NCBI GenBank assembly: GCA_947450545.1
Contig: CANFVU010000008.1
Location: 1-45,633, forward strand
DNA: 45,633 nt
Direction: 5' to 3'
Origin: Actinomycetota bacterium
GTDB lineage: Bacteria; Actinomycetota; Actinomycetes; Nanopelagicales; Nanopelagicaceae
Position numbers and translations under genes: made by a program. Under the pieces are notes generated by a model. It was not told the DNA's origin. It saw nothing but the letters and a program-made list of their open reading frames with translations, and searched no databases. Below, piece by piece: positions 1 through 45,633 of the stretch (positions are counted from its first letter, which is position 1; every line of letters begins with the position of its first letter).

Positions 1-16
1 GCTATGCGAATCCTCC
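1..16 (-). tRNA. tRNA-Ser, 5' end only (cut by window edge)
   Basis: Read on the minus strand, these bases give GGAGGATTCGCATAGC. This matches the acceptor stem, U8 and the start of the D arm of an actinobacterial tRNA-Ser. Only the first 16 nt are present, so the anticodon cannot be seen. A serine tRNA beside the SRP RNA and dnaX is an arrangement I recall from other actinobacteria, which supports the call. The identity rests on the acceptor-stem sequence alone. Confidence 0.5.
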
Positions 17-63
17 AGCGAAGCCGTTGAGCCTCGAAGGGCAAGGGTATCGGAGGAGAGAAG

Positions 64-69
64 TAGGAT
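64..69 (+). promoter_or_regulatory. candidate -10 element for the SRP RNA
   Basis: The hexamer TAGGAT fits the TANNNT pattern and ends 7 nt before position 77, where the SRP RNA terminal stem begins, so it is correctly placed for a start there. I see no convincing -35 hexamer at 16-18 nt upstream. Confidence 0.35.
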
Positions 70-76
70 TTACCCA

Positions 77-164
77 GATCCTCCGTGCGGCGTTACCGCA
101 CTGAACTCCCCCAGGGCAGGAATGCAGCAAGGGTAGGTGCGCTCTGGCGGGTGTGCGGAGGATC
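77..164 (+). ncRNA. ffs: signal recognition particle RNA (4.5S, small bacterial type)
   Basis: This is the RNA scaffold of the signal recognition particle, which binds Ffh and targets nascent membrane and secreted proteins. The ends GATCCTCCG (77-85) and CGGAGGATC (156-164) pair perfectly as the terminal stem. The apical domain IV is recognisable at about 112-140: CAGGGCAGGAATGCAGCAAG contains the GGAA tetraloop and the asymmetric AGCA bulge side bound by Ffh. The length of 88 nt fits the small SRP RNA of Gram-negative bacteria and actinobacteria, which lacks an Alu domain. It lies just upstream of dnaX on the same strand, a common arrangement. In this window it is relevant to the many exported proteins encoded downstream. 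Confidence 0.9.
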
Positions 165-229
165 CCAATAGCAATACGTGAATATGGGCCAATAAGTAGA
201 ACGAAAAGAATGGGGCTGGTGAATTACAA

Positions 230-1933
230 ATGTCTTTAGCTTTATATAGAAAATATCGCCCCTCCTCTTTTGGCGAGGTCATCGGACAAGAACATGTCAC
301 CGAACCTCTTTCCAATGCACTTGAATCAGGAAAAATCCATCACGCATATTTATTTAGCGGACCTCGTGGCTGCGGTAAAACTTCAAGTGCGCGCATCATG
401 GCGCGTTCTCTTAATTGCGAAAAAGGTCCAACACCAAATCCATGTGGCGAATGCCAATCTTGTAAAGATTTGGTTGCTAATGGTCCAGGTTCAATCGATG
501 TTATGGAACTTGATGCAGCAACACATGGTCTTGTTGATGATGCGCGCGATCTTCGCGATAAAGCATTCTTCGCTCCCGTTCAATCACGTTACAAGATTTA
601 CATTATCGATGAGGCGCACCAACTTGGGCCCGGAGCTGCAAACGCTCTGCTCAAAGTTGTAGAAGAACCACCTCCACATGTTCTCTTTATTTTCGCAACA
701 ACCGAACCAGATAAATTAATCAGCACAATTCGTTCTCGTACTCATCACTATCCATTCCGATTAGTACCACCTGGAATCCTCGCAAAGCATCTTGAAGGTG
801 TCTGTGATAAAGAAGGCGTCAAAGTAGCTAAAGGCGTTATTCCACTTGTAGTTCGTGCATCTGGTGGATCTGTTCGTGATGCGCTTTCTGTTCTTGGCCA
901 ACTTCTTGCGGGTGCAGGAAAAGATGGCGTTACTTATGAAATCGCTGTTTCACTCTTGGGTTACACCGATGACGCACTGCTTGATGAATCCATTGATGCA
1001 ATCGCTGCTCGCGATGTTTCAACACTCTTCAACACCATCGACAAGGTGATTGAAGCTGGACTTGATCCACGTCGATTCACACAAGATTTATTGGAACGCA
1101 TTCGTGACTTGATTGTTGTGGGCTCTACCCGCGGCGAAGCAGGGCATATCCTTCGCGATATCCCCGAAGATCAGCTAGAACGCATGAACGCTCAAGCCAA
1201 TCACATCGGCGCAGCTTCATTGATCCGTGCAGCAGAAATTGCTCACGAGGGTCTCAACCAGATGCGCGGTAATGCATACCCACGCTTGGTCTTGGAACTT
1301 ATCGCTGGAAAAATCATGTTGCCAGGAAACGATGATGCGGGTCTGCTTGCACGTGTTGAGCGAATTGAAAAAGCATCTGGCGTGCGAATTCAAAGTCAAG
1401 CAGTGGTTTCTGCAGAGCCAGAAATTATCTCTGAACCACAAAAGAAACCGAAGGTGGTAGCAGTTTCTGATCAGCCAGTGAGCACTGCTCCTGCGGCTGT
1501 AAAGGAACCTACTAAAGTAAAAGAAGATGTTCCTCAAAGTAAGCCCACAGGCGCCGTTGATATCGCAGCACTTCGCCGCTTATGGCCTGATGTTATTGAG
1601 AATGTTAAAAAGCGCCGCCGCTTAACATGGTCGCTGCTTTCTGCAAGCGCACAAGTTCTCTCTGTTGACGACAAAGCAATTACTATTGGCATCGTCAATG
1701 TGGGTGCACGTGATTCATTTATCCGATCAGGTAGCGATGAAATTCTTCGCGCATCATTTGCAGATGTTGTTGGTTTAGATCTCAAAGTCGAATGTGTCGT
1801 TGATCCTTCGGTCAATGCTCCGGTTCACGAACGCACTACCGAAGATCCATCTGATCCTGCTCAATTGAGTGGAGCAGATCTCCTTGCGCGCGAACTCGGC
1901 GCCAAGGTCATCAAGACGATTGCGGGTGACTAA
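230..1933 (+). CDS. dnaX: DNA polymerase III subunit gamma/tau
   Basis: This is the AAA+ clamp-loader subunit of the replicative polymerase. It loads the beta clamp and couples the polymerase cores. Visible features are the N-terminal ALYRKYRP motif, Walker A GPRGCGKT (residues 44-51), zinc-module cysteines C63, C72, C75 and C78, the DEAH Walker B (127-130), a sensor-1 TTEPDK stretch (157-162) and an RSR segment (168-170). Residues of about 380-450 form a low-complexity linker rich in Pro, Lys and Val, followed by a C-terminal tau-like domain. The length of 567 aa is normal for short actinobacterial DnaX. The stop TAA shares one base with the recR start, so the two are translationally coupled. 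The start is ATG without a clear Shine-Dalgarno sequence. Confidence 0.96.
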
Positions 1934-2526
1934 TGTACGAAGGCGCCATACAGGACCTCATTGATGAGCTCGGACGTTTGCCAGGCATTGGACCTAAATC
2001 TGCTCAACGCATTGCGTTCCATATTATTCAGAGCGAACGTGTCGACACGACTCGATTGATTGATGTACTTCGCACTGTTAAAGAACGCGTGAAGTTCTGC
2101 GTTGAATGCGGAAATATTTCAGAAGAAGATCTCTGTCGCATCTGCCGAGACCCACGTCGCGATGGCACCGTTATCTGTGTTGTCGAAGAATCAAAAGATG
2201 TTATGGCGATTGAAAAGACTCGAGAATTTCGCGGGAAGTATCACGTCCTTGGTGGAGCAATCTCTCCAATCGATGGCATCGGCCCTGAAAACCTTCGCAT
2301 CCGCGAATTGATGGTCCGTTTAGGAAACCCAGAGCTCGTTGAATTAATTATCGCCACCGACCCCAACCTTGAGGGAGAGGCGACTGCTTCCTATTTGATC
2401 CGCCAGATCAAGCCTCTTGGCATCAAAGTCAGCCGCCTTGCATCAGGCTTACCTGTTGGCGGAGATCTCGAATATGCCGATGAAGTAACCCTTGGCCGAG
2501 CATTCGAAGGACGTAGATCGGTTTAA
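1933..2526 (+). CDS. recR: recombination mediator protein RecR
   Basis: RecR acts with RecO and RecF to load RecA on gapped or SSB-coated DNA. The 197-aa protein has the family layout: an N-terminal helix-hairpin-helix ([14 protein letters not shown], about residues 13-26), a zinc finger with C56, C59, C68 and C71, and a Toprim domain beginning at ICVVEESKD (about 81-89) and running to about residue 175. The length matches the family. The start ATG overlaps the dnaX stop by one base. In most bacteria ybaB/ebfC separates dnaX from recR; here it is absent. Confidence 0.96.
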
Positions 2527-2536
2527 TCCTATTATG

Positions 2537-2555
2537 TGAGACGCTAGGTGTCTCA
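2537..2555. other. short hairpin between recR and aspartate kinase
   Basis: TGAGAC (2537-2542) and GTCTCA (2550-2555) form a perfect 6-bp stem with a 7-nt loop. No T-run follows, so it is not a classical intrinsic terminator. It may be a weak or factor-assisted terminator, or part of the aspartate kinase leader. The rest of the 79-nt gap shows no lysine riboswitch: it is far too short for one. Confidence 0.35.
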
Positions 2556-2605
2556 ATATGTGATAAAAGTTCGATTATCGCAAAAACTCGTGGCACGATT
2601 TACCC

Positions 2606-3877
2606 ATGGGACTAATTGTTCAAAAGTATGGCGGCTCTTCAGTCGCTGATGCCGACGGCCTCAAGCGCGTTGCCGCTCGAATCGTTGCCACAAAGAAGGC
2701 CGGAAATCAGGTCGTTGTAGTCGTCTCTGCAATGGGCGATACAACAGATGAGTTGATCGATCTTGCGAATCAAGTAACGCCGCTTCCTAATGGCCGCGAA
2801 CTCGATATGTTGCTAACAGCTGGAGAGCGCATTTCGATGGCACTCCTTGCAATGGCAATCTCAAATTTGGGACATGAAGCTCGCTCGTTCACAGGATCGC
2901 AAGCAGGTGTTCTCACAACAAGTGCACACGGCAAAGCTCGCATCATCGATGTGAAGCCATCTCGTATTACAGAAGCAATCAACGAAGGTGCAATTGCAAT
3001 CGTTGCTGGTTTCCAAGGCATTAACCAAGATACAAAAGATGTCACAACACTTGGTCGCGGCGGATCAGACACAACTGCTGTTGCGCTCGCTGCTGCACTT
3101 GAAGCCGATGTGTGCGAAATCTATACAGATGTTGATGGCGTCTACAGTGCAGATCCTCGCGCAGTTCCAAGTGCACGTAAATTAAAAACTGTTACATATG
3201 AAGAGATGCTTGAACTTGCTGCATCAGGTGCAAAAGTTCTTCACCTTCGTTGCGTTGAATATGCGCGTCGTTATGACTTGCCAATTCACGTCCGTTCATC
3301 ATTTTCAAATCAGGAAGGTACATGGGTGGTCAAAGATCATCCGGAGGGAGCAAGCGACATGGAGCAAGCAATCATCGCTGGTATCGCACACGATAAGAGC
3401 GAAGCAAAAGTAACTATCGTCGGAGTACCTGACCGCACCGGTGTTGCTGCACGAATCTTCCAAACAATCGCTGATGCCGATATCAACATCGACATGATTG
3501 TTCAGAACGTTTCTGCTGCCGCAACTGGCCTCACAGATATTTCATTTACGCTGCCTAAAGCTGAAGGTGCTGAAGCAACCCAGATTCTTAACGACATCAA
3601 AGGCGAAATCGGATTTCAATCCCTTCAATACGATGATCAAATCGGAAAGCTCTCACTCGTTGGTGCAGGAATGCGCTCACACCCAGGTGTTACCGCAACG
3701 TTTTTCGCATGTTTGTCTGAAGCAGGTATCAATATTGAGATGATTTCTACGTCAGAAATTCGTATTTCGATCATCTGTCGCGTTGAAGATCTCGAAAAAG
3801 GCGTTAAAGCAGCACACTCTGCATTCGAATTGGATGTAGATGGAGAAGCAGTTGTTTACGGAGGAACGGGACGATAA
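2606..3877 (+). CDS. lysC: aspartate kinase (alpha subunit)
   Basis: Phosphorylates L-aspartate as the first committed step to lysine, threonine, methionine and diaminopimelate for peptidoglycan. The N-terminal amino-acid-kinase domain has the KYGGSS motif (residues 7-12), a [12 protein letters not shown] stretch near residue 150 and YTDVDGV. Two ACT regulatory domains occupy roughly residues 265-340 and 345-420. The length of 423 aa matches the monofunctional, feedback-regulated kinase of actinobacteria. The ATG start has no strong SD. asd overlaps the stop by one base, giving the usual ask-asd operon. An in-frame internal start at residue 252 probably yields a separate beta subunit (own entry). 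Confidence 0.95.
3343..3361 (+). promoter_or_regulatory. internal ribosome binding site and start for the aspartate kinase beta subunit
   Basis: GGAGGGAG (3343-3350) is followed after 8 nt by an in-frame ATG (3359-3361) at codon 252 of lysC. This is a near-consensus SD inside a coding region, much better than the one in front of the full-length start. Established knowledge: Corynebacterium and Bacillus aspartate kinases make an alpha2-beta2 enzyme from overlapping in-frame starts at about codon 250. Confidence 0.75.
3359..3877 (+). CDS. lysC: aspartate kinase beta subunit (in-frame internal start)
   Basis: The predicted product of the internal start is the C-terminal 172 residues of the kinase, essentially the two ACT domains that bind the lysine/threonine feedback effectors. 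Its size and position match the beta subunits of the Corynebacterium type. Support is the strong internal SD and the domain boundary. No independent promoter is claimed. Expression of the shorter form is inferred, not shown. Confidence 0.6.
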
Positions 3878-4965
3878 TGGCAAAATCAACAGGTAAAAAG
3901 CTTCCATCACTTGCAGTCGTTGGTGCAACAGGCGCTGTCGGCACCGTCATGCTCGACATCCTCACACAACGTGAAAACGTGTATGGAGAGATCCGTTTGA
4001 TTGCATCAGCACGAAGTGCTGGTAAGAAGTTGATGTGCCGCGGTGAAGAACTTACCGTCGTTGCACTTTCTCCTGAAGCATTCGATGGAATTGATATTGC
4101 AATGTTTGACGTACCTGATGAGATCTCAGCTGAGTGGGCACCGATTGCTGCATCACGTGGAGCAGTAGTCGTTGATAACTCTGGTGCATTCCGTATGGAT
4201 CCAAAGGTGCCTCTCGTTGTTCCTGAGGTAAATCCTAAAGATGCTTTGAAACGTCCAAAAGGAATTATCTCTAATCCAAACTGCACAACTCTTTCAATGA
4301 TCGTTGCAATGGGCGCACTAAATAAGAAGTTTGGTCTGAAGGAACTTGTTGTTGCTTCTTACCAAGCCGCATCTGGTGCAGGTCAACCTGGTATTGATGC
4401 ACTTCGCGATCAAATCAAGCGAGTGGCAGGAACAAACGCTGGTGAAGTTACTGGCGATGTTCGTACACACATCGATGACAACGGTCCATTCCCTGCTCCG
4501 CTTGCTCTTAACGTTGTTCCATTTGCAGGTTCACTCAAAGAAGACGGATGGTCTTCTGAAGAACTTAAGGTTCGCAACGAGTCTCGCAAGATTCTTGGAA
4601 TGTCGAAGCTCAAAGTATCAGCAACATGTGTTCGCGTACCTGTTCTTACGACTCACTCGCTTGCAGTTCACGCGACATTTAAGAACGTTGTGACTCGCAA
4701 AGCAGCGCAAAAGGTCCTTGAAAAGGCCCCTGGCGTTGTGTTGTGGGATGAGCCAGAGAATAAGAAGTTCCCAACTCCTAATGATGTTGTGGGCACCGAC
4801 CCAACATGGGTAGGCCGCGTTCGCCAATCAATCGATGATCCAAAGTCACTTGATCTCTTCCTCTGTGGAGACAATCTACGCAAAGGCGCTGCACTGAACA
4901 CTGCACAAATTGCAGAGCTCGTTGCAGCTGAAATGTCGAAGAAGCCAGCTAAAAAGAAGAAGTAA
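3877..4965 (+). CDS. asd: aspartate-semialdehyde dehydrogenase
   Basis: Converts aspartyl phosphate to aspartate semialdehyde with NADPH, directly after aspartate kinase. The Rossmann motif GATGAVG is at residues 16-22. The catalytic cysteine lies in NPNCTT (C136), and FRMD at 105-108 with VPEVNP at 115-120 follows family practice. The 362-aa length is slightly above the usual 340-345 because of a lysine-rich C-terminal tail ending KKPAKKKK. The gene overlaps lysC by one base and is presumably cotranscribed. Its stop codon abuts, with no gap, the stop codon of the convergent metallophosphoesterase gene. Confidence 0.95.
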
Positions 4966-5784
4966 TTACAGCGCTGCCTCTAATGTAATAAGGCTTGCTT
5001 CTGGTGGTGATGCCACTCGGATTCGTGCAAACGGACTTGTTCCCATGCCCGCTGAAACATTGAGCCATGGTTCGTTCTTCTCTTTCGTCACGCCTCGAGC
5101 ACGCCAATTTGGTAGATCACAATTTGTTGTGAGCGCTTTGCTTCCACCTGGCCAAGGCAATCGAACCTGACCGCCATGAGTATGTCCGGCAAAAATAACA
5201 TCAAGGTTGTCTCGGCTCATCGCTTCAATGATTCGAAGATAAGGCGCATGAGAAACGCCAATTGCTAAATCTGCTTTCTTATTAATTTCACCAGCAACTT
5301 CGACGTAGTTATCCCGCTCTAGGTGCGCATCATCTGTTCCACGAGCTTCAATTGTTGTGCCGTTGATATCAATCATGGTGCGTGAGTGGTTGATATTTTT
5401 CCAACCCCTCGAAGTAAGTCCATCGGATAACTCTTGCCATGGAAGATCGCGTCCAATAACGCGCTTCCCATGATCTTTCATTAAATAAGAGAAAGGATTC
5501 TTTGGTTTGGGTGCGAAGTAGTCATTCGATCCAAAGACAAACAATCCTGGGATATCTAAAAGTGAATCCAGCGCATCGAGCACCACAGGGACTGCATCCA
5601 TGTGAGCTAAGAAATCACCAGTACTTATAACCAAGTCGGGCTTTAAAGCAGCCCAGCTTTTGATATCTGCAATCTCCTTCTTGCGTGAAGGGGTCAGATG
5701 CAGGTCCGAGAAGTGCAGGACGCGTATTTCCCGGGCCCCAGTAGGCAGGACCGGCAAGGAACTCTCGCGCAGGACATAACTCAT
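4966..5784 (-). CDS. metallophosphoesterase, YkuE/YaeI type
   Basis: A calcineurin-like phosphoesterase with the expected metal-site motifs: FSDLHL (D27, H29), GDF (D57), GSND (N87) and the C-terminal GHTHGGQ. This last motif and the overall 272-aa length resemble YkuE/YaeI-type enzymes thought to act on UDP-sugar or phospholipid-like substrates. The substrate cannot be deduced here. There is no clear N-terminal membrane anchor or Tat motif, unlike some relatives. It is convergent with asd (stops touching) and divergent from the YqeY-like gene, with only 20 nt between the two start codons, so promoters must be very compact or lie inside coding sequence. Confidence 0.85.
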   Translation of the reverse strand: MSYVLRESSLPVLPTGAREIRVLHFSDLHLTPSRKKEIADIKSWAALKPDLVISTGDFLAHMDAVPVVLDALDSLLDIPGLFVFGSNDYFAPKPKNPFSYLMKDHGKRVIGRDLPWQELSDGLTSRGWKNINHSRTMIDINGTTIEARGTDDAHLERDNYVEVAGEINKKADLAIGVSHAPYLRIIEAMSRDNLDVIFAGHTHGGQVRLPWPGGSKALTTNCDLPNWRARGVTKEKNEPWLNVSAGMGTSPFARIRVASPPEASLITLEAAL

Positions 5785-5804
5785 AACATGAGAAGATACG
5801 CCTT

Positions 5805-6257
5805 ATGGGACTTAAAGAGAAACTCCAATCCGATCTCACCGAAGCGATTCGTTCACGTAATGAGCTTGTCTCCGGAACAATCCGCATGGTTTTGACTGCT
5901 ATCACTAATGAAGAGGTGGCTGGCAAAGAAGCGAAGACTCTCAGCGAAGATGAAGTGATCGCTGTTCTCTCGCGCGAAGCGAAGAAACGTCGCGAAGCTG
6001 CAGAAGCTTTTGCCGACGCTGGTCGCGCAGATAAAGCTGAAACTGAAAAAGCAGAAGGTGAAGTTATCGTCGCATATCTTCCTGCCCAACTTTCTGATGA
6101 TGAACTCAATGCACTGATTGCAGATGCGATTGCAAAGAGCGGAGCAGCAGGTCCGCAAGATATGGGCAAAGTCATGGGAATTCTTAAGCCACAAATTGCA
6201 GGCAAAGCTGATGGTGGAAAAGTTTCCGCTGCAGTTAAAGCTGCGTTAGCGAAATAA
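5805..6257 (+). CDS. GatB/YqeY domain protein
   Basis: A 150-aa stand-alone YqeY protein, related to the C-terminal tRNA-binding region of GatB and thought to interact with tRNA or amidotransferase complexes. Visible are the typical MGLKEKLQSDLTEAIRS start, the RMVLTAITNEEV helix, the Ala/Glu-rich middle, YLPAQLSDDEL and the terminal DMGKVMGILKP region. The length is normal. No gat genes are in the window. Twenty nt upstream begins the divergent phosphoesterase gene. Confidence 0.9.
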   Translation: MGLKEKLQSDLTEAIRSRNELVSGTIRMVLTAITNEEVAGKEAKTLSEDEVIAVLSREAKKRREAAEAFADAGRADKAETEKAEGEVIVAYLPAQLSDDELNALIADAIAKSGAAGPQDMGKVMGILKPQIAGKADGGKVSAAVKAALAK

Positions 6258-6276
6258 TCGGAGAGATAGGTTCACA

Positions 6277-6435
6277 ATGCCAAAGTTTGAATATGTAACA
6301 GTTCCACTCCTTAGCCATGCAACCAAGCAGATTCTTGATACATGGGGTTCTGAAGGTTGGGAGCTCGTTCAAGTAATTCCTGCGCCAGGCACTGGCGAAC
6401 AACTCGTTGCTTACATGAAGAGAGAGGCTCAATAA
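6277..6435 (+). CDS. DUF4177 family small protein
   Basis: A 52-residue protein starting MPKFEYVTVPLL and containing ILDTWGSEGWELVQV and EQLVAYMKRE, a pattern I recognise as the actinobacterial DUF4177 family, whose function is unknown. GGAGAGATAGG lies about 6-16 nt before the ATG and serves as a good SD. It ends one base before the RidA start, so the two are almost certainly cotranslated, and this neighbourhood with RidA recurs in actinobacteria as I recall. Confidence 0.8.
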   Translation: MPKFEYVTVPLLSHATKQILDTWGSEGWELVQVIPAPGTGEQLVAYMKREAQ

Positions 6436-6436
6436 A

Positions 6437-6904
6437 ATGCCAGTAGATGTAAAAGCAAAACTCAAGGAAATTGGTCTTGAACTTCCAGAAGCATCACTTC
6501 CACTTGCTGCATACGTTCCAGCAGTTCGTACCGGCAATTTAGTTTTCACTGCAGGACAACTTCCACTCGTCGATGGAAAGATTCCATTTGTTGGAAAAGT
6601 TGATGGGGGAGTTACTCCTGATCAAGCTAAGGAAATGGCACAGATTTGTGCTCTCAATGCGATCGCAGCTATTGGATTGGTTGCTGATATCAACAATATC
6701 GAGCGCGTTGTTCAGGTCCGTGGCTTCGTTAATGGAGTTTCTGGCTTCGTTGGACACCCAGGCGTTGTGAATGGCGTTTCGGAACTCTTTATCAAGATTT
6801 GGGGCGAAGAGAAGGGCAAGCATGCGCGCACAGCAATTGGCGTTGCAGAACTACCTTTGAATGCACCTGTTGAGGTCGAGGTTGTTGTGGAGCTGTGCTG
6901 CTAG
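6437..6904 (+). CDS. RidA family (YjgF/YER057c/UK114) protein
   Basis: RidA proteins hydrolyse reactive enamine/imine intermediates released by PLP enzymes. This 155-aa protein is of the slightly longer actinobacterial type. The TAGQLPLVDGK region, the VVQVRGFVN strand and the conserved arginine in HARTAIGVAELP (R131) that binds the carboxylate in true RidA are present, so deaminase activity is plausible. It ends in two cysteines (LCC). It is convergent with the Crp-type regulator: the 13-nt gap includes an AT-rich short inverted repeat that is weak as a terminator. Confidence 0.9.
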   Translation: MPVDVKAKLKEIGLELPEASLPLAAYVPAVRTGNLVFTAGQLPLVDGKIPFVGKVDGGVTPDQAKEMAQICALNAIAAIGLVADINNIERVVQVRGFVNGVSGFVGHPGVVNGVSELFIKIWGEEKGKHARTAIGVAELPLNAPVEVEVVVELCC

Positions 6905-6917
6905 TTAGTAGAACTAA

Positions 6918-7607
6918 TTACTTGCCGCGCTTAGCTAAGCGCTCGTAATCAGTAACGACAACAGCGCGAGGTTCTAAACGAACCCATCCGCGTGAAGCGA
7001 AATCAGCAAGAGCTTTATTCACTGTTTCACGAGACGCACCGACGAGTTGTGCCAACTCTTCTTGCGTCAGATCGTGGTTAACGTGAAGGCCATCCTCTTT
7101 TTGTGAACCAAAGCGTGCACCGAGATCGATGATTGCTTTAGCAACGCGTCCTGGAACATCTGCAAAGACAAGATCCGCAAGAACTTCGTTAGAGCGACGT
7201 AGGCGCTGTGCCAAACGTGCAAGTAATTCGAGTGCAACACGTGGATGCGCAGTAACAAGACCAATAACTTGATCATGTGAAAGAGCGAGAAGACGTGAAT
7301 CGGTTACAGCGGTTGCTGTCGATGTGCGAGGTTGTGGATCGAAGAGTGAAAGTTCACCGAACATTTCACCAGGTCCAAGAATTGAGAGAAGATTTTCACG
7401 ACCATCACCACTTGCAGTTCCGAGCTTGAGCTTTCCATCAAGAACGACATAAAGGCGATCGCCTTCATCTCCCTCTTTGAAAAGCGAATTGCCCTTAGAA
7501 ACTTTTACTGTTGACATGGTGCCGCGAAGTGAAGCGGCAGACTCTTCATCAAGTCCGCGAAAGAGTGGAGCTTGGCGAATAATTGCATCATCGGTTGGTT
7601 TGGCCAC
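6918..7607 (-). CDS. Crp/Fnr family transcriptional regulator
   Basis: An actinobacterial Crp/GlxR-like global regulator of 229 aa. The cyclic-nucleotide-binding fold has a phosphate-binding cassette FGELSLFDPQPRTS with the key residues G84, E85, R94 and T95, so cAMP binding is likely. The C-terminal winged helix contains LTQEELAQLVGASRETVNK (about 180-198) as the recognition HTH. The start is GTG at 7607. It is transcribed away from nth, and a small perfect dyad lies 4 nt upstream. The regulon is not deducible; no clear TGTGA-N6-TCACA site was seen in the promoter gaps I read. Confidence 0.9.
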   Translation of the reverse strand: MAKPTDDAIIRQAPLFRGLDEESAASLRGTMSTVKVSKGNSLFKEGDEGDRLYVVLDGKLKLGTASGDGRENLLSILGPGEMFGELSLFDPQPRTSTATAVTDSRLLALSHDQVIGLVTAHPRVALELLARLAQRLRRSNEVLADLVFADVPGRVAKAIIDLGARFGSQKEDGLHVNHDLTQEELAQLVGASRETVNKALADFASRGWVRLEPRAVVVTDYERLAKRGK

Positions 7608-7610
7608 ATC

Positions 7611-7624
7611 CGGAGATTACTCCG
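7611..7624. other. short perfect dyad in the crp-nth divergent region
   Basis: CGGAG (7611-7615), ATTA, CTCCG (7620-7624) is a perfect 5-bp inverted repeat just upstream of the regulator start, in the 55-nt gap shared with nth. It could be an operator or an RNA hairpin in the crp leader. The sequence does not resemble a Crp/GlxR site. Nothing else stands out in this gap. Confidence 0.3.
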
Positions 7625-7662
7625 ACTAGCCCTCACACCCAAATTCCAGGATTATTGGGGTC

Positions 7663-8352
7663 GTGAATCCTGAGAAGAAGCGCGCGCTTTCAATCTTCAA
7701 AACACTGGGCAAGCGATATCCCAGCGCCGATTGCGAACTGGATTTCACCAACCCCTTTGAACTCATTGTCGCTACTGTGCTTTCAGCCCAGTGCACAGAT
7801 AAAAGAGTCAACCTTGTGACGCCGCCGCTCTTTAAAAAATATCCAACCCCCAAGAAGATGGCATCAGCAAAGATTCTTGACTTAGAAGAGATGGTTCGAA
7901 CAACTGGTTTTTATCACAACAAGGCGCGCAACATTCAGATGTTAAGTCAGAAGCTATTAACGGATTTTGATGGAGAAGTTCCGTCAACGCTTGAAGAACT
8001 TATTACTTTGCCAGGAGTGGGAAGAAAAACAGCGAACGTTGTTCTTGGCCACGCATTTGGAGTTCCGGGAATTACTGTCGACACTCACTTTGGTCGCCTC
8101 TCTCGCCGATTTGGATGGAGCGACTCCGAAGATCCTGTAAAAGTTGAACGAGATGTCATGGAGTTAATTCCAGAAAAAGAGTGGACCAATCTCTCGCAAA
8201 GATTGATCTGGCATGGTCGTCGTATCTGTCACGCTCGTAAGCCTGCATGCGGTGCTTGCCCTCTCATCTCTCTCTGTCCCTCCTATGGAATCGGTGAGAC
8301 CGATAAGATTGAAGCTATGAAACTCGTGAAACCAGATAGCGCTTTCAGATGA
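7663..8352 (+). CDS. nth: endonuclease III (DNA glycosylase/AP lyase)
   Basis: Removes oxidised pyrimidines and cleaves abasic sites in base-excision repair. The helix-hairpin-helix LPGVGRKTA holds the catalytic lysine K122, and VDTH holds the catalytic aspartate D140. The [4Fe-4S] ligands are C189, C196, C199 and C205 in the canonical C-x6-C-x2-C-x5-C spacing. The start is GTG; the 229-aa length is typical. The end overlaps the next gene by 4 nt (ATGA), so the secreted thioredoxin is translationally coupled to it. Confidence 0.96.
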   Translation: MNPEKKRALSIFKTLGKRYPSADCELDFTNPFELIVATVLSAQCTDKRVNLVTPPLFKKYPTPKKMASAKILDLEEMVRTTGFYHNKARNIQMLSQKLLTDFDGEVPSTLEELITLPGVGRKTANVVLGHAFGVPGITVDTHFGRLSRRFGWSDSEDPVKVERDVMELIPEKEWTNLSQRLIWHGRRICHARKPACGACPLISLCPSYGIGETDKIEAMKLVKPDSAFR

Positions 8353-8864
8353 GAATTCGCAGCGCTCTCGCATTGGTTCTGGTTTTACTATTCAACGCTC
8401 TGCCAGCAAGCGCTGTGACAGCACCGACGTGCAAAACAATTGCGACTAACCCTGAAGTAAAGAAGGGGATTCTCCTGAATTGCCTTGATGGAAAAGGCAA
8501 ATTTATATTTGAAGCGATTAGAGGCCCCGCTCTTATTAACGTCTGGGGATCATGGTGTTATCCGTGTCGCCAAGAGATTCCATTTCTTGTGCAAGCCGCT
8601 AAGACAGGAAAGATTCAAATAATTGGTGTGGATGCATCTGAAAAGAGCGACGCAGCTGGAATGAAATTCGTGATGTCACACGACATGTCGTGGCCACAGC
8701 TTTCGGATATCAAGAATAAAACTAAAGGAATCTTCGGTTTGGGCGTACCAGTCACTCGCTTTATCGATGTAGATGGCAAGAACGTCTATGAAAAAATCGG
8801 TCCCTTTAAGAGTTACAGTGAAATCCAGAAAGCTGCGAAAGATTTTCTCGGAGTGAAGATTTAA
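8349..8864 (+). CDS. secreted TlpA/ResA-like thioredoxin-fold protein
   Basis: A 171-aa exported protein: N-terminal signal peptide (about residues 1-22, ending PASA) and a thioredoxin fold with the redox motif WCYPC (C70 and C73). VPVTRFID provides the cis-proline region. Two further cysteines (C28, C45) lie before the active site. Such proteins handle extracytoplasmic disulfides, cytochrome maturation or periplasmic redox. Pairing with nth is familiar from actinobacteria. The exported paralog array further right is rich in conserved cysteines, so this thiol protein could service it, but that is speculation. It overlaps the convergent acs stop by 4 nt. Confidence 0.85.
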   Translation: MRIRSALALVLVLLFNALPASAVTAPTCKTIATNPEVKKGILLNCLDGKGKFIFEAIRGPALINVWGSWCYPCRQEIPFLVQAAKTGKIQIIGVDASEKSDAAGMKFVMSHDMSWPQLSDIKNKTKGIFGLGVPVTRFIDVDGKNVYEKIGPFKSYSEIQKAAKDFLGVKI

Positions 8865-10831
8865 TCCTCAGATTTAGCTGTCGCTAAACCTTCAGAAATC
8901 AGCTTCATCACATTTGGATCAGCAAGCGTTGTGGAATCTCCAACTGCTCGATTTTCAGCAACGTCACGAAGCAAACGGCGCATGATCTTGCCGCTGCGAG
9001 TCTTTGGTAGCTCATTCACAACCATGATTTGGCGAGGACGAGCGATCGCACCAATCTCTTTAGCAACGTGCCCTTTCAGCTCCTTTTGAAGTTCATCACC
9101 ATTCGCATGTTCGATACCGGTTCGAAGAATGACGAAAGCAACGATTGCTTGTCCTGTCATTGCATCGTTGGCGCCCACTACTGCAGCTTCAGCAACAGCT
9201 TCATGCGAAACAAGTGCGGATTCAACTTCAGTTGTAGAAATACGGTGCCCCGAAACGTTCATGACATCATCGACGCGACCCAATAACCAAATCGCACCAT
9301 CGTTATCAAGTTTTGCACCATCGCCTGCAAAGTATCGAGGGGTAAAGCGAGACCAATATGTTTCGTTGTAACGCTCTGGCTCGCCCCATACTCCGCGCAA
9401 CATAGAAGGCCACGGTTCAGTGAGAACTAAATAACCACCATGACCATCACCAAGTTCAACTCCTGCATCATCAAAAAGCTTTGCAGAAATTCCAGGCAGC
9501 GCTTTCATTGCACTTCCTGGTTTGCATGAAGTAATTCCGGGTAGTGGCGAAATCATGATTGCGCCAGTCTCGGTCTGCCACCATGTGTCAACGATTGGGC
9601 AACGATTGCCACCAATAATTTCTCGGTACCACATCCACGCTTCAGGATTAATTGGTTCACCAACAGATCCCAACAAACGAAGTGACGAGAGATCTGACCC
9701 TTGTGGAAATTCATCTCCCCATTTCATCCATGTGCGGATAAGAGTTGGGGCGGTATAGAGAATAGAAACCTTGTATTTCTCAATGATTTGGAACATTCGG
9801 TTTTTGTTTGGCGTATCAGGAGTGCCTTCGTAGATCACTTGTGTGGCGCCATTAATCATTGGGCCATAAACAACGTACGAGTGGCCGGTAATCCAACCAA
9901 CGTCTGCAGTACACCAGTACACATCTTTGTCGGGCTTAAGATCGAAGACCATCTTGTGTGTGAATGAAGTCTGCGTCAGATAGCCGCCAGTTGTGTGGAA
10001 AATTCCTTTTGGCTTCGCTGTTGTGCCAGATGTATAAAGAATGAATAAGCCATGTTCAGAATCGAAGCTTTCTGCTTCATGTTCTGCGCTTTGGCGCTCA
10101 ACAATTTCGTGCCACCAAATATCGCGCGAAGAATCCCATGCAGTCTCTTGGCCCGTACGTTTTACAACGAGAACGTTCTTCACATGTGTCTCGCCCTTGA
10201 GCGCTTCATCGACTGCTGGTTTCAAAGCGAAAGCGGCGCCTTTGCGGTAGCCACCATCAGCTGTGATCACAAGAGTTGCATCGGCATCTTGAATTCGAGC
10301 AAGAAGTGAATCAGCAGAAAATCCGCCAAACACAACAGAGTGAAGTGCGCCAACGCGAGCACATGCCAACATTGCAACGATTGCTTCAGGAATCATTGGC
10401 ATATAGACCGCAACGCGATCTCCTGCTTTAACTCCAAGTTCGGTAAGAGCGTTCGCTGCCTTTTTCACATCACGCAACATCTCTGCATATGTAATGGTGC
10501 GAGTATCTCCAGGCTCACCTTCAAAATAATATGCAACACGATCGCCACGACCTTCTAATACATGGCGGTCCAAGCAGTTGTAAGACGCATTAATTTTTCC
10601 ACCGACAAACCATTTAGCGAATGGAACTTTCCACTCCAAAACGTGGTCCCACTTTTTTGTCCAGTGAAGAGCGTCAGCTTTATCTGCCCAAAAAGCTAAA
10701 CGATCTTTTGCGGCTTCGTCATACAACGATGGTTGGGCATTTGCCTGTGCAGAAAATTCGGCAGAAGGCGGGAAGTGACGATCTTCAGTCCCGAGATTGT
10801 CGATTGATTCGTGTGGTTGGTCGGTACTCAT
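8861..10831 (-). CDS. acsA: acetyl-CoA synthetase
   Basis: Activates acetate to acetyl-CoA via acetyl-AMP. This adenylate-forming enzyme of 656 aa has the phosphate-loop YTSGTTAKPKG, the WWQTETG motif, the YAGD..W hinge region and the C-terminal PKTRSGKIMRR motif whose lysine is a known acetylation site. I place the start at ATG 10831: the frame also extends to a GTG at 10849, but the ATG has a TANNNT element 7 nt upstream, fitting a leaderless transcript, and no SD is visible for either. Its last codons overlap the convergent thioredoxin gene by 4 nt. Confidence 0.95.
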   Translation of the reverse strand: MSTDQPHESIDNLGTEDRHFPPSAEFSAQANAQPSLYDEAAKDRLAFWADKADALHWTKKWDHVLEWKVPFAKWFVGGKINASYNCLDRHVLEGRGDRVAYYFEGEPGDTRTITYAEMLRDVKKAANALTELGVKAGDRVAVYMPMIPEAIVAMLACARVGALHSVVFGGFSADSLLARIQDADATLVITADGGYRKGAAFALKPAVDEALKGETHVKNVLVVKRTGQETAWDSSRDIWWHEIVERQSAEHEAESFDSEHGLFILYTSGTTAKPKGIFHTTGGYLTQTSFTHKMVFDLKPDKDVYWCTADVGWITGHSYVVYGPMINGATQVIYEGTPDTPNKNRMFQIIEKYKVSILYTAPTLIRTWMKWGDEFPQGSDLSSLRLLGSVGEPINPEAWMWYREIIGGNRCPIVDTWWQTETGAIMISPLPGITSCKPGSAMKALPGISAKLFDDAGVELGDGHGGYLVLTEPWPSMLRGVWGEPERYNETYWSRFTPRYFAGDGAKLDNDGAIWLLGRVDDVMNVSGHRISTTEVESALVSHEAVAEAAVVGANDAMTGQAIVAFVILRTGIEHANGDELQKELKGHVAKEIGAIARPRQIMVVNELPKTRSGKIMRRLLRDVAENRAVGDSTTLADPNVMKLISEGLATAKSED

Positions 10832-10838
10832 TAAAGCG

Positions 10839-10844
10839 AGGTTA
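10839..10844 (-). promoter_or_regulatory. candidate -10 element for leaderless acsA
   Basis: On the minus strand TAACCT fits TANNNT and ends 7 nt before the ATG at 10831, the expected geometry for a leaderless actinobacterial mRNA. No strong -35 was found. It also argues against the upstream GTG (10849) as the start. Confidence 0.4.
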
Positions 10845-10957
10845 CACACCCCAAGTTATCCCCACTAGAGATTAGGAATGGATTTTTTTGGAAACTTTTT
10901 GCGTACTTTCGGCGCTGTTGACGCAATTCATGAAGATCTAATAGAAAGGAGAAAGAA

Positions 10958-11110
10958 ATGCTTGGTTGGTTACGTTTGGCAGAAGCTGCGAGTCGGGTCC
11001 ACATCGTGAGCACCGTGGTGAAGGTTGCGGCGAAAGCTGCGAAATTCCTCTTCCACTCCAACATCGGGCTCATAGGGCTTTCGGCCCTCGCCGCTCGAAT
11101 CGGGCTCTAG
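10958..11110 (+). CDS. unrecognised 50-residue small protein
   Basis: An ATG at 10958 is preceded by AAAGGAG with 6 nt spacing, one of the best ribosome binding sites in the window. It opens a 50-codon frame beginning MLGWLRLAEAASRV and ending ALAARIGL. The product is cationic and alternates small and hydrophobic residues (VVKVAAKAAKFLF, then IGLIGLSALAA), suggesting an amphipathic helix followed by a short hydrophobic segment, possibly membrane-associated. I do not recognise a family. A competing 43-codon frame from ATG 10878 overlaps its start but has no spaced SD. It sits between divergent acsA and fba. Confidence 0.5.
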   Translation: MLGWLRLAEAASRVHIVSTVVKVAAKAAKFLFHSNIGLIGLSALAARIGL

Positions 11111-11261
11111 TTCGGTTAGAGAGCTGCCCTTGCCCCGCTGGAAGGAGCGCCGGTTTTCCAATCCGCCCCCAAATGTGATGGGATTAGCCGTAAGGCTCAC
11201 CGCCCAGTGTTGTGAATGGTGAAGTTTTACGATTATCACAATCCTCACTTGGGAGAATTAA
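11111..11261 (+). other. leader/intergenic region before fba
   Basis: No gene is seen in these 151 nt. It contains several short inverted repeats: CGCT...AGCG in the first half, AATCC...GGATT, and AGCC-GTAA-GGCT shortly after. These could fold into a small structured leader, but I recognise no riboswitch class. A TACGAT hexamer near 11230 could be a -10, and GGGAG placed 7 nt before the fba ATG is its SD. The region may also hold the terminator of the small ORF. Confidence 0.35.
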
Positions 11262-12296
11262 ATGGCCATTGCAACCCCTGAAGTTTATGCAGAGATGCTC
11301 GATCGTGCGAAAGCCGGAGCTTTTGCTTATCCAGCGGTAAACGTTTCATCTTCACAGACTCTTATCGGAGCAATCCGCGGATTCGCAGAAGCTGAATCTG
11401 ATGGAATCATTCAAATCTCTTGGGGCGGAGCGGAATACCTCTCTGGTTCAACAGTAAAAAATATGGTCGATGGTGCAGTTGCGCTCGCTGAGTACGCACA
11501 CGTCATCGCAAAGAATTACAACGTCAATATTGCTCTTCACACTGATCACTGCCCAGCTGAAAAGCTCGACGGCTTCATGCGTCCATTGCTCGCAATCGGT
11601 GCAGATCGCATCAAGGCAGGACAGCGCCCATTGTTCAACTCACACATGTGGGATGGTTCAGCAGTTTCAATGTCAGAAAATATGACTATCGCATCAGAAT
11701 TGATCGACAAGTCCGCAGCAGCTCGCACAATCCTTGAAATCGAAATCGGCGTTGTCGGTGGCGAAGAAGATGGAATCGAAGCAAAGCACGATGCAAAGCT
11801 TTACTCAACAGAAGAAGATGCAATCCTTACTGTTGAAACCCTCGGTAAGGGTGAGCGTGGCCGTTACATGGTTGCTGCAACATTCGGAAACGTTCACGGC
11901 GTTTACAAGCCAGGCAACGTTGTCCTCCAACCAAAGATTCTTCACACACTTCAAACAGCTGTTGAAAAGAAGTTTGGATTCGCTGCAGGAAGCAAGCCAA
12001 TGGATCTCGTATTCCACGGTGGTTCAGGTTCACTTCTCTCTGAAATCCGCGAAGCGCTTGATTACGGTGTAATTAAGATGAATATCGACACTGATACTCA
12101 ATATGCATTTACTCGTCCAATCGTTGATCACATGTTCAAGAACTACGACGGTGTGCTCAAAGTTGAAGGCGAAGTTGGAAATAAGAAGGCGTACGACCCA
12201 CGCGCGTGGGGTAAGGCTGCTGAAGCTGGTCTTGCAAAGCGTATTGTCGAAGCTGCTACAGACCTCCGTTCTGTCGGCACATCACTCAAGAAGTAA
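11262..12296 (+). CDS. fba: class II fructose-bisphosphate aldolase
   Basis: Zinc-dependent aldolase of glycolysis and gluconeogenesis. The 344-aa protein shows the class IIA hallmarks: HTDH (93-96) with catalytic D95 and zinc ligand H96, the FGNVHGVYKPGN segment with a second zinc histidine, and the phosphate-binding HGGSGS. A GGGAG SD precedes the ATG. It ends 21 nt before purA and shares its strand, so it may be the first gene of the long purine transcript, or overlap it. Confidence 0.96.
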   Translation: MAIATPEVYAEMLDRAKAGAFAYPAVNVSSSQTLIGAIRGFAEAESDGIIQISWGGAEYLSGSTVKNMVDGAVALAEYAHVIAKNYNVNIALHTDHCPAEKLDGFMRPLLAIGADRIKAGQRPLFNSHMWDGSAVSMSENMTIASELIDKSAAARTILEIEIGVVGGEEDGIEAKHDAKLYSTEEDAILTVETLGKGERGRYMVAATFGNVHGVYKPGNVVLQPKILHTLQTAVEKKFGFAAGSKPMDLVFHGGSGSLLSEIREALDYGVIKMNIDTDTQYAFTRPIVDHMFKNYDGVLKVEGEVGNKKAYDPRAWGKAAEAGLAKRIVEAATDLRSVGTSLKK

Positions 12297-12308
12297 CTGA
12301 AGAAGTAA

Positions 12309-13601
<1,293 letters not shown>

Positions 13602-13604
13602 CCG

Positions 13605-14849
13605 ATGAAAGTTCTGCTGATTGGGTCAGGCGGGCGCGAACACGCACTCGCAACTGCGCTCAACGCAGATCCACAACTCGAAGAGCTCCATGTTGCTCCA
13701 GGCAATCCAGGGATCGCTGCAATTGCTTTGTGTCATGCAATCAATACTGATGACAACAACGCAGTCATCGAATTAGCAAAGCAACTCAAGATTGATTTAA
13801 TCGTTGTAGGGCCAGAAAAGCCTTTAGCCAATGGACTTGCTGATGCTTCACGAGCCGCTGGTATCGCATGTTTTGGTCCATCTAGAGCTGCTGCCCAACT
13901 CGAAGCATCGAAAGATTTCGCAAAGCAAGTGATGCGCGATGCAGGCGTTCCAACAGCGCGATCATTTACGTGCACCACTCAAGAAGAAATTGAAAAAGCG
14001 CTAGATGCTTTTGGCGCTCCATACGTTGTAAAACACGATGGACTTGCTGCAGGTAAAGGTGTTGTTGTTACAGATAACCGTGACTTTGCAATTGAGCATG
14101 CGTTGCAATCATCGCAAGTTGTCATTGAAGAATTTCTTGATGGTCCTGAAGTTTCACTTTTTGGAATTTCAGATGGCCACAACATTGTTGCGATGCAACC
14201 CGCGCAAGATTTCAAACGCGCACTTGATGGTGATCTCGGTCCAAACACTGGGGGAATGGGTGCGTACTCACCACTTCCTTGGGCACCCGATGACATCATT
14301 GAAGAGACACTCACTCAAGTTTTAAATCCAACGATTAAAGAGATGGAAGCACGCGGAACTCCATTTGTTGGGTTGTTATACGCAGGTCTAGCAATCACCC
14401 ATAAGGGCACAAAAGTTATTGAGTTCAATGCACGATTCGGTGATCCTGAAACCGAAGTACTTCTTCCACGTTTAAAGAGTCCGTTGGCACAACTGTTGAT
14501 GAAAGCTGCAACCGGCAAACTCAAAGGTGAAACTTTGGAATGGTCTGATGAGTCTGCCGTAACAGTTGTTCTCGCATCGCAGGGTTATCCAGCTAATCCA
14601 GTTCTTGGTGAACCCATTATGGGAATTGCACCCATTGATGGTTCAAGTGTTTTCCATGCAGGCACGACGTTGAGAGATGGAATTCTTCACTCATCAGGTG
14701 GCCGAGTCCTCGCTGTCACAGGCGTAGGTAGCGACCTTACGGAAGCACGGGATAAGGCTTATCGCGTGATCTCAGCAATCACCCTTCAAGGCAGCCATTA
14801 CCGCAGTGATATCGCCTTAAACGCGTCGGTAGCAGAGAAAGGTAATTAA
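13605..14849 (+). CDS. purD: phosphoribosylamine--glycine ligase (GAR synthetase)
   Basis: Second step of de novo purine synthesis. The ATP-grasp enzyme of 414 aa has the N-terminal GSGGREHA (7-14), KHDGLAAGKGVVV in the ATP-binding region and the metal-binding FNARFGDPET. It is monofunctional, with no PurN or PurM fusion. It lies 3 nt after purA and 29 nt before purB, continuing the operon. Confidence 0.97.
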   Translation: MKVLLIGSGGREHALATALNADPQLEELHVAPGNPGIAAIALCHAINTDDNNAVIELAKQLKIDLIVVGPEKPLANGLADASRAAGIACFGPSRAAAQLEASKDFAKQVMRDAGVPTARSFTCTTQEEIEKALDAFGAPYVVKHDGLAAGKGVVVTDNRDFAIEHALQSSQVVIEEFLDGPEVSLFGISDGHNIVAMQPAQDFKRALDGDLGPNTGGMGAYSPLPWAPDDIIEETLTQVLNPTIKEMEARGTPFVGLLYAGLAITHKGTKVIEFNARFGDPETEVLLPRLKSPLAQLLMKAATGKLKGETLEWSDESAVTVVLASQGYPANPVLGEPIMGIAPIDGSSVFHAGTTLRDGILHSSGGRVLAVTGVGSDLTEARDKAYRVISAITLQGSHYRSDIALNASVAEKGN

Positions 14850-14878
14850 ATGCTTTCTAGATACGAGAGAATTGACCT

Positions 14879-16282
14879 ATGAGCCTCCTCGCAAACCGTT
14901 ACGCATCAGCCCAAATGCGCGAGATCTGGTCTCCTGAGGCGAAAATTATTAGCGAACGCAAACTATGGATCGCAGTTATGCGCTCACAATCCAAGCTTGG
15001 CCACGCAATTCCTGATTCTGTTATTGCAGATTACGAAAAAGTTTTGACCAAAGTTGATCTTGCGTCTATCGATGCTCGCGAAAAAACAACGCGCCACGAT
15101 GTGAAAGCGCGTATTGAAGAATTCAATGCACTTGCTGGACATGAAGCAATCCATGCCGGAATGACAAGCCGCGATCTCACAGAAAATGTTGAAGCGATGC
15201 AAGTTCGTGATGGACTTGTACTCGTTCGTGATCGCGTGGTTGCCGTTCTCGCTGTTCTTGGAGTTCGTGCAACGGAATATATTGCACAACCTATTGCTGG
15301 TCGCTCGCACAATGTTCCTGCACAAATCACCACGCTGGGAAAGCGATTTGCCACAACAGCTGAAGAACTTCTCTTTGCATACGAACGCCTTGAGAATCTC
15401 ATCGAGCGTTACCCAATCCGCGGAATTAAGGGTCCAGTAGGAACGTCACAAGATTCTGTTGACCTTCTTGGATCATCAGAGTCCCACGCACAACTTGAAA
15501 AATTAGTTGCTAGCCATCTTGGATTTAATCGAGTACTCGATTCCACCGGTCAGGTCTACCCACGTTCATTTGATTTTGATGTTGTGACATCACTTGTGCA
15601 AATTGCATCGGCTCCATCATCACTTGCAACATCGATTCGTTTGATGGCAGGCGCTGAGCTTGTTACAGAAGGCTTTAAAGAAGGCCAAGTCGGTTCATCA
15701 GCCATGCCACACAAGATGAATACTCGCTCATGTGAGCGTGTAAATGGCCTTGCAGTGGTGCTTCGTGGATATGCATCCATGGTCGGCGAGCTTTCTGGCG
15801 ATCAATGGAATGAAGGCGATGTTTCCTGCAGCGTTGTTCGCCGAGTAGCGCTCCCTGATGCGTTTTATGCAATCGATGGACTCATTGAAACTTTCCTCAC
15901 CGTTCTTACAGAATTTGGTGCGTTTCCAGATGTGATTGCTGCCGAACTGACTCGCTATCTTCCATTCCTTGCCACAACAAAGATTTTGATGGCATCAGTT
16001 AAGGCTGGTGTAGGACGGGAAGAAGCTCACGAAGTTATTAAGACCCATGCAGTTGCTGCTGCACTTGGAATTCGTAAAGGCCAACCCAACGGAATGTTGG
16101 ATGCAATTGGCGCAGATGCTCGTATCCCACTTTCAAAAGAAGATCTTGTTGCACTCATCTCCAAACCTTTGGAATTTACTGGAGATGCACAAGCACAAGT
16201 TGAGCGAATTGTTGCTCGCATCGATGCGATCACAAAAGCTCACGCTGCCGCTGCGCAGTACCGTCCCGGCTCTATTCGCTAA
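14879..16282 (+). CDS. purB: adenylosuccinate lyase
   Basis: Cleaves SAICAR to AICAR and adenylosuccinate to AMP, acting twice in the pathway. The fumarase/aspartase superfamily signature GSSAMPHKMN with its catalytic serine is present, as are TSRDLTENVE and the GRSHNVPAQ region. The length of 467 aa is normal. The 29-nt gap from purD holds no recognisable promoter. A GAGAG-like SD precedes the ATG. purC follows after 6 nt. Confidence 0.96.
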   Translation: MSLLANRYASAQMREIWSPEAKIISERKLWIAVMRSQSKLGHAIPDSVIADYEKVLTKVDLASIDAREKTTRHDVKARIEEFNALAGHEAIHAGMTSRDLTENVEAMQVRDGLVLVRDRVVAVLAVLGVRATEYIAQPIAGRSHNVPAQITTLGKRFATTAEELLFAYERLENLIERYPIRGIKGPVGTSQDSVDLLGSSESHAQLEKLVASHLGFNRVLDSTGQVYPRSFDFDVVTSLVQIASAPSSLATSIRLMAGAELVTEGFKEGQVGSSAMPHKMNTRSCERVNGLAVVLRGYASMVGELSGDQWNEGDVSCSVVRRVALPDAFYAIDGLIETFLTVLTEFGAFPDVIAAELTRYLPFLATTKILMASVKAGVGREEAHEVIKTHAVAAALGIRKGQPNGMLDAIGADARIPLSKEDLVALISKPLEFTGDAQAQVERIVARIDAITKAHAAAAQYRPGSIR

Positions 16283-16288
16283 ACCCTC

Positions 16289-17140
16289 ATGAAAATCGAA
16301 GGGTGGACACATCAACGTTCTGGAAAAGTCCGCGACCTTTATACAAACAATAAGGGCGAACTTCTTCTCGTAGCATCAGATCGCATCAGCGCTTTCGATT
16401 ATGTTTTGCCAACTCCTATTCCACACAAAGGTAAGTTGCTCACCCAGCTATCAACGTTCTGGTTTAAATACTTAGAAGATATTGTTCCCAACCATCTAGT
16501 TGCTACATCCAATGATGTGCCAGATGAAGTGAAAGGCCGCGCAGTCATTGCAAAACCTCTCACAATGTTCGCTATCGAATGTGTTGCTCGTGGATACCTC
16601 ACCGGAAGCGGATGGGTCGAATATCAAAAGAGCCAAACTGTGTGCGGCATTCCTTTGCCTGCAGGGCTGCAGGATGGTTCAAAACTTCCTGAACCAATAT
16701 TCACCCCTGCAACAAAAGCAGATATTGGTGACCATGATGAAAACATTGATTTTGATCGCGCAGTTTCGATCGTGGGAGAAGAGAATGCGAAAAAGCTTCG
16801 CGAATTGACCCTTGCTTTGTACACAAAAGCTCATGATTACGCAGCCACTCGCGGAATCATCTTGGCTGATACGAAATTTGAATTCGGTATCGACGAAGGC
16901 GGTAATATCTGCCTAGGCGATGAAGCCTTAACGCCTGACTCTTCCCGCTTTTGGTCGGCTAATGAATGGAAACCAGGTGGGTCTCAACCCTCCTTTGATA
17001 AGCAATATGTTCGCGATTGGTTGCTATCAAGCGGATGGGATCGAGCATCTACACCACCTGAGTTACCTGCTGATGTCATTGCAAAGACGCAAGAACGCTA
17101 CACAACTGCTTACACGCTACTTACGGGAGAGAGTTTCTAA
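16289..17140 (+). CDS. purC: SAICAR synthetase (phosphoribosylaminoimidazole-succinocarboxamide synthase)
   Basis: Adds aspartate to CAIR using ATP. The 283-aa protein shows RSGKVRDLY, SDRISAFDYVLPTPIPHKG, the ECVARGYLTGSGW signature and, further on, DTKFEFG and DEALTPDSSRFW. It is monofunctional, and PurE/PurK, which make its substrate, are not in the window. Its stop shares one base with the purS start. Confidence 0.97.
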   Translation: MKIEGWTHQRSGKVRDLYTNNKGELLLVASDRISAFDYVLPTPIPHKGKLLTQLSTFWFKYLEDIVPNHLVATSNDVPDEVKGRAVIAKPLTMFAIECVARGYLTGSGWVEYQKSQTVCGIPLPAGLQDGSKLPEPIFTPATKADIGDHDENIDFDRAVSIVGEENAKKLRELTLALYTKAHDYAATRGIILADTKFEFGIDEGGNICLGDEALTPDSSRFWSANEWKPGGSQPSFDKQYVRDWLLSSGWDRASTPPELPADVIAKTQERYTTAYTLLTGESF

Positions 17141-17385
17141 TGGCAATGATTGTTGTTGAAGTTATGTTGAAGCCAGAAATTTTGGATCCACAAGGCCAAG
17201 CTGTCGCATCAGCCCTTCCTCGTCTTGGCTTCACTTTTGCTCAGTCAGTTCGTCAAGGAAAGCGATTTGAAATTGAAGTCGTAGGCGAACCAACTGCCGA
17301 ACAACTTGCTGAAGTAGAAAAAGCAGCACACACACTTCTCTCTAACCCTGTTATCGAAAACTTTGTTGTGAAGGTCGAGAAGTAA
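17140..17385 (+). CDS. purS: FGAM synthase subunit PurS
   Basis: Small structural subunit (81 aa) that bridges PurQ and PurL in the three-part FGAM synthase of Gram-positive bacteria and archaea. Visible are VEVMLKPEILDPQGQAV, the GFTFAQSVRQGKRFE region and a C-terminal VIENFVVKVEK. It overlaps its neighbours purC and purQ by one base on each side, consistent with stoichiometric translation of the complex. Confidence 0.96.
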   Translation: MAMIVVEVMLKPEILDPQGQAVASALPRLGFTFAQSVRQGKRFEIEVVGEPTAEQLAEVEKAAHTLLSNPVIENFVVKVEK

Positions 17386-18053
17386 TGCGAATCGGTGTTG
17401 TCACATTTCCCGGTTCACTTGATGATCGTTCTGCTCTTCGCGCAATTGAATTAGCGGGCGGCGTTGCTGTTCCTCTTTTTCACGGTGAGAATGATTTAAA
17501 AGAAGTTCAAGCAGTTGTCTTGCCTGGCGGTTTCTCCTACGGTGACTATCTTCGTTGCGGCGCCATTAGCCGTTTTTCTCCCATTATGGAATCGATCATT
17601 CTTGCTGCCGAACATGGTTTTCCAGTCCTCGGCATCTGCAACGGCTTTCAAATTCTCTGCGAATCACACTTACTTCCAGGGGCTCTCACCCGCAATGCCG
17701 ATCTGCACTTTATCTGCGCGGATCAAAAAGTTTCTGTAGAAAACACCAACACCCCATGGACTCGCGGATATGCCCAAGGGCAAGAGATCGTTATTCCGAT
17801 CAAGAATGGCGAAGGTTCTTTCCAGTGCAGCGATGAAACTCTTAAAGAGCTTGAAGATGAAGGCCGCGTTGTTCTGCGTTATGTTGGCAAGAATCCCAAT
17901 GGTTCACGCAATCTCATCGCTGGAATTTCCAATAAGCGCGGAAACGTTGTCGGAGTAATGCCTCACCCAGAACAAGCGATTGAAAACCTTACTGGTCCAA
18001 GTGAAGATGGTCTGATGTTCTTCTCATCAATCTTAAAAGAGCTAGTGGGGTAG
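17385..18053 (+). CDS. purQ: FGAM synthase glutaminase subunit PurQ
   Basis: Class I glutamine amidotransferase that supplies ammonia to PurL. The nucleophile is C85 in GICNGFQ, and the His/Glu of the triad lie in MPHPEQ near residue 195. [15 protein letters not shown] is typical of PurQ. The length of 222 aa is normal for the stand-alone subunit. It starts one base inside purS and ends 8 nt before purL. Confidence 0.97.
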
Positions 18054-18061
18054 AACTGATA

Positions 18062-20284
18062 ATGGCACTAGATACTGTTAAGCACGCACAAGAAAATCCA
18101 GATGCAGCTCAGCCATACAAAGAACTTGGGTTGAAAGATGATGAGTATGCAAGCATCAAAGAGATTTTAGGTCGCCGTCCAACGTCATCTGAATTAGCAA
18201 TGTATTCAGTGATGTGGTCTGAGCACTGCTCGTACAAATCTTCGAAAATTCACCTGAAGCAATTTGGCGAGAAAGCTGTTATGTCAGATGCGCTTCTTGT
18301 TGGTATTGGTGAAAATGCTGGCGTTGTCGATGTCGGACAAGGTTATGCAGTCACATTTAAGATCGAATCACACAATCACCCAAGTTATATCGAGCCATAT
18401 CAAGGCGCTGCAACTGGCGTGGGTGGAATTGTCCGCGACATTCTTACGATGGGCGCTCGTCCCATCGCGGTGATGGATCCACTGCGTTTCGGTAACCCTG
18501 AAAATCCAGATACTCGACGCGTCCTTCCGGGAATCGTTTCTGGGATTGGCGGTTACGGCAATTGCCTCGGCCTTCCAAATATCGGTGGAGAAATTGTTTT
18601 TGACGATACCTATCAAGGAAACCCCCTCGTAAATGCTTTATGCGTAGGCGTCATGAAGCACGCTGATATCAAGCTGGCTACAGCGCACGGTGCTGGCAAC
18701 CTTGTTGTTCTCTTCGGTGCAAAAACCGGTGGAGATGGAATCGGTGGCGTATCCGTTCTCGCTTCTGAAACATTTAGCGATTCAAAGCCAACGAAGCGTC
18801 CAGCAGTTCAAGTCGGCGATCCATTTGCTGAAAAAGTTTTGATTGAATGTTCACTCGAGATTTTTAAGGAAGATCTCGTTGTTGGAATTCAAGATCTCGG
18901 TGGTGCAGGTTTATCCTGTGCGACATCCGAGCTTGCATCTGCAGGTAGCGGGGGAATGGATATTCGTTTAGAGACCGTTCCACTTCGCGATCCTTCATTG
19001 TCTCCTGAAGAGATTTTGATGTCTGAATCCCAAGAACGTATGTGCGCAATCATCGAGCCATCAAAGCTCAAGCGTTTCATGCAGATTTGCAAGAAGTGGG
19101 ATGTCACTGCAACCGTAATTGGTGAAGTCACAACAGGAACTCGTTTGAATATCACATTCAACGGCGAGCTCATTGTTGATGTTCCACCTCGCACAGTTGC
19201 ACACGATGGACCTGTCTACAACCGTCCAATCGCTAAGCCAAAGTATTTGGAATCACTCAAGCCAGTATCAGTTCCACTTCCTTCAACTCCAGATGAAATC
19301 AAAGCTGCTGTGTTGAAGTTAATGGCTGCTCCTAACTTGGCTGATAAATCGTGGGTCACCAATCAATATGACCGCTACGTCCAAGGCAACACAGTGCTTT
19401 CTCAACCAGAAGATTCTGGTGTGATTCGTATTGATACCAACACCAATCTCGGCGTTGCAATCTCTACTGATGCAAATGCACGTTGGTCATACCTCAACCC
19501 TTACGAGGGTGCGAAACTCGCTCTCCTTGAATCATGCAGAAATATCGCTACAAATGGAGCTAAACCTCTAGCAGTCACTAACTGTTTGAACTTCGGCTCA
19601 CCTGAGGATCCTGAAGTGATGTGGCAATTCTCCGAGACTGTTCGCGGTCTCGCAGATGCGTGTTTGGAACTTGGATTACCTGTTACAGGCGGAAACGTTT
19701 CCTTCTACAACCAAACCGGGACTGTTGCGATTCTCCCAACACCAGTCATCGGAGTGCTTGGCGTAGTAGATGACGTAACTAAGCGCACACCAATGGGAAT
19801 CAAACCAAATCAAGATATTTACATCATCGGAAACGTTGACGATAACTTCAGCGGATCTGAGTGGGCGCATATCAATGGCAAGCAAATTGGTGATCGTTCT
19901 CCAGTCGCAGATTTAGACATGGAGCAACGTCTTGTGAAGTTGCTTCTCGAAGGTCAACCACTCTTTGAAGCTGCTCACGACATTTCCAATGGCGGTTTCG
20001 CAGCATCGATATCTGAAATGGTGATGCGCACAAACGTTGGTGCAACAATCACTCTCGAAGGAAATGTTGCTGCTGAACTTCTTGCAGAAACCCCTGGTCG
20101 CGTTGTTGTTGCAATCAATGAGAGCAACACCAATGCAATCACCGCTCTTGCAGGGAAGTACCAAATCCCAGTTCGCCGCGTTGGTTCTACCGGAGGAAAT
20201 TCACTCACCATCAATGGTGGAGCGATTTCTATCGATGAACTTCGTGAGGCAAACACTGGGGTTCTCGAAGCACTTTTCGGATAA
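18062..20284 (+). CDS. purL: FGAM synthase synthetase subunit PurL (small type)
   Basis: ATP-dependent amidation of FGAR to FGAM. At 740 aa this is the small PurL that needs PurS and PurQ, not the large fused enzyme of Proteobacteria. Motifs include [43 protein letters not shown] and the second-half [11 protein letters not shown]. It ends 2 nt before a small SCP-like gene. Confidence 0.97.
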
Positions 20285-20286
20285 GA

Positions 20287-20598
20287 ATGCGCGACCCACA
20301 AATACTCGAGGAGGTGAAAGAGATTATGAAAACAATCTCCGAACTTGCTCCGGGCCATGCTGTGGAACTTCGTGTACCGCCATACTCAGCAATTCAATGT
20401 GTTGAAGGACCAAAACACACTCGTGGAACGCCTCCCAATGTTGTGGAGATGAGCGCAGAGACTCTCTTTGCTCTCACCAAAGGCGAGCTTGCGTGGAGTT
20501 CAGGCATCGAAAGCGGCGCCATCCACGCTTCTGGTGAGCGATCTGATCTCGAATCTCTTTTCTTATTGGCTGCTAGGTCGATTAGGCTGAAGCAATGA
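20287..20598 (+). CDS. SCP-2-like (sterol carrier family) small protein inside the purine operon
   Basis: A 103-aa protein that I recognise as the bacterial sterol-carrier-like family found between purL and purF in many actinobacteria. Supporting segments are ELRVPPYSAIQCVEGPKHTRGTPPNVVEMSAETLFALTKGE written here as ELRVPPYSAIQ, CVEGPKHTRGTPPNVVEM and LTKGELAW, and HASGERSDLE. Its biochemical role is unknown, and whether it binds a lipid or a purine intermediate is untested. Tight packing (2 nt after purL, 4-nt ATGA overlap with purF) implies coordinated expression with the pathway. Confidence 0.7.
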   Translation: MRDPQILEEVKEIMKTISELAPGHAVELRVPPYSAIQCVEGPKHTRGTPPNVVEMSAETLFALTKGELAWSSGIESGAIHASGERSDLESLFLLAARSIRLKQ

Positions 20599-22064
20599 GC
20601 CGCCGCGCAGATGGAAAGCTAACTGCAGAAACTTTTCCTGGTGAAAAAGCACAAGATGAATGTGGAGTCTTTGGTGTGTGGGCACCGGGTGAAGAAGTCG
20701 CCAAACTAACTTTTTATGGACTCTATGCGCTGCAACATCGCGGTCAAGAATCAGCAGGTATTGCAACAAGCGATGGAAGCCGCATCTTTGTTTATAAAGA
20801 TATGGGCCTGGTCTCTCAAGTATTTACAGAAAATGATTTAGCAACACTTACTGGTCACCTTGCGATCGGACATTGCCGATATAGCACCACAGGATCATCT
20901 ACATGGGCTAACGCTCAACCAACTCTTCGTGCGACCAATCACGGAACTCTTGCTCTTGCTCACAATGGAAATCTCACCAACACCGGCGATCTTGCTGAAT
21001 ACCTTGCAAAGAATGTTCCTGGCCATGCTGATCACGCAAATCATGCAACGACTGATACAGAAATTATGACCGCGTTGATTGCTTCGCAAGAAGGTAAGAA
21101 CTTCGAAAGTTCTGCAGTCGCAGTCTTGCCGATGCTTAAAGGCGCGTTTTCACTTGTCTTCATGGATGAACATACGTTGTATGCCGCGCGCGATCGTCAC
21201 GGTGTGCGCCCACTTGTTATTGGAAAGCTTGATCATGGTTGGGTTGTTGCATCTGAATCCGCAGCGCTCGATATCGTCGGTGCAGCGTATGTTCGCGAAG
21301 TCGAGCCCGGTGAGTTCATTGCAATTGATGCAGAAGGACTTCGTTCACATCGTTGGGCTGAAGCAACCCCTAAAGGCTGCATCTTTGAATATGTGTATTT
21401 AGCACGCCCTGATACTGCGATTGCAGGACGCAACGTTCACGCAACCCGTGTAGAACTCGGTGCACAACTTGCAAAAGAACATCCTGTCGAAGCAGATATC
21501 GTCATTCCCGTTCCAGAATCAGGCACACCTGCTGCAGTTGGTTATGCACGTCAATCAGGTATCCCTTACGGAGCAGGACTTGTAAAGAATTCTTATGTTG
21601 GCCGAACATTTATCCAACCAAGCCAATTAATTCGCCAGCTTGGTATTCGATTGAAACTCAATCCACTTCGCGAAATTATTGAAGGCAAGCGAGTTGTGGT
21701 TGTCGATGACTCCATTGTTCGCGGAAATACTCAACGCGCTTTAGTAAAGATGCTCCGCGAAGCTGGAGCACTTGAGATTCACGTGCGCATCTCAAGCCCA
21801 CCGGTGAAGTGGCCTTGCTATTATGGAATTGATTTTGCATCACGTGCTGAGCTCATTGCGGCCGGCCTTGAGATCGAAGATATTCGCCGCTCGATTGGCG
21901 CAGATTCATTGGGTTACGTCTCGATGGAAGGTCTGGTCGAAGCAACAACAATTGCGTCAGATCGACTCTGCACCGCATGTTTCTCTGGCGAATATCCCAT
22001 CCAAATTCCCGTTGATATTTCTGCAGGAAAGCACCTTCTAGAGATTGTGAATAAGCACGAGTGA
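20595..22064 (+). CDS. purF: amidophosphoribosyltransferase
   Basis: First committed enzyme of purine synthesis: it transfers glutamine nitrogen to PRPP. The N-terminal glutaminase nucleophile is C23 in DECGVFG, so a 22-residue propeptide must be removed, as in Bacillus PurF. The PRPP loop VVVVDDSIVRGNT is present. Four cysteines in the positions of the Bacillus-type [4Fe-4S] ligands are visible (KGCIFEY, WPCYYG and CTACFSG), suggesting an oxygen-sensitive Fe-S form. The length is 489 aa. It overlaps both neighbours by 4 nt. Confidence 0.97.
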   Translation: MSRRADGKLTAETFPGEKAQDECGVFGVWAPGEEVAKLTFYGLYALQHRGQESAGIATSDGSRIFVYKDMGLVSQVFTENDLATLTGHLAIGHCRYSTTGSSTWANAQPTLRATNHGTLALAHNGNLTNTGDLAEYLAKNVPGHADHANHATTDTEIMTALIASQEGKNFESSAVAVLPMLKGAFSLVFMDEHTLYAARDRHGVRPLVIGKLDHGWVVASESAALDIVGAAYVREVEPGEFIAIDAEGLRSHRWAEATPKGCIFEYVYLARPDTAIAGRNVHATRVELGAQLAKEHPVEADIVIPVPESGTPAAVGYARQSGIPYGAGLVKNSYVGRTFIQPSQLIRQLGIRLKLNPLREIIEGKRVVVVDDSIVRGNTQRALVKMLREAGALEIHVRISSPPVKWPCYYGIDFASRAELIAAGLEIEDIRRSIGADSLGYVSMEGLVEATTIASDRLCTACFSGEYPIQIPVDISAGKHLLEIVNKHE

Positions 22065-23119
22065 GTACGTATTCAGAAGCAGGCGTTGATATTGATGCGG
22101 GAGATACCGCTGTTCAATTGATGAAGAAGCACCTTGCAAAAGCTCGTCGTCCTGAAGTTGTGGGCGACATCGGCGGTTTTGCGGGTCTTTTTGATATCTC
22201 TGCTGCAAAGAATATGAAGCGTCCACTTCTTGCTACATCCACTGATGGCGTTGGCACGAAGACTGAAATCGCTCGCGCACTTGGCAAGTACGACACCATT
22301 GGCGAAGATTTAGTTGCAATGGTTGTTGATGATCTTGTTGTGTGTGGTGCTGAACCGCTTTTCATGACCGATTACATCGCTGTTGGAAAAGTATTTCCAG
22401 AACGTATCGCTGAAATCGTTGCAGGTATCGCTAAAGGTTGTGCAAAATCCGGAACTGCTCTCGTCGGTGGCGAAACCGCCGAACACCCAGGACTCCTTGG
22501 CGAAGATGAATTTGATATTGCAGGTGCCGCCACAGGTGTAGTAGATGCGGATAATTTGCTTGGCGAACATCGCGTTAAGAAAGGCGATGTTCTGATTGCG
22601 ATGCCAGCAAGTGGATTCCATGCGAATGGATTCTCGTTGGTGCGCCACATCATCAAAACAAAGAACTTATCTCTCGATTATGTTGTCAGTGAGTACGGCA
22701 AAACTTCTGGTGAAGTTTTCTTAACTCCGACCGAAATTTATTCACTCGATTGCCTCACTTTGTATAAAGCACTTCAAGATGATTTGCATGCCTTTAGCCA
22801 CATCACAGGTGGCGGGATCGCCGAGAACACTGCTCGAGTGATTCCAAGCCATCTCACTGCTGTTTACGATCGCACAACATGGTCGCTGCCTGTTGAAATG
22901 GAATTTATGGCTAACTTAGGGGGCGTACCTCAGCACGATATGGAGCGCACCTGGAACTGTGGCATCGGTATGACAGCGATTGTGGCCCCATCTGAAGCCG
23001 ATCGAGCCCTTCGTACTTTGGCTGCCCGAGGAATGAAAGCCTGGGCAGCTGGTGTTATAAATGAGCGTAAAGATGGCGAAATCGGGTCTACTTTGGAAGG
23101 GACCTACCAGGCGCGGTAA
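22061..23119 (+). CDS. purM: AIR synthetase (phosphoribosylformylglycinamidine cyclo-ligase)
   Basis: Closes the imidazole ring, converting FGAM to AIR with ATP. Motifs include AGVDIDAGD, TSTDGVGTK, VGGETAEHPG, GFHANGFSLVR and HITGGGIAENTARV. The length is 352 aa. The start is a GTG that overlaps the purF stop by 4 nt (GTGA). It is the last biosynthetic gene of the cluster. Confidence 0.97.
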   Translation: MSTYSEAGVDIDAGDTAVQLMKKHLAKARRPEVVGDIGGFAGLFDISAAKNMKRPLLATSTDGVGTKTEIARALGKYDTIGEDLVAMVVDDLVVCGAEPLFMTDYIAVGKVFPERIAEIVAGIAKGCAKSGTALVGGETAEHPGLLGEDEFDIAGAATGVVDADNLLGEHRVKKGDVLIAMPASGFHANGFSLVRHIIKTKNLSLDYVVSEYGKTSGEVFLTPTEIYSLDCLTLYKALQDDLHAFSHITGGGIAENTARVIPSHLTAVYDRTTWSLPVEMEFMANLGGVPQHDMERTWNCGIGMTAIVAPSEADRALRTLAARGMKAWAAGVINERKDGEIGSTLEGTYQAR

Positions 23120-23159
23120 CCTACCCCCCTGTAGAACTGCACAGATAGGAGGTCCGTCC

Positions 23160-23336
23160 ATGGGTCGAGGCCGACAAAAAGCTAAAGCAACTCGTGTTGC
23201 ACGTGATCTGAAATATTCAGCCCAGGATATGGATCTTGAAAGTCTCGCTAAAGAGCTTCACGGAGATGCCAACCAGGATCAAAGCGAAAAAGATGATGAT
23301 CCGTTTGCCGAAGGCAACTACATCCGTCGCGCGTAA
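23160..23336 (+). CDS. DUF3073 small protein
   Basis: A 58-aa protein beginning MGRGRQKAKATRVARDLKY, the conserved signature of actinobacterial DUF3073, then an acidic region and a GNYIRRA end. Function unknown; the basic N terminus suggests nucleic acid binding, which is inference. The frame is open further upstream to 23061, but the AGGAGGT placed 7 nt before ATG 23160 and the family start decide in favour of the short form. The position after purM is conserved in actinobacteria as I recall. Confidence 0.88.
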   Translation: MGRGRQKAKATRVARDLKYSAQDMDLESLAKELHGDANQDQSEKDDDPFAEGNYIRRA

Positions 23337-23340
23337 TTAG

Positions 23341-24150
23341 ATGCGCCCTACACCGTACGTCGCATCGCTTCGGGTTTACGAACCCATTACTGCATTCGAA
23401 CCTGTCGAACAATTGCGTTGGAATTCAATTCCGATCACAACATCTACTGGTGAAGAAGAACAAGCACGTGCACTCCTTCGCACAATAACTATTGAACCTC
23501 CTGCGCTTCGCCCTGATGGTGCGCACATTCTTGAATTCGAAGGCGCTCGCTATGTTGCGCCATGGTCGACAGCAACTCGATGCTGGACTGCGTTAGATTC
23601 TTTTAAAGATACTTTGCCAACATCTATCGTTCGTTATTTTGTTCCAGCAAATATGGAAGAAGCAATTCTTGTTAATTCAGAAATGATTGAAGACAAGATT
23701 CCTCATATTCTGACTGAGACTTGGATGATTCCTCCACGTTGGTTTGGTCTCTTCGAAGCAGATGAGCGACTTCGCGCGCAAACAGATGATGGCCCATATG
23801 TTGTGCATCGCACGACTGTTGCCAATGCAAAGAAGCGTTGCATGCGAATGCACGAAGTCGTTGTTGCATCATTTGGAGAAGGTCCAGTCGAAGGTGAAAT
23901 TGCAGATCTCCTTGAATGGCTCGATCTCTTCCATCCAGATTCACTCGTTGAGTTGGATTACGGCGGCCTTGCTATCTATATGGAACTTGCTCTTCAAGAG
24001 CAAGGTGGTCTCGATGCAGATACATCCGTTGAGGATTTGCATAGTTCTCTTCGCGGTTTAGAAATGGGCGATGGCGCAGCAGCTGGCCGCGGATATGAAG
24101 CTTTGATCGGGCGATGGCGAAAAATCGCTGCTTTTGAACAGTCTTCTTAA
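23341..24150 (+). CDS. conserved actinobacterial hypothetical protein (purM-bldC interval)
   Basis: A 269-aa soluble protein with no signal peptide or membrane segment. It starts MRPTPYVASLRVYEPI and has an acidic C-terminal half (LLEWLDLFHPDSLVELDYGG). I recognise the start and gene position as those of a conserved but uncharacterised family between DUF3073 and bldC in Streptomyces-type genomes. No catalytic motif is evident. It begins 4 nt after the DUF3073 stop, so it probably belongs to the end of the purine transcript. Confidence 0.7.
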   Translation: MRPTPYVASLRVYEPITAFEPVEQLRWNSIPITTSTGEEEQARALLRTITIEPPALRPDGAHILEFEGARYVAPWSTATRCWTALDSFKDTLPTSIVRYFVPANMEEAILVNSEMIEDKIPHILTETWMIPPRWFGLFEADERLRAQTDDGPYVVHRTTVANAKKRCMRMHEVVVASFGEGPVEGEIADLLEWLDLFHPDSLVELDYGGLAIYMELALQEQGGLDADTSVEDLHSSLRGLEMGDGAAAGRGYEALIGRWRKIAAFEQSS

Positions 24151-24182
24151 GCCTTCACGCTCAAAAATTCATCGAATCGCAC

Positions 24183-24212
24183 TTGTCAGTACCTCTTTAA
24201 CACGGGGATACT
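24183..24212 (+). promoter_or_regulatory. sigma70-type promoter upstream of bldC
   Basis: TTGTCA (24183-24188) and GATACT (24207-24212), with an 18-nt spacer, each match the -35 and -10 consensus at most positions. Transcription would start near 24219, giving a leader of about 65 nt that contains the palindrome at 24248-24264. This is the best-looking promoter in the window. Confidence 0.6.
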
Positions 24213-24247
24213 TCCACCCATAAGGTTCATATCGGTTCTAAATGGAC

Positions 24248-24264
24248 ATTTCGATTTTCGAAAT
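24248..24264. promoter_or_regulatory. 17-nt perfect palindrome in the bldC leader
   Basis: ATTTCGA (24248-24254), TTT, TCGAAAT (24258-24264) forms perfect 7-bp arms. It lies between the predicted start site and the SD of bldC. It may be an operator, possibly autoregulatory, or a small RNA hairpin affecting ribosome access. Confidence 0.45.
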
Positions 24265-24283
24265 TCGAGAGGGGGATCGGCAC

Positions 24284-24469
24284 ATGAGTGAACAAGAAGT
24301 GCTGCTGACTCCATCTGAAGTTGCTCATCTATTTCGCGTCGATCCAAAGACCGTTACTCGTTGGGCGAAAGCCGGCAAGCTGACATCGATACGAACCCTG
24401 GGCGGCCACCGTCGCTACAAAGAGTCTGAAGTAAAGGCTCTACTCAATACAGTTGTTAAGGAAGGTTAA
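24284..24469 (+). CDS. bldC: BldC-like MerR-type DNA-binding protein
   Basis: A 61-aa winged-helix regulator nearly identical in its core to Streptomyces BldC: LLTPSEVAHLFRVDP, then KTVTRWAKAGKLTSIRTLGG and HRRYKESEV. BldC binds head-to-tail on direct repeats and controls development in Streptomyces. Here it would be a general regulator, since a free-living small actinobacterium probably does not sporulate. The frame opens at 24242, but the family start and a GAGGGGGAT SD favour the ATG at 24284. A DUF5302 mini-gene follows after 2 nt. Confidence 0.9.
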   Translation: MSEQEVLLTPSEVAHLFRVDPKTVTRWAKAGKLTSIRTLGGHRRYKESEVKALLNTVVKEG

Positions 24470-24471
24470 TC

Positions 24472-24648
24472 ATGGCAAACGCACCTAAAGAAGATCCAAA
24501 AGAGAGAATGCGCCAAGCTTTAGAAAAGAAGAAGAACGGAAACGGCGCAGGTGTTCAAGGTGGACCTGCCGGTGGTTCAAAAGTTGGAGGAAGCCAAGCT
24601 GGTGGAGGCGCTCCAAAAATGTTCCGTCGTAAATCTGGATCTGCCTGA
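24472..24648 (+). CDS. DUF5302-like small protein
   Basis: A 58-aa protein: charged N terminus (APKEDPKERMRQALEKKK), a Gly-rich middle with GGSKVGG, and a basic end FRRKSGSA. This layout matches what I know of actinobacterial DUF5302, a family of unknown function. It starts 2 nt after the bldC stop, and the AAGGA at the end of bldC acts as SD. It is likely disordered. Confidence 0.7.
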   Translation: MANAPKEDPKERMRQALEKKKNGNGAGVQGGPAGGSKVGGSQAGGGAPKMFRRKSGSA

Positions 24649-24668
24649 TTTAATTCAGCCCCCTGCTT

Positions 24669-25706
24669 ATGCAGATCTCTAACTTTGATTACATACTCCT
24701 CTTTGTTGCAACTTTTGCTGTCGTAGGAGTTCTCACTCCGATTGCACGCAAGATTGCAATTCGCCAAGAAGTTTTCGATGCACCCAACGTTGCACACAAA
24801 ACTCACAAAGAGCCAGTGCCATATCTCGGCGGCGTAGCAATCATCCTTGGAATCGGGCTTGTCTCTATTGCAGCATTTATTGTGCGCGATGGAAGTTCCA
24901 AAAATTTCTGGTTAGAAACGTCAGTGATGGGCCCAGCGTTGATTCTTGGAATCATTGGGCTATGGGATGACCTACGCAATCTGCCACCGCTTCCACGATT
25001 TATTGCGCAAACAGCGGCTGGCATTTTCACATCAGTCGTACTCATCGCTGCAGATACTGTCGGAACCCCAACGTCATCACGCTTTCTAGACGCTGTCATT
25101 ACGACTTTGTGGATTGTTGGAATATGTAACTCCATTAACTTCTTCGACAATGTAGATGGTGGAGCTGCAGGAACTATTGCAGTCTCATCGACTGCTCTTG
25201 CAATACTTGCTTTCAACGGAGATCAATATTTAATCACTGCTCTTGCGACCGTTACATCTGGCGCGATGATTGGATTCCTGTTGTGGAACAAGAGCCCAGC
25301 CCGTATTTATATGGGCGATGCTGGTGCACTCTTTCTCGGAATCTTGATTGCAACCCTCACAATTCGACTTCATCCGGATGCGGAAACGAAGTGGACTTCA
25401 TTTGCAACGCCGATTCTCTTGCTGGCAGTTCCCATCATGGATACATCCGTCGCGGTCATCACTCGACTTCGCAGAAAAGTTTCTCCGTTCCAAGGCGGAC
25501 GCGATCATCTCTCGCACCGATTGGTTCGCGCAGGCTTATCTCGACCCATCGCAGCTGTAACGCTGTGGGCGCTTTCAGGATTCTTCGCGCTGGGCGCAAT
25601 TTTGATACCGCTCACACATAAGTCTGTAGAGACCGTGATTGTTTCGATTGCGGCAGTGGTTTGGGTGGTCATTTTTGGTTTCTTTATCCGCACGGATGAT
25701 GAATAA
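24669..25706 (+). CDS. WecA/MraY-family undecaprenyl-phosphate glycosyl-1-phosphate transferase
   Basis: Polytopic membrane enzyme (345 aa, about 10-11 hydrophobic segments) that transfers a sugar-1-phosphate, usually GlcNAc-1-P, to undecaprenyl or decaprenyl phosphate to start cell-wall polymer synthesis. Motifs: the DAPN..HKTHKEPVPYLGG loop, the Mg-binding GLWDDLRNLPP, NFFDNVDGG, IYMGDAGALFLG and the cytoplasmic GGRDHLSHRLV. The last loop resembles WecA/TagO/Rv1302-type enzymes rather than MraY. No other wall-polymer genes are nearby. It lies 20 nt after the DUF5302 gene. Confidence 0.85.
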   Translation: MQISNFDYILLFVATFAVVGVLTPIARKIAIRQEVFDAPNVAHKTHKEPVPYLGGVAIILGIGLVSIAAFIVRDGSSKNFWLETSVMGPALILGIIGLWDDLRNLPPLPRFIAQTAAGIFTSVVLIAADTVGTPTSSRFLDAVITTLWIVGICNSINFFDNVDGGAAGTIAVSSTALAILAFNGDQYLITALATVTSGAMIGFLLWNKSPARIYMGDAGALFLGILIATLTIRLHPDAETKWTSFATPILLLAVPIMDTSVAVITRLRRKVSPFQGGRDHLSHRLVRAGLSRPIAAVTLWALSGFFALGAILIPLTHKSVETVIVSIAAVVWVVIFGFFIRTDDE

Positions 25707-25714
25707 TCGCCGTT

Positions 25715-26698
25715 ATGATTTTAAATCGCCTGAATCGTGAAGCAAAGCGCCTGCTTTCTGCTTTCCTTGCCATCCTTATTGTTTATGGGGCAATCATTGG
25801 TTTTTCATCTCAAAGCAATACTTTGTCTGCCGATGCTCTAGATACCAAGCTTTCTGATTCGGTTTCACAGAAGAGAATTGATGTCTACACACAGATCACT
25901 TCGGTAGATCCACTCAAAGGTGAAGCTCACGCCCGAGTCGAACCATGGCCGATCGACATCTCACTTGGATATCCGTACCGCAGTGGATGGATGCCGAATA
26001 AAGATATTTCTCTTCACGTCGACGCAGTTGTTGGATCGAGCGCTAAAGGCGATGATCTTTACGTCTTTCCTAAAGATGTACCAACCGGTGGTGTAGAAGT
26101 TGTATTGGATGAAAAATCTGGAAGCGCGCAATCTAATATTTCACGCTACCCATTTGATTCTTACACTTTCGAAGTTCCAATGAGCGCTTCATATAAAGAT
26201 GAGAAAGGTGAAACTCAAGACCTTCCTCTCCTTCCACAGGATTACACCAAAGCTATCGATACTTTCCATGTGGATATGAAACATGTGTTGTGGACTGATT
26301 CAAACAAGATCGTTGATGCTGCCAATAAGAAATCGATTGCTGAAGCAGCTGATGAGTACAACACAGGAATTGCGAACTCTATTTTTGCAGTGAGCCGTTC
26401 TTCTTCAACAAAGATTCTGACTTTCATCATTTTGATTTTGATGCTCACGGGACTTGCTTCGGTCACCACAATGGCTTTGATGGTTGCGGGCGGTAAGCGC
26501 CCACCAACGCTTTCAGCGCTTACATGGGCAGCAGCGCTTACTTATGCGCTTATTTCACTTCGTGGCCTATTCCCAGGCTCACCTCCTGTCGGCATTCTTC
26601 TCGACAAGATTGTTTATTTCCCAACGCTTCTCATCACTTTGGTCTGTTCACTTTCTATCCTGATCATCTGGACTCGTCGTGAGGACTATGTGAATTAA
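25715..26698 (+). CDS. DUF4436 membrane protein
   Basis: A 327-aa protein with one N-terminal membrane segment (about residues 13-32), a roughly 200-residue extracytoplasmic domain containing the family hallmark RYPFDSYTFEVP, and three C-terminal membrane segments including LRGLFPGSPPVGILLDKIVY written here as LRGLFPGSPP and GILLDKIVYFP. This matches DUF4436, of unknown function. It begins 8 nt after the transferase and ends just before the sigma factor gene, so the three may be cotranscribed. Confidence 0.75.
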   Translation: MILNRLNREAKRLLSAFLAILIVYGAIIGFSSQSNTLSADALDTKLSDSVSQKRIDVYTQITSVDPLKGEAHARVEPWPIDISLGYPYRSGWMPNKDISLHVDAVVGSSAKGDDLYVFPKDVPTGGVEVVLDEKSGSAQSNISRYPFDSYTFEVPMSASYKDEKGETQDLPLLPQDYTKAIDTFHVDMKHVLWTDSNKIVDAANKKSIAEAADEYNTGIANSIFAVSRSSSTKILTFIILILMLTGLASVTTMALMVAGGKRPPTLSALTWAAALTYALISLRGLFPGSPPVGILLDKIVYFPTLLITLVCSLSILIIWTRREDYVN

Positions 26699-26699
26699 T

Positions 26700-27311
26700 G
26701 TGAGCAAGAAACACGAAGTTGAATTTACGATTTGGTTGCGCGAGCGCCAGACCGTACTTCTTCGTGCAGCAAAAGCAATCTGTTTTGACACCCAAAATGC
26801 CGAGGATGTCTTGCAAGAAGCCCTCACCGATGTATTCCAACGTTGGGCGAAAGTTAGCGAACATGAAAATCCTGAAGCATATGTCATTCGCGTCATGGTT
26901 TCCAAACATGCAGATATGCGCCGCAAGTGGGCGCGACGCCGTAGTGAAAAAGAGACAACATTTGAATTAGCAGAAAGTGTTCTGCAGATTGCGGATCAAT
27001 CAGATGACGTGGTTCAACGTTTGCTCGTTCAATCAGCGCTCAAGTCGCTCTCTGCGATTCAACGTGCAGTTCTCGTTCTCGTATATGAGCACGGACTTGT
27101 TTTGCGCGAAGTTGCTGAGATTCTCGAGATCCCAATGGGCACAGCTGCTTCTCATCTAGCTCGCGGCAAAGCCGCAGTTGCTGCGTATCTCGATCTCGTT
27201 CCTGAATTTGAGAAAAGTATTAAGAAAGAGCTACCTTCAAGCTCTTCGCAATCTGCATATGAAAATAATGTTGCAGAAATAGTTTTTGGAGAGGTGGTGG
27301 ATGATGAGTGA
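26700..27311 (+). CDS. ECF-type RNA polymerase sigma factor (SigE family)
   Basis: A 203-aa group 4 sigma factor. The sigma2 region covers residues 10-85 with AEDVLQEALTDVFQRW. Sigma4 contains LSAIQRAVLVLVYEHGLVLREVAEILEIPMGTAASHL, here noted as the segments LSAIQRAVLVLVYE and EILEIPMGTAASHLARG, an HTH for the -35 element. It ends with a short acidic tail. The start is GTG at 26700. Its 3' end overlaps the following membrane-protein gene by 11 nt, the typical layout of a sigma/anti-sigma pair. It is the last regulator before the ten-gene secreted-protein array. Confidence 0.88.
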   Translation: MSKKHEVEFTIWLRERQTVLLRAAKAICFDTQNAEDVLQEALTDVFQRWAKVSEHENPEAYVIRVMVSKHADMRRKWARRRSEKETTFELAESVLQIADQSDDVVQRLLVQSALKSLSAIQRAVLVLVYEHGLVLREVAEILEIPMGTAASHLARGKAAVAAYLDLVPEFEKSIKKELPSSSSQSAYENNVAEIVFGEVVDDE

Positions 27312-27972
27312 CATCGATCCATTAATCCGCCGCGAACTCCAGTGGATGGCCCTGGGAGTATTGGAAAATAAGGACTTGGCGAGCATTATTGTCGCCAAAG
27401 CAAAGCGTCGTCGTTTGCGCAGAATTGCAATCGTTCTTGCGTCGATTTTTGCAGTAACCGCAATTTCCGGTGGAATTTATGCAGTGTTTCTCAATAAATC
27501 TTCGAGCATTACTATCGTGGGGGATAGCGCCAATACTGGTGCAACTGGCTCACGTGATTCCGCTGCTGTTGCTGCGCAACAAATTAGCGGCTTAATTTCT
27601 GATTACCCCATCACATGGGAGCAATCCATCGGTGATCTTGGCGCGATTTCTAAAGCAGCTGGGCTCGGTGACACGCTCGGCGGACTCACTGCAACAGGCT
27701 TAAAAGTTCAGTGGACACGTTGTTCTATTGGAGTCTGCCCTACAACGTGGATTCTCAATGTAAAGAACAACACTGAAGATATTGTGTCGACAGCTCCTGC
27801 TCTCATGATTTACGTCGATCATGGTCCACTCACTTCTTCTTCCAGACCGGTCACAGTTACTTCCGGATCTACAGCTTTACTCGTGTTCACCTTTCCAGAA
27901 TTTGCAAAAGGTCTTACAGTTAGCGCCAATTCAACTTGGCAATGGAACTGGTTCTTAACTGTTCCTCGCTAA
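27301..27972 (+). CDS. single-pass membrane protein overlapping the sigma gene, possible anti-sigma factor
   Basis: A 223-aa protein: a cytoplasmic N terminus of about 40 residues ending in the basic patch KAKRRRLRR, one membrane segment (about 42-64) and an outside domain with two cysteines in RCSIGVCPTTW. The topology and the 11-nt overlap with the sigma gene fit an anti-sigma or sigma-modulating protein, but no zinc-binding anti-sigma HxxxCxxC motif is visible, so function is inferred from position. ATG 27301 or 27304 are both possible; GGAGAGG at 27288-27294 favours 27301. The gene ends 28 nt before SP1. Confidence 0.6.
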   Translation: MMSDIDPLIRRELQWMALGVLENKDLASIIVAKAKRRRLRRIAIVLASIFAVTAISGGIYAVFLNKSSSITIVGDSANTGATGSRDSAAVAAQQISGLISDYPITWEQSIGDLGAISKAAGLGDTLGGLTATGLKVQWTRCSIGVCPTTWILNVKNNTEDIVSTAPALMIYVDHGPLTSSSRPVTVTSGSTALLVFTFPEFAKGLTVSANSTWQWNWFLTVPR

Positions 27973-28000
27973 CCGGCTTTAGCATCAAGGAAGGTGCACT

Positions 28001-29266
28001 GTGAAGTTCAGTGTTAAAAGTTCGATTGCTGCAATTGCAGCTCTCTCCAGCATCTCAATGGGTTTAGTTACTCCCGGAGCACATGCTGCAATCACCCTTC
28101 CTAAAGGATCATGGCCAGTCTGCGCCAGCGCATCTGATGCTTATTGCATTGAATCTGTAACCATTACTCCTGATGGCGGAAAAGCTGTAACGCTTTCTTA
28201 TGGAGCTTCAGGCTCTGCAGCGGCAAACGCTGAAGTCATTGCAGGAAAGGCACTTGCGGGGCGTTGGAGCTCTACAGATTGGACTGCTTCCACATTAGGA
28301 GCAGCGGGTTACGACGGAATTTTTGTCGATGCTCACCAAGCAAATGATTTTGTTCCGTGGGTTTATGTCGATGTCGAGCCAACTTTAGGTACGTCATTAG
28401 CGGTACAAGCTTCCAATAAATCATATGCAGCAAACCTTGATAAGAACGCAGCAATCGGAATCAAATTACATATCGGCTCTATCAAAACTGGTGTGACATT
28501 TGGCGTTGGCCAAGATGTCAGCACCACTCAGAAAGATGCTGGCGGAGTCGCCACGATTCTGATCGATGGATATCCCACAACGGTTCCCGTCGCAGGATCC
28601 ACTAAAGATTGCACCGGAACAGCAGGCAAAGCTGTCGCACTCGTGAACCAATTCCAAAGTGTGATTGTTCCTCAGAATGATCCACTTGGTTTCGGAGTGG
28701 AAGGTGGCTCAGGCAACCTCTACGTCGGTTCAAATGGAACGTGCAAACTCTCCACACCTGTCTGGAACGCAGAGTCAAAGCACTTTAGTTACACCTCTGC
28801 TGCTCCAGCACTCTCTCCTGATGGATCCAAGACGAACAAAGGTTTCTATCACGCTGTCATTTCATTTGCAGATGCAAAAACCTATTGGGGTCTAGCAAAG
28901 CCACAAGATGCAGCAACAGCCCTTGTAGTTTCAATCATTACCAGCGCTGGCGGTTCAACAGCAGCAATCGCAACAGTCTCGGCGAAAAACAATTTCATTA
29001 CGATTGATACGACAAATTTTGATTTCCCTGATGCCAAACTCGATATCGGCCTTAATCCTTCATACAACGGAAGCAGCGCAGGTCCAGAAGCGACTGCAAC
29101 GTCCGAAGCAGCTAAAGCCACAGCCACAAGCGCTGCAGCTAAAGCCAACCAAAAGATCAAAGCCAACGTTTCGAAGACTTCGACCATCACCTGCGTGAAG
29201 GGGAAGCTGACCACAAAGGTTTCAGGCGTAAAGCCGGTCTGTCCTAAGGGCTACACGAAGAAGTAA
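28001..29266 (+). CDS. secreted tail-motif protein SP1 (subfamily A)
   Basis: Unrecognised 421-aa exported protein, first of ten paralogs. The start is GTG with AAGGAAGG upstream. Signal peptide 1-29 (PGAHA). C41 and C49 (C-x7-C) sit just after it. The middle has LAGRWSSTDW, GYDGIFVDAHQANDF and NKSYAANLD, all shared with SP2. Then comes a C-terminal beta-rich domain with DCTGTAGKA, NLYVGSNGTC and YWGL. An Ala/Thr-rich linker (about 360-390, with AAKATATSAAAKA) leads to the tail TCVKGKLTTKV...PVCPKGYTKK. Unlike SP3-SP10 it is separated from its neighbours by leaders and may be a single-gene transcript or ride with the sigma gene. Confidence 0.75.
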   Translation: MKFSVKSSIAAIAALSSISMGLVTPGAHAAITLPKGSWPVCASASDAYCIESVTITPDGGKAVTLSYGASGSAAANAEVIAGKALAGRWSSTDWTASTLGAAGYDGIFVDAHQANDFVPWVYVDVEPTLGTSLAVQASNKSYAANLDKNAAIGIKLHIGSIKTGVTFGVGQDVSTTQKDAGGVATILIDGYPTTVPVAGSTKDCTGTAGKAVALVNQFQSVIVPQNDPLGFGVEGGSGNLYVGSNGTCKLSTPVWNAESKHFSYTSAAPALSPDGSKTNKGFYHAVISFADAKTYWGLAKPQDAATALVVSIITSAGGSTAAIATVSAKNNFITIDTTNFDFPDAKLDIGLNPSYNGSSAGPEATATSEAAKATATSAAAKANQKIKANVSKTSTITCVKGKLTTKVSGVKPVCPKGYTKK

Positions 29267-29347
29267 GCCTAACTCTGACCACATTTGTTGGTTTGGGCTG
29301 CATAAATAAAGCCAGACTTCGCGGTGAAGACCGTAGATGCCATACCC

Positions 29348-29377
29348 ATGGCGTCACTTCTAAGCCATAGGGGGCTT
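29348..29377 (+). promoter_or_regulatory. alternative hairpins over the SP2 ribosome binding site
   Basis: ATGGC (29348-29352) can pair with GCCAT (29364-29368). Alternatively AAGCC (29362-29366) can pair with GGCTT (29373-29377), which would bury the SD AGGGGG (29369-29374). The two pairings share the same GCC and exclude each other, so the leader could switch between open and closed states. The rest of the 114-nt gap also holds CGGT-GAAG-ACCG. No known riboswitch class was recognised. Confidence 0.35.
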
Positions 29378-29380
29378 TAC

Positions 29381-31330
29381 GTGCGAAACATTTCAATCAA
29401 GCGCGGCACAGTTGTTGCCGCCGCGATCGCGCTCCTCATGTCCGGCATTTTGCCGTCACATGCAGCGACGCTTCGCGTACCAAAGACATCATGGGCAGCG
29501 TGTGCCGTTCAGAACGGTACTTACTGCGTTGAGTCAGTAACCATTACAACCGCGCAAGGAAAAATTGTTCCTTTGCAGTGGGTTAATTCAGGTGTAGCAG
29601 TTCCTGCTGCTCCAGCTAACAACGGAATTTCATTTGCACCAGTTGCAAAGGTTGTTAACGGAGTTGTTAAGGGCAACGGCTGGTGGATGGATCAATACCA
29701 GCGCGATGCACTTACATCAGGCACCGCATCATTCTTTGATATTTCATCTTTGATCGGTGGAACGACATATCCAGAAATGGGTGCGAAGTACGATTCCACA
29801 ACAAAGACATACGATGTAACTCGTCCACAGGAATCTTTCGGTCAGATCATTGATTGCTGGGATCCAAAAGCAAACTCTGCTTCTAAGAAAGCATGGAGCG
29901 ATTGCTTCAAGGGTGCGATTGCAGCAGTTAACGAAGGTGAAGTTAAATTCATTTTCAACTATGCAACTCCAGCCGATGCAGCAGCAGCTGCAAAAGACTT
30001 CTCAACCTCAAAGTGGATTGATCTCAAGGATCTTGCAAATCAAGGTCAACAACCTGCTTGGAATTCGAAGTACGACGAAGCAACTAAGACATTCACAAAG
30101 ACAGAACCTTTATACACACCAGTGTGGGTTACAAACAACTCATTGGTTAACGGTTGGGATGTAGCAGGTACACCTGCAACAGTTCCAGCAACAAATGTTC
30201 CTGCTCCTGCTACAACTCCTGATCCTGCAGCTTCAGCAGATCCTGCAGCTTCAGGTGCAACAGCGACTTCATCAGCACCAGGTACTGATGGCGTTGCTCC
30301 AGCTCCACTTGCTCCAAACGAGCAAACAACAGTGCAAGCACCTGTCGAGGCAGGTCGCGCTCTTGCTGGACGTTGGACAACTCCACTCTGGAACACACTT
30401 AATCTCGGTTCACTTGGTTATGACGGACTTTATGTTGATGCGAAAGCAGCAAACGAATTCGTTAACCACGTCATGATTGATGTAGTTCCAACACTTGCTG
30501 GTGCAGATCTCAAGGCAACTCTTGCTGGGCAACCAGGTAACAAGTCATACGCAGTAAGCCTTGACTCTGACATCGTCATCTCAGTAACAGTTCGCACAGG
30601 TGAAATTCATACAGGTGTAACAGTTGCTGTTGGTGTTGATACAACAGTCACAACAGAAAATCGCGGAGACTATACAAAGCTCACCGTTACAGGAACAGCA
30701 GTAAACGTTCCTCTTGCTAAGACTGCTGCAGATTGCACAGGCGAAGCTGGTGTTGCTAAGGCTCTCGTTCGTCAGTTCCAAACTTTGATTGTTGTTCAGA
30801 ATGACACTGCAGGATTTGGTGTCGACGGAACAACAGGAAATATGTACGTTGGATCTAACGGCGTCTGTTCGTTGACGACACCTACATGGGATGCTGCAAA
30901 CAAGACATTCTCTTGGACAGCAGCGGCTCCACACTTTGCACCAGATGGAACAACTCAGAACCTTGGTTTCTACAAGGCTGTTATTCCTTTCCAAGATGCA
31001 AAGGTTCTATGGGGTCTCACAAATCCAGCTGACGCAGCAACAGCTCTTACAGTTTCTGTAACAACAGAAGCAGGCGGATCTACTGCAGCTATCAGCACAG
31101 TTTCTGCGAAGAATGGAAATATCATTATTGATACTTCTGGCTTCGGATACTCAAAGCCAAAGTTGATGATCAAGATTAAGAAGGGCTACAAGCCTTCTGC
31201 TAAGAAGATCTCAACACTTCCAGCGCCTAAGTACACAATCACTTGTGCACTCGGTGCCACAACCAAGAAGGTAGTTGGAACCGCTCCAGCGTGCCCTAAG
31301 GGTTATGTGAAGGTCGGCCCACGCCGCTAA
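29381..31330 (+). CDS. secreted tail-motif protein SP2 (subfamily A, with large insertion)
   Basis: 649-aa exported paralog of SP1. I chose GTG 29381 because AGGGGG lies 6 nt upstream and the product then starts with a clean signal peptide (1-28, ending PSHA); in-frame starts at 29324 and 29348 are alternatives. C41 and C49 fall at exactly the SP1 positions. Between this and the SP1-like middle (LAGRWTTPLWN, GYDGLYVDAKAANEF) lies an insertion of roughly 230 residues with WWMDQYQRD and DCWDPKANS, ending in a Pro/Ala/Asp-rich linker. The C-terminal domain matches SP1. The tail is the most divergent of the ten: TCALGATTKKV...PACPKGYVK and ending GPRR. Confidence 0.72.
   Translation: MRNISIKRGTVVAAAIALLMSGILPSHAATLRVPKTSWAACAVQNGTYCVESVTITTAQGKIVPLQWVNSGVAVPAAPANNGISFAPVAKVVNGVVKGNGWWMDQYQRDALTSGTASFFDISSLIGGTTYPEMGAKYDSTTKTYDVTRPQESFGQIIDCWDPKANSASKKAWSDCFKGAIAAVNEGEVKFIFNYATPADAAAAAKDFSTSKWIDLKDLANQGQQPAWNSKYDEATKTFTKTEPLYTPVWVTNNSLVNGWDVAGTPATVPATNVPAPATTPDPAASADPAASGATATSSAPGTDGVAPAPLAPNEQTTVQAPVEAGRALAGRWTTPLWNTLNLGSLGYDGLYVDAKAANEFVNHVMIDVVPTLAGADLKATLAGQPGNKSYAVSLDSDIVISVTVRTGEIHTGVTVAVGVDTTVTTENRGDYTKLTVTGTAVNVPLAKTAADCTGEAGVAKALVRQFQTLIVVQNDTAGFGVDGTTGNMYVGSNGVCSLTTPTWDAANKTFSWTAAAPHFAPDGTTQNLGFYKAVIPFQDAKVLWGLTNPADAATALTVSVTTEAGGSTAAISTVSAKNGNIIIDTSGFGYSKPKLMIKIKKGYKPSAKKISTLPAPKYTITCALGATTKKVVGTAPACPKGYVKVGPRR
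30221..30254 (+). repeat. two-copy direct repeat in the SP2 linker
   Basis: GATCCTGCAGCTTCAG occurs at 30221-30236 and again at 30239-30254, an 18-nt period encoding DPAASA repeated in the Pro/Ala-rich linker. It is a small in-frame expansion that could vary in copy number between strains. Confidence 0.8.
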
Positions 31331-31364
31331 ATAAGGCGTAAAAAGTAAAGCCCCGAGGGTAATC

Positions 31365-31399
31365 GTTCACTCAGTCTCGATCACGTAGACTGAGTGAAC
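31365..31399. terminator. 13-bp perfect inverted repeat between SP2 and SP3
   Basis: GTTCACTCAGTCT (31365-31377) and AGACTGAGTGAAC (31387-31399) pair over 13 bp without mismatch around a 9-nt loop. It is the strongest hairpin seen in the window. There is no T-run directly after it, so if a terminator it is of the tail-less type described for actinobacteria. It separates SP2 from the SP3-SP10 operon. It could instead be a protein-binding dyad or leader structure controlling the operon. Confidence 0.6.
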
Positions 31400-31441
31400 A
31401 TCCTCATTAACAGCACTGTTTTTCACTTCTGAGGAGATGGC

Positions 31442-33304
31442 ATGAAGAAGCAACGCTTCGCTGTATTTGCACTCGCTATCTCACTCGCGCTGCCAACTAT
31501 CGCATCGAACGCTGCAGATCCTGTTTATCCCGATGGTGTTCCAGCCCCAGGTCGCTCGTGCGGCGATGCTTCTGGTGCAACGGTTATGGATACCATTTCA
31601 GGCAAAGCTCTCATCTGTAAATCAAATGGCGTTCAAAATATTTGGTTATTCGCTGACGGTTCTGAAATTCCAGCAGGAGTGGGCGGTTATAAAGCTACTC
31701 CGCTTCCAAACGATGGAATTGACGAAGCATTCACAGCTCCTGAGCCACCGGCAAAAAAGAATTATCAAGGTCTTTATCATAATGATCTTGCGGGTCTCAC
31801 TCGCCTAACTTCAGTTCTTTTAAATTTTCAACCAACCGATAGAAGTCCAACAAAAGTGACATCGTGCACAAGTCTGAGTGACTCTGCTTGTAACGGATCG
31901 GGTGTTCTTAAGTACGAAGCCGTACTTCCAGCATGTGATTCAGCAAACCCAACAAATTGCATTTCAGATGTCTACGCAACAAAAGCTGATGGAACAAAAG
32001 TCCAAGGAATCATTAAAGGGATTTTTAATAACGACAATCCACAGAATTTCACAGGGGATTCTGCTTCAGGTCTACCTACTGGATCAGAACCAACACTCGT
32101 CCAATTCCCCGGCATAAATCATTCGGCTGGCGACCTATACCTCGTAAAACCACACATGATTGGACACCGAAATCAGGGTGAGTCATCTTGGACCACAGAA
32201 AGTTTTAAAGTGAGTATTTTTGCAGTCAAAATGGTTGATGGAACCTTTGGCTTCAATCAATTTTCAACCGATGCTGCAAATTATCAAAATAACATTGGTG
32301 AAGCTGGTGGAAATGGAATTGGCGCAAACACATCTGCAGGCTGCGCCGCAGAATCAAAAACTCAGTGCGCAGCAATGTACCCACTCCCACTTGATGCTTC
32401 TTTCGGAGTCTCCATCAAGTTCAGTAAGGCGCTAGTTGGTTGGCTCCATGGTCGAATAACGAAGCCAACAATCTCCCTGCAGAATGACACAAAAGGTGGC
32501 GCGCTACTAACAATTGATGCAAAGGCTATTAAAACTCCCACCAATGCGGTGTGGGTAACAAACGAACAGATGCCTCAATCTCTTCGCGATTGGTACGGCA
32601 ACGATCATGGCGGTTCGATTCTCTACCAAGGTGCAAATCGCGATCTCTTTGCTCCCTTCTCTGAAATTGCTCTACTTCGCGATGGAAATTCGCAACACAA
32701 CGAGCGCACACTTTCTGAATACGTTCAATGGCTTCCATTAATGGGAGAGAAGGCGCAAGCGATGCCTACCATGTGGGCAGTTGAAACGATGAGCCAAGAG
32801 GGTGATCCGAAATCTCCGATCGTGAATTGCATCAATAAGCAAAAGAATCTCGCCGGCCTTGTCACAACAAATGCTGCCGAATACCTCGATGGCCCACCGG
32901 TTTATACCGATGGCACACTGGATTACAAAGTAGCTGCAACTCACTTTGAAAAAGATGGCACCACTGTTTTCCAAGGTACTTACGATCTCTTGATGAGTTC
33001 AGAGGTTGCTCGTTGTATCTATGGATTCACAAAAGCTCCCATCAAAGCCTCAATCTCAGTCACCAATGAAACCGGGGGAGCATCGATTGCTTCCACCATC
33101 ATCAATGAAGCCAATGGTTGGCTCACTTTGGGCGCCTATGGATTTACTTTCTCTAACCCAACAATTCGCGTGAAGTTGACTCAAGACGCACCTCCTGCGC
33201 CGGTGAAAGCAAAACTGATCACCATTACCTGCGTAAAGGGCAAATCAACTAAGAAAGTCTCCGCTGCCAACCCGACCTGTCCATCTGGATATAAGAAGAA
33301 ATAG
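31442..33304 (+). CDS. secreted tail-motif protein SP3 (subfamily B)
   Basis: Unrecognised 620-aa exported protein, first gene of the tightly packed SP3-SP10 operon. GAGGAG lies 5 nt before ATG. Signal peptide 1-24 (ASNA). It alone carries an extra N-terminal module with C40 and C59 followed by NIW, resembling short Cys/Trp modules of other actinobacterial surface proteins. Then the subfamily-B signature C142, C150, C165, C173. GWLHGRITKP is near residue 332, a cysteine (VNC) precedes GLVTTN near 471, and ARCIYGF follows in the C-terminal domain. The Pro-rich linker is short (APPAPVK). Tail: TCVKGKSTKKV...PTCPSGYKKK. Confidence 0.75.
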   Translation: MKKQRFAVFALAISLALPTIASNAADPVYPDGVPAPGRSCGDASGATVMDTISGKALICKSNGVQNIWLFADGSEIPAGVGGYKATPLPNDGIDEAFTAPEPPAKKNYQGLYHNDLAGLTRLTSVLLNFQPTDRSPTKVTSCTSLSDSACNGSGVLKYEAVLPACDSANPTNCISDVYATKADGTKVQGIIKGIFNNDNPQNFTGDSASGLPTGSEPTLVQFPGINHSAGDLYLVKPHMIGHRNQGESSWTTESFKVSIFAVKMVDGTFGFNQFSTDAANYQNNIGEAGGNGIGANTSAGCAAESKTQCAAMYPLPLDASFGVSIKFSKALVGWLHGRITKPTISLQNDTKGGALLTIDAKAIKTPTNAVWVTNEQMPQSLRDWYGNDHGGSILYQGANRDLFAPFSEIALLRDGNSQHNERTLSEYVQWLPLMGEKAQAMPTMWAVETMSQEGDPKSPIVNCINKQKNLAGLVTTNAAEYLDGPPVYTDGTLDYKVAATHFEKDGTTVFQGTYDLLMSSEVARCIYGFTKAPIKASISVTNETGGASIASTIINEANGWLTLGAYGFTFSNPTIRVKLTQDAPPAPVKAKLITITCVKGKSTKKVSAANPTCPSGYKKK

Positions 33305-33310
33305 AGATCA

Positions 33311-35140
33311 ATGAAACGCCTTTTCGTCTTATTTGCAGCGCTCCCACTTTTGCTTTCAAGTAGCGCTGCGATTGGCGCTTCACCATATGCGCCCGGTGAC
33401 CCTTTTCAACTTGTGTCCAATCAGGAAGCTGGCGTTCACAATATTTTCTTCCAAGATGAATCTGGAAGTCACGGTAACGGTGGTGGAGGAAATCACAGTT
33501 ACTTGATTGATGTTGACCAGTATGGCCAGCAACAAGGAAGAATGACAACAGATCCCACATGTAAATCATTGGATGATTCAAAATGTGCAAATGTAAGTAA
33601 TTTTTCATGGAATTCAATACTTCCCCAGTGTACAAGCTCCTCCGACATCAACTGCCTTGACACTTTCGGCGAAGTAAAGAGTGACGGAAGTAAAATTGAC
33701 GGAACATTCAAGAGTAATTTTCCTAGCAAAGCGCAAAACGCTTACGTGGGCGATGCAACTCGACTTTTGCCAACTGGAGGAACTTCCAGCGTTTATTCGT
33801 TGTCGAATGCGAGTGGTTCAACAACAACTTATATGGTGAGCGCTTATCTTTCTGGTCGATATCACCGCGGTGATGCCACAACTTCTGTGACGGGCTTCAA
33901 TCTTTCTATTGTTCCTGTCGTTATTTCCCCAGCGCTTAACCCTGGACCATGCATTCTTAATGAATCCAACTCAGGATTCCGAGGAGCACCATGCACTGAT
34001 TCCGGATTCCAAAAAATCTATCAATCCGTAACAGATGATAAATATTTCTGGGGCGAAGGTGGTGGACAAGGCGCTGAATGCGGCACAGGTGCAACACAAT
34101 TGGCGGCCATCGCCCACTTCGACAAGCTTTGCGCGAAGCAAGTTGCTTTTCCTACAAATCAAAAAATATTTGTTAAATTGCGCTTAAATGCCACACCAAC
34201 GGGCTGGATGCATGGTCGTTTGACTGACCCACTAATCACTATCAACAAGATTGCCGGAGGAAGTGAATATAGCTTCCAAGGATTACCCGTATTAGTACCT
34301 GTTCTGTACAAAGACTATTATTGGAAAGATATCCCTGCAGACATAATCTCTCATTACGATCCCGTGAACGGTCATTACGACGGATCTTCATGCGATGGAT
34401 TCACAACGGGGAAAATCGTCACTGCCGAAGAATTCAAAAATCCTCTCATTCGTAATTTCACCGAAAAGCCTTGCGCTTCTGGTGCAATTGGAATCAAGGA
34501 ATTAAATACTTGGTTACCAGCATTCAACAACACAGCGACAGCAACTCCTTCAGTATGGAATGTACGAACAATAAGTGCTCAAGAAACTGAAGGTGCTAAC
34601 AAGTGCTTTAGTGATCCAAGCCAAGTAACAGGAATTGTTACAACTAACTCCACACAGTACTCATCAGGTCCACCTGCATTCAATAAAGAGACTGGAACTT
34701 TGGATTACCAAGTTGCATCACCACACTTCATGCAAGATGGAACCACGCTTTTTAAAGGAGTTTACAATCTCGTGATGCGCTCAGCTGTAGCGCGTTGCCT
34801 CTACAGTTTTTCTAATGCACCTGTGCGAGCAACCGTTTCTGTAATAGGAGCTTCTGGAGATCCAGAAGTTGCAACAGTTATCGTTGGCGAAAAAGACGGA
34901 TGGCTTTATCTCAGTGCAAACAACTTCGAATTCTCTTCTCCTACAGTTCAAGTAAAGCTTTCTCAGGATGCGCCACCAGCACCGATAGCACCTGTCGTAA
35001 CTCCCGCAGCCCCTGCGCAGCCAGTTGCACCAGTTATTGCGCAACCAAAAAAGATCACAATTACCTGCGTAAAGGGCAAAACAACAAAGAAAGTTTCAGC
35101 TGCTAAACCCGTTTGTCCGAAGGGATATGTGAAGAAATAG
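33311..35140 (+). CDS. secreted tail-motif protein SP4 (subfamily B)
   Basis: 609-aa exported paralog starting 6 nt after SP3, without a strong SD, so probably translated by coupling. Signal peptide 1-23 (AIGA). A Gly/His-rich stretch SHGNGGGGNHS (about 53-63) precedes the four-cysteine signature C84, C92, C107, C115. Several additional cysteines (GPCILN, APCTDSG, AECGTG) occur mid-protein. GWMHGRLTDP near residue 297; NKCF then GIVTTN near 440; ARCLYSF. The linker is a long Pro/Ala/Val stretch (PVVTPAAPAQPVAPVIAQP). Tail: TCVKGKTTKKV...PVCPKGYVKK. Confidence 0.75.
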   Translation: MKRLFVLFAALPLLLSSSAAIGASPYAPGDPFQLVSNQEAGVHNIFFQDESGSHGNGGGGNHSYLIDVDQYGQQQGRMTTDPTCKSLDDSKCANVSNFSWNSILPQCTSSSDINCLDTFGEVKSDGSKIDGTFKSNFPSKAQNAYVGDATRLLPTGGTSSVYSLSNASGSTTTYMVSAYLSGRYHRGDATTSVTGFNLSIVPVVISPALNPGPCILNESNSGFRGAPCTDSGFQKIYQSVTDDKYFWGEGGGQGAECGTGATQLAAIAHFDKLCAKQVAFPTNQKIFVKLRLNATPTGWMHGRLTDPLITINKIAGGSEYSFQGLPVLVPVLYKDYYWKDIPADIISHYDPVNGHYDGSSCDGFTTGKIVTAEEFKNPLIRNFTEKPCASGAIGIKELNTWLPAFNNTATATPSVWNVRTISAQETEGANKCFSDPSQVTGIVTTNSTQYSSGPPAFNKETGTLDYQVASPHFMQDGTTLFKGVYNLVMRSAVARCLYSFSNAPVRATVSVIGASGDPEVATVIVGEKDGWLYLSANNFEFSSPTVQVKLSQDAPPAPIAPVVTPAAPAQPVAPVIAQPKKITITCVKGKTTKKVSAAKPVCPKGYVKK

Positions 35141-36859
35141 ATGAAGAAACTACTTGCTTCCATTCTCATTGTCGTGATGTCAGGGTCAGCTCTTGCCTCA
35201 ACGCACGCTGAAACCTTGCCCGCTGAACAATTTCAAGCACCAGCTGAGCCCGGTCTTGGCTACTACGGATATCGATCTATTCCTGATTTCCTCCTTCACT
35301 TCACAAATCCTTATTTATTGGGAATGGAGACAGATGGAAGAAAACCAAGTGTGGTCAATAGATGCTCTGGCTTAGATGATCCTAAGTGTGCAAAATCCGA
35401 CTACTGGAAATTCTCAACACTTCTCGATTTCTGCACCGATGCTGTGACAAACAATTGCATCGAAGGTGTCTCTGCAGTGGGAGCAAACGGAGCCCCCTTA
35501 GAAGTCAAACCTGCACAAATTTTCCCAGGCATCCGTGTTGAGGATTACAAAGGCAATATCGCAAGTGATCTTCCCAACGGCGGACAAATTCACCTGGTTT
35601 CTATTCCTGGAGCACCTCACGTAGGGGGAGATCTCTACGCTCCAGTCGTTCTTATCAATGGATTTAAAGATTCCGTCCTCGCATCACCCAAACCATTCAC
35701 CATCGGTCAAATTGGTTTAGCTTTTTATGCTGTAACAATTAAAAATGGAAGCTACAACACCTATCTCAACAGCACTAATGCTTCCGTGTACGTTGATCGG
35801 ACATGGGGATTTGGTGGTGGCGCAATTGAGGGCTGCGTGATTAGTGATGCAAATACATGTGCGGCAAAACAAACTCTTCCTCTTGATGTGAAATTCGGAA
35901 TAAAAATCAAGACTAGTTTTGCAATTCCTGGTTGGTTCCATGGTTTATTTGCAGATCCCAACATCAAAATCACTAGCGATGCGGATCAAAATACAAACCT
36001 AGAAATTTCAGCTAATGCTGTGCAAAGTCCAATATTTGCCCTATGGAAGAAGAAGACTGAGCTTCCAAAGTCCCTATTAGACTTCTATAGCGTGCGCCCT
36101 CAGCCTCTTGGTGGTTCAGGTTCGGGCGCTGGAAATATGGCTTTACAGAGTGGTGACCCTGCCAATTGGAGCTTGATGTTTGATCCAACTGGCTTCGGCC
36201 AATTTGAAATGGATCAATTCCTACAGTGGCTTCCAGTCTTTGGAGATAAGGCAACAGCAGATCCAACGTACTGGAACTTATTTGCAGAGTCCGGCTCTAT
36301 TTATGGCAGAAGTTGTCCCGTTGATGCCAACACTATTACTGGCGTTGTCTCCACCAACGCTTCGCAATACATCGCCGGTCCACCTCAATGGGATCCAGCT
36401 TCTGAAACTTTGGACTATCGCGTTGCTGCTGCGCATTACATGGCTAGCGGGGAAGTTTTCAAAGGCACCTACGATTTAGCGATCAATGCAGATTATGCGC
36501 GTTGCTTGTACGGCTTCACCAAAGCACCGATTAAAGCAACAGTGAGCATCGTTTCCAATTCAGGCGAAAATAATTTAGCGACAACAACAATTCGCGAAGC
36601 GGATGGATTCCTTTATCTCGCAGCTAAGGGATTTACATTTTCTAACCCAACAATCAAAGTAAAGCTTTCTCAAGAGGCTCCGCCTGCTCCAGTTGCACCT
36701 GTTGTCACACCTACCGTTGCTCCAGTCACTCCTTTGCAACCAGTAGCACCAGTTATTTCCCAACCGAAGAAGATCACAATTACTTGTATTAAAGGGAAGA
36801 CAACCAAAAAAGTTTCAGCTCTTAAGCCAATATGCCCAGCTGGATATAAGAGGAAATAG
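35141..36859 (+). CDS. secreted tail-motif protein SP5 (subfamily B)
   Basis: 572-aa exported paralog whose ATG immediately follows the SP4 stop with no gap, so translation probably depends on termination-reinitiation. Signal peptide 1-23 (STHA). Four-cysteine signature C75, C83, C98, C106. GWFHGLFADP near 263 replaces the usual Arg by Leu. An RSCP cysteine precedes GVVSTN near 400; ARCLYGF follows. A glycine-rich loop GGSGSGAGN lies near residue 325. The linker is Pro/Val/Thr-rich (about 525-545). Tail: TCIKGKTTKKV...PICPAGYKRK, with Arg in the last triplet. Confidence 0.75.
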   Translation: MKKLLASILIVVMSGSALASTHAETLPAEQFQAPAEPGLGYYGYRSIPDFLLHFTNPYLLGMETDGRKPSVVNRCSGLDDPKCAKSDYWKFSTLLDFCTDAVTNNCIEGVSAVGANGAPLEVKPAQIFPGIRVEDYKGNIASDLPNGGQIHLVSIPGAPHVGGDLYAPVVLINGFKDSVLASPKPFTIGQIGLAFYAVTIKNGSYNTYLNSTNASVYVDRTWGFGGGAIEGCVISDANTCAAKQTLPLDVKFGIKIKTSFAIPGWFHGLFADPNIKITSDADQNTNLEISANAVQSPIFALWKKKTELPKSLLDFYSVRPQPLGGSGSGAGNMALQSGDPANWSLMFDPTGFGQFEMDQFLQWLPVFGDKATADPTYWNLFAESGSIYGRSCPVDANTITGVVSTNASQYIAGPPQWDPASETLDYRVAAAHYMASGEVFKGTYDLAINADYARCLYGFTKAPIKATVSIVSNSGENNLATTTIREADGFLYLAAKGFTFSNPTIKVKLSQEAPPAPVAPVVTPTVAPVTPLQPVAPVISQPKKITITCIKGKTTKKVSALKPICPAGYKRK

Positions 36860-36864
36860 AGAAG

Positions 36865-38511
36865 ATGAAAAAAGTTCTCCTTTTACTTTCGATTTCCGGA
36901 TTGATTGCGATGGGACTTGCTCCTGGCGCTAATGCTGGAGCTATGGCTGATAAGAATCAGCCAACACAATCTCTATCCATCAACGAGAACGTGCTTGTTT
37001 CAACAATGCCACCGGCAATATTTGGGTCAACAAATCCGAATGATGAGCACTCATACATGCTCTGCAGCACTTTCGATGATGCTGTCTGTTCTGCTGCCAC
37101 TAGTATTAATTTCTTCAATCATCTTGTCCCATGCGGTGCTGAAGCAAGCGTGGATTGCGTGAAATCGCTTTGGGCCGTAGACCCCGCTGGAAACCGCATT
37201 GAGGCAACTTTTGTTAAGTATGTTGATGAGGAAAATCCATCACATCACGATGCCATTCCTTCACTCGGAATCCCACTCGGAAAAGGCCTTGGTGGTATTT
37301 GGAATATTCCTGGGGTCAAGAATTCGGCTGGCACAACAACATATCTTTTGGATGCTGCACTCAATGGATGGATTGAAGGTAGCGGCCCAATAACCAGTCG
37401 CCGACTTAACACAACAATATTCTCAGCGGCATTCACGCCCGTTGATGAAAAACCAGACCCACAAAACGACACACATTCGATTGCGGTGTCAGCTGGACCA
37501 GATCATGGTCTCGGTGCAAATGGGTTTGGAAATGCTTTAGGCGGCATTTGCGCAGGGCATGCTCCAAAGATTTGCTATGCAAAAGTAGATTTCCCTACAG
37601 GTTATCGATTCGGTTTCTCAATTTCAGTCACAAAGCCTTTTCAAGGTTGGTTCCATGGTCGCTTCTTTGCACCATCAATCACTCTCACCACTGGAAGCCA
37701 ACAAATAGTTAGCGTGGAAGCAGAGCCAGTTATTGTTCCAACCCTTGAAGTGAGTGCACCAACAGCATCCCTTCCAACAGCGCTTTCCGATTACCTCTTT
37801 AATGGTCGCGTATTTGGAATGGGCGGCGGAAAAATAATTGCTGAATCTTCAGGACAAGATTCCTTCGATCTAGCTTCTTTATTCCTGCCACTCGCTAAAG
37901 ACACTGCTTCAAGCTCAAACTCCTATTGGTCTTTTAAGACATTGAATTGGAATCAATCAATGGGAAATGTTCAGAAATGTACGGCTAATGATGGTGGCGT
38001 CTCTGGTGTCGTGACTACCAATGCCCTTGTCTATAGCGCGGGTCCACCAGCATTTAATCAATCAACAAATTCTCTTGATTACAAACTCCTTTCTCCTCAC
38101 TACCAAGCTGATGGCAAACCTGCGATTGGAACCTACGATCTCTTGCTTCGTTCCTCTGTTGCACGTTGTATTTATGGCTTCTCAAGTGCGCCACTCAAAG
38201 CTTCCATTGAAATCGTGAGCAACGATGGCAACGCGCAGATTGCAAGCACAACTCTTGTTGAAGAAAAGGGTTGGCTCAAGATGTCAGCCAAAGGCTTTGG
38301 CTATTCAAATCCAACAATCAAGGTGACGCTTACTCAAGATGCACCGGTTGTTGTCCCTGCTCCCGCACCATCAATTGCGCCAACAACCGCTCCAGCAACA
38401 GTCGTAAAGCCTGTTATCAAGCAACTAACTATTACGTGCACCAAAGGTAAATCAACGAAAAAGGTCACCGCGGCGAAGCCAGTGTGTCCAAAGGGGTATG
38501 TAAAGAAGTGA
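36865..38511 (+). CDS. secreted tail-motif protein SP6 (subfamily B)
   Basis: 548-aa exported paralog, 5 nt after SP5, with GAGAAG as a weak SD. Signal peptide 1-24 (GANA). Four-cysteine signature C67, C75, C90, C98. GWFHGRFFAP near 261. QKCTAND precedes GVVTTN near 380, and ARCIYGF follows. The central region is shorter than in SP3-SP4. Linker VVVPAPAPSIAPTTAPA. Tail: TCTKGKSTKKV...PVCPKGYVKK. The last codons overlap the GTG start of SP7 by 4 nt. Confidence 0.75.
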   Translation: MKKVLLLLSISGLIAMGLAPGANAGAMADKNQPTQSLSINENVLVSTMPPAIFGSTNPNDEHSYMLCSTFDDAVCSAATSINFFNHLVPCGAEASVDCVKSLWAVDPAGNRIEATFVKYVDEENPSHHDAIPSLGIPLGKGLGGIWNIPGVKNSAGTTTYLLDAALNGWIEGSGPITSRRLNTTIFSAAFTPVDEKPDPQNDTHSIAVSAGPDHGLGANGFGNALGGICAGHAPKICYAKVDFPTGYRFGFSISVTKPFQGWFHGRFFAPSITLTTGSQQIVSVEAEPVIVPTLEVSAPTASLPTALSDYLFNGRVFGMGGGKIIAESSGQDSFDLASLFLPLAKDTASSSNSYWSFKTLNWNQSMGNVQKCTANDGGVSGVVTTNALVYSAGPPAFNQSTNSLDYKLLSPHYQADGKPAIGTYDLLLRSSVARCIYGFSSAPLKASIEIVSNDGNAQIASTTLVEEKGWLKMSAKGFGYSNPTIKVTLTQDAPVVVPAPAPSIAPTTAPATVVKPVIKQLTITCTKGKSTKKVTAAKPVCPKGYVKK

Positions 38512-40265
38512 AAATAAGAAAATTTATCGAAGTACTTGTTCTTACAGCTCTCACATTGGGCATGGCTGGCGCATCAGCTGTGGACGTGGAGGACGAGCAA
38601 TGGGTAGGACCACCAGAGCTTCGCCAATTTAATAATCTGGCTGATCCTCCTCATTCATACATCATGGAAGAAGTTGCGAATGAGAACACAGTGGTCTCGC
38701 ATATTTTTGCCAACTATTACTCACAAAATCCTGCCGATTTTGAGCGCTACATTTGTACCAACATAACCGAGGGGAAGTGTGCGGGAGCAAATGATTATGT
38801 TTATGCATCAGTTTTTCCAACTTGCCAGTCTGCCGAGGATATTAACTGTGTTGGATCGCTAACCGCTTTTGGTGCCGACGGTAAACCAAGTTCTGGAACT
38901 TTCAGCGAGTATTCAGTTCCAAATCATTTTAACAATTTTAAAGCTGTTCCAGAGATTGGACTTCCGGAGGGTTCGACCGGTGGAATTTGGACCGTAACAG
39001 GCGCACCTCACAAATTTGGAAATCAGTACGCTGTCTTTGTTATTGCAGAAGGCCGTACTTCACTTAGGAACAAGAACGGCTGGCCTGCTGCTTATGATGC
39101 CTTAAGTGCGCGAATCATCCCCGTTTCGGTTCAGAAAACCTCAAAACGAACATCTGGTTGGGGCACATTCCAAGATAATCTTTTGCGCCCAGATACTAAA
39201 GCCAATACTCGTGGCGGACCCTTCTATGACAATAATGAAGGCTTTCGTTGTGTGGCACCATATGGAATAAATGACGACCAATGTTTGATTGCGCATGCGT
39301 TTCCAGAAAATGTTCGCTTCAAACTTTCAGTGCAACTTCCCAAGGCTCCTCTGGGTTGGATTCATGGTCGCATGATTGATCCAGCGATTGATATTTCAAA
39401 AACAGGCAGCAATTACACAATTAATGTAGAGGCAAATCCCGCACGTATTCCATCAATTTTCCATGCAGCCGGTTGGAGTCAACTGCCTGCTAATCTTCAA
39501 AGTTACTGGGAGAGCCTCGATACTTTAGATTGCAGTAATAATGCGTGTGGATCCCGCTCCTCCACAAACTATTCCATTCCGATGGGTAAGCAGACCACTC
39601 AAATTACGGCTGCAAATTTTGGTGCGGAAGCCATGAAGCAGTTAAAGCTTTATCTTCCTCTCGTAAACGATAAGGCAATTGCAAGCCCTAGTACTTGGGC
39701 TTGGCGCACCCTTCCTTCAGGGGAAATGTCGGGTGCAAACGCATGCTTTACAAATGGAGATGGTGTTAAAGGAATCGTGACAACAAACGCATCTGCATAC
39801 TCTGCCGGTCCTCCCGAATTCAAAAACGGAATTCTCAATTATCAAGTAGCAGCACCACATTTCAGCCGCGATGGCGCTGTCTTTAAAGGTGATTACACCT
39901 TGGTGCTTGATTCAAAGGTTGCTCGCTGTCTCTACAAGTTCAGTAATGCTCCTATCCAGGCATCAATTTCTGTTTTGAGCGATAAAGGCGAAGCTTCGGT
40001 CGCAACCACAACAGTGTCAGAAAAAGATGGCTGGCTAAGACTTGTTGCTAGAAATTTTGAATTCTCATCGCCAACGGTTCAAGTCAAACTGACTCAAGAA
40101 ATTCCCACAGTTGCTCCCGCGCCATCGGTTGCACCAACAAACGCTCCAGTAACTATCGTGAAACCTGTTGCAAAACAAATTTCAATCACATGCGTTAAAG
40201 GAAAAACCAGCAAGAAAGTAACTGCAGATAAACCAGCATGCCCGAAGGGATATACAAAGAAGTGA
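38508..40265 (+). CDS. secreted tail-motif protein SP7 (subfamily B)
   Basis: 585-aa exported paralog. I set the start at GTG 38508, which overlaps the SP6 stop (GTGA); the frame is open to 38484 but that would put charged residues before the signal peptide. Signal peptide about 1-24 (AGASA). Four-cysteine signature C83, C91, C106, C114. GWIHGRMIDP near 283; NACF then GIVTTN near 421; ARCLYKF. Linker TVAPAPSVAPTNAP. Tail: TCVKGKTSKKV...PACPKGYTKK. AAGGGG in the SP6 tail codons may serve as its SD. Confidence 0.75.
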   Translation: MKIRKFIEVLVLTALTLGMAGASAVDVEDEQWVGPPELRQFNNLADPPHSYIMEEVANENTVVSHIFANYYSQNPADFERYICTNITEGKCAGANDYVYASVFPTCQSAEDINCVGSLTAFGADGKPSSGTFSEYSVPNHFNNFKAVPEIGLPEGSTGGIWTVTGAPHKFGNQYAVFVIAEGRTSLRNKNGWPAAYDALSARIIPVSVQKTSKRTSGWGTFQDNLLRPDTKANTRGGPFYDNNEGFRCVAPYGINDDQCLIAHAFPENVRFKLSVQLPKAPLGWIHGRMIDPAIDISKTGSNYTINVEANPARIPSIFHAAGWSQLPANLQSYWESLDTLDCSNNACGSRSSTNYSIPMGKQTTQITAANFGAEAMKQLKLYLPLVNDKAIASPSTWAWRTLPSGEMSGANACFTNGDGVKGIVTTNASAYSAGPPEFKNGILNYQVAAPHFSRDGAVFKGDYTLVLDSKVARCLYKFSNAPIQASISVLSDKGEASVATTTVSEKDGWLRLVARNFEFSSPTVQVKLTQEIPTVAPAPSVAPTNAPVTIVKPVAKQISITCVKGKTSKKVTADKPACPKGYTKK

Positions 40266-42031
40266 AGAATCTATTCGGTAAGAGTTTATTGGTTGGATTG
40301 GCAGTTATTCTCACTGGAATGAGCGCCGCCGCGTATGCGGGTAATGACACTACCTGGATTCCAAACGATGAAACTTCTTACGCTCCAACTATGCATGCAT
40401 TCGCTTTTACCGACAGGCTTCCACTTGCCAGAACATTCTCGACTCTGGCCGTTGGAGATGGCACCAATGATCACAATTGTAAATCTACGTCCGATCCAAT
40501 ATGTGCGCCGTACCAAAATTTTCAATATGAATCCATTTTGAAAGTTTGCGAAAACCCATCTGAGACTGATTGCGTATCGTCTGTGACGGCGTACGGAGCA
40601 AACGACGTTGCAAATGCTGGGACATTCACTAAGTACACAGTTACAAATCATATGAACGCATTCCCGGCTGATGCGAAGGCCGGCATCCCTGCAGGATCCA
40701 TGCCGAGTATTTGGTCTATTCCAAGCGCGCCACATGCATCTGGAAGTGATTATGCAGTCTTTGCAGGATTAAATGGAAATGTCATGCGCAACGGACAAGA
40801 GACTCCACTCGGCGGGTTTATGCAAGTTGCATTGATTCCCGTTGTTTTGAAAGATTTTGGAAAAGGACGGCTAAGTGTTGCCGCTGGTTGGGTCCAATCA
40901 ATTCCAAATACTTTTTATGATTACTGCACAGATGCGCCTCGAAATGGAAATACATTTGTTGACTGCGCGCATGTCAATGGAGACGGATGTGTATTCGCAA
41001 CAAATGATCAAGGCATGTGTTATTCCGAGGAATCGTTTGGATCCGTGCAGAAATTCAATGTGCAAGTAAAGCTCGCAAAAGAGCCAACCGGTTGGATACA
41101 TGGCAGAATGACAGATCCATCAATTTCCATCACAAAAGTCTCAACAGGAGGAATTAATCTCTCGGTTACCGGTGGCACAAACACCGTACCGATGGTTTAT
41201 CAAAATGAAGCTTGGTCCAAACTTTCTTCCTCAATGCAGGATCTCTGGGTTCGCTGTACAAACGCTCAGTCTGAATGTGGTCCTTATGCCTATGCACGCT
41301 CTTCAAGTACAACGGTGGATTCGATTGATTTGATGAAAACTCTTACCGGCAATGCATTAATTAATGAAATTGAATATGTACGAGCCGCAGGAAAGCTACC
41401 CCTTGAAATCATGTCGAAAATTGCACCATTGATTGGAGATAAGGCGCAAGCATCGAGCACGACATGGTCTATGCGAACCCTTTCCACAACAGAGATGAAC
41501 GGTGCCAATAGATGCTTTATGAGCACACCAGGCATCAAAGGAATTGTGACGACCAATTCAGTTGCCTATTCAGCCGGACCTCCAGAATATAAGGATGGTT
41601 CCCTCAATTATCAGGTCTCGTCACCACACTTTAATCCTGACGGGACCACTCCATTCAAAGGCAACTACAACTTAGTAATGCGTTCGGATGTAGCTCGTTG
41701 CATCTACGGATTCTCAAGCGCTCCCATTAAGGCTTCGATTTCAGTCCTGTCTGCCGACGGCAATAATGATGTTGCGACTTCGATTGCTGCAGAAAAAGAT
41801 GGTTGGATCTCGTTGAGTGCCAACAACTTCCAGTTCTCTGCTCCTGTTATTCAAGTGAAATTTACACAGGATGCTCCGGCGGTTGTTGCTCCTGCTCCAC
41901 AACCAACAACACCGGTTGTTGTCATAAAGCCTGTTGCAAAACAAATTACGATTACCTGCGTAAAAGGCAAGACAACTAAGAAAGTGATCGCCATCAAGCC
42001 AGCATGCCCAAAGGGGTACCTAAAGAAATAA
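40262..42031 (+). CDS. secreted tail-motif protein SP8 (subfamily B)
   Basis: 589-aa exported paralog, closest in layout to SP7. GTG start at 40262 overlaps the SP7 stop by 4 nt. Signal peptide 1-26 (AAYA). Four-cysteine signature C73, C81, C96, C104. A mid-protein cysteine cluster (DYCTDAP, DCAHVNGDGC, MCYSEE) is larger than in its relatives. GWIHGRMTDP near 276; NRCF then GIVTTN near 425; ARCIYGF. Linker VVAPAPQPTTPVVV. Tail: TCVKGKTTKKV...PACPKGYLKK. The linker-tail junction shares an 18-nt identical stretch with SP7. Confidence 0.75.
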   Translation: MKNLFGKSLLVGLAVILTGMSAAAYAGNDTTWIPNDETSYAPTMHAFAFTDRLPLARTFSTLAVGDGTNDHNCKSTSDPICAPYQNFQYESILKVCENPSETDCVSSVTAYGANDVANAGTFTKYTVTNHMNAFPADAKAGIPAGSMPSIWSIPSAPHASGSDYAVFAGLNGNVMRNGQETPLGGFMQVALIPVVLKDFGKGRLSVAAGWVQSIPNTFYDYCTDAPRNGNTFVDCAHVNGDGCVFATNDQGMCYSEESFGSVQKFNVQVKLAKEPTGWIHGRMTDPSISITKVSTGGINLSVTGGTNTVPMVYQNEAWSKLSSSMQDLWVRCTNAQSECGPYAYARSSSTTVDSIDLMKTLTGNALINEIEYVRAAGKLPLEIMSKIAPLIGDKAQASSTTWSMRTLSTTEMNGANRCFMSTPGIKGIVTTNSVAYSAGPPEYKDGSLNYQVSSPHFNPDGTTPFKGNYNLVMRSDVARCIYGFSSAPIKASISVLSADGNNDVATSIAAEKDGWISLSANNFQFSAPVIQVKFTQDAPAVVAPAPQPTTPVVVIKPVAKQITITCVKGKTTKKVIAIKPACPKGYLKK

Positions 42032-42038
42032 GGTAGAG

Positions 42039-43226
42039 ATGAAAAAGCACGTTTCACGCGTACTTACCCTTGTGATGCTAACGAGCTTTTTGTCAGCGAC
42101 CCCAGCGATTGCTGCTGAAGATTGGCCTGCGGCCCCATCACCCGATTGGGCGGCGACATCTGTGCTTCAAGGTATTCGCCTGGGTCAATGGTTGCCTTGC
42201 GATACGGCATGGAAATCAACAACTGACTGCATACAAGGTTTATCGTGGTCGTTAGCTGACGGAAGCAAAAGCGGAGAAGCTAAATTTCTTCCTAATCCAT
42301 CATTTGATCCGATGACCGCGACTCAGGTATGGGAAAAGTCAGCCACACCACAAGGCGGATCAATCGATAACTACGCACACTTTGTTAATACTCGAGCAGG
42401 CACATGGGCGCTTCCAGCGGGATTTCAGAATTCTGATGGCTCAAATGAAGTTTATGTGGAGGCGCATGTGATGGAGAGCGGTCTCCAATTTCGTGTAACT
42501 CCAAATAGCGATGGAAATTTACCGGCTGGGGCAATCGCAAAAATCACTCTTAAGAGCGCCAACTTTGGAAAGTTGGCTGGCTGGATTTTGAGTAATACAA
42601 AGAGCCCTGGCGTTTCAGTCTCTGGAGATCTCGTAACCATTTCAGGAACCGCTGTTGTGACACCTTTTGCAGGATCTGCTGATGCTTCAACGTGCAAATC
42701 AAATTCAGTTAAAGCGGCCGGTTCCCAGTCAATGATTCAAATCAGCGTATTGATGTGGCCAGGACAATCTATAAAAGCAGGAGATGCCATTGTTGGAACG
42801 AATGGCGTTCAATGCTTCACGGGAGTCGAATTTGACCAAGCCACTCAATCCATCGTTGTGGGTGTTGGAAATGTTCACTTTGATGTTGATGGAAAACCAT
42901 TACAAGGTTGGTTTGATTTGAAGATCAAAGGCGCCAAAGCCAAGCAATGGTGGGGACTTGAACCTTCAATCGCTATTCGTTCTGTTCAAGTTCAAGTGCT
43001 TTATGAAGATGGAACCTCAGTTGTTGCGACAACACAAGCTGGGTATGACAAGGCAAATGATTGGATCACCTTGAAGTCGCAAGGCTTCCACTTCTCATCA
43101 CCTCAATTGCGAGTTACATTTGGTAAGCCTGCGCTCAAGACAACCGTCACATGCATCAAAGGCAAGACCACAAAGAAAGTAACTGCGGTTAAACCAATAT
43201 GCCCATCGGGCTTTAAGAAGAAGTAG
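42039..43226 (+). CDS. secreted tail-motif protein SP9 (short, subfamily A-like)
   Basis: 395-aa exported protein, the shortest of the set, 7 nt after SP8 with AGGTAGAG as SD. Signal peptide 1-25 (PAIA). It has only one early cysteine pair, C54 and C63 (C-x8-C), like SP1/SP2 but one residue longer. The C-terminal domain shares WWGL and the CFTG/VHFDVDGKPLQGWF layout with subfamily A, while GWILSNTKSP aligns with the GW-HGR region of subfamily B, so it looks intermediate. There is no Pro-rich linker; the tail TCIKGKTTKKV...PICPSGFKKK follows the domain directly. The tail DNA is identical to that of SP10 over 57 nt. Confidence 0.72.
   Translation: MKKHVSRVLTLVMLTSFLSATPAIAAEDWPAAPSPDWAATSVLQGIRLGQWLPCDTAWKSTTDCIQGLSWSLADGSKSGEAKFLPNPSFDPMTATQVWEKSATPQGGSIDNYAHFVNTRAGTWALPAGFQNSDGSNEVYVEAHVMESGLQFRVTPNSDGNLPAGAIAKITLKSANFGKLAGWILSNTKSPGVSVSGDLVTISGTAVVTPFAGSADASTCKSNSVKAAGSQSMIQISVLMWPGQSIKAGDAIVGTNGVQCFTGVEFDQATQSIVVGVGNVHFDVDGKPLQGWFDLKIKGAKAKQWWGLEPSIAIRSVQVQVLYEDGTSVVATTQAGYDKANDWITLKSQGFHFSSPQLRVTFGKPALKTTVTCIKGKTTKKVTAVKPICPSGFKKK
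43141..43197 (+). repeat. 57-nt direct repeat, copy 1 (SP9 tail)
   Basis: These 57 nt are identical base for base to 44758-44814. They encode the TVTC...KTTKKV...KP part of the tail in SP9. Identity includes all third-codon positions, although the rest of SP9 and SP10 differ strongly. Confidence 0.95.
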
Positions 43227-43235
43227 CATAAATCT

Positions 43236-44843
43236 ATGGTTCGAAAAATTGGCCTCATACTGCTTGGCTTTCTTTTAACTTTGCCTGGCGCAGGAGCTTT
43301 TGGAGATTCCTCGGTGGAAGTAAACTTCAACGAACGACTTCCAGGGCAGGGCCTTGGTCAGGATGTAGCAACTTCGTACTTTCAAGGCATCACACTGTCG
43401 AGCCCAATCGGATTCAATCAACGATTATGTACCTCTACTAACGATAGCAAGTGCATGGATATGGCCCAATGGGATTATTTTGCAATACTCCCACCTTGTG
43501 TTGAAGGCGACCTCGACCAGTGCATCAAATCAGTTCGAATAGAAGTTGATGGGAAGCTAATCGATGCAAGTTATATAAAATCTGCAGGCGGAATTACATA
43601 TCAAGCAGATCCAACATTAAAAACTCCAGCTGGTGGAAATGTAAGCGTATGGAGTGCCAGAAATTCCAGCGGCCAAACTGACTATTTTGCGGTGAAGGCA
43701 CTAGTTTCTTATACCGGCAAAAAAAGGACTGCTGGCATTGTGACTGGCATGAATGCACAGGTATTTAAAATCAGACGCGTTTCGATGATTGGAGTGGACT
43801 ACGGAGTAGCAGAACATGTCTGGCCTGCAGGAAATATTTCAGTCGATGGAGCGGGCGGTCCAAGTGGGAATATCGATTGCATTTATTTCTCTGCCAGCGA
43901 ATGTGGCGAAGTAGTTGAAGCCCCAGGTTTGCGAGCGTCTCTAGAGCTAAAGTTGGATAACAGAGTCACTGGCTGGATGAGTGCCAGAATGGATGAACCG
44001 GATATCAAAGTCACAGTTTTGAGCTCCACTACGAATTTACTTGAGATTACTGGAACAGCTGTCGCCGTTCCCTTCATCAAGAACATTCTAAGCCGAAGTG
44101 AACTTCCTTCCGACATGAAGAATGTTGGCACTGGTGCGGACGGATCACTTCCACCCGGAACAATTGGTCTTCACTATCCATCTCCCCAACAATTCTCAAT
44201 TAATCAGTTCTTAAAGCTGCAGAATCTTTTTAAGCCCCAAGCAACGGGCATTGTTCCCACATGGTCCATTCGCTCCATACCTCAGGCTGAAAATCCATGC
44301 ATAACTTCAACAAGCAAGTTGGTCGGCCTTGTAATGACGAATTCAACCGTCTATGAGGTCGCGCCTCCTACATTCACTGATGGAACTCTCAACTACAAAG
44401 TAGCTTCACTTCACTTTTCACCTGATGGTTCTGTTTTTCAAGGAAAATACAATCTTCTAATTTCAAGTACTGCCGCTCGTTGTCTTTTTGGGTTTGGTAA
44501 TGCGCCAGTATCTGCTTCAGTTTCAATTATTGGAGAGCAAGGAAGTCAGTCGGTGGTTGCGTCAACAATTAAAGAGGTCGATGGTTGGATTTATTTGCGA
44601 GTTTCAGGTTTCACGTTCTCTAACCCAACGATTCAAGTGAAGTTGCAGCAAGAAGCACCCACGATGCCAGTAGTGCAACAACCTGTGCCTACTTCTCCAA
44701 CACCAAGTCCAACATTGACGTCAACGCCAGGAAATATGAAACCCATTTTATTAAAGTCAACCGTCACATGCATCAAAGGCAAGACCACAAAGAAAGTAAC
44801 TGCGGTTAAACCAAAATGTCCAAGTGGTTATAAGAAGAAGTAA
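43236..44843 (+). CDS. secreted tail-motif protein SP10 (subfamily B, divergent)
   Basis: 535-aa exported paralog ending the array, 9 nt after SP9, with no evident SD. Signal peptide about 1-23 (GAFG). Four-cysteine signature C65, C73, C88, C96 is intact. The GW-HGR region is changed to GWMSARMDEP (near 246), losing the His. NPCITS precedes GLVMTN near 363; ARCLFGF follows. The linker is the longest Pro/Ser/Thr stretch (PVPTSPTPSPTLTSTPG). Tail: TCIKGKTTKKV...PKCPSGYKKK. Its stop codon abuts the stop of the convergent small gene with no gap. Confidence 0.75.
   Translation: MVRKIGLILLGFLLTLPGAGAFGDSSVEVNFNERLPGQGLGQDVATSYFQGITLSSPIGFNQRLCTSTNDSKCMDMAQWDYFAILPPCVEGDLDQCIKSVRIEVDGKLIDASYIKSAGGITYQADPTLKTPAGGNVSVWSARNSSGQTDYFAVKALVSYTGKKRTAGIVTGMNAQVFKIRRVSMIGVDYGVAEHVWPAGNISVDGAGGPSGNIDCIYFSASECGEVVEAPGLRASLELKLDNRVTGWMSARMDEPDIKVTVLSSTTNLLEITGTAVAVPFIKNILSRSELPSDMKNVGTGADGSLPPGTIGLHYPSPQQFSINQFLKLQNLFKPQATGIVPTWSIRSIPQAENPCITSTSKLVGLVMTNSTVYEVAPPTFTDGTLNYKVASLHFSPDGSVFQGKYNLLISSTAARCLFGFGNAPVSASVSIIGEQGSQSVVASTIKEVDGWIYLRVSGFTFSNPTIQVKLQQEAPTMPVVQQPVPTSPTPSPTLTSTPGNMKPILLKSTVTCIKGKTTKKVTAVKPKCPSGYKKK
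44758..44814 (+). repeat. 57-nt direct repeat, copy 2 (SP10 tail)
   Basis: Identical to 43141-43197 and in the same reading frame, 1,617 nt downstream of copy 1. The identity stops abruptly at both ends. Confidence 0.95.
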
Positions 44844-45104
44844 TTAATAATCGAGCAGCCCGTGTTTCTCTAGGAGTTCACGCGGAATTCCTAGTTGAGA
44901 AATTGGGCTGCTAAACAGTTCCCAATAGCCGGTATCGGGGTGAGGGGCAATTATTTCACCGTGCAGTTTCCAGCAGATGTCACCCAAAGGCATACCGGCT
45001 TCAAACATCTTGCCGAATTCATCATCGTCCTCAGCCGGCTCGATAACCACCGTGATCCACTCTGGATTTCTTTCCATCAACCTATTATTCGCTTGAATTG
45101 TCAA
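44844..45104 (-). CDS. unrecognised 86-residue acidic protein
   Basis: A small soluble acidic protein with EPAEDDDEFGKMFEAG, HGEIIAPHPDTGYWELF and LLEKHGLLDY. I do not recognise a family. The chosen TTG start overlaps the stop of the upstream gene (TTGA), implying coupling; an internal ATG at codon 10, with AGG just upstream, is an alternative. It has no signal peptide or tail motif, so it is not part of the SP family. It converges on SP10 with touching stop codons. Confidence 0.5.
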   Translation of the reverse strand: MTIQANNRLMERNPEWITVVIEPAEDDDEFGKMFEAGMPLGDICWKLHGEIIAPHPDTGYWELFSSPISQLGIPRELLEKHGLLDY

Positions 45105-45379
45105 TTTAGATACCTCGCTGTCCTAATAATCCAGTAGTTATTTTCGCGATCAATCTCTTGAATTACGGCACGAATAACTTTTTGGTTGGGCATCACTATT
45201 TGAATAACTGTGCGTAATCCATGTTTTTTATGAGCTTCAACATAACCACCGAGTTGTGAGTTCAACTCTGTTTGTAGGCAGAACTCGTCAATATCAATGC
45301 CGTATTTGGAACCGAGTTTAGATCGTGCCTTTTCTTTGTTGAGGAAGGAAACAATCCACACAGATCTGTATTCGGGCAT
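45101..45379 (-). CDS. unrecognised 92-residue protein
   Basis: A small soluble protein starting MPEYRSVWIVSFLNKEKA, with IDEFCLQTELNSQLGGYVE and a strand-rich end (VIQIVMPNQKVIRAVIQEI). No family recognised. It is the first gene of a two-gene minus-strand unit, overlapping the 86-residue gene by 4 nt. The pair layout resembles toxin-antitoxin or immunity modules in size only; no motif supports that. No clear SD precedes the ATG. Confidence 0.5.
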   Translation of the reverse strand: MPEYRSVWIVSFLNKEKARSKLGSKYGIDIDEFCLQTELNSQLGGYVEAHKKHGLRTVIQIVMPNQKVIRAVIQEIDRENNYWIIRTARYLN

Positions 45380-45454
45380 TGCCCAAGGATGTAGATTTCA
45401 AAATTAGTGAATGAAAACTGAGTTGTGGACTGTGAATTTATGAGGTTGTGAATT

Positions 45455-45466
45455 GCGGATATCCGC
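45455..45466. other. perfect 12-nt palindrome downstream of tRNA-Phe
   Basis: GCGGATATCCGC lies 8 nt beyond the CCA end of tRNA-Phe, in the 95-nt gap before the small gene pair. It can form a 4-bp stem with a 4-nt loop and may assist tRNA transcript ending. The rest of the gap is AT-rich with no recognised element. Confidence 0.3.
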
Positions 45467-45474
45467 GGAAGTCA

Positions 45475-45551
45475 TGGTGGCTCGGGCCGGGGTCGAACCG
45501 GCGACCTCACGATTTTCAGTCGCGCGCTCGTACCAACTGAGCTACCGAGCC
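45475..45551 (-). tRNA. tRNA-Phe (GAA)
   Basis: On the minus strand the acceptor GGCTCGG pairs with CCGAGCC, followed by discriminator A and an encoded CCA. The D stem is GCTC/GAGC. The anticodon stem CGCGA/TCGTG encloses the loop CTGAAAA, giving anticodon GAA for phenylalanine. The T arm GCCGG-TTCGACC-CCGGC is intact. The length is 77 nt with CCA. Confidence 0.95.
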
Positions 45552-45576
45552 ATGATCTTGCTATCGCTATTACTAG

Positions 45577-45633
45577 CGACCCAGACGGGACTTGAACCCG
45601 CGACCTCCGCCGTGACAGGGCGGCGCGCTAACC
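45577..45633 (-). tRNA. tRNA-Asp (GTC), 5' end cut by window edge
   Basis: The minus strand shows the anticodon arm GCCGCCCTGTCACGGC with loop CTGTCAC (anticodon GTC, aspartate), the T arm GCGGG-TTCAAGT-CCCGT and the 3' acceptor half CTGGGTC with discriminator G. No CCA is encoded. The 5' acceptor strand and most of the D arm lie outside the window. It is upstream of tRNA-Phe on the same strand, so the two may be cotranscribed. Confidence 0.9.

What the first reader, a model, noticed from the sequence alone, without database searches (positions are those of the whole stretch)
28001..44843. Ten tandem secreted paralogs with a shared architecture and no recognised function
Seen directly: ten consecutive same-strand genes (SP1-SP10), each with a signal peptide, related beta-rich C-terminal domains and the same cationic tail. 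They span 16.8 kb in an otherwise very compact genome segment. SP3-SP10 have gaps of 9 nt or less, or 4-nt overlaps, so they look like one operon. Such a costly expansion in a seemingly streamlined actinobacterium implies strong selection. Inference: a surface coat, adhesin set or phage/grazer-facing variable surface. I know of no description of this system.
Basis: partly seen in the sequence, partly recalled or inferred. Interest (0 to 1): 0.9.

Follow-up and report, generated by a model that had tools for sequence, protein, structure and literature searches.

The report
Putative wall-docked surface-protein operon, acI bacteria
A very abundant kind of lake bacterium appears to carry an operon of ten secreted proteins, all ending in a small positively charged module that probably sticks them to the cell wall; one protein seems to be made in bulk, others are swapped between close relatives, and some phages encode proteins with the same module.

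Summary
Ten consecutive secreted proteins (SP1-SP10) share a C-terminal domain (CTD) and a cationic 28-residue tail with two cysteines. No Pfam or NCBIfam family claims them; fold searches found no convincing solved relative. The 1.31 Mb genome belongs to the freshwater acI lineage.

New here: (1) The array is part of a conserved locus: ECF sigma factor, membrane partner, SP1/SP2, then 0-8 further paralogs, often with a DUF4436 protein. The partner occurs in 26 of 201 family genomes, 25 of them CTD-positive. (2) SP2's codon usage is shifted towards ribosomal-protein usage, here and in most relatives, so it is probably the bulk protein; the others are minor, and some are replaced between close relatives whose upstream genes are 84-97% identical. 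(3) The tail is a module, also found on protease-like, binding-protein and lectin-like proteins; it can be internal or triplicated and lacks a neighbouring transmembrane helix. (4) Phages of one lineage encode proteins ending in it.

Best reading: a sigma-controlled surface layer held non-covalently to the wall, with one major and several exchangeable minor subunits. It works like, but is unrelated to, the C. difficile slpA/cwp locus. Localisation, ligand and function are untested.

The parts
24669..25706 (+). WecA/MraY-like glycosyl transferase family 4; flanking gene, kept next to the locus in four same-genus genomes
   Evidence: PF00953 1.2e-31; best NCBIfam hit ECA_wecA 113 bits, below its cut-off; neighbour in G022, G089, G107 and G113 (L149, L151, L155/L019, L154/L020). 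Membership of the system uncertain.
25715..26698 (+). DUF4436 protein, recurrent at one end of the locus
   Evidence: PF14494 1e-22; beside the array, at either end, in L019, L020, L027-L030, L034, L039, L057, L157, L159, L162; absent beside it in L021, L049/L160, L149, L151
26700..27311 (+). ECF sigma factor (SigE-like)
   Evidence: PF08281 and PF04542 over cut-off; TIGR02937 59 bits over cut-off, TIGR02983 108 bits but under its cut-off of 141.55
27301..27972 (+). membrane protein with one hydrophobic span (judged by eye) and an outer domain; candidate anti-sigma factor or sensor of the sigma factor (inferred from position only)
   Evidence: no Pfam or NCBIfam match; overlaps the sigma gene; paired with it and followed by SP1 or SP2 in relatives; 26 of 201 family genomes
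28001..29266 (+). SP1, second family: N-domain, CTD, tail
   Evidence: structure model without the first 25 residues, pLDDT 79
29381..31330 (+). SP2, second family, longer than SP1; predicted bulk protein (ORF opens at 29324)
   Evidence: 49% identical to SP1; CAI 0.626, ENC 40.2 against CAI 0.36-0.46 for the other nine
31365..31399 (+). stem-loop between SP2 and SP3 (arms 31365-31377 and 31387-31399)
   Evidence: RNA fold z -4.57 for 31331-31441; stem kept with paired changes in two relatives
31442..33304 (+). SP3, first family
   Evidence: 91% ortholog in L020
33311..35140 (+). SP4, first family
   Evidence: best relative among those held 43%
35141..36859 (+). SP5, first family
   Evidence: best relative among those held 42%
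36865..38511 (+). SP6, first family
   Evidence: best relative among those held 72%, in L149
38508..40265 (+). SP7, first family (ORF opens at 38484)
   Evidence: best relative among those held 41%
40262..42031 (+). SP8, first family (ORF opens at 40238)
   Evidence: best relative among those held 64%, in L041
42039..43226 (+). SP9, shorter; CTD and tail shared with the rest
43236..44843 (+). SP10, first family
   Evidence: 84% ortholog in L046; structure model without the first 21 residues, pLDDT 82.9, pTM 0.81
44757..44840 (+). tail module of SP10; the others end at 29263, 31312, 33301, 35137, 36856, 38508, 40262, 42028 and 43223
   Evidence: tail profile hits; two strands predicted there in the SP10 and SP1 models

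Best explanation
This locus makes a secreted protein layer held to the wall of a single-membrane cell. Shown: the proteins have export-signal-like N-termini, a variable N-terminal half, a conserved, predicted beta-rich CTD and the same tail module. Inferred: they leave by Sec; the tail folds as a disulfide-closed hairpin carrying about eight net positive charges and binds an anionic wall polymer without covalent linkage; SP2 is the bulk coat-forming protein; SP3-SP10 are minor subunits expressed below it (a stem-loop separates SP2 from SP3) that decorate the coat and are exchanged between lineages, which changes what the surface offers to phages, grazers or particles. The upstream ECF sigma factor and its membrane partner probably switch the locus on in response to an envelope signal.
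For: Sigma factor and membrane partner precede SP1/SP2 in all 8 of the 14 fetched genome stretches that hold the pair, and all 12 of the 79 genome-contig loci that hold the partner have SP1 or SP2 just downstream (three contigs are in both sets). Partner in 26 of 201 family genomes, 25 of them among the 45 with a CTD-profile match at E 1e-39 or better (hand count; two of the 26 partner hits, G043 and G142, are weak partial ones). Within the genus, SP2 and the partner match in the same 7 of 32 genomes. Tail: ends within 6 residues of the C-terminus in 129 of 130 ORFs; C-terminal hydrophobic stretch in 4 of 121 tailed ORFs against 174 of 503 controls; net charge +8.1 against +0.1; on trypsin-like, solute-binding, laminin-G, Ig-like and FMN-binding proteins; three copies in one 745-residue protein and two in one of 2256. 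No sortase match in the 88% complete genome, while the control search rings in 3 of 14 genomes. SP2 codon bias. Mean pairwise identity falls from tail 0.69 and CTD 0.47 to 0.24-0.25 in the N-terminal and middle regions. Replacement after SP3 or SP2 in relatives with 84-97% identical upstream genes.
Confidence: 0.55

Rival explanations
1. The tail is a C-terminal sorting signal that an unidentified enzyme cuts and joins to the envelope, as in PEP-CTERM, GlyGly-CTERM or MYXO-CTERM systems.
For: Short, lineage-bound, C-terminal, many per genome (14 matches in this one), on unrelated exported proteins; invariant cysteines, as MYXO-CTERM has one (PMC11980579, abstract).
Against: No transmembrane helix next to it (hydrophobic stretch in 4 of 121), which PEP-CTERM and MYXO-CTERM have according to the abstracts read; internal and repeated copies fit a domain better than a cleavage site.
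Confidence: 0.15
2. The proteins are glycan-binding or nutrient-capturing proteins: each paralog catches a different polysaccharide or particle, and the expansion reflects diet.
Against: The matches are in the conserved CTD, not in the variable half that should set specificity; all Z are under 8, a range the tool calls common; window proteins score 13.7-15.5 bits against a PP2 cut-off of 25. The neighbours of relatives' loci were not annotated for glycan use, so this rival is only weakly tested.
Confidence: 0.2
3. The proteins are released weapons or enzymes aimed at competitors.
For: Tandem diversified secreted paralogs occur in such systems (general knowledge, no call).
Against: No toxin or enzyme family found over cut-off; no gene for immunity between SP3-SP10, which abut or overlap; the invariant positions of the first family are mainly cysteine, glycine, proline and aromatic residues.
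Confidence: 0.05

Closest known systems
Clostridioides difficile slpA/cwp locus (CWB2 cell-wall proteins)
   Same: A tandem locus of secreted paralogs sharing a wall-binding module: 12 of 29 CWB2 proteins in one locus, one of them the S-layer precursor, non-covalent anchoring to an anionic polymer, and a variable cassette whose selective pressure is attributed, with a 'perhaps', to host immunity and phages (PMC5270738, passages read). A phage endolysin there is said to carry a host-derived wall-binding domain (PMC9045149, title and start of abstract only).
   Different: No CWB2 (PF04122) match in any of the ten; module of 28 residues instead of three tandem CWB2 motifs; own ECF sigma factor; different phylum; bulk expression of SP2 is only predicted.
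PEP-CTERM / GlyGly-CTERM / MYXO-CTERM sorting tags
   Same: Short C-terminal homology region, many per genome, on diverse exported proteins (PMC1569441 and PMC11980579, abstracts; PMC3237569 in the listing).
   Different: No transmembrane helix; copies can be internal or repeated; no partner enzyme known.
SigE-family ECF sigma factor with membrane partner
   Same: Sigma factor gene overlapped by a gene for a membrane protein (TIGR02983 best hit, below its cut-off).
   Different: No recognised anti-sigma domain; the downstream genes are the secreted array.

Membership tests
CWB2 cell-wall protein family (slpA/cwp) | CWB2 motifs (PF04122) | tested here: not met
   No PF04122 in the Pfam scan of the ten proteins at E up to 10
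CWB2 cell-wall protein family (slpA/cwp) | one abundantly made S-layer protein among the paralogs | tested here: inconclusive
   Codon adaptation singles out SP2; no expression data
SLH-anchored S-layer proteins | SLH domain (accession PF00395 recalled) | tested here: not met
   No such match
LPXTG/sortase surface proteins | sortase in the genome | tested here: not met
   PF04203: 0 matches in the own genome, 88% complete; control rings in 3 of 14 genomes
LPXTG/sortase surface proteins | LPXTG-like motif, hydrophobic stretch and charged end | tested here: not met
   The ten tails read show no such motif; hydrophobic stretch in the last 60 residues in 4 of 121 tailed relatives
PEP-CTERM-like sorting tags | transmembrane helix in the C-terminal tag | tested here: not met
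   4 of 121 tailed ORFs have a hydrophobic stretch in the last 60 residues
PEP-CTERM-like sorting tags | dedicated partner transpeptidase or protease | not tested
   Would need phylogenetic profiling of whole proteomes
ECF sigma factor | sigma-70 regions 2 and 4 | tested here: met
   PF04542 and PF08281 over cut-off; TIGR02937 over cut-off
ECF sigma / anti-sigma pair | anti-sigma domain in the partner | tested here: inconclusive
   No Pfam or NCBIfam match; position and one hydrophobic span fit
Phloem protein 2 / Nictaba lectins | PF14299 over its cut-off | tested here: not met
   13.7-15.5 bits in three window proteins against 25; 9 of 60 relatives match weakly, best E 1.7e-4

The most novel reading that the evidence does not exclude
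One of the most abundant groups of freshwater bacteria carries a two-tier protein coat: SP2 forms the bulk layer, a variable set of up to about eight low-level subunits plugs into it, and a 28-residue cationic module is the general wall-docking device of the lineage. Phages have captured that module to plant their own proteins on the infected cell's surface, for example to block competing phages. The module is then also a sequence mark that ties uncultured phages to their hosts.
Probability: 0.3. Interest if true: 0.85.

Novelty: new variant of a known kind. Interest (0 to 1): 0.7.

Why it matters
[quoted passage not shown] If the tail is a wall-docking module, their exported surface proteins become countable in any genome and there is a handle for surface labelling. 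It offers a sequence link between uncultured phages and these hosts, whose genomes are said to lack CRISPR-Cas (PMC10202952, first of two parts read). It also bears on the report that secreted proteomes of small freshwater genomes have low functional redundancy, which was computed from KEGG annotations (PMC11039613, passages): a family without annotation, with up to about 20 matches per genome, would be invisible to that measure (inference).

Tried and rejected

Limits of counts: the 79 genome-contig loci are the best of 150 confirmed relatives, found with tail patterns. Nine tailed ORFs cut by locus ends were dropped before the 121. The 45 CTD genomes are a hand count at best E 1e-39 or better. 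In one search only 10 of the 24 tail-only ORFs were scanned. One search was given 18 loci with SP2; L031, L035 and L049 also hold it and were not given; L019/L155 and L020/L154 are the same contigs, so 15 of 16 distinct loci show SP2 as the most codon-adapted of the recognised locus genes, unrecognised neighbours left aside. The codon reference is two ribosomal-protein genes of the window's genome, used for relatives too, and one of them gave the ribosomal comparison value. Controls include spurious frames. In one search SP4 lacks the cysteine motif as I wrote the pattern. An earlier count said 22 of 30 viral loci; the recount is 21.
Full report
What is there. The window is the whole of contig C8 (45,633 bp) of a 1.31 Mb genome in 41 contigs, 88% complete. 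Ten ORFs from 28001 to 44843 follow each other on the + strand. SP3-SP8 and SP10 align end to end (28-40% identity). SP1 and SP2 are 49% identical to each other. SP9 is a shorter third type. All ten share about 110 residues of CTD and a 28-residue tail. A cysteine motif in the N-terminal domain, C-x6-10-C-[IVL]-x-[SGDN], is present in 9 of the 10 and in 81 of 104 CTD-bearing ORFs of at least 380 residues from relatives, against 12 of 339 other ORFs and 1 of 104 shuffled sequences. The common architecture is: export signal, cysteine-containing variable N-terminal half, CTD, mostly proline-rich linker, tail.

Whose it is. A scan of 84,980 species genomes with tail patterns gave 150 confirmed relatives, of which 79 loci were returned. 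Titles name uncultured actinobacteria, Candidatus Planktophila, Candidatus Nanopelagicaceae and the isolates IMCC19121 and IMCC26103; many sample codes are of lakes or reservoirs. Three MAGs titled Bifidobacterium breve (10 loci) and one titled Streptomycetaceae (2 loci) are probably mislabelled. Three unnamed family genomes have contig lengths equal to NZ_CP016769.1 (P. lacus), CP015604.1 (IMCC26103) and CP015605.1 (IMCC19121), so the window belongs to the acI lineage (Nanopelagicaceae; inference from these lengths).

Distribution. The CTD-plus-tail profile matches 138 of 201 family genomes, but unevenly. By hand count 45 genomes have a best match at E 1e-39 or better, that is a true CTD, and 38 of these have 7-20 matches; the others have 0-8, with weak best scores as expected for tails alone. 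Among single-contig genomes of one genus (g16), five have 17-20 matches, six have 1-2 and two have no tail. The tail alone is found in 144 of 201 order genomes, all of one family in the rows listed, in 33 of 394 class genomes of which 32 are of this family, and in 1 of 296 phylum genomes, the window's own. It is close to a lineage mark.

The locus is larger than the ten genes. Upstream lie an ECF sigma factor (26700-27311) and an overlapping gene for a protein with one hydrophobic span (27301-27972). Of 14 genome stretches fetched eight hold this pair, and in all eight the order is sigma factor, partner, SP1 and/or SP2, then first-family paralogs (L149, L151, L154, L155, L157, L159, L160, L162). 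All 12 of the 79 genome-contig loci that hold the partner have SP1 or SP2 just downstream; L154, L155 and L160 repeat three of these contigs. In L028 no further paralog stands between SP2 and DUF4436. DUF4436 is at one end or the other in 5 of the 8 stretches. The partner matches in 26 of 201 genomes, two of them weakly, and 25 of the 26 are among the 45 CTD genomes. In the genus, partner and SP2 match in the same 7 of 32 genomes. Against a tight link: 20 CTD genomes have no partner match, and six loci (L022-L026, L033) have an SP1-like gene without it in the stretch held.

SP2 stands out. Against two ribosomal-protein genes of the same genome, SP2 has a codon adaptation index of 0.626 and an effective codon number of 40.2. 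The one higher value among the 28 window genes given is 0.684, for a fructose-bisphosphate aldolase. SP1 and SP3-SP10 lie at 0.36-0.46. Over 18 loci the SP2 median is 0.563 against 0.388 for 46 first-family or SP9 genes, and SP2 is the highest of the recognised locus genes in 17 of 18; the exception is L151, and the bias is slight in L030 and L033. A stem-loop with 13-bp arms lies between SP2 and SP3. Its stem is kept in two relatives with paired changes, and the region folds 4.6 standard deviations better than shuffles. It may stop or slow transcription, or protect the SP2 end of the message (inference).

The minor genes are swapped. Against L020 the upstream genes are 86-97% identical, SP1 80%, SP2 92% and SP3 91%, but the next gene is only 36% like its nearest window paralog; SP10 is 84% identical in another contig of the same MAG, behind a gene of 38%. 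Against L019 (upstream genes 84-95%) the gene after SP2 is already at 34%. In a tree of 93 relatives and 7 window proteins SP4, SP5 and SP7 have no close relative (43% or less), while SP6 and SP8 have one elsewhere (72% and 64%). Retained orthologs have dN/dS of 0.07-0.13, against 0.02-0.09 for the upstream genes. Within the first family mean pairwise identity is 0.69 in the tail, 0.47 in the CTD and 0.24-0.25 in the N-terminal and middle regions; the tail value is inflated by the way relatives were found.

The tail is a module. In the 79 loci 130 ORFs carry it, within six residues of the C-terminus in 129; 110 ORFs have the CTD and 24 only the tail. Of 10 of these 24 that were scanned, six have a Pfam domain over its cut-off: a trypsin-like protease, a periplasmic-type binding protein, a laminin-G protein, two Ig-like proteins and DUF3472. 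In this genome an FMN-binding protein has it. Tailed ORFs have an N-terminal hydrophobic stretch in 119 of 121, a C-terminal one in 4 of 121, and net charge +8.1 in the last 28 residues (controls 245 of 503, 174 of 503 and +0.1). One protein of P. lacus has three copies separated by linkers and followed by more sequence, and a 2256-residue ORF of IMCC19121 has two. Both structure models show two strands in the tail. No sortase match is found in the genome. A small wall-binding domain fits all this better than a cleaved signal. The ligand is unknown; an anionic wall polymer is a guess from the charge.

Phages use it. A scan of viral contigs found 30 loci with the tail, in each at or within three residues of the end of an ORF. 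In 21 of 30 a protein of 562 or 563 residues with an export-signal-like N-terminus follows the terminase large subunit directly. Five more loci (L119-L121, L130, L143) carry related endolysin and HslV-like genes and another tailed protein; of the four scanned, three are trypsin-like (L119, L120, L143) and one has no match (L130); L121 was not scanned. Four loci (L142, L145, L147, L148) show none of the phage genes tested and may not be phage. PHROGs confirms terminase, UvsX-like recombinase and endolysin on the 111-kb contig of L137. A phage would keep such a tail only if the host envelope recognises it (inference), and the tail points to the host. Named phage records hold no match.

How it most likely works and what it resembles. 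Exported proteins dock through the cationic module to the wall; SP2, made in bulk, forms the coat; SP3-SP10, made at low level and differing between lineages, vary what it presents; the sigma factor and membrane partner set when it is made. In logic this is the slpA/cwp locus of C. difficile (PMC5270738, passages), with unrelated parts. It fails that family's defining module test, so it is described as working like it, not as a member. Eight paper searches aimed at the lineage showed no description of the system in what they listed.

Noticed in passing
L119-L148, e.g. L137:8438-10126: Viral contigs encode export-signal proteins ending in the host tail; in 21 of 30 loci directly downstream of the terminase large subunit.
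   Followed up: partly
window 31365-31399: Conserved stem-loop between SP2 and SP3 with paired changes in two relatives; role not tested.
   Followed up: partly
window 29381-31330: SP2 codon usage is shifted towards ribosomal-protein usage, unlike the other nine; its low dS against neighbours may follow from this.
   Followed up: yes
L161:2989-9759: A 2256-residue ORF with two tail copies lies a few genes downstream of the array of IMCC19121.
   Followed up: no
L156:4889-7126: A 745-residue CTD protein of P. lacus has three tail copies and does not end with one.
   Followed up: partly
G787: The one genome outside the family, of 394 class genomes sampled, with a tail match (E 4e-7); not examined.
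   Followed up: no
G107:C30:804-1216: A first-family copy in a sister genome gives two overlapping hits, each with one TGA inside; probably a broken gene.
   Followed up: no
L022, L023, L025, L028, L029, L059, L068, L075, L076, L083: Three lake MAGs titled Bifidobacterium breve carry these genes; the titles are probably wrong.
   Followed up: no
window 45552-45633: The contig ends in what looks by eye like a second, cut tRNA gene next to tRNA-Phe (ARAGORN calls only tRNA-Phe).
   Followed up: no
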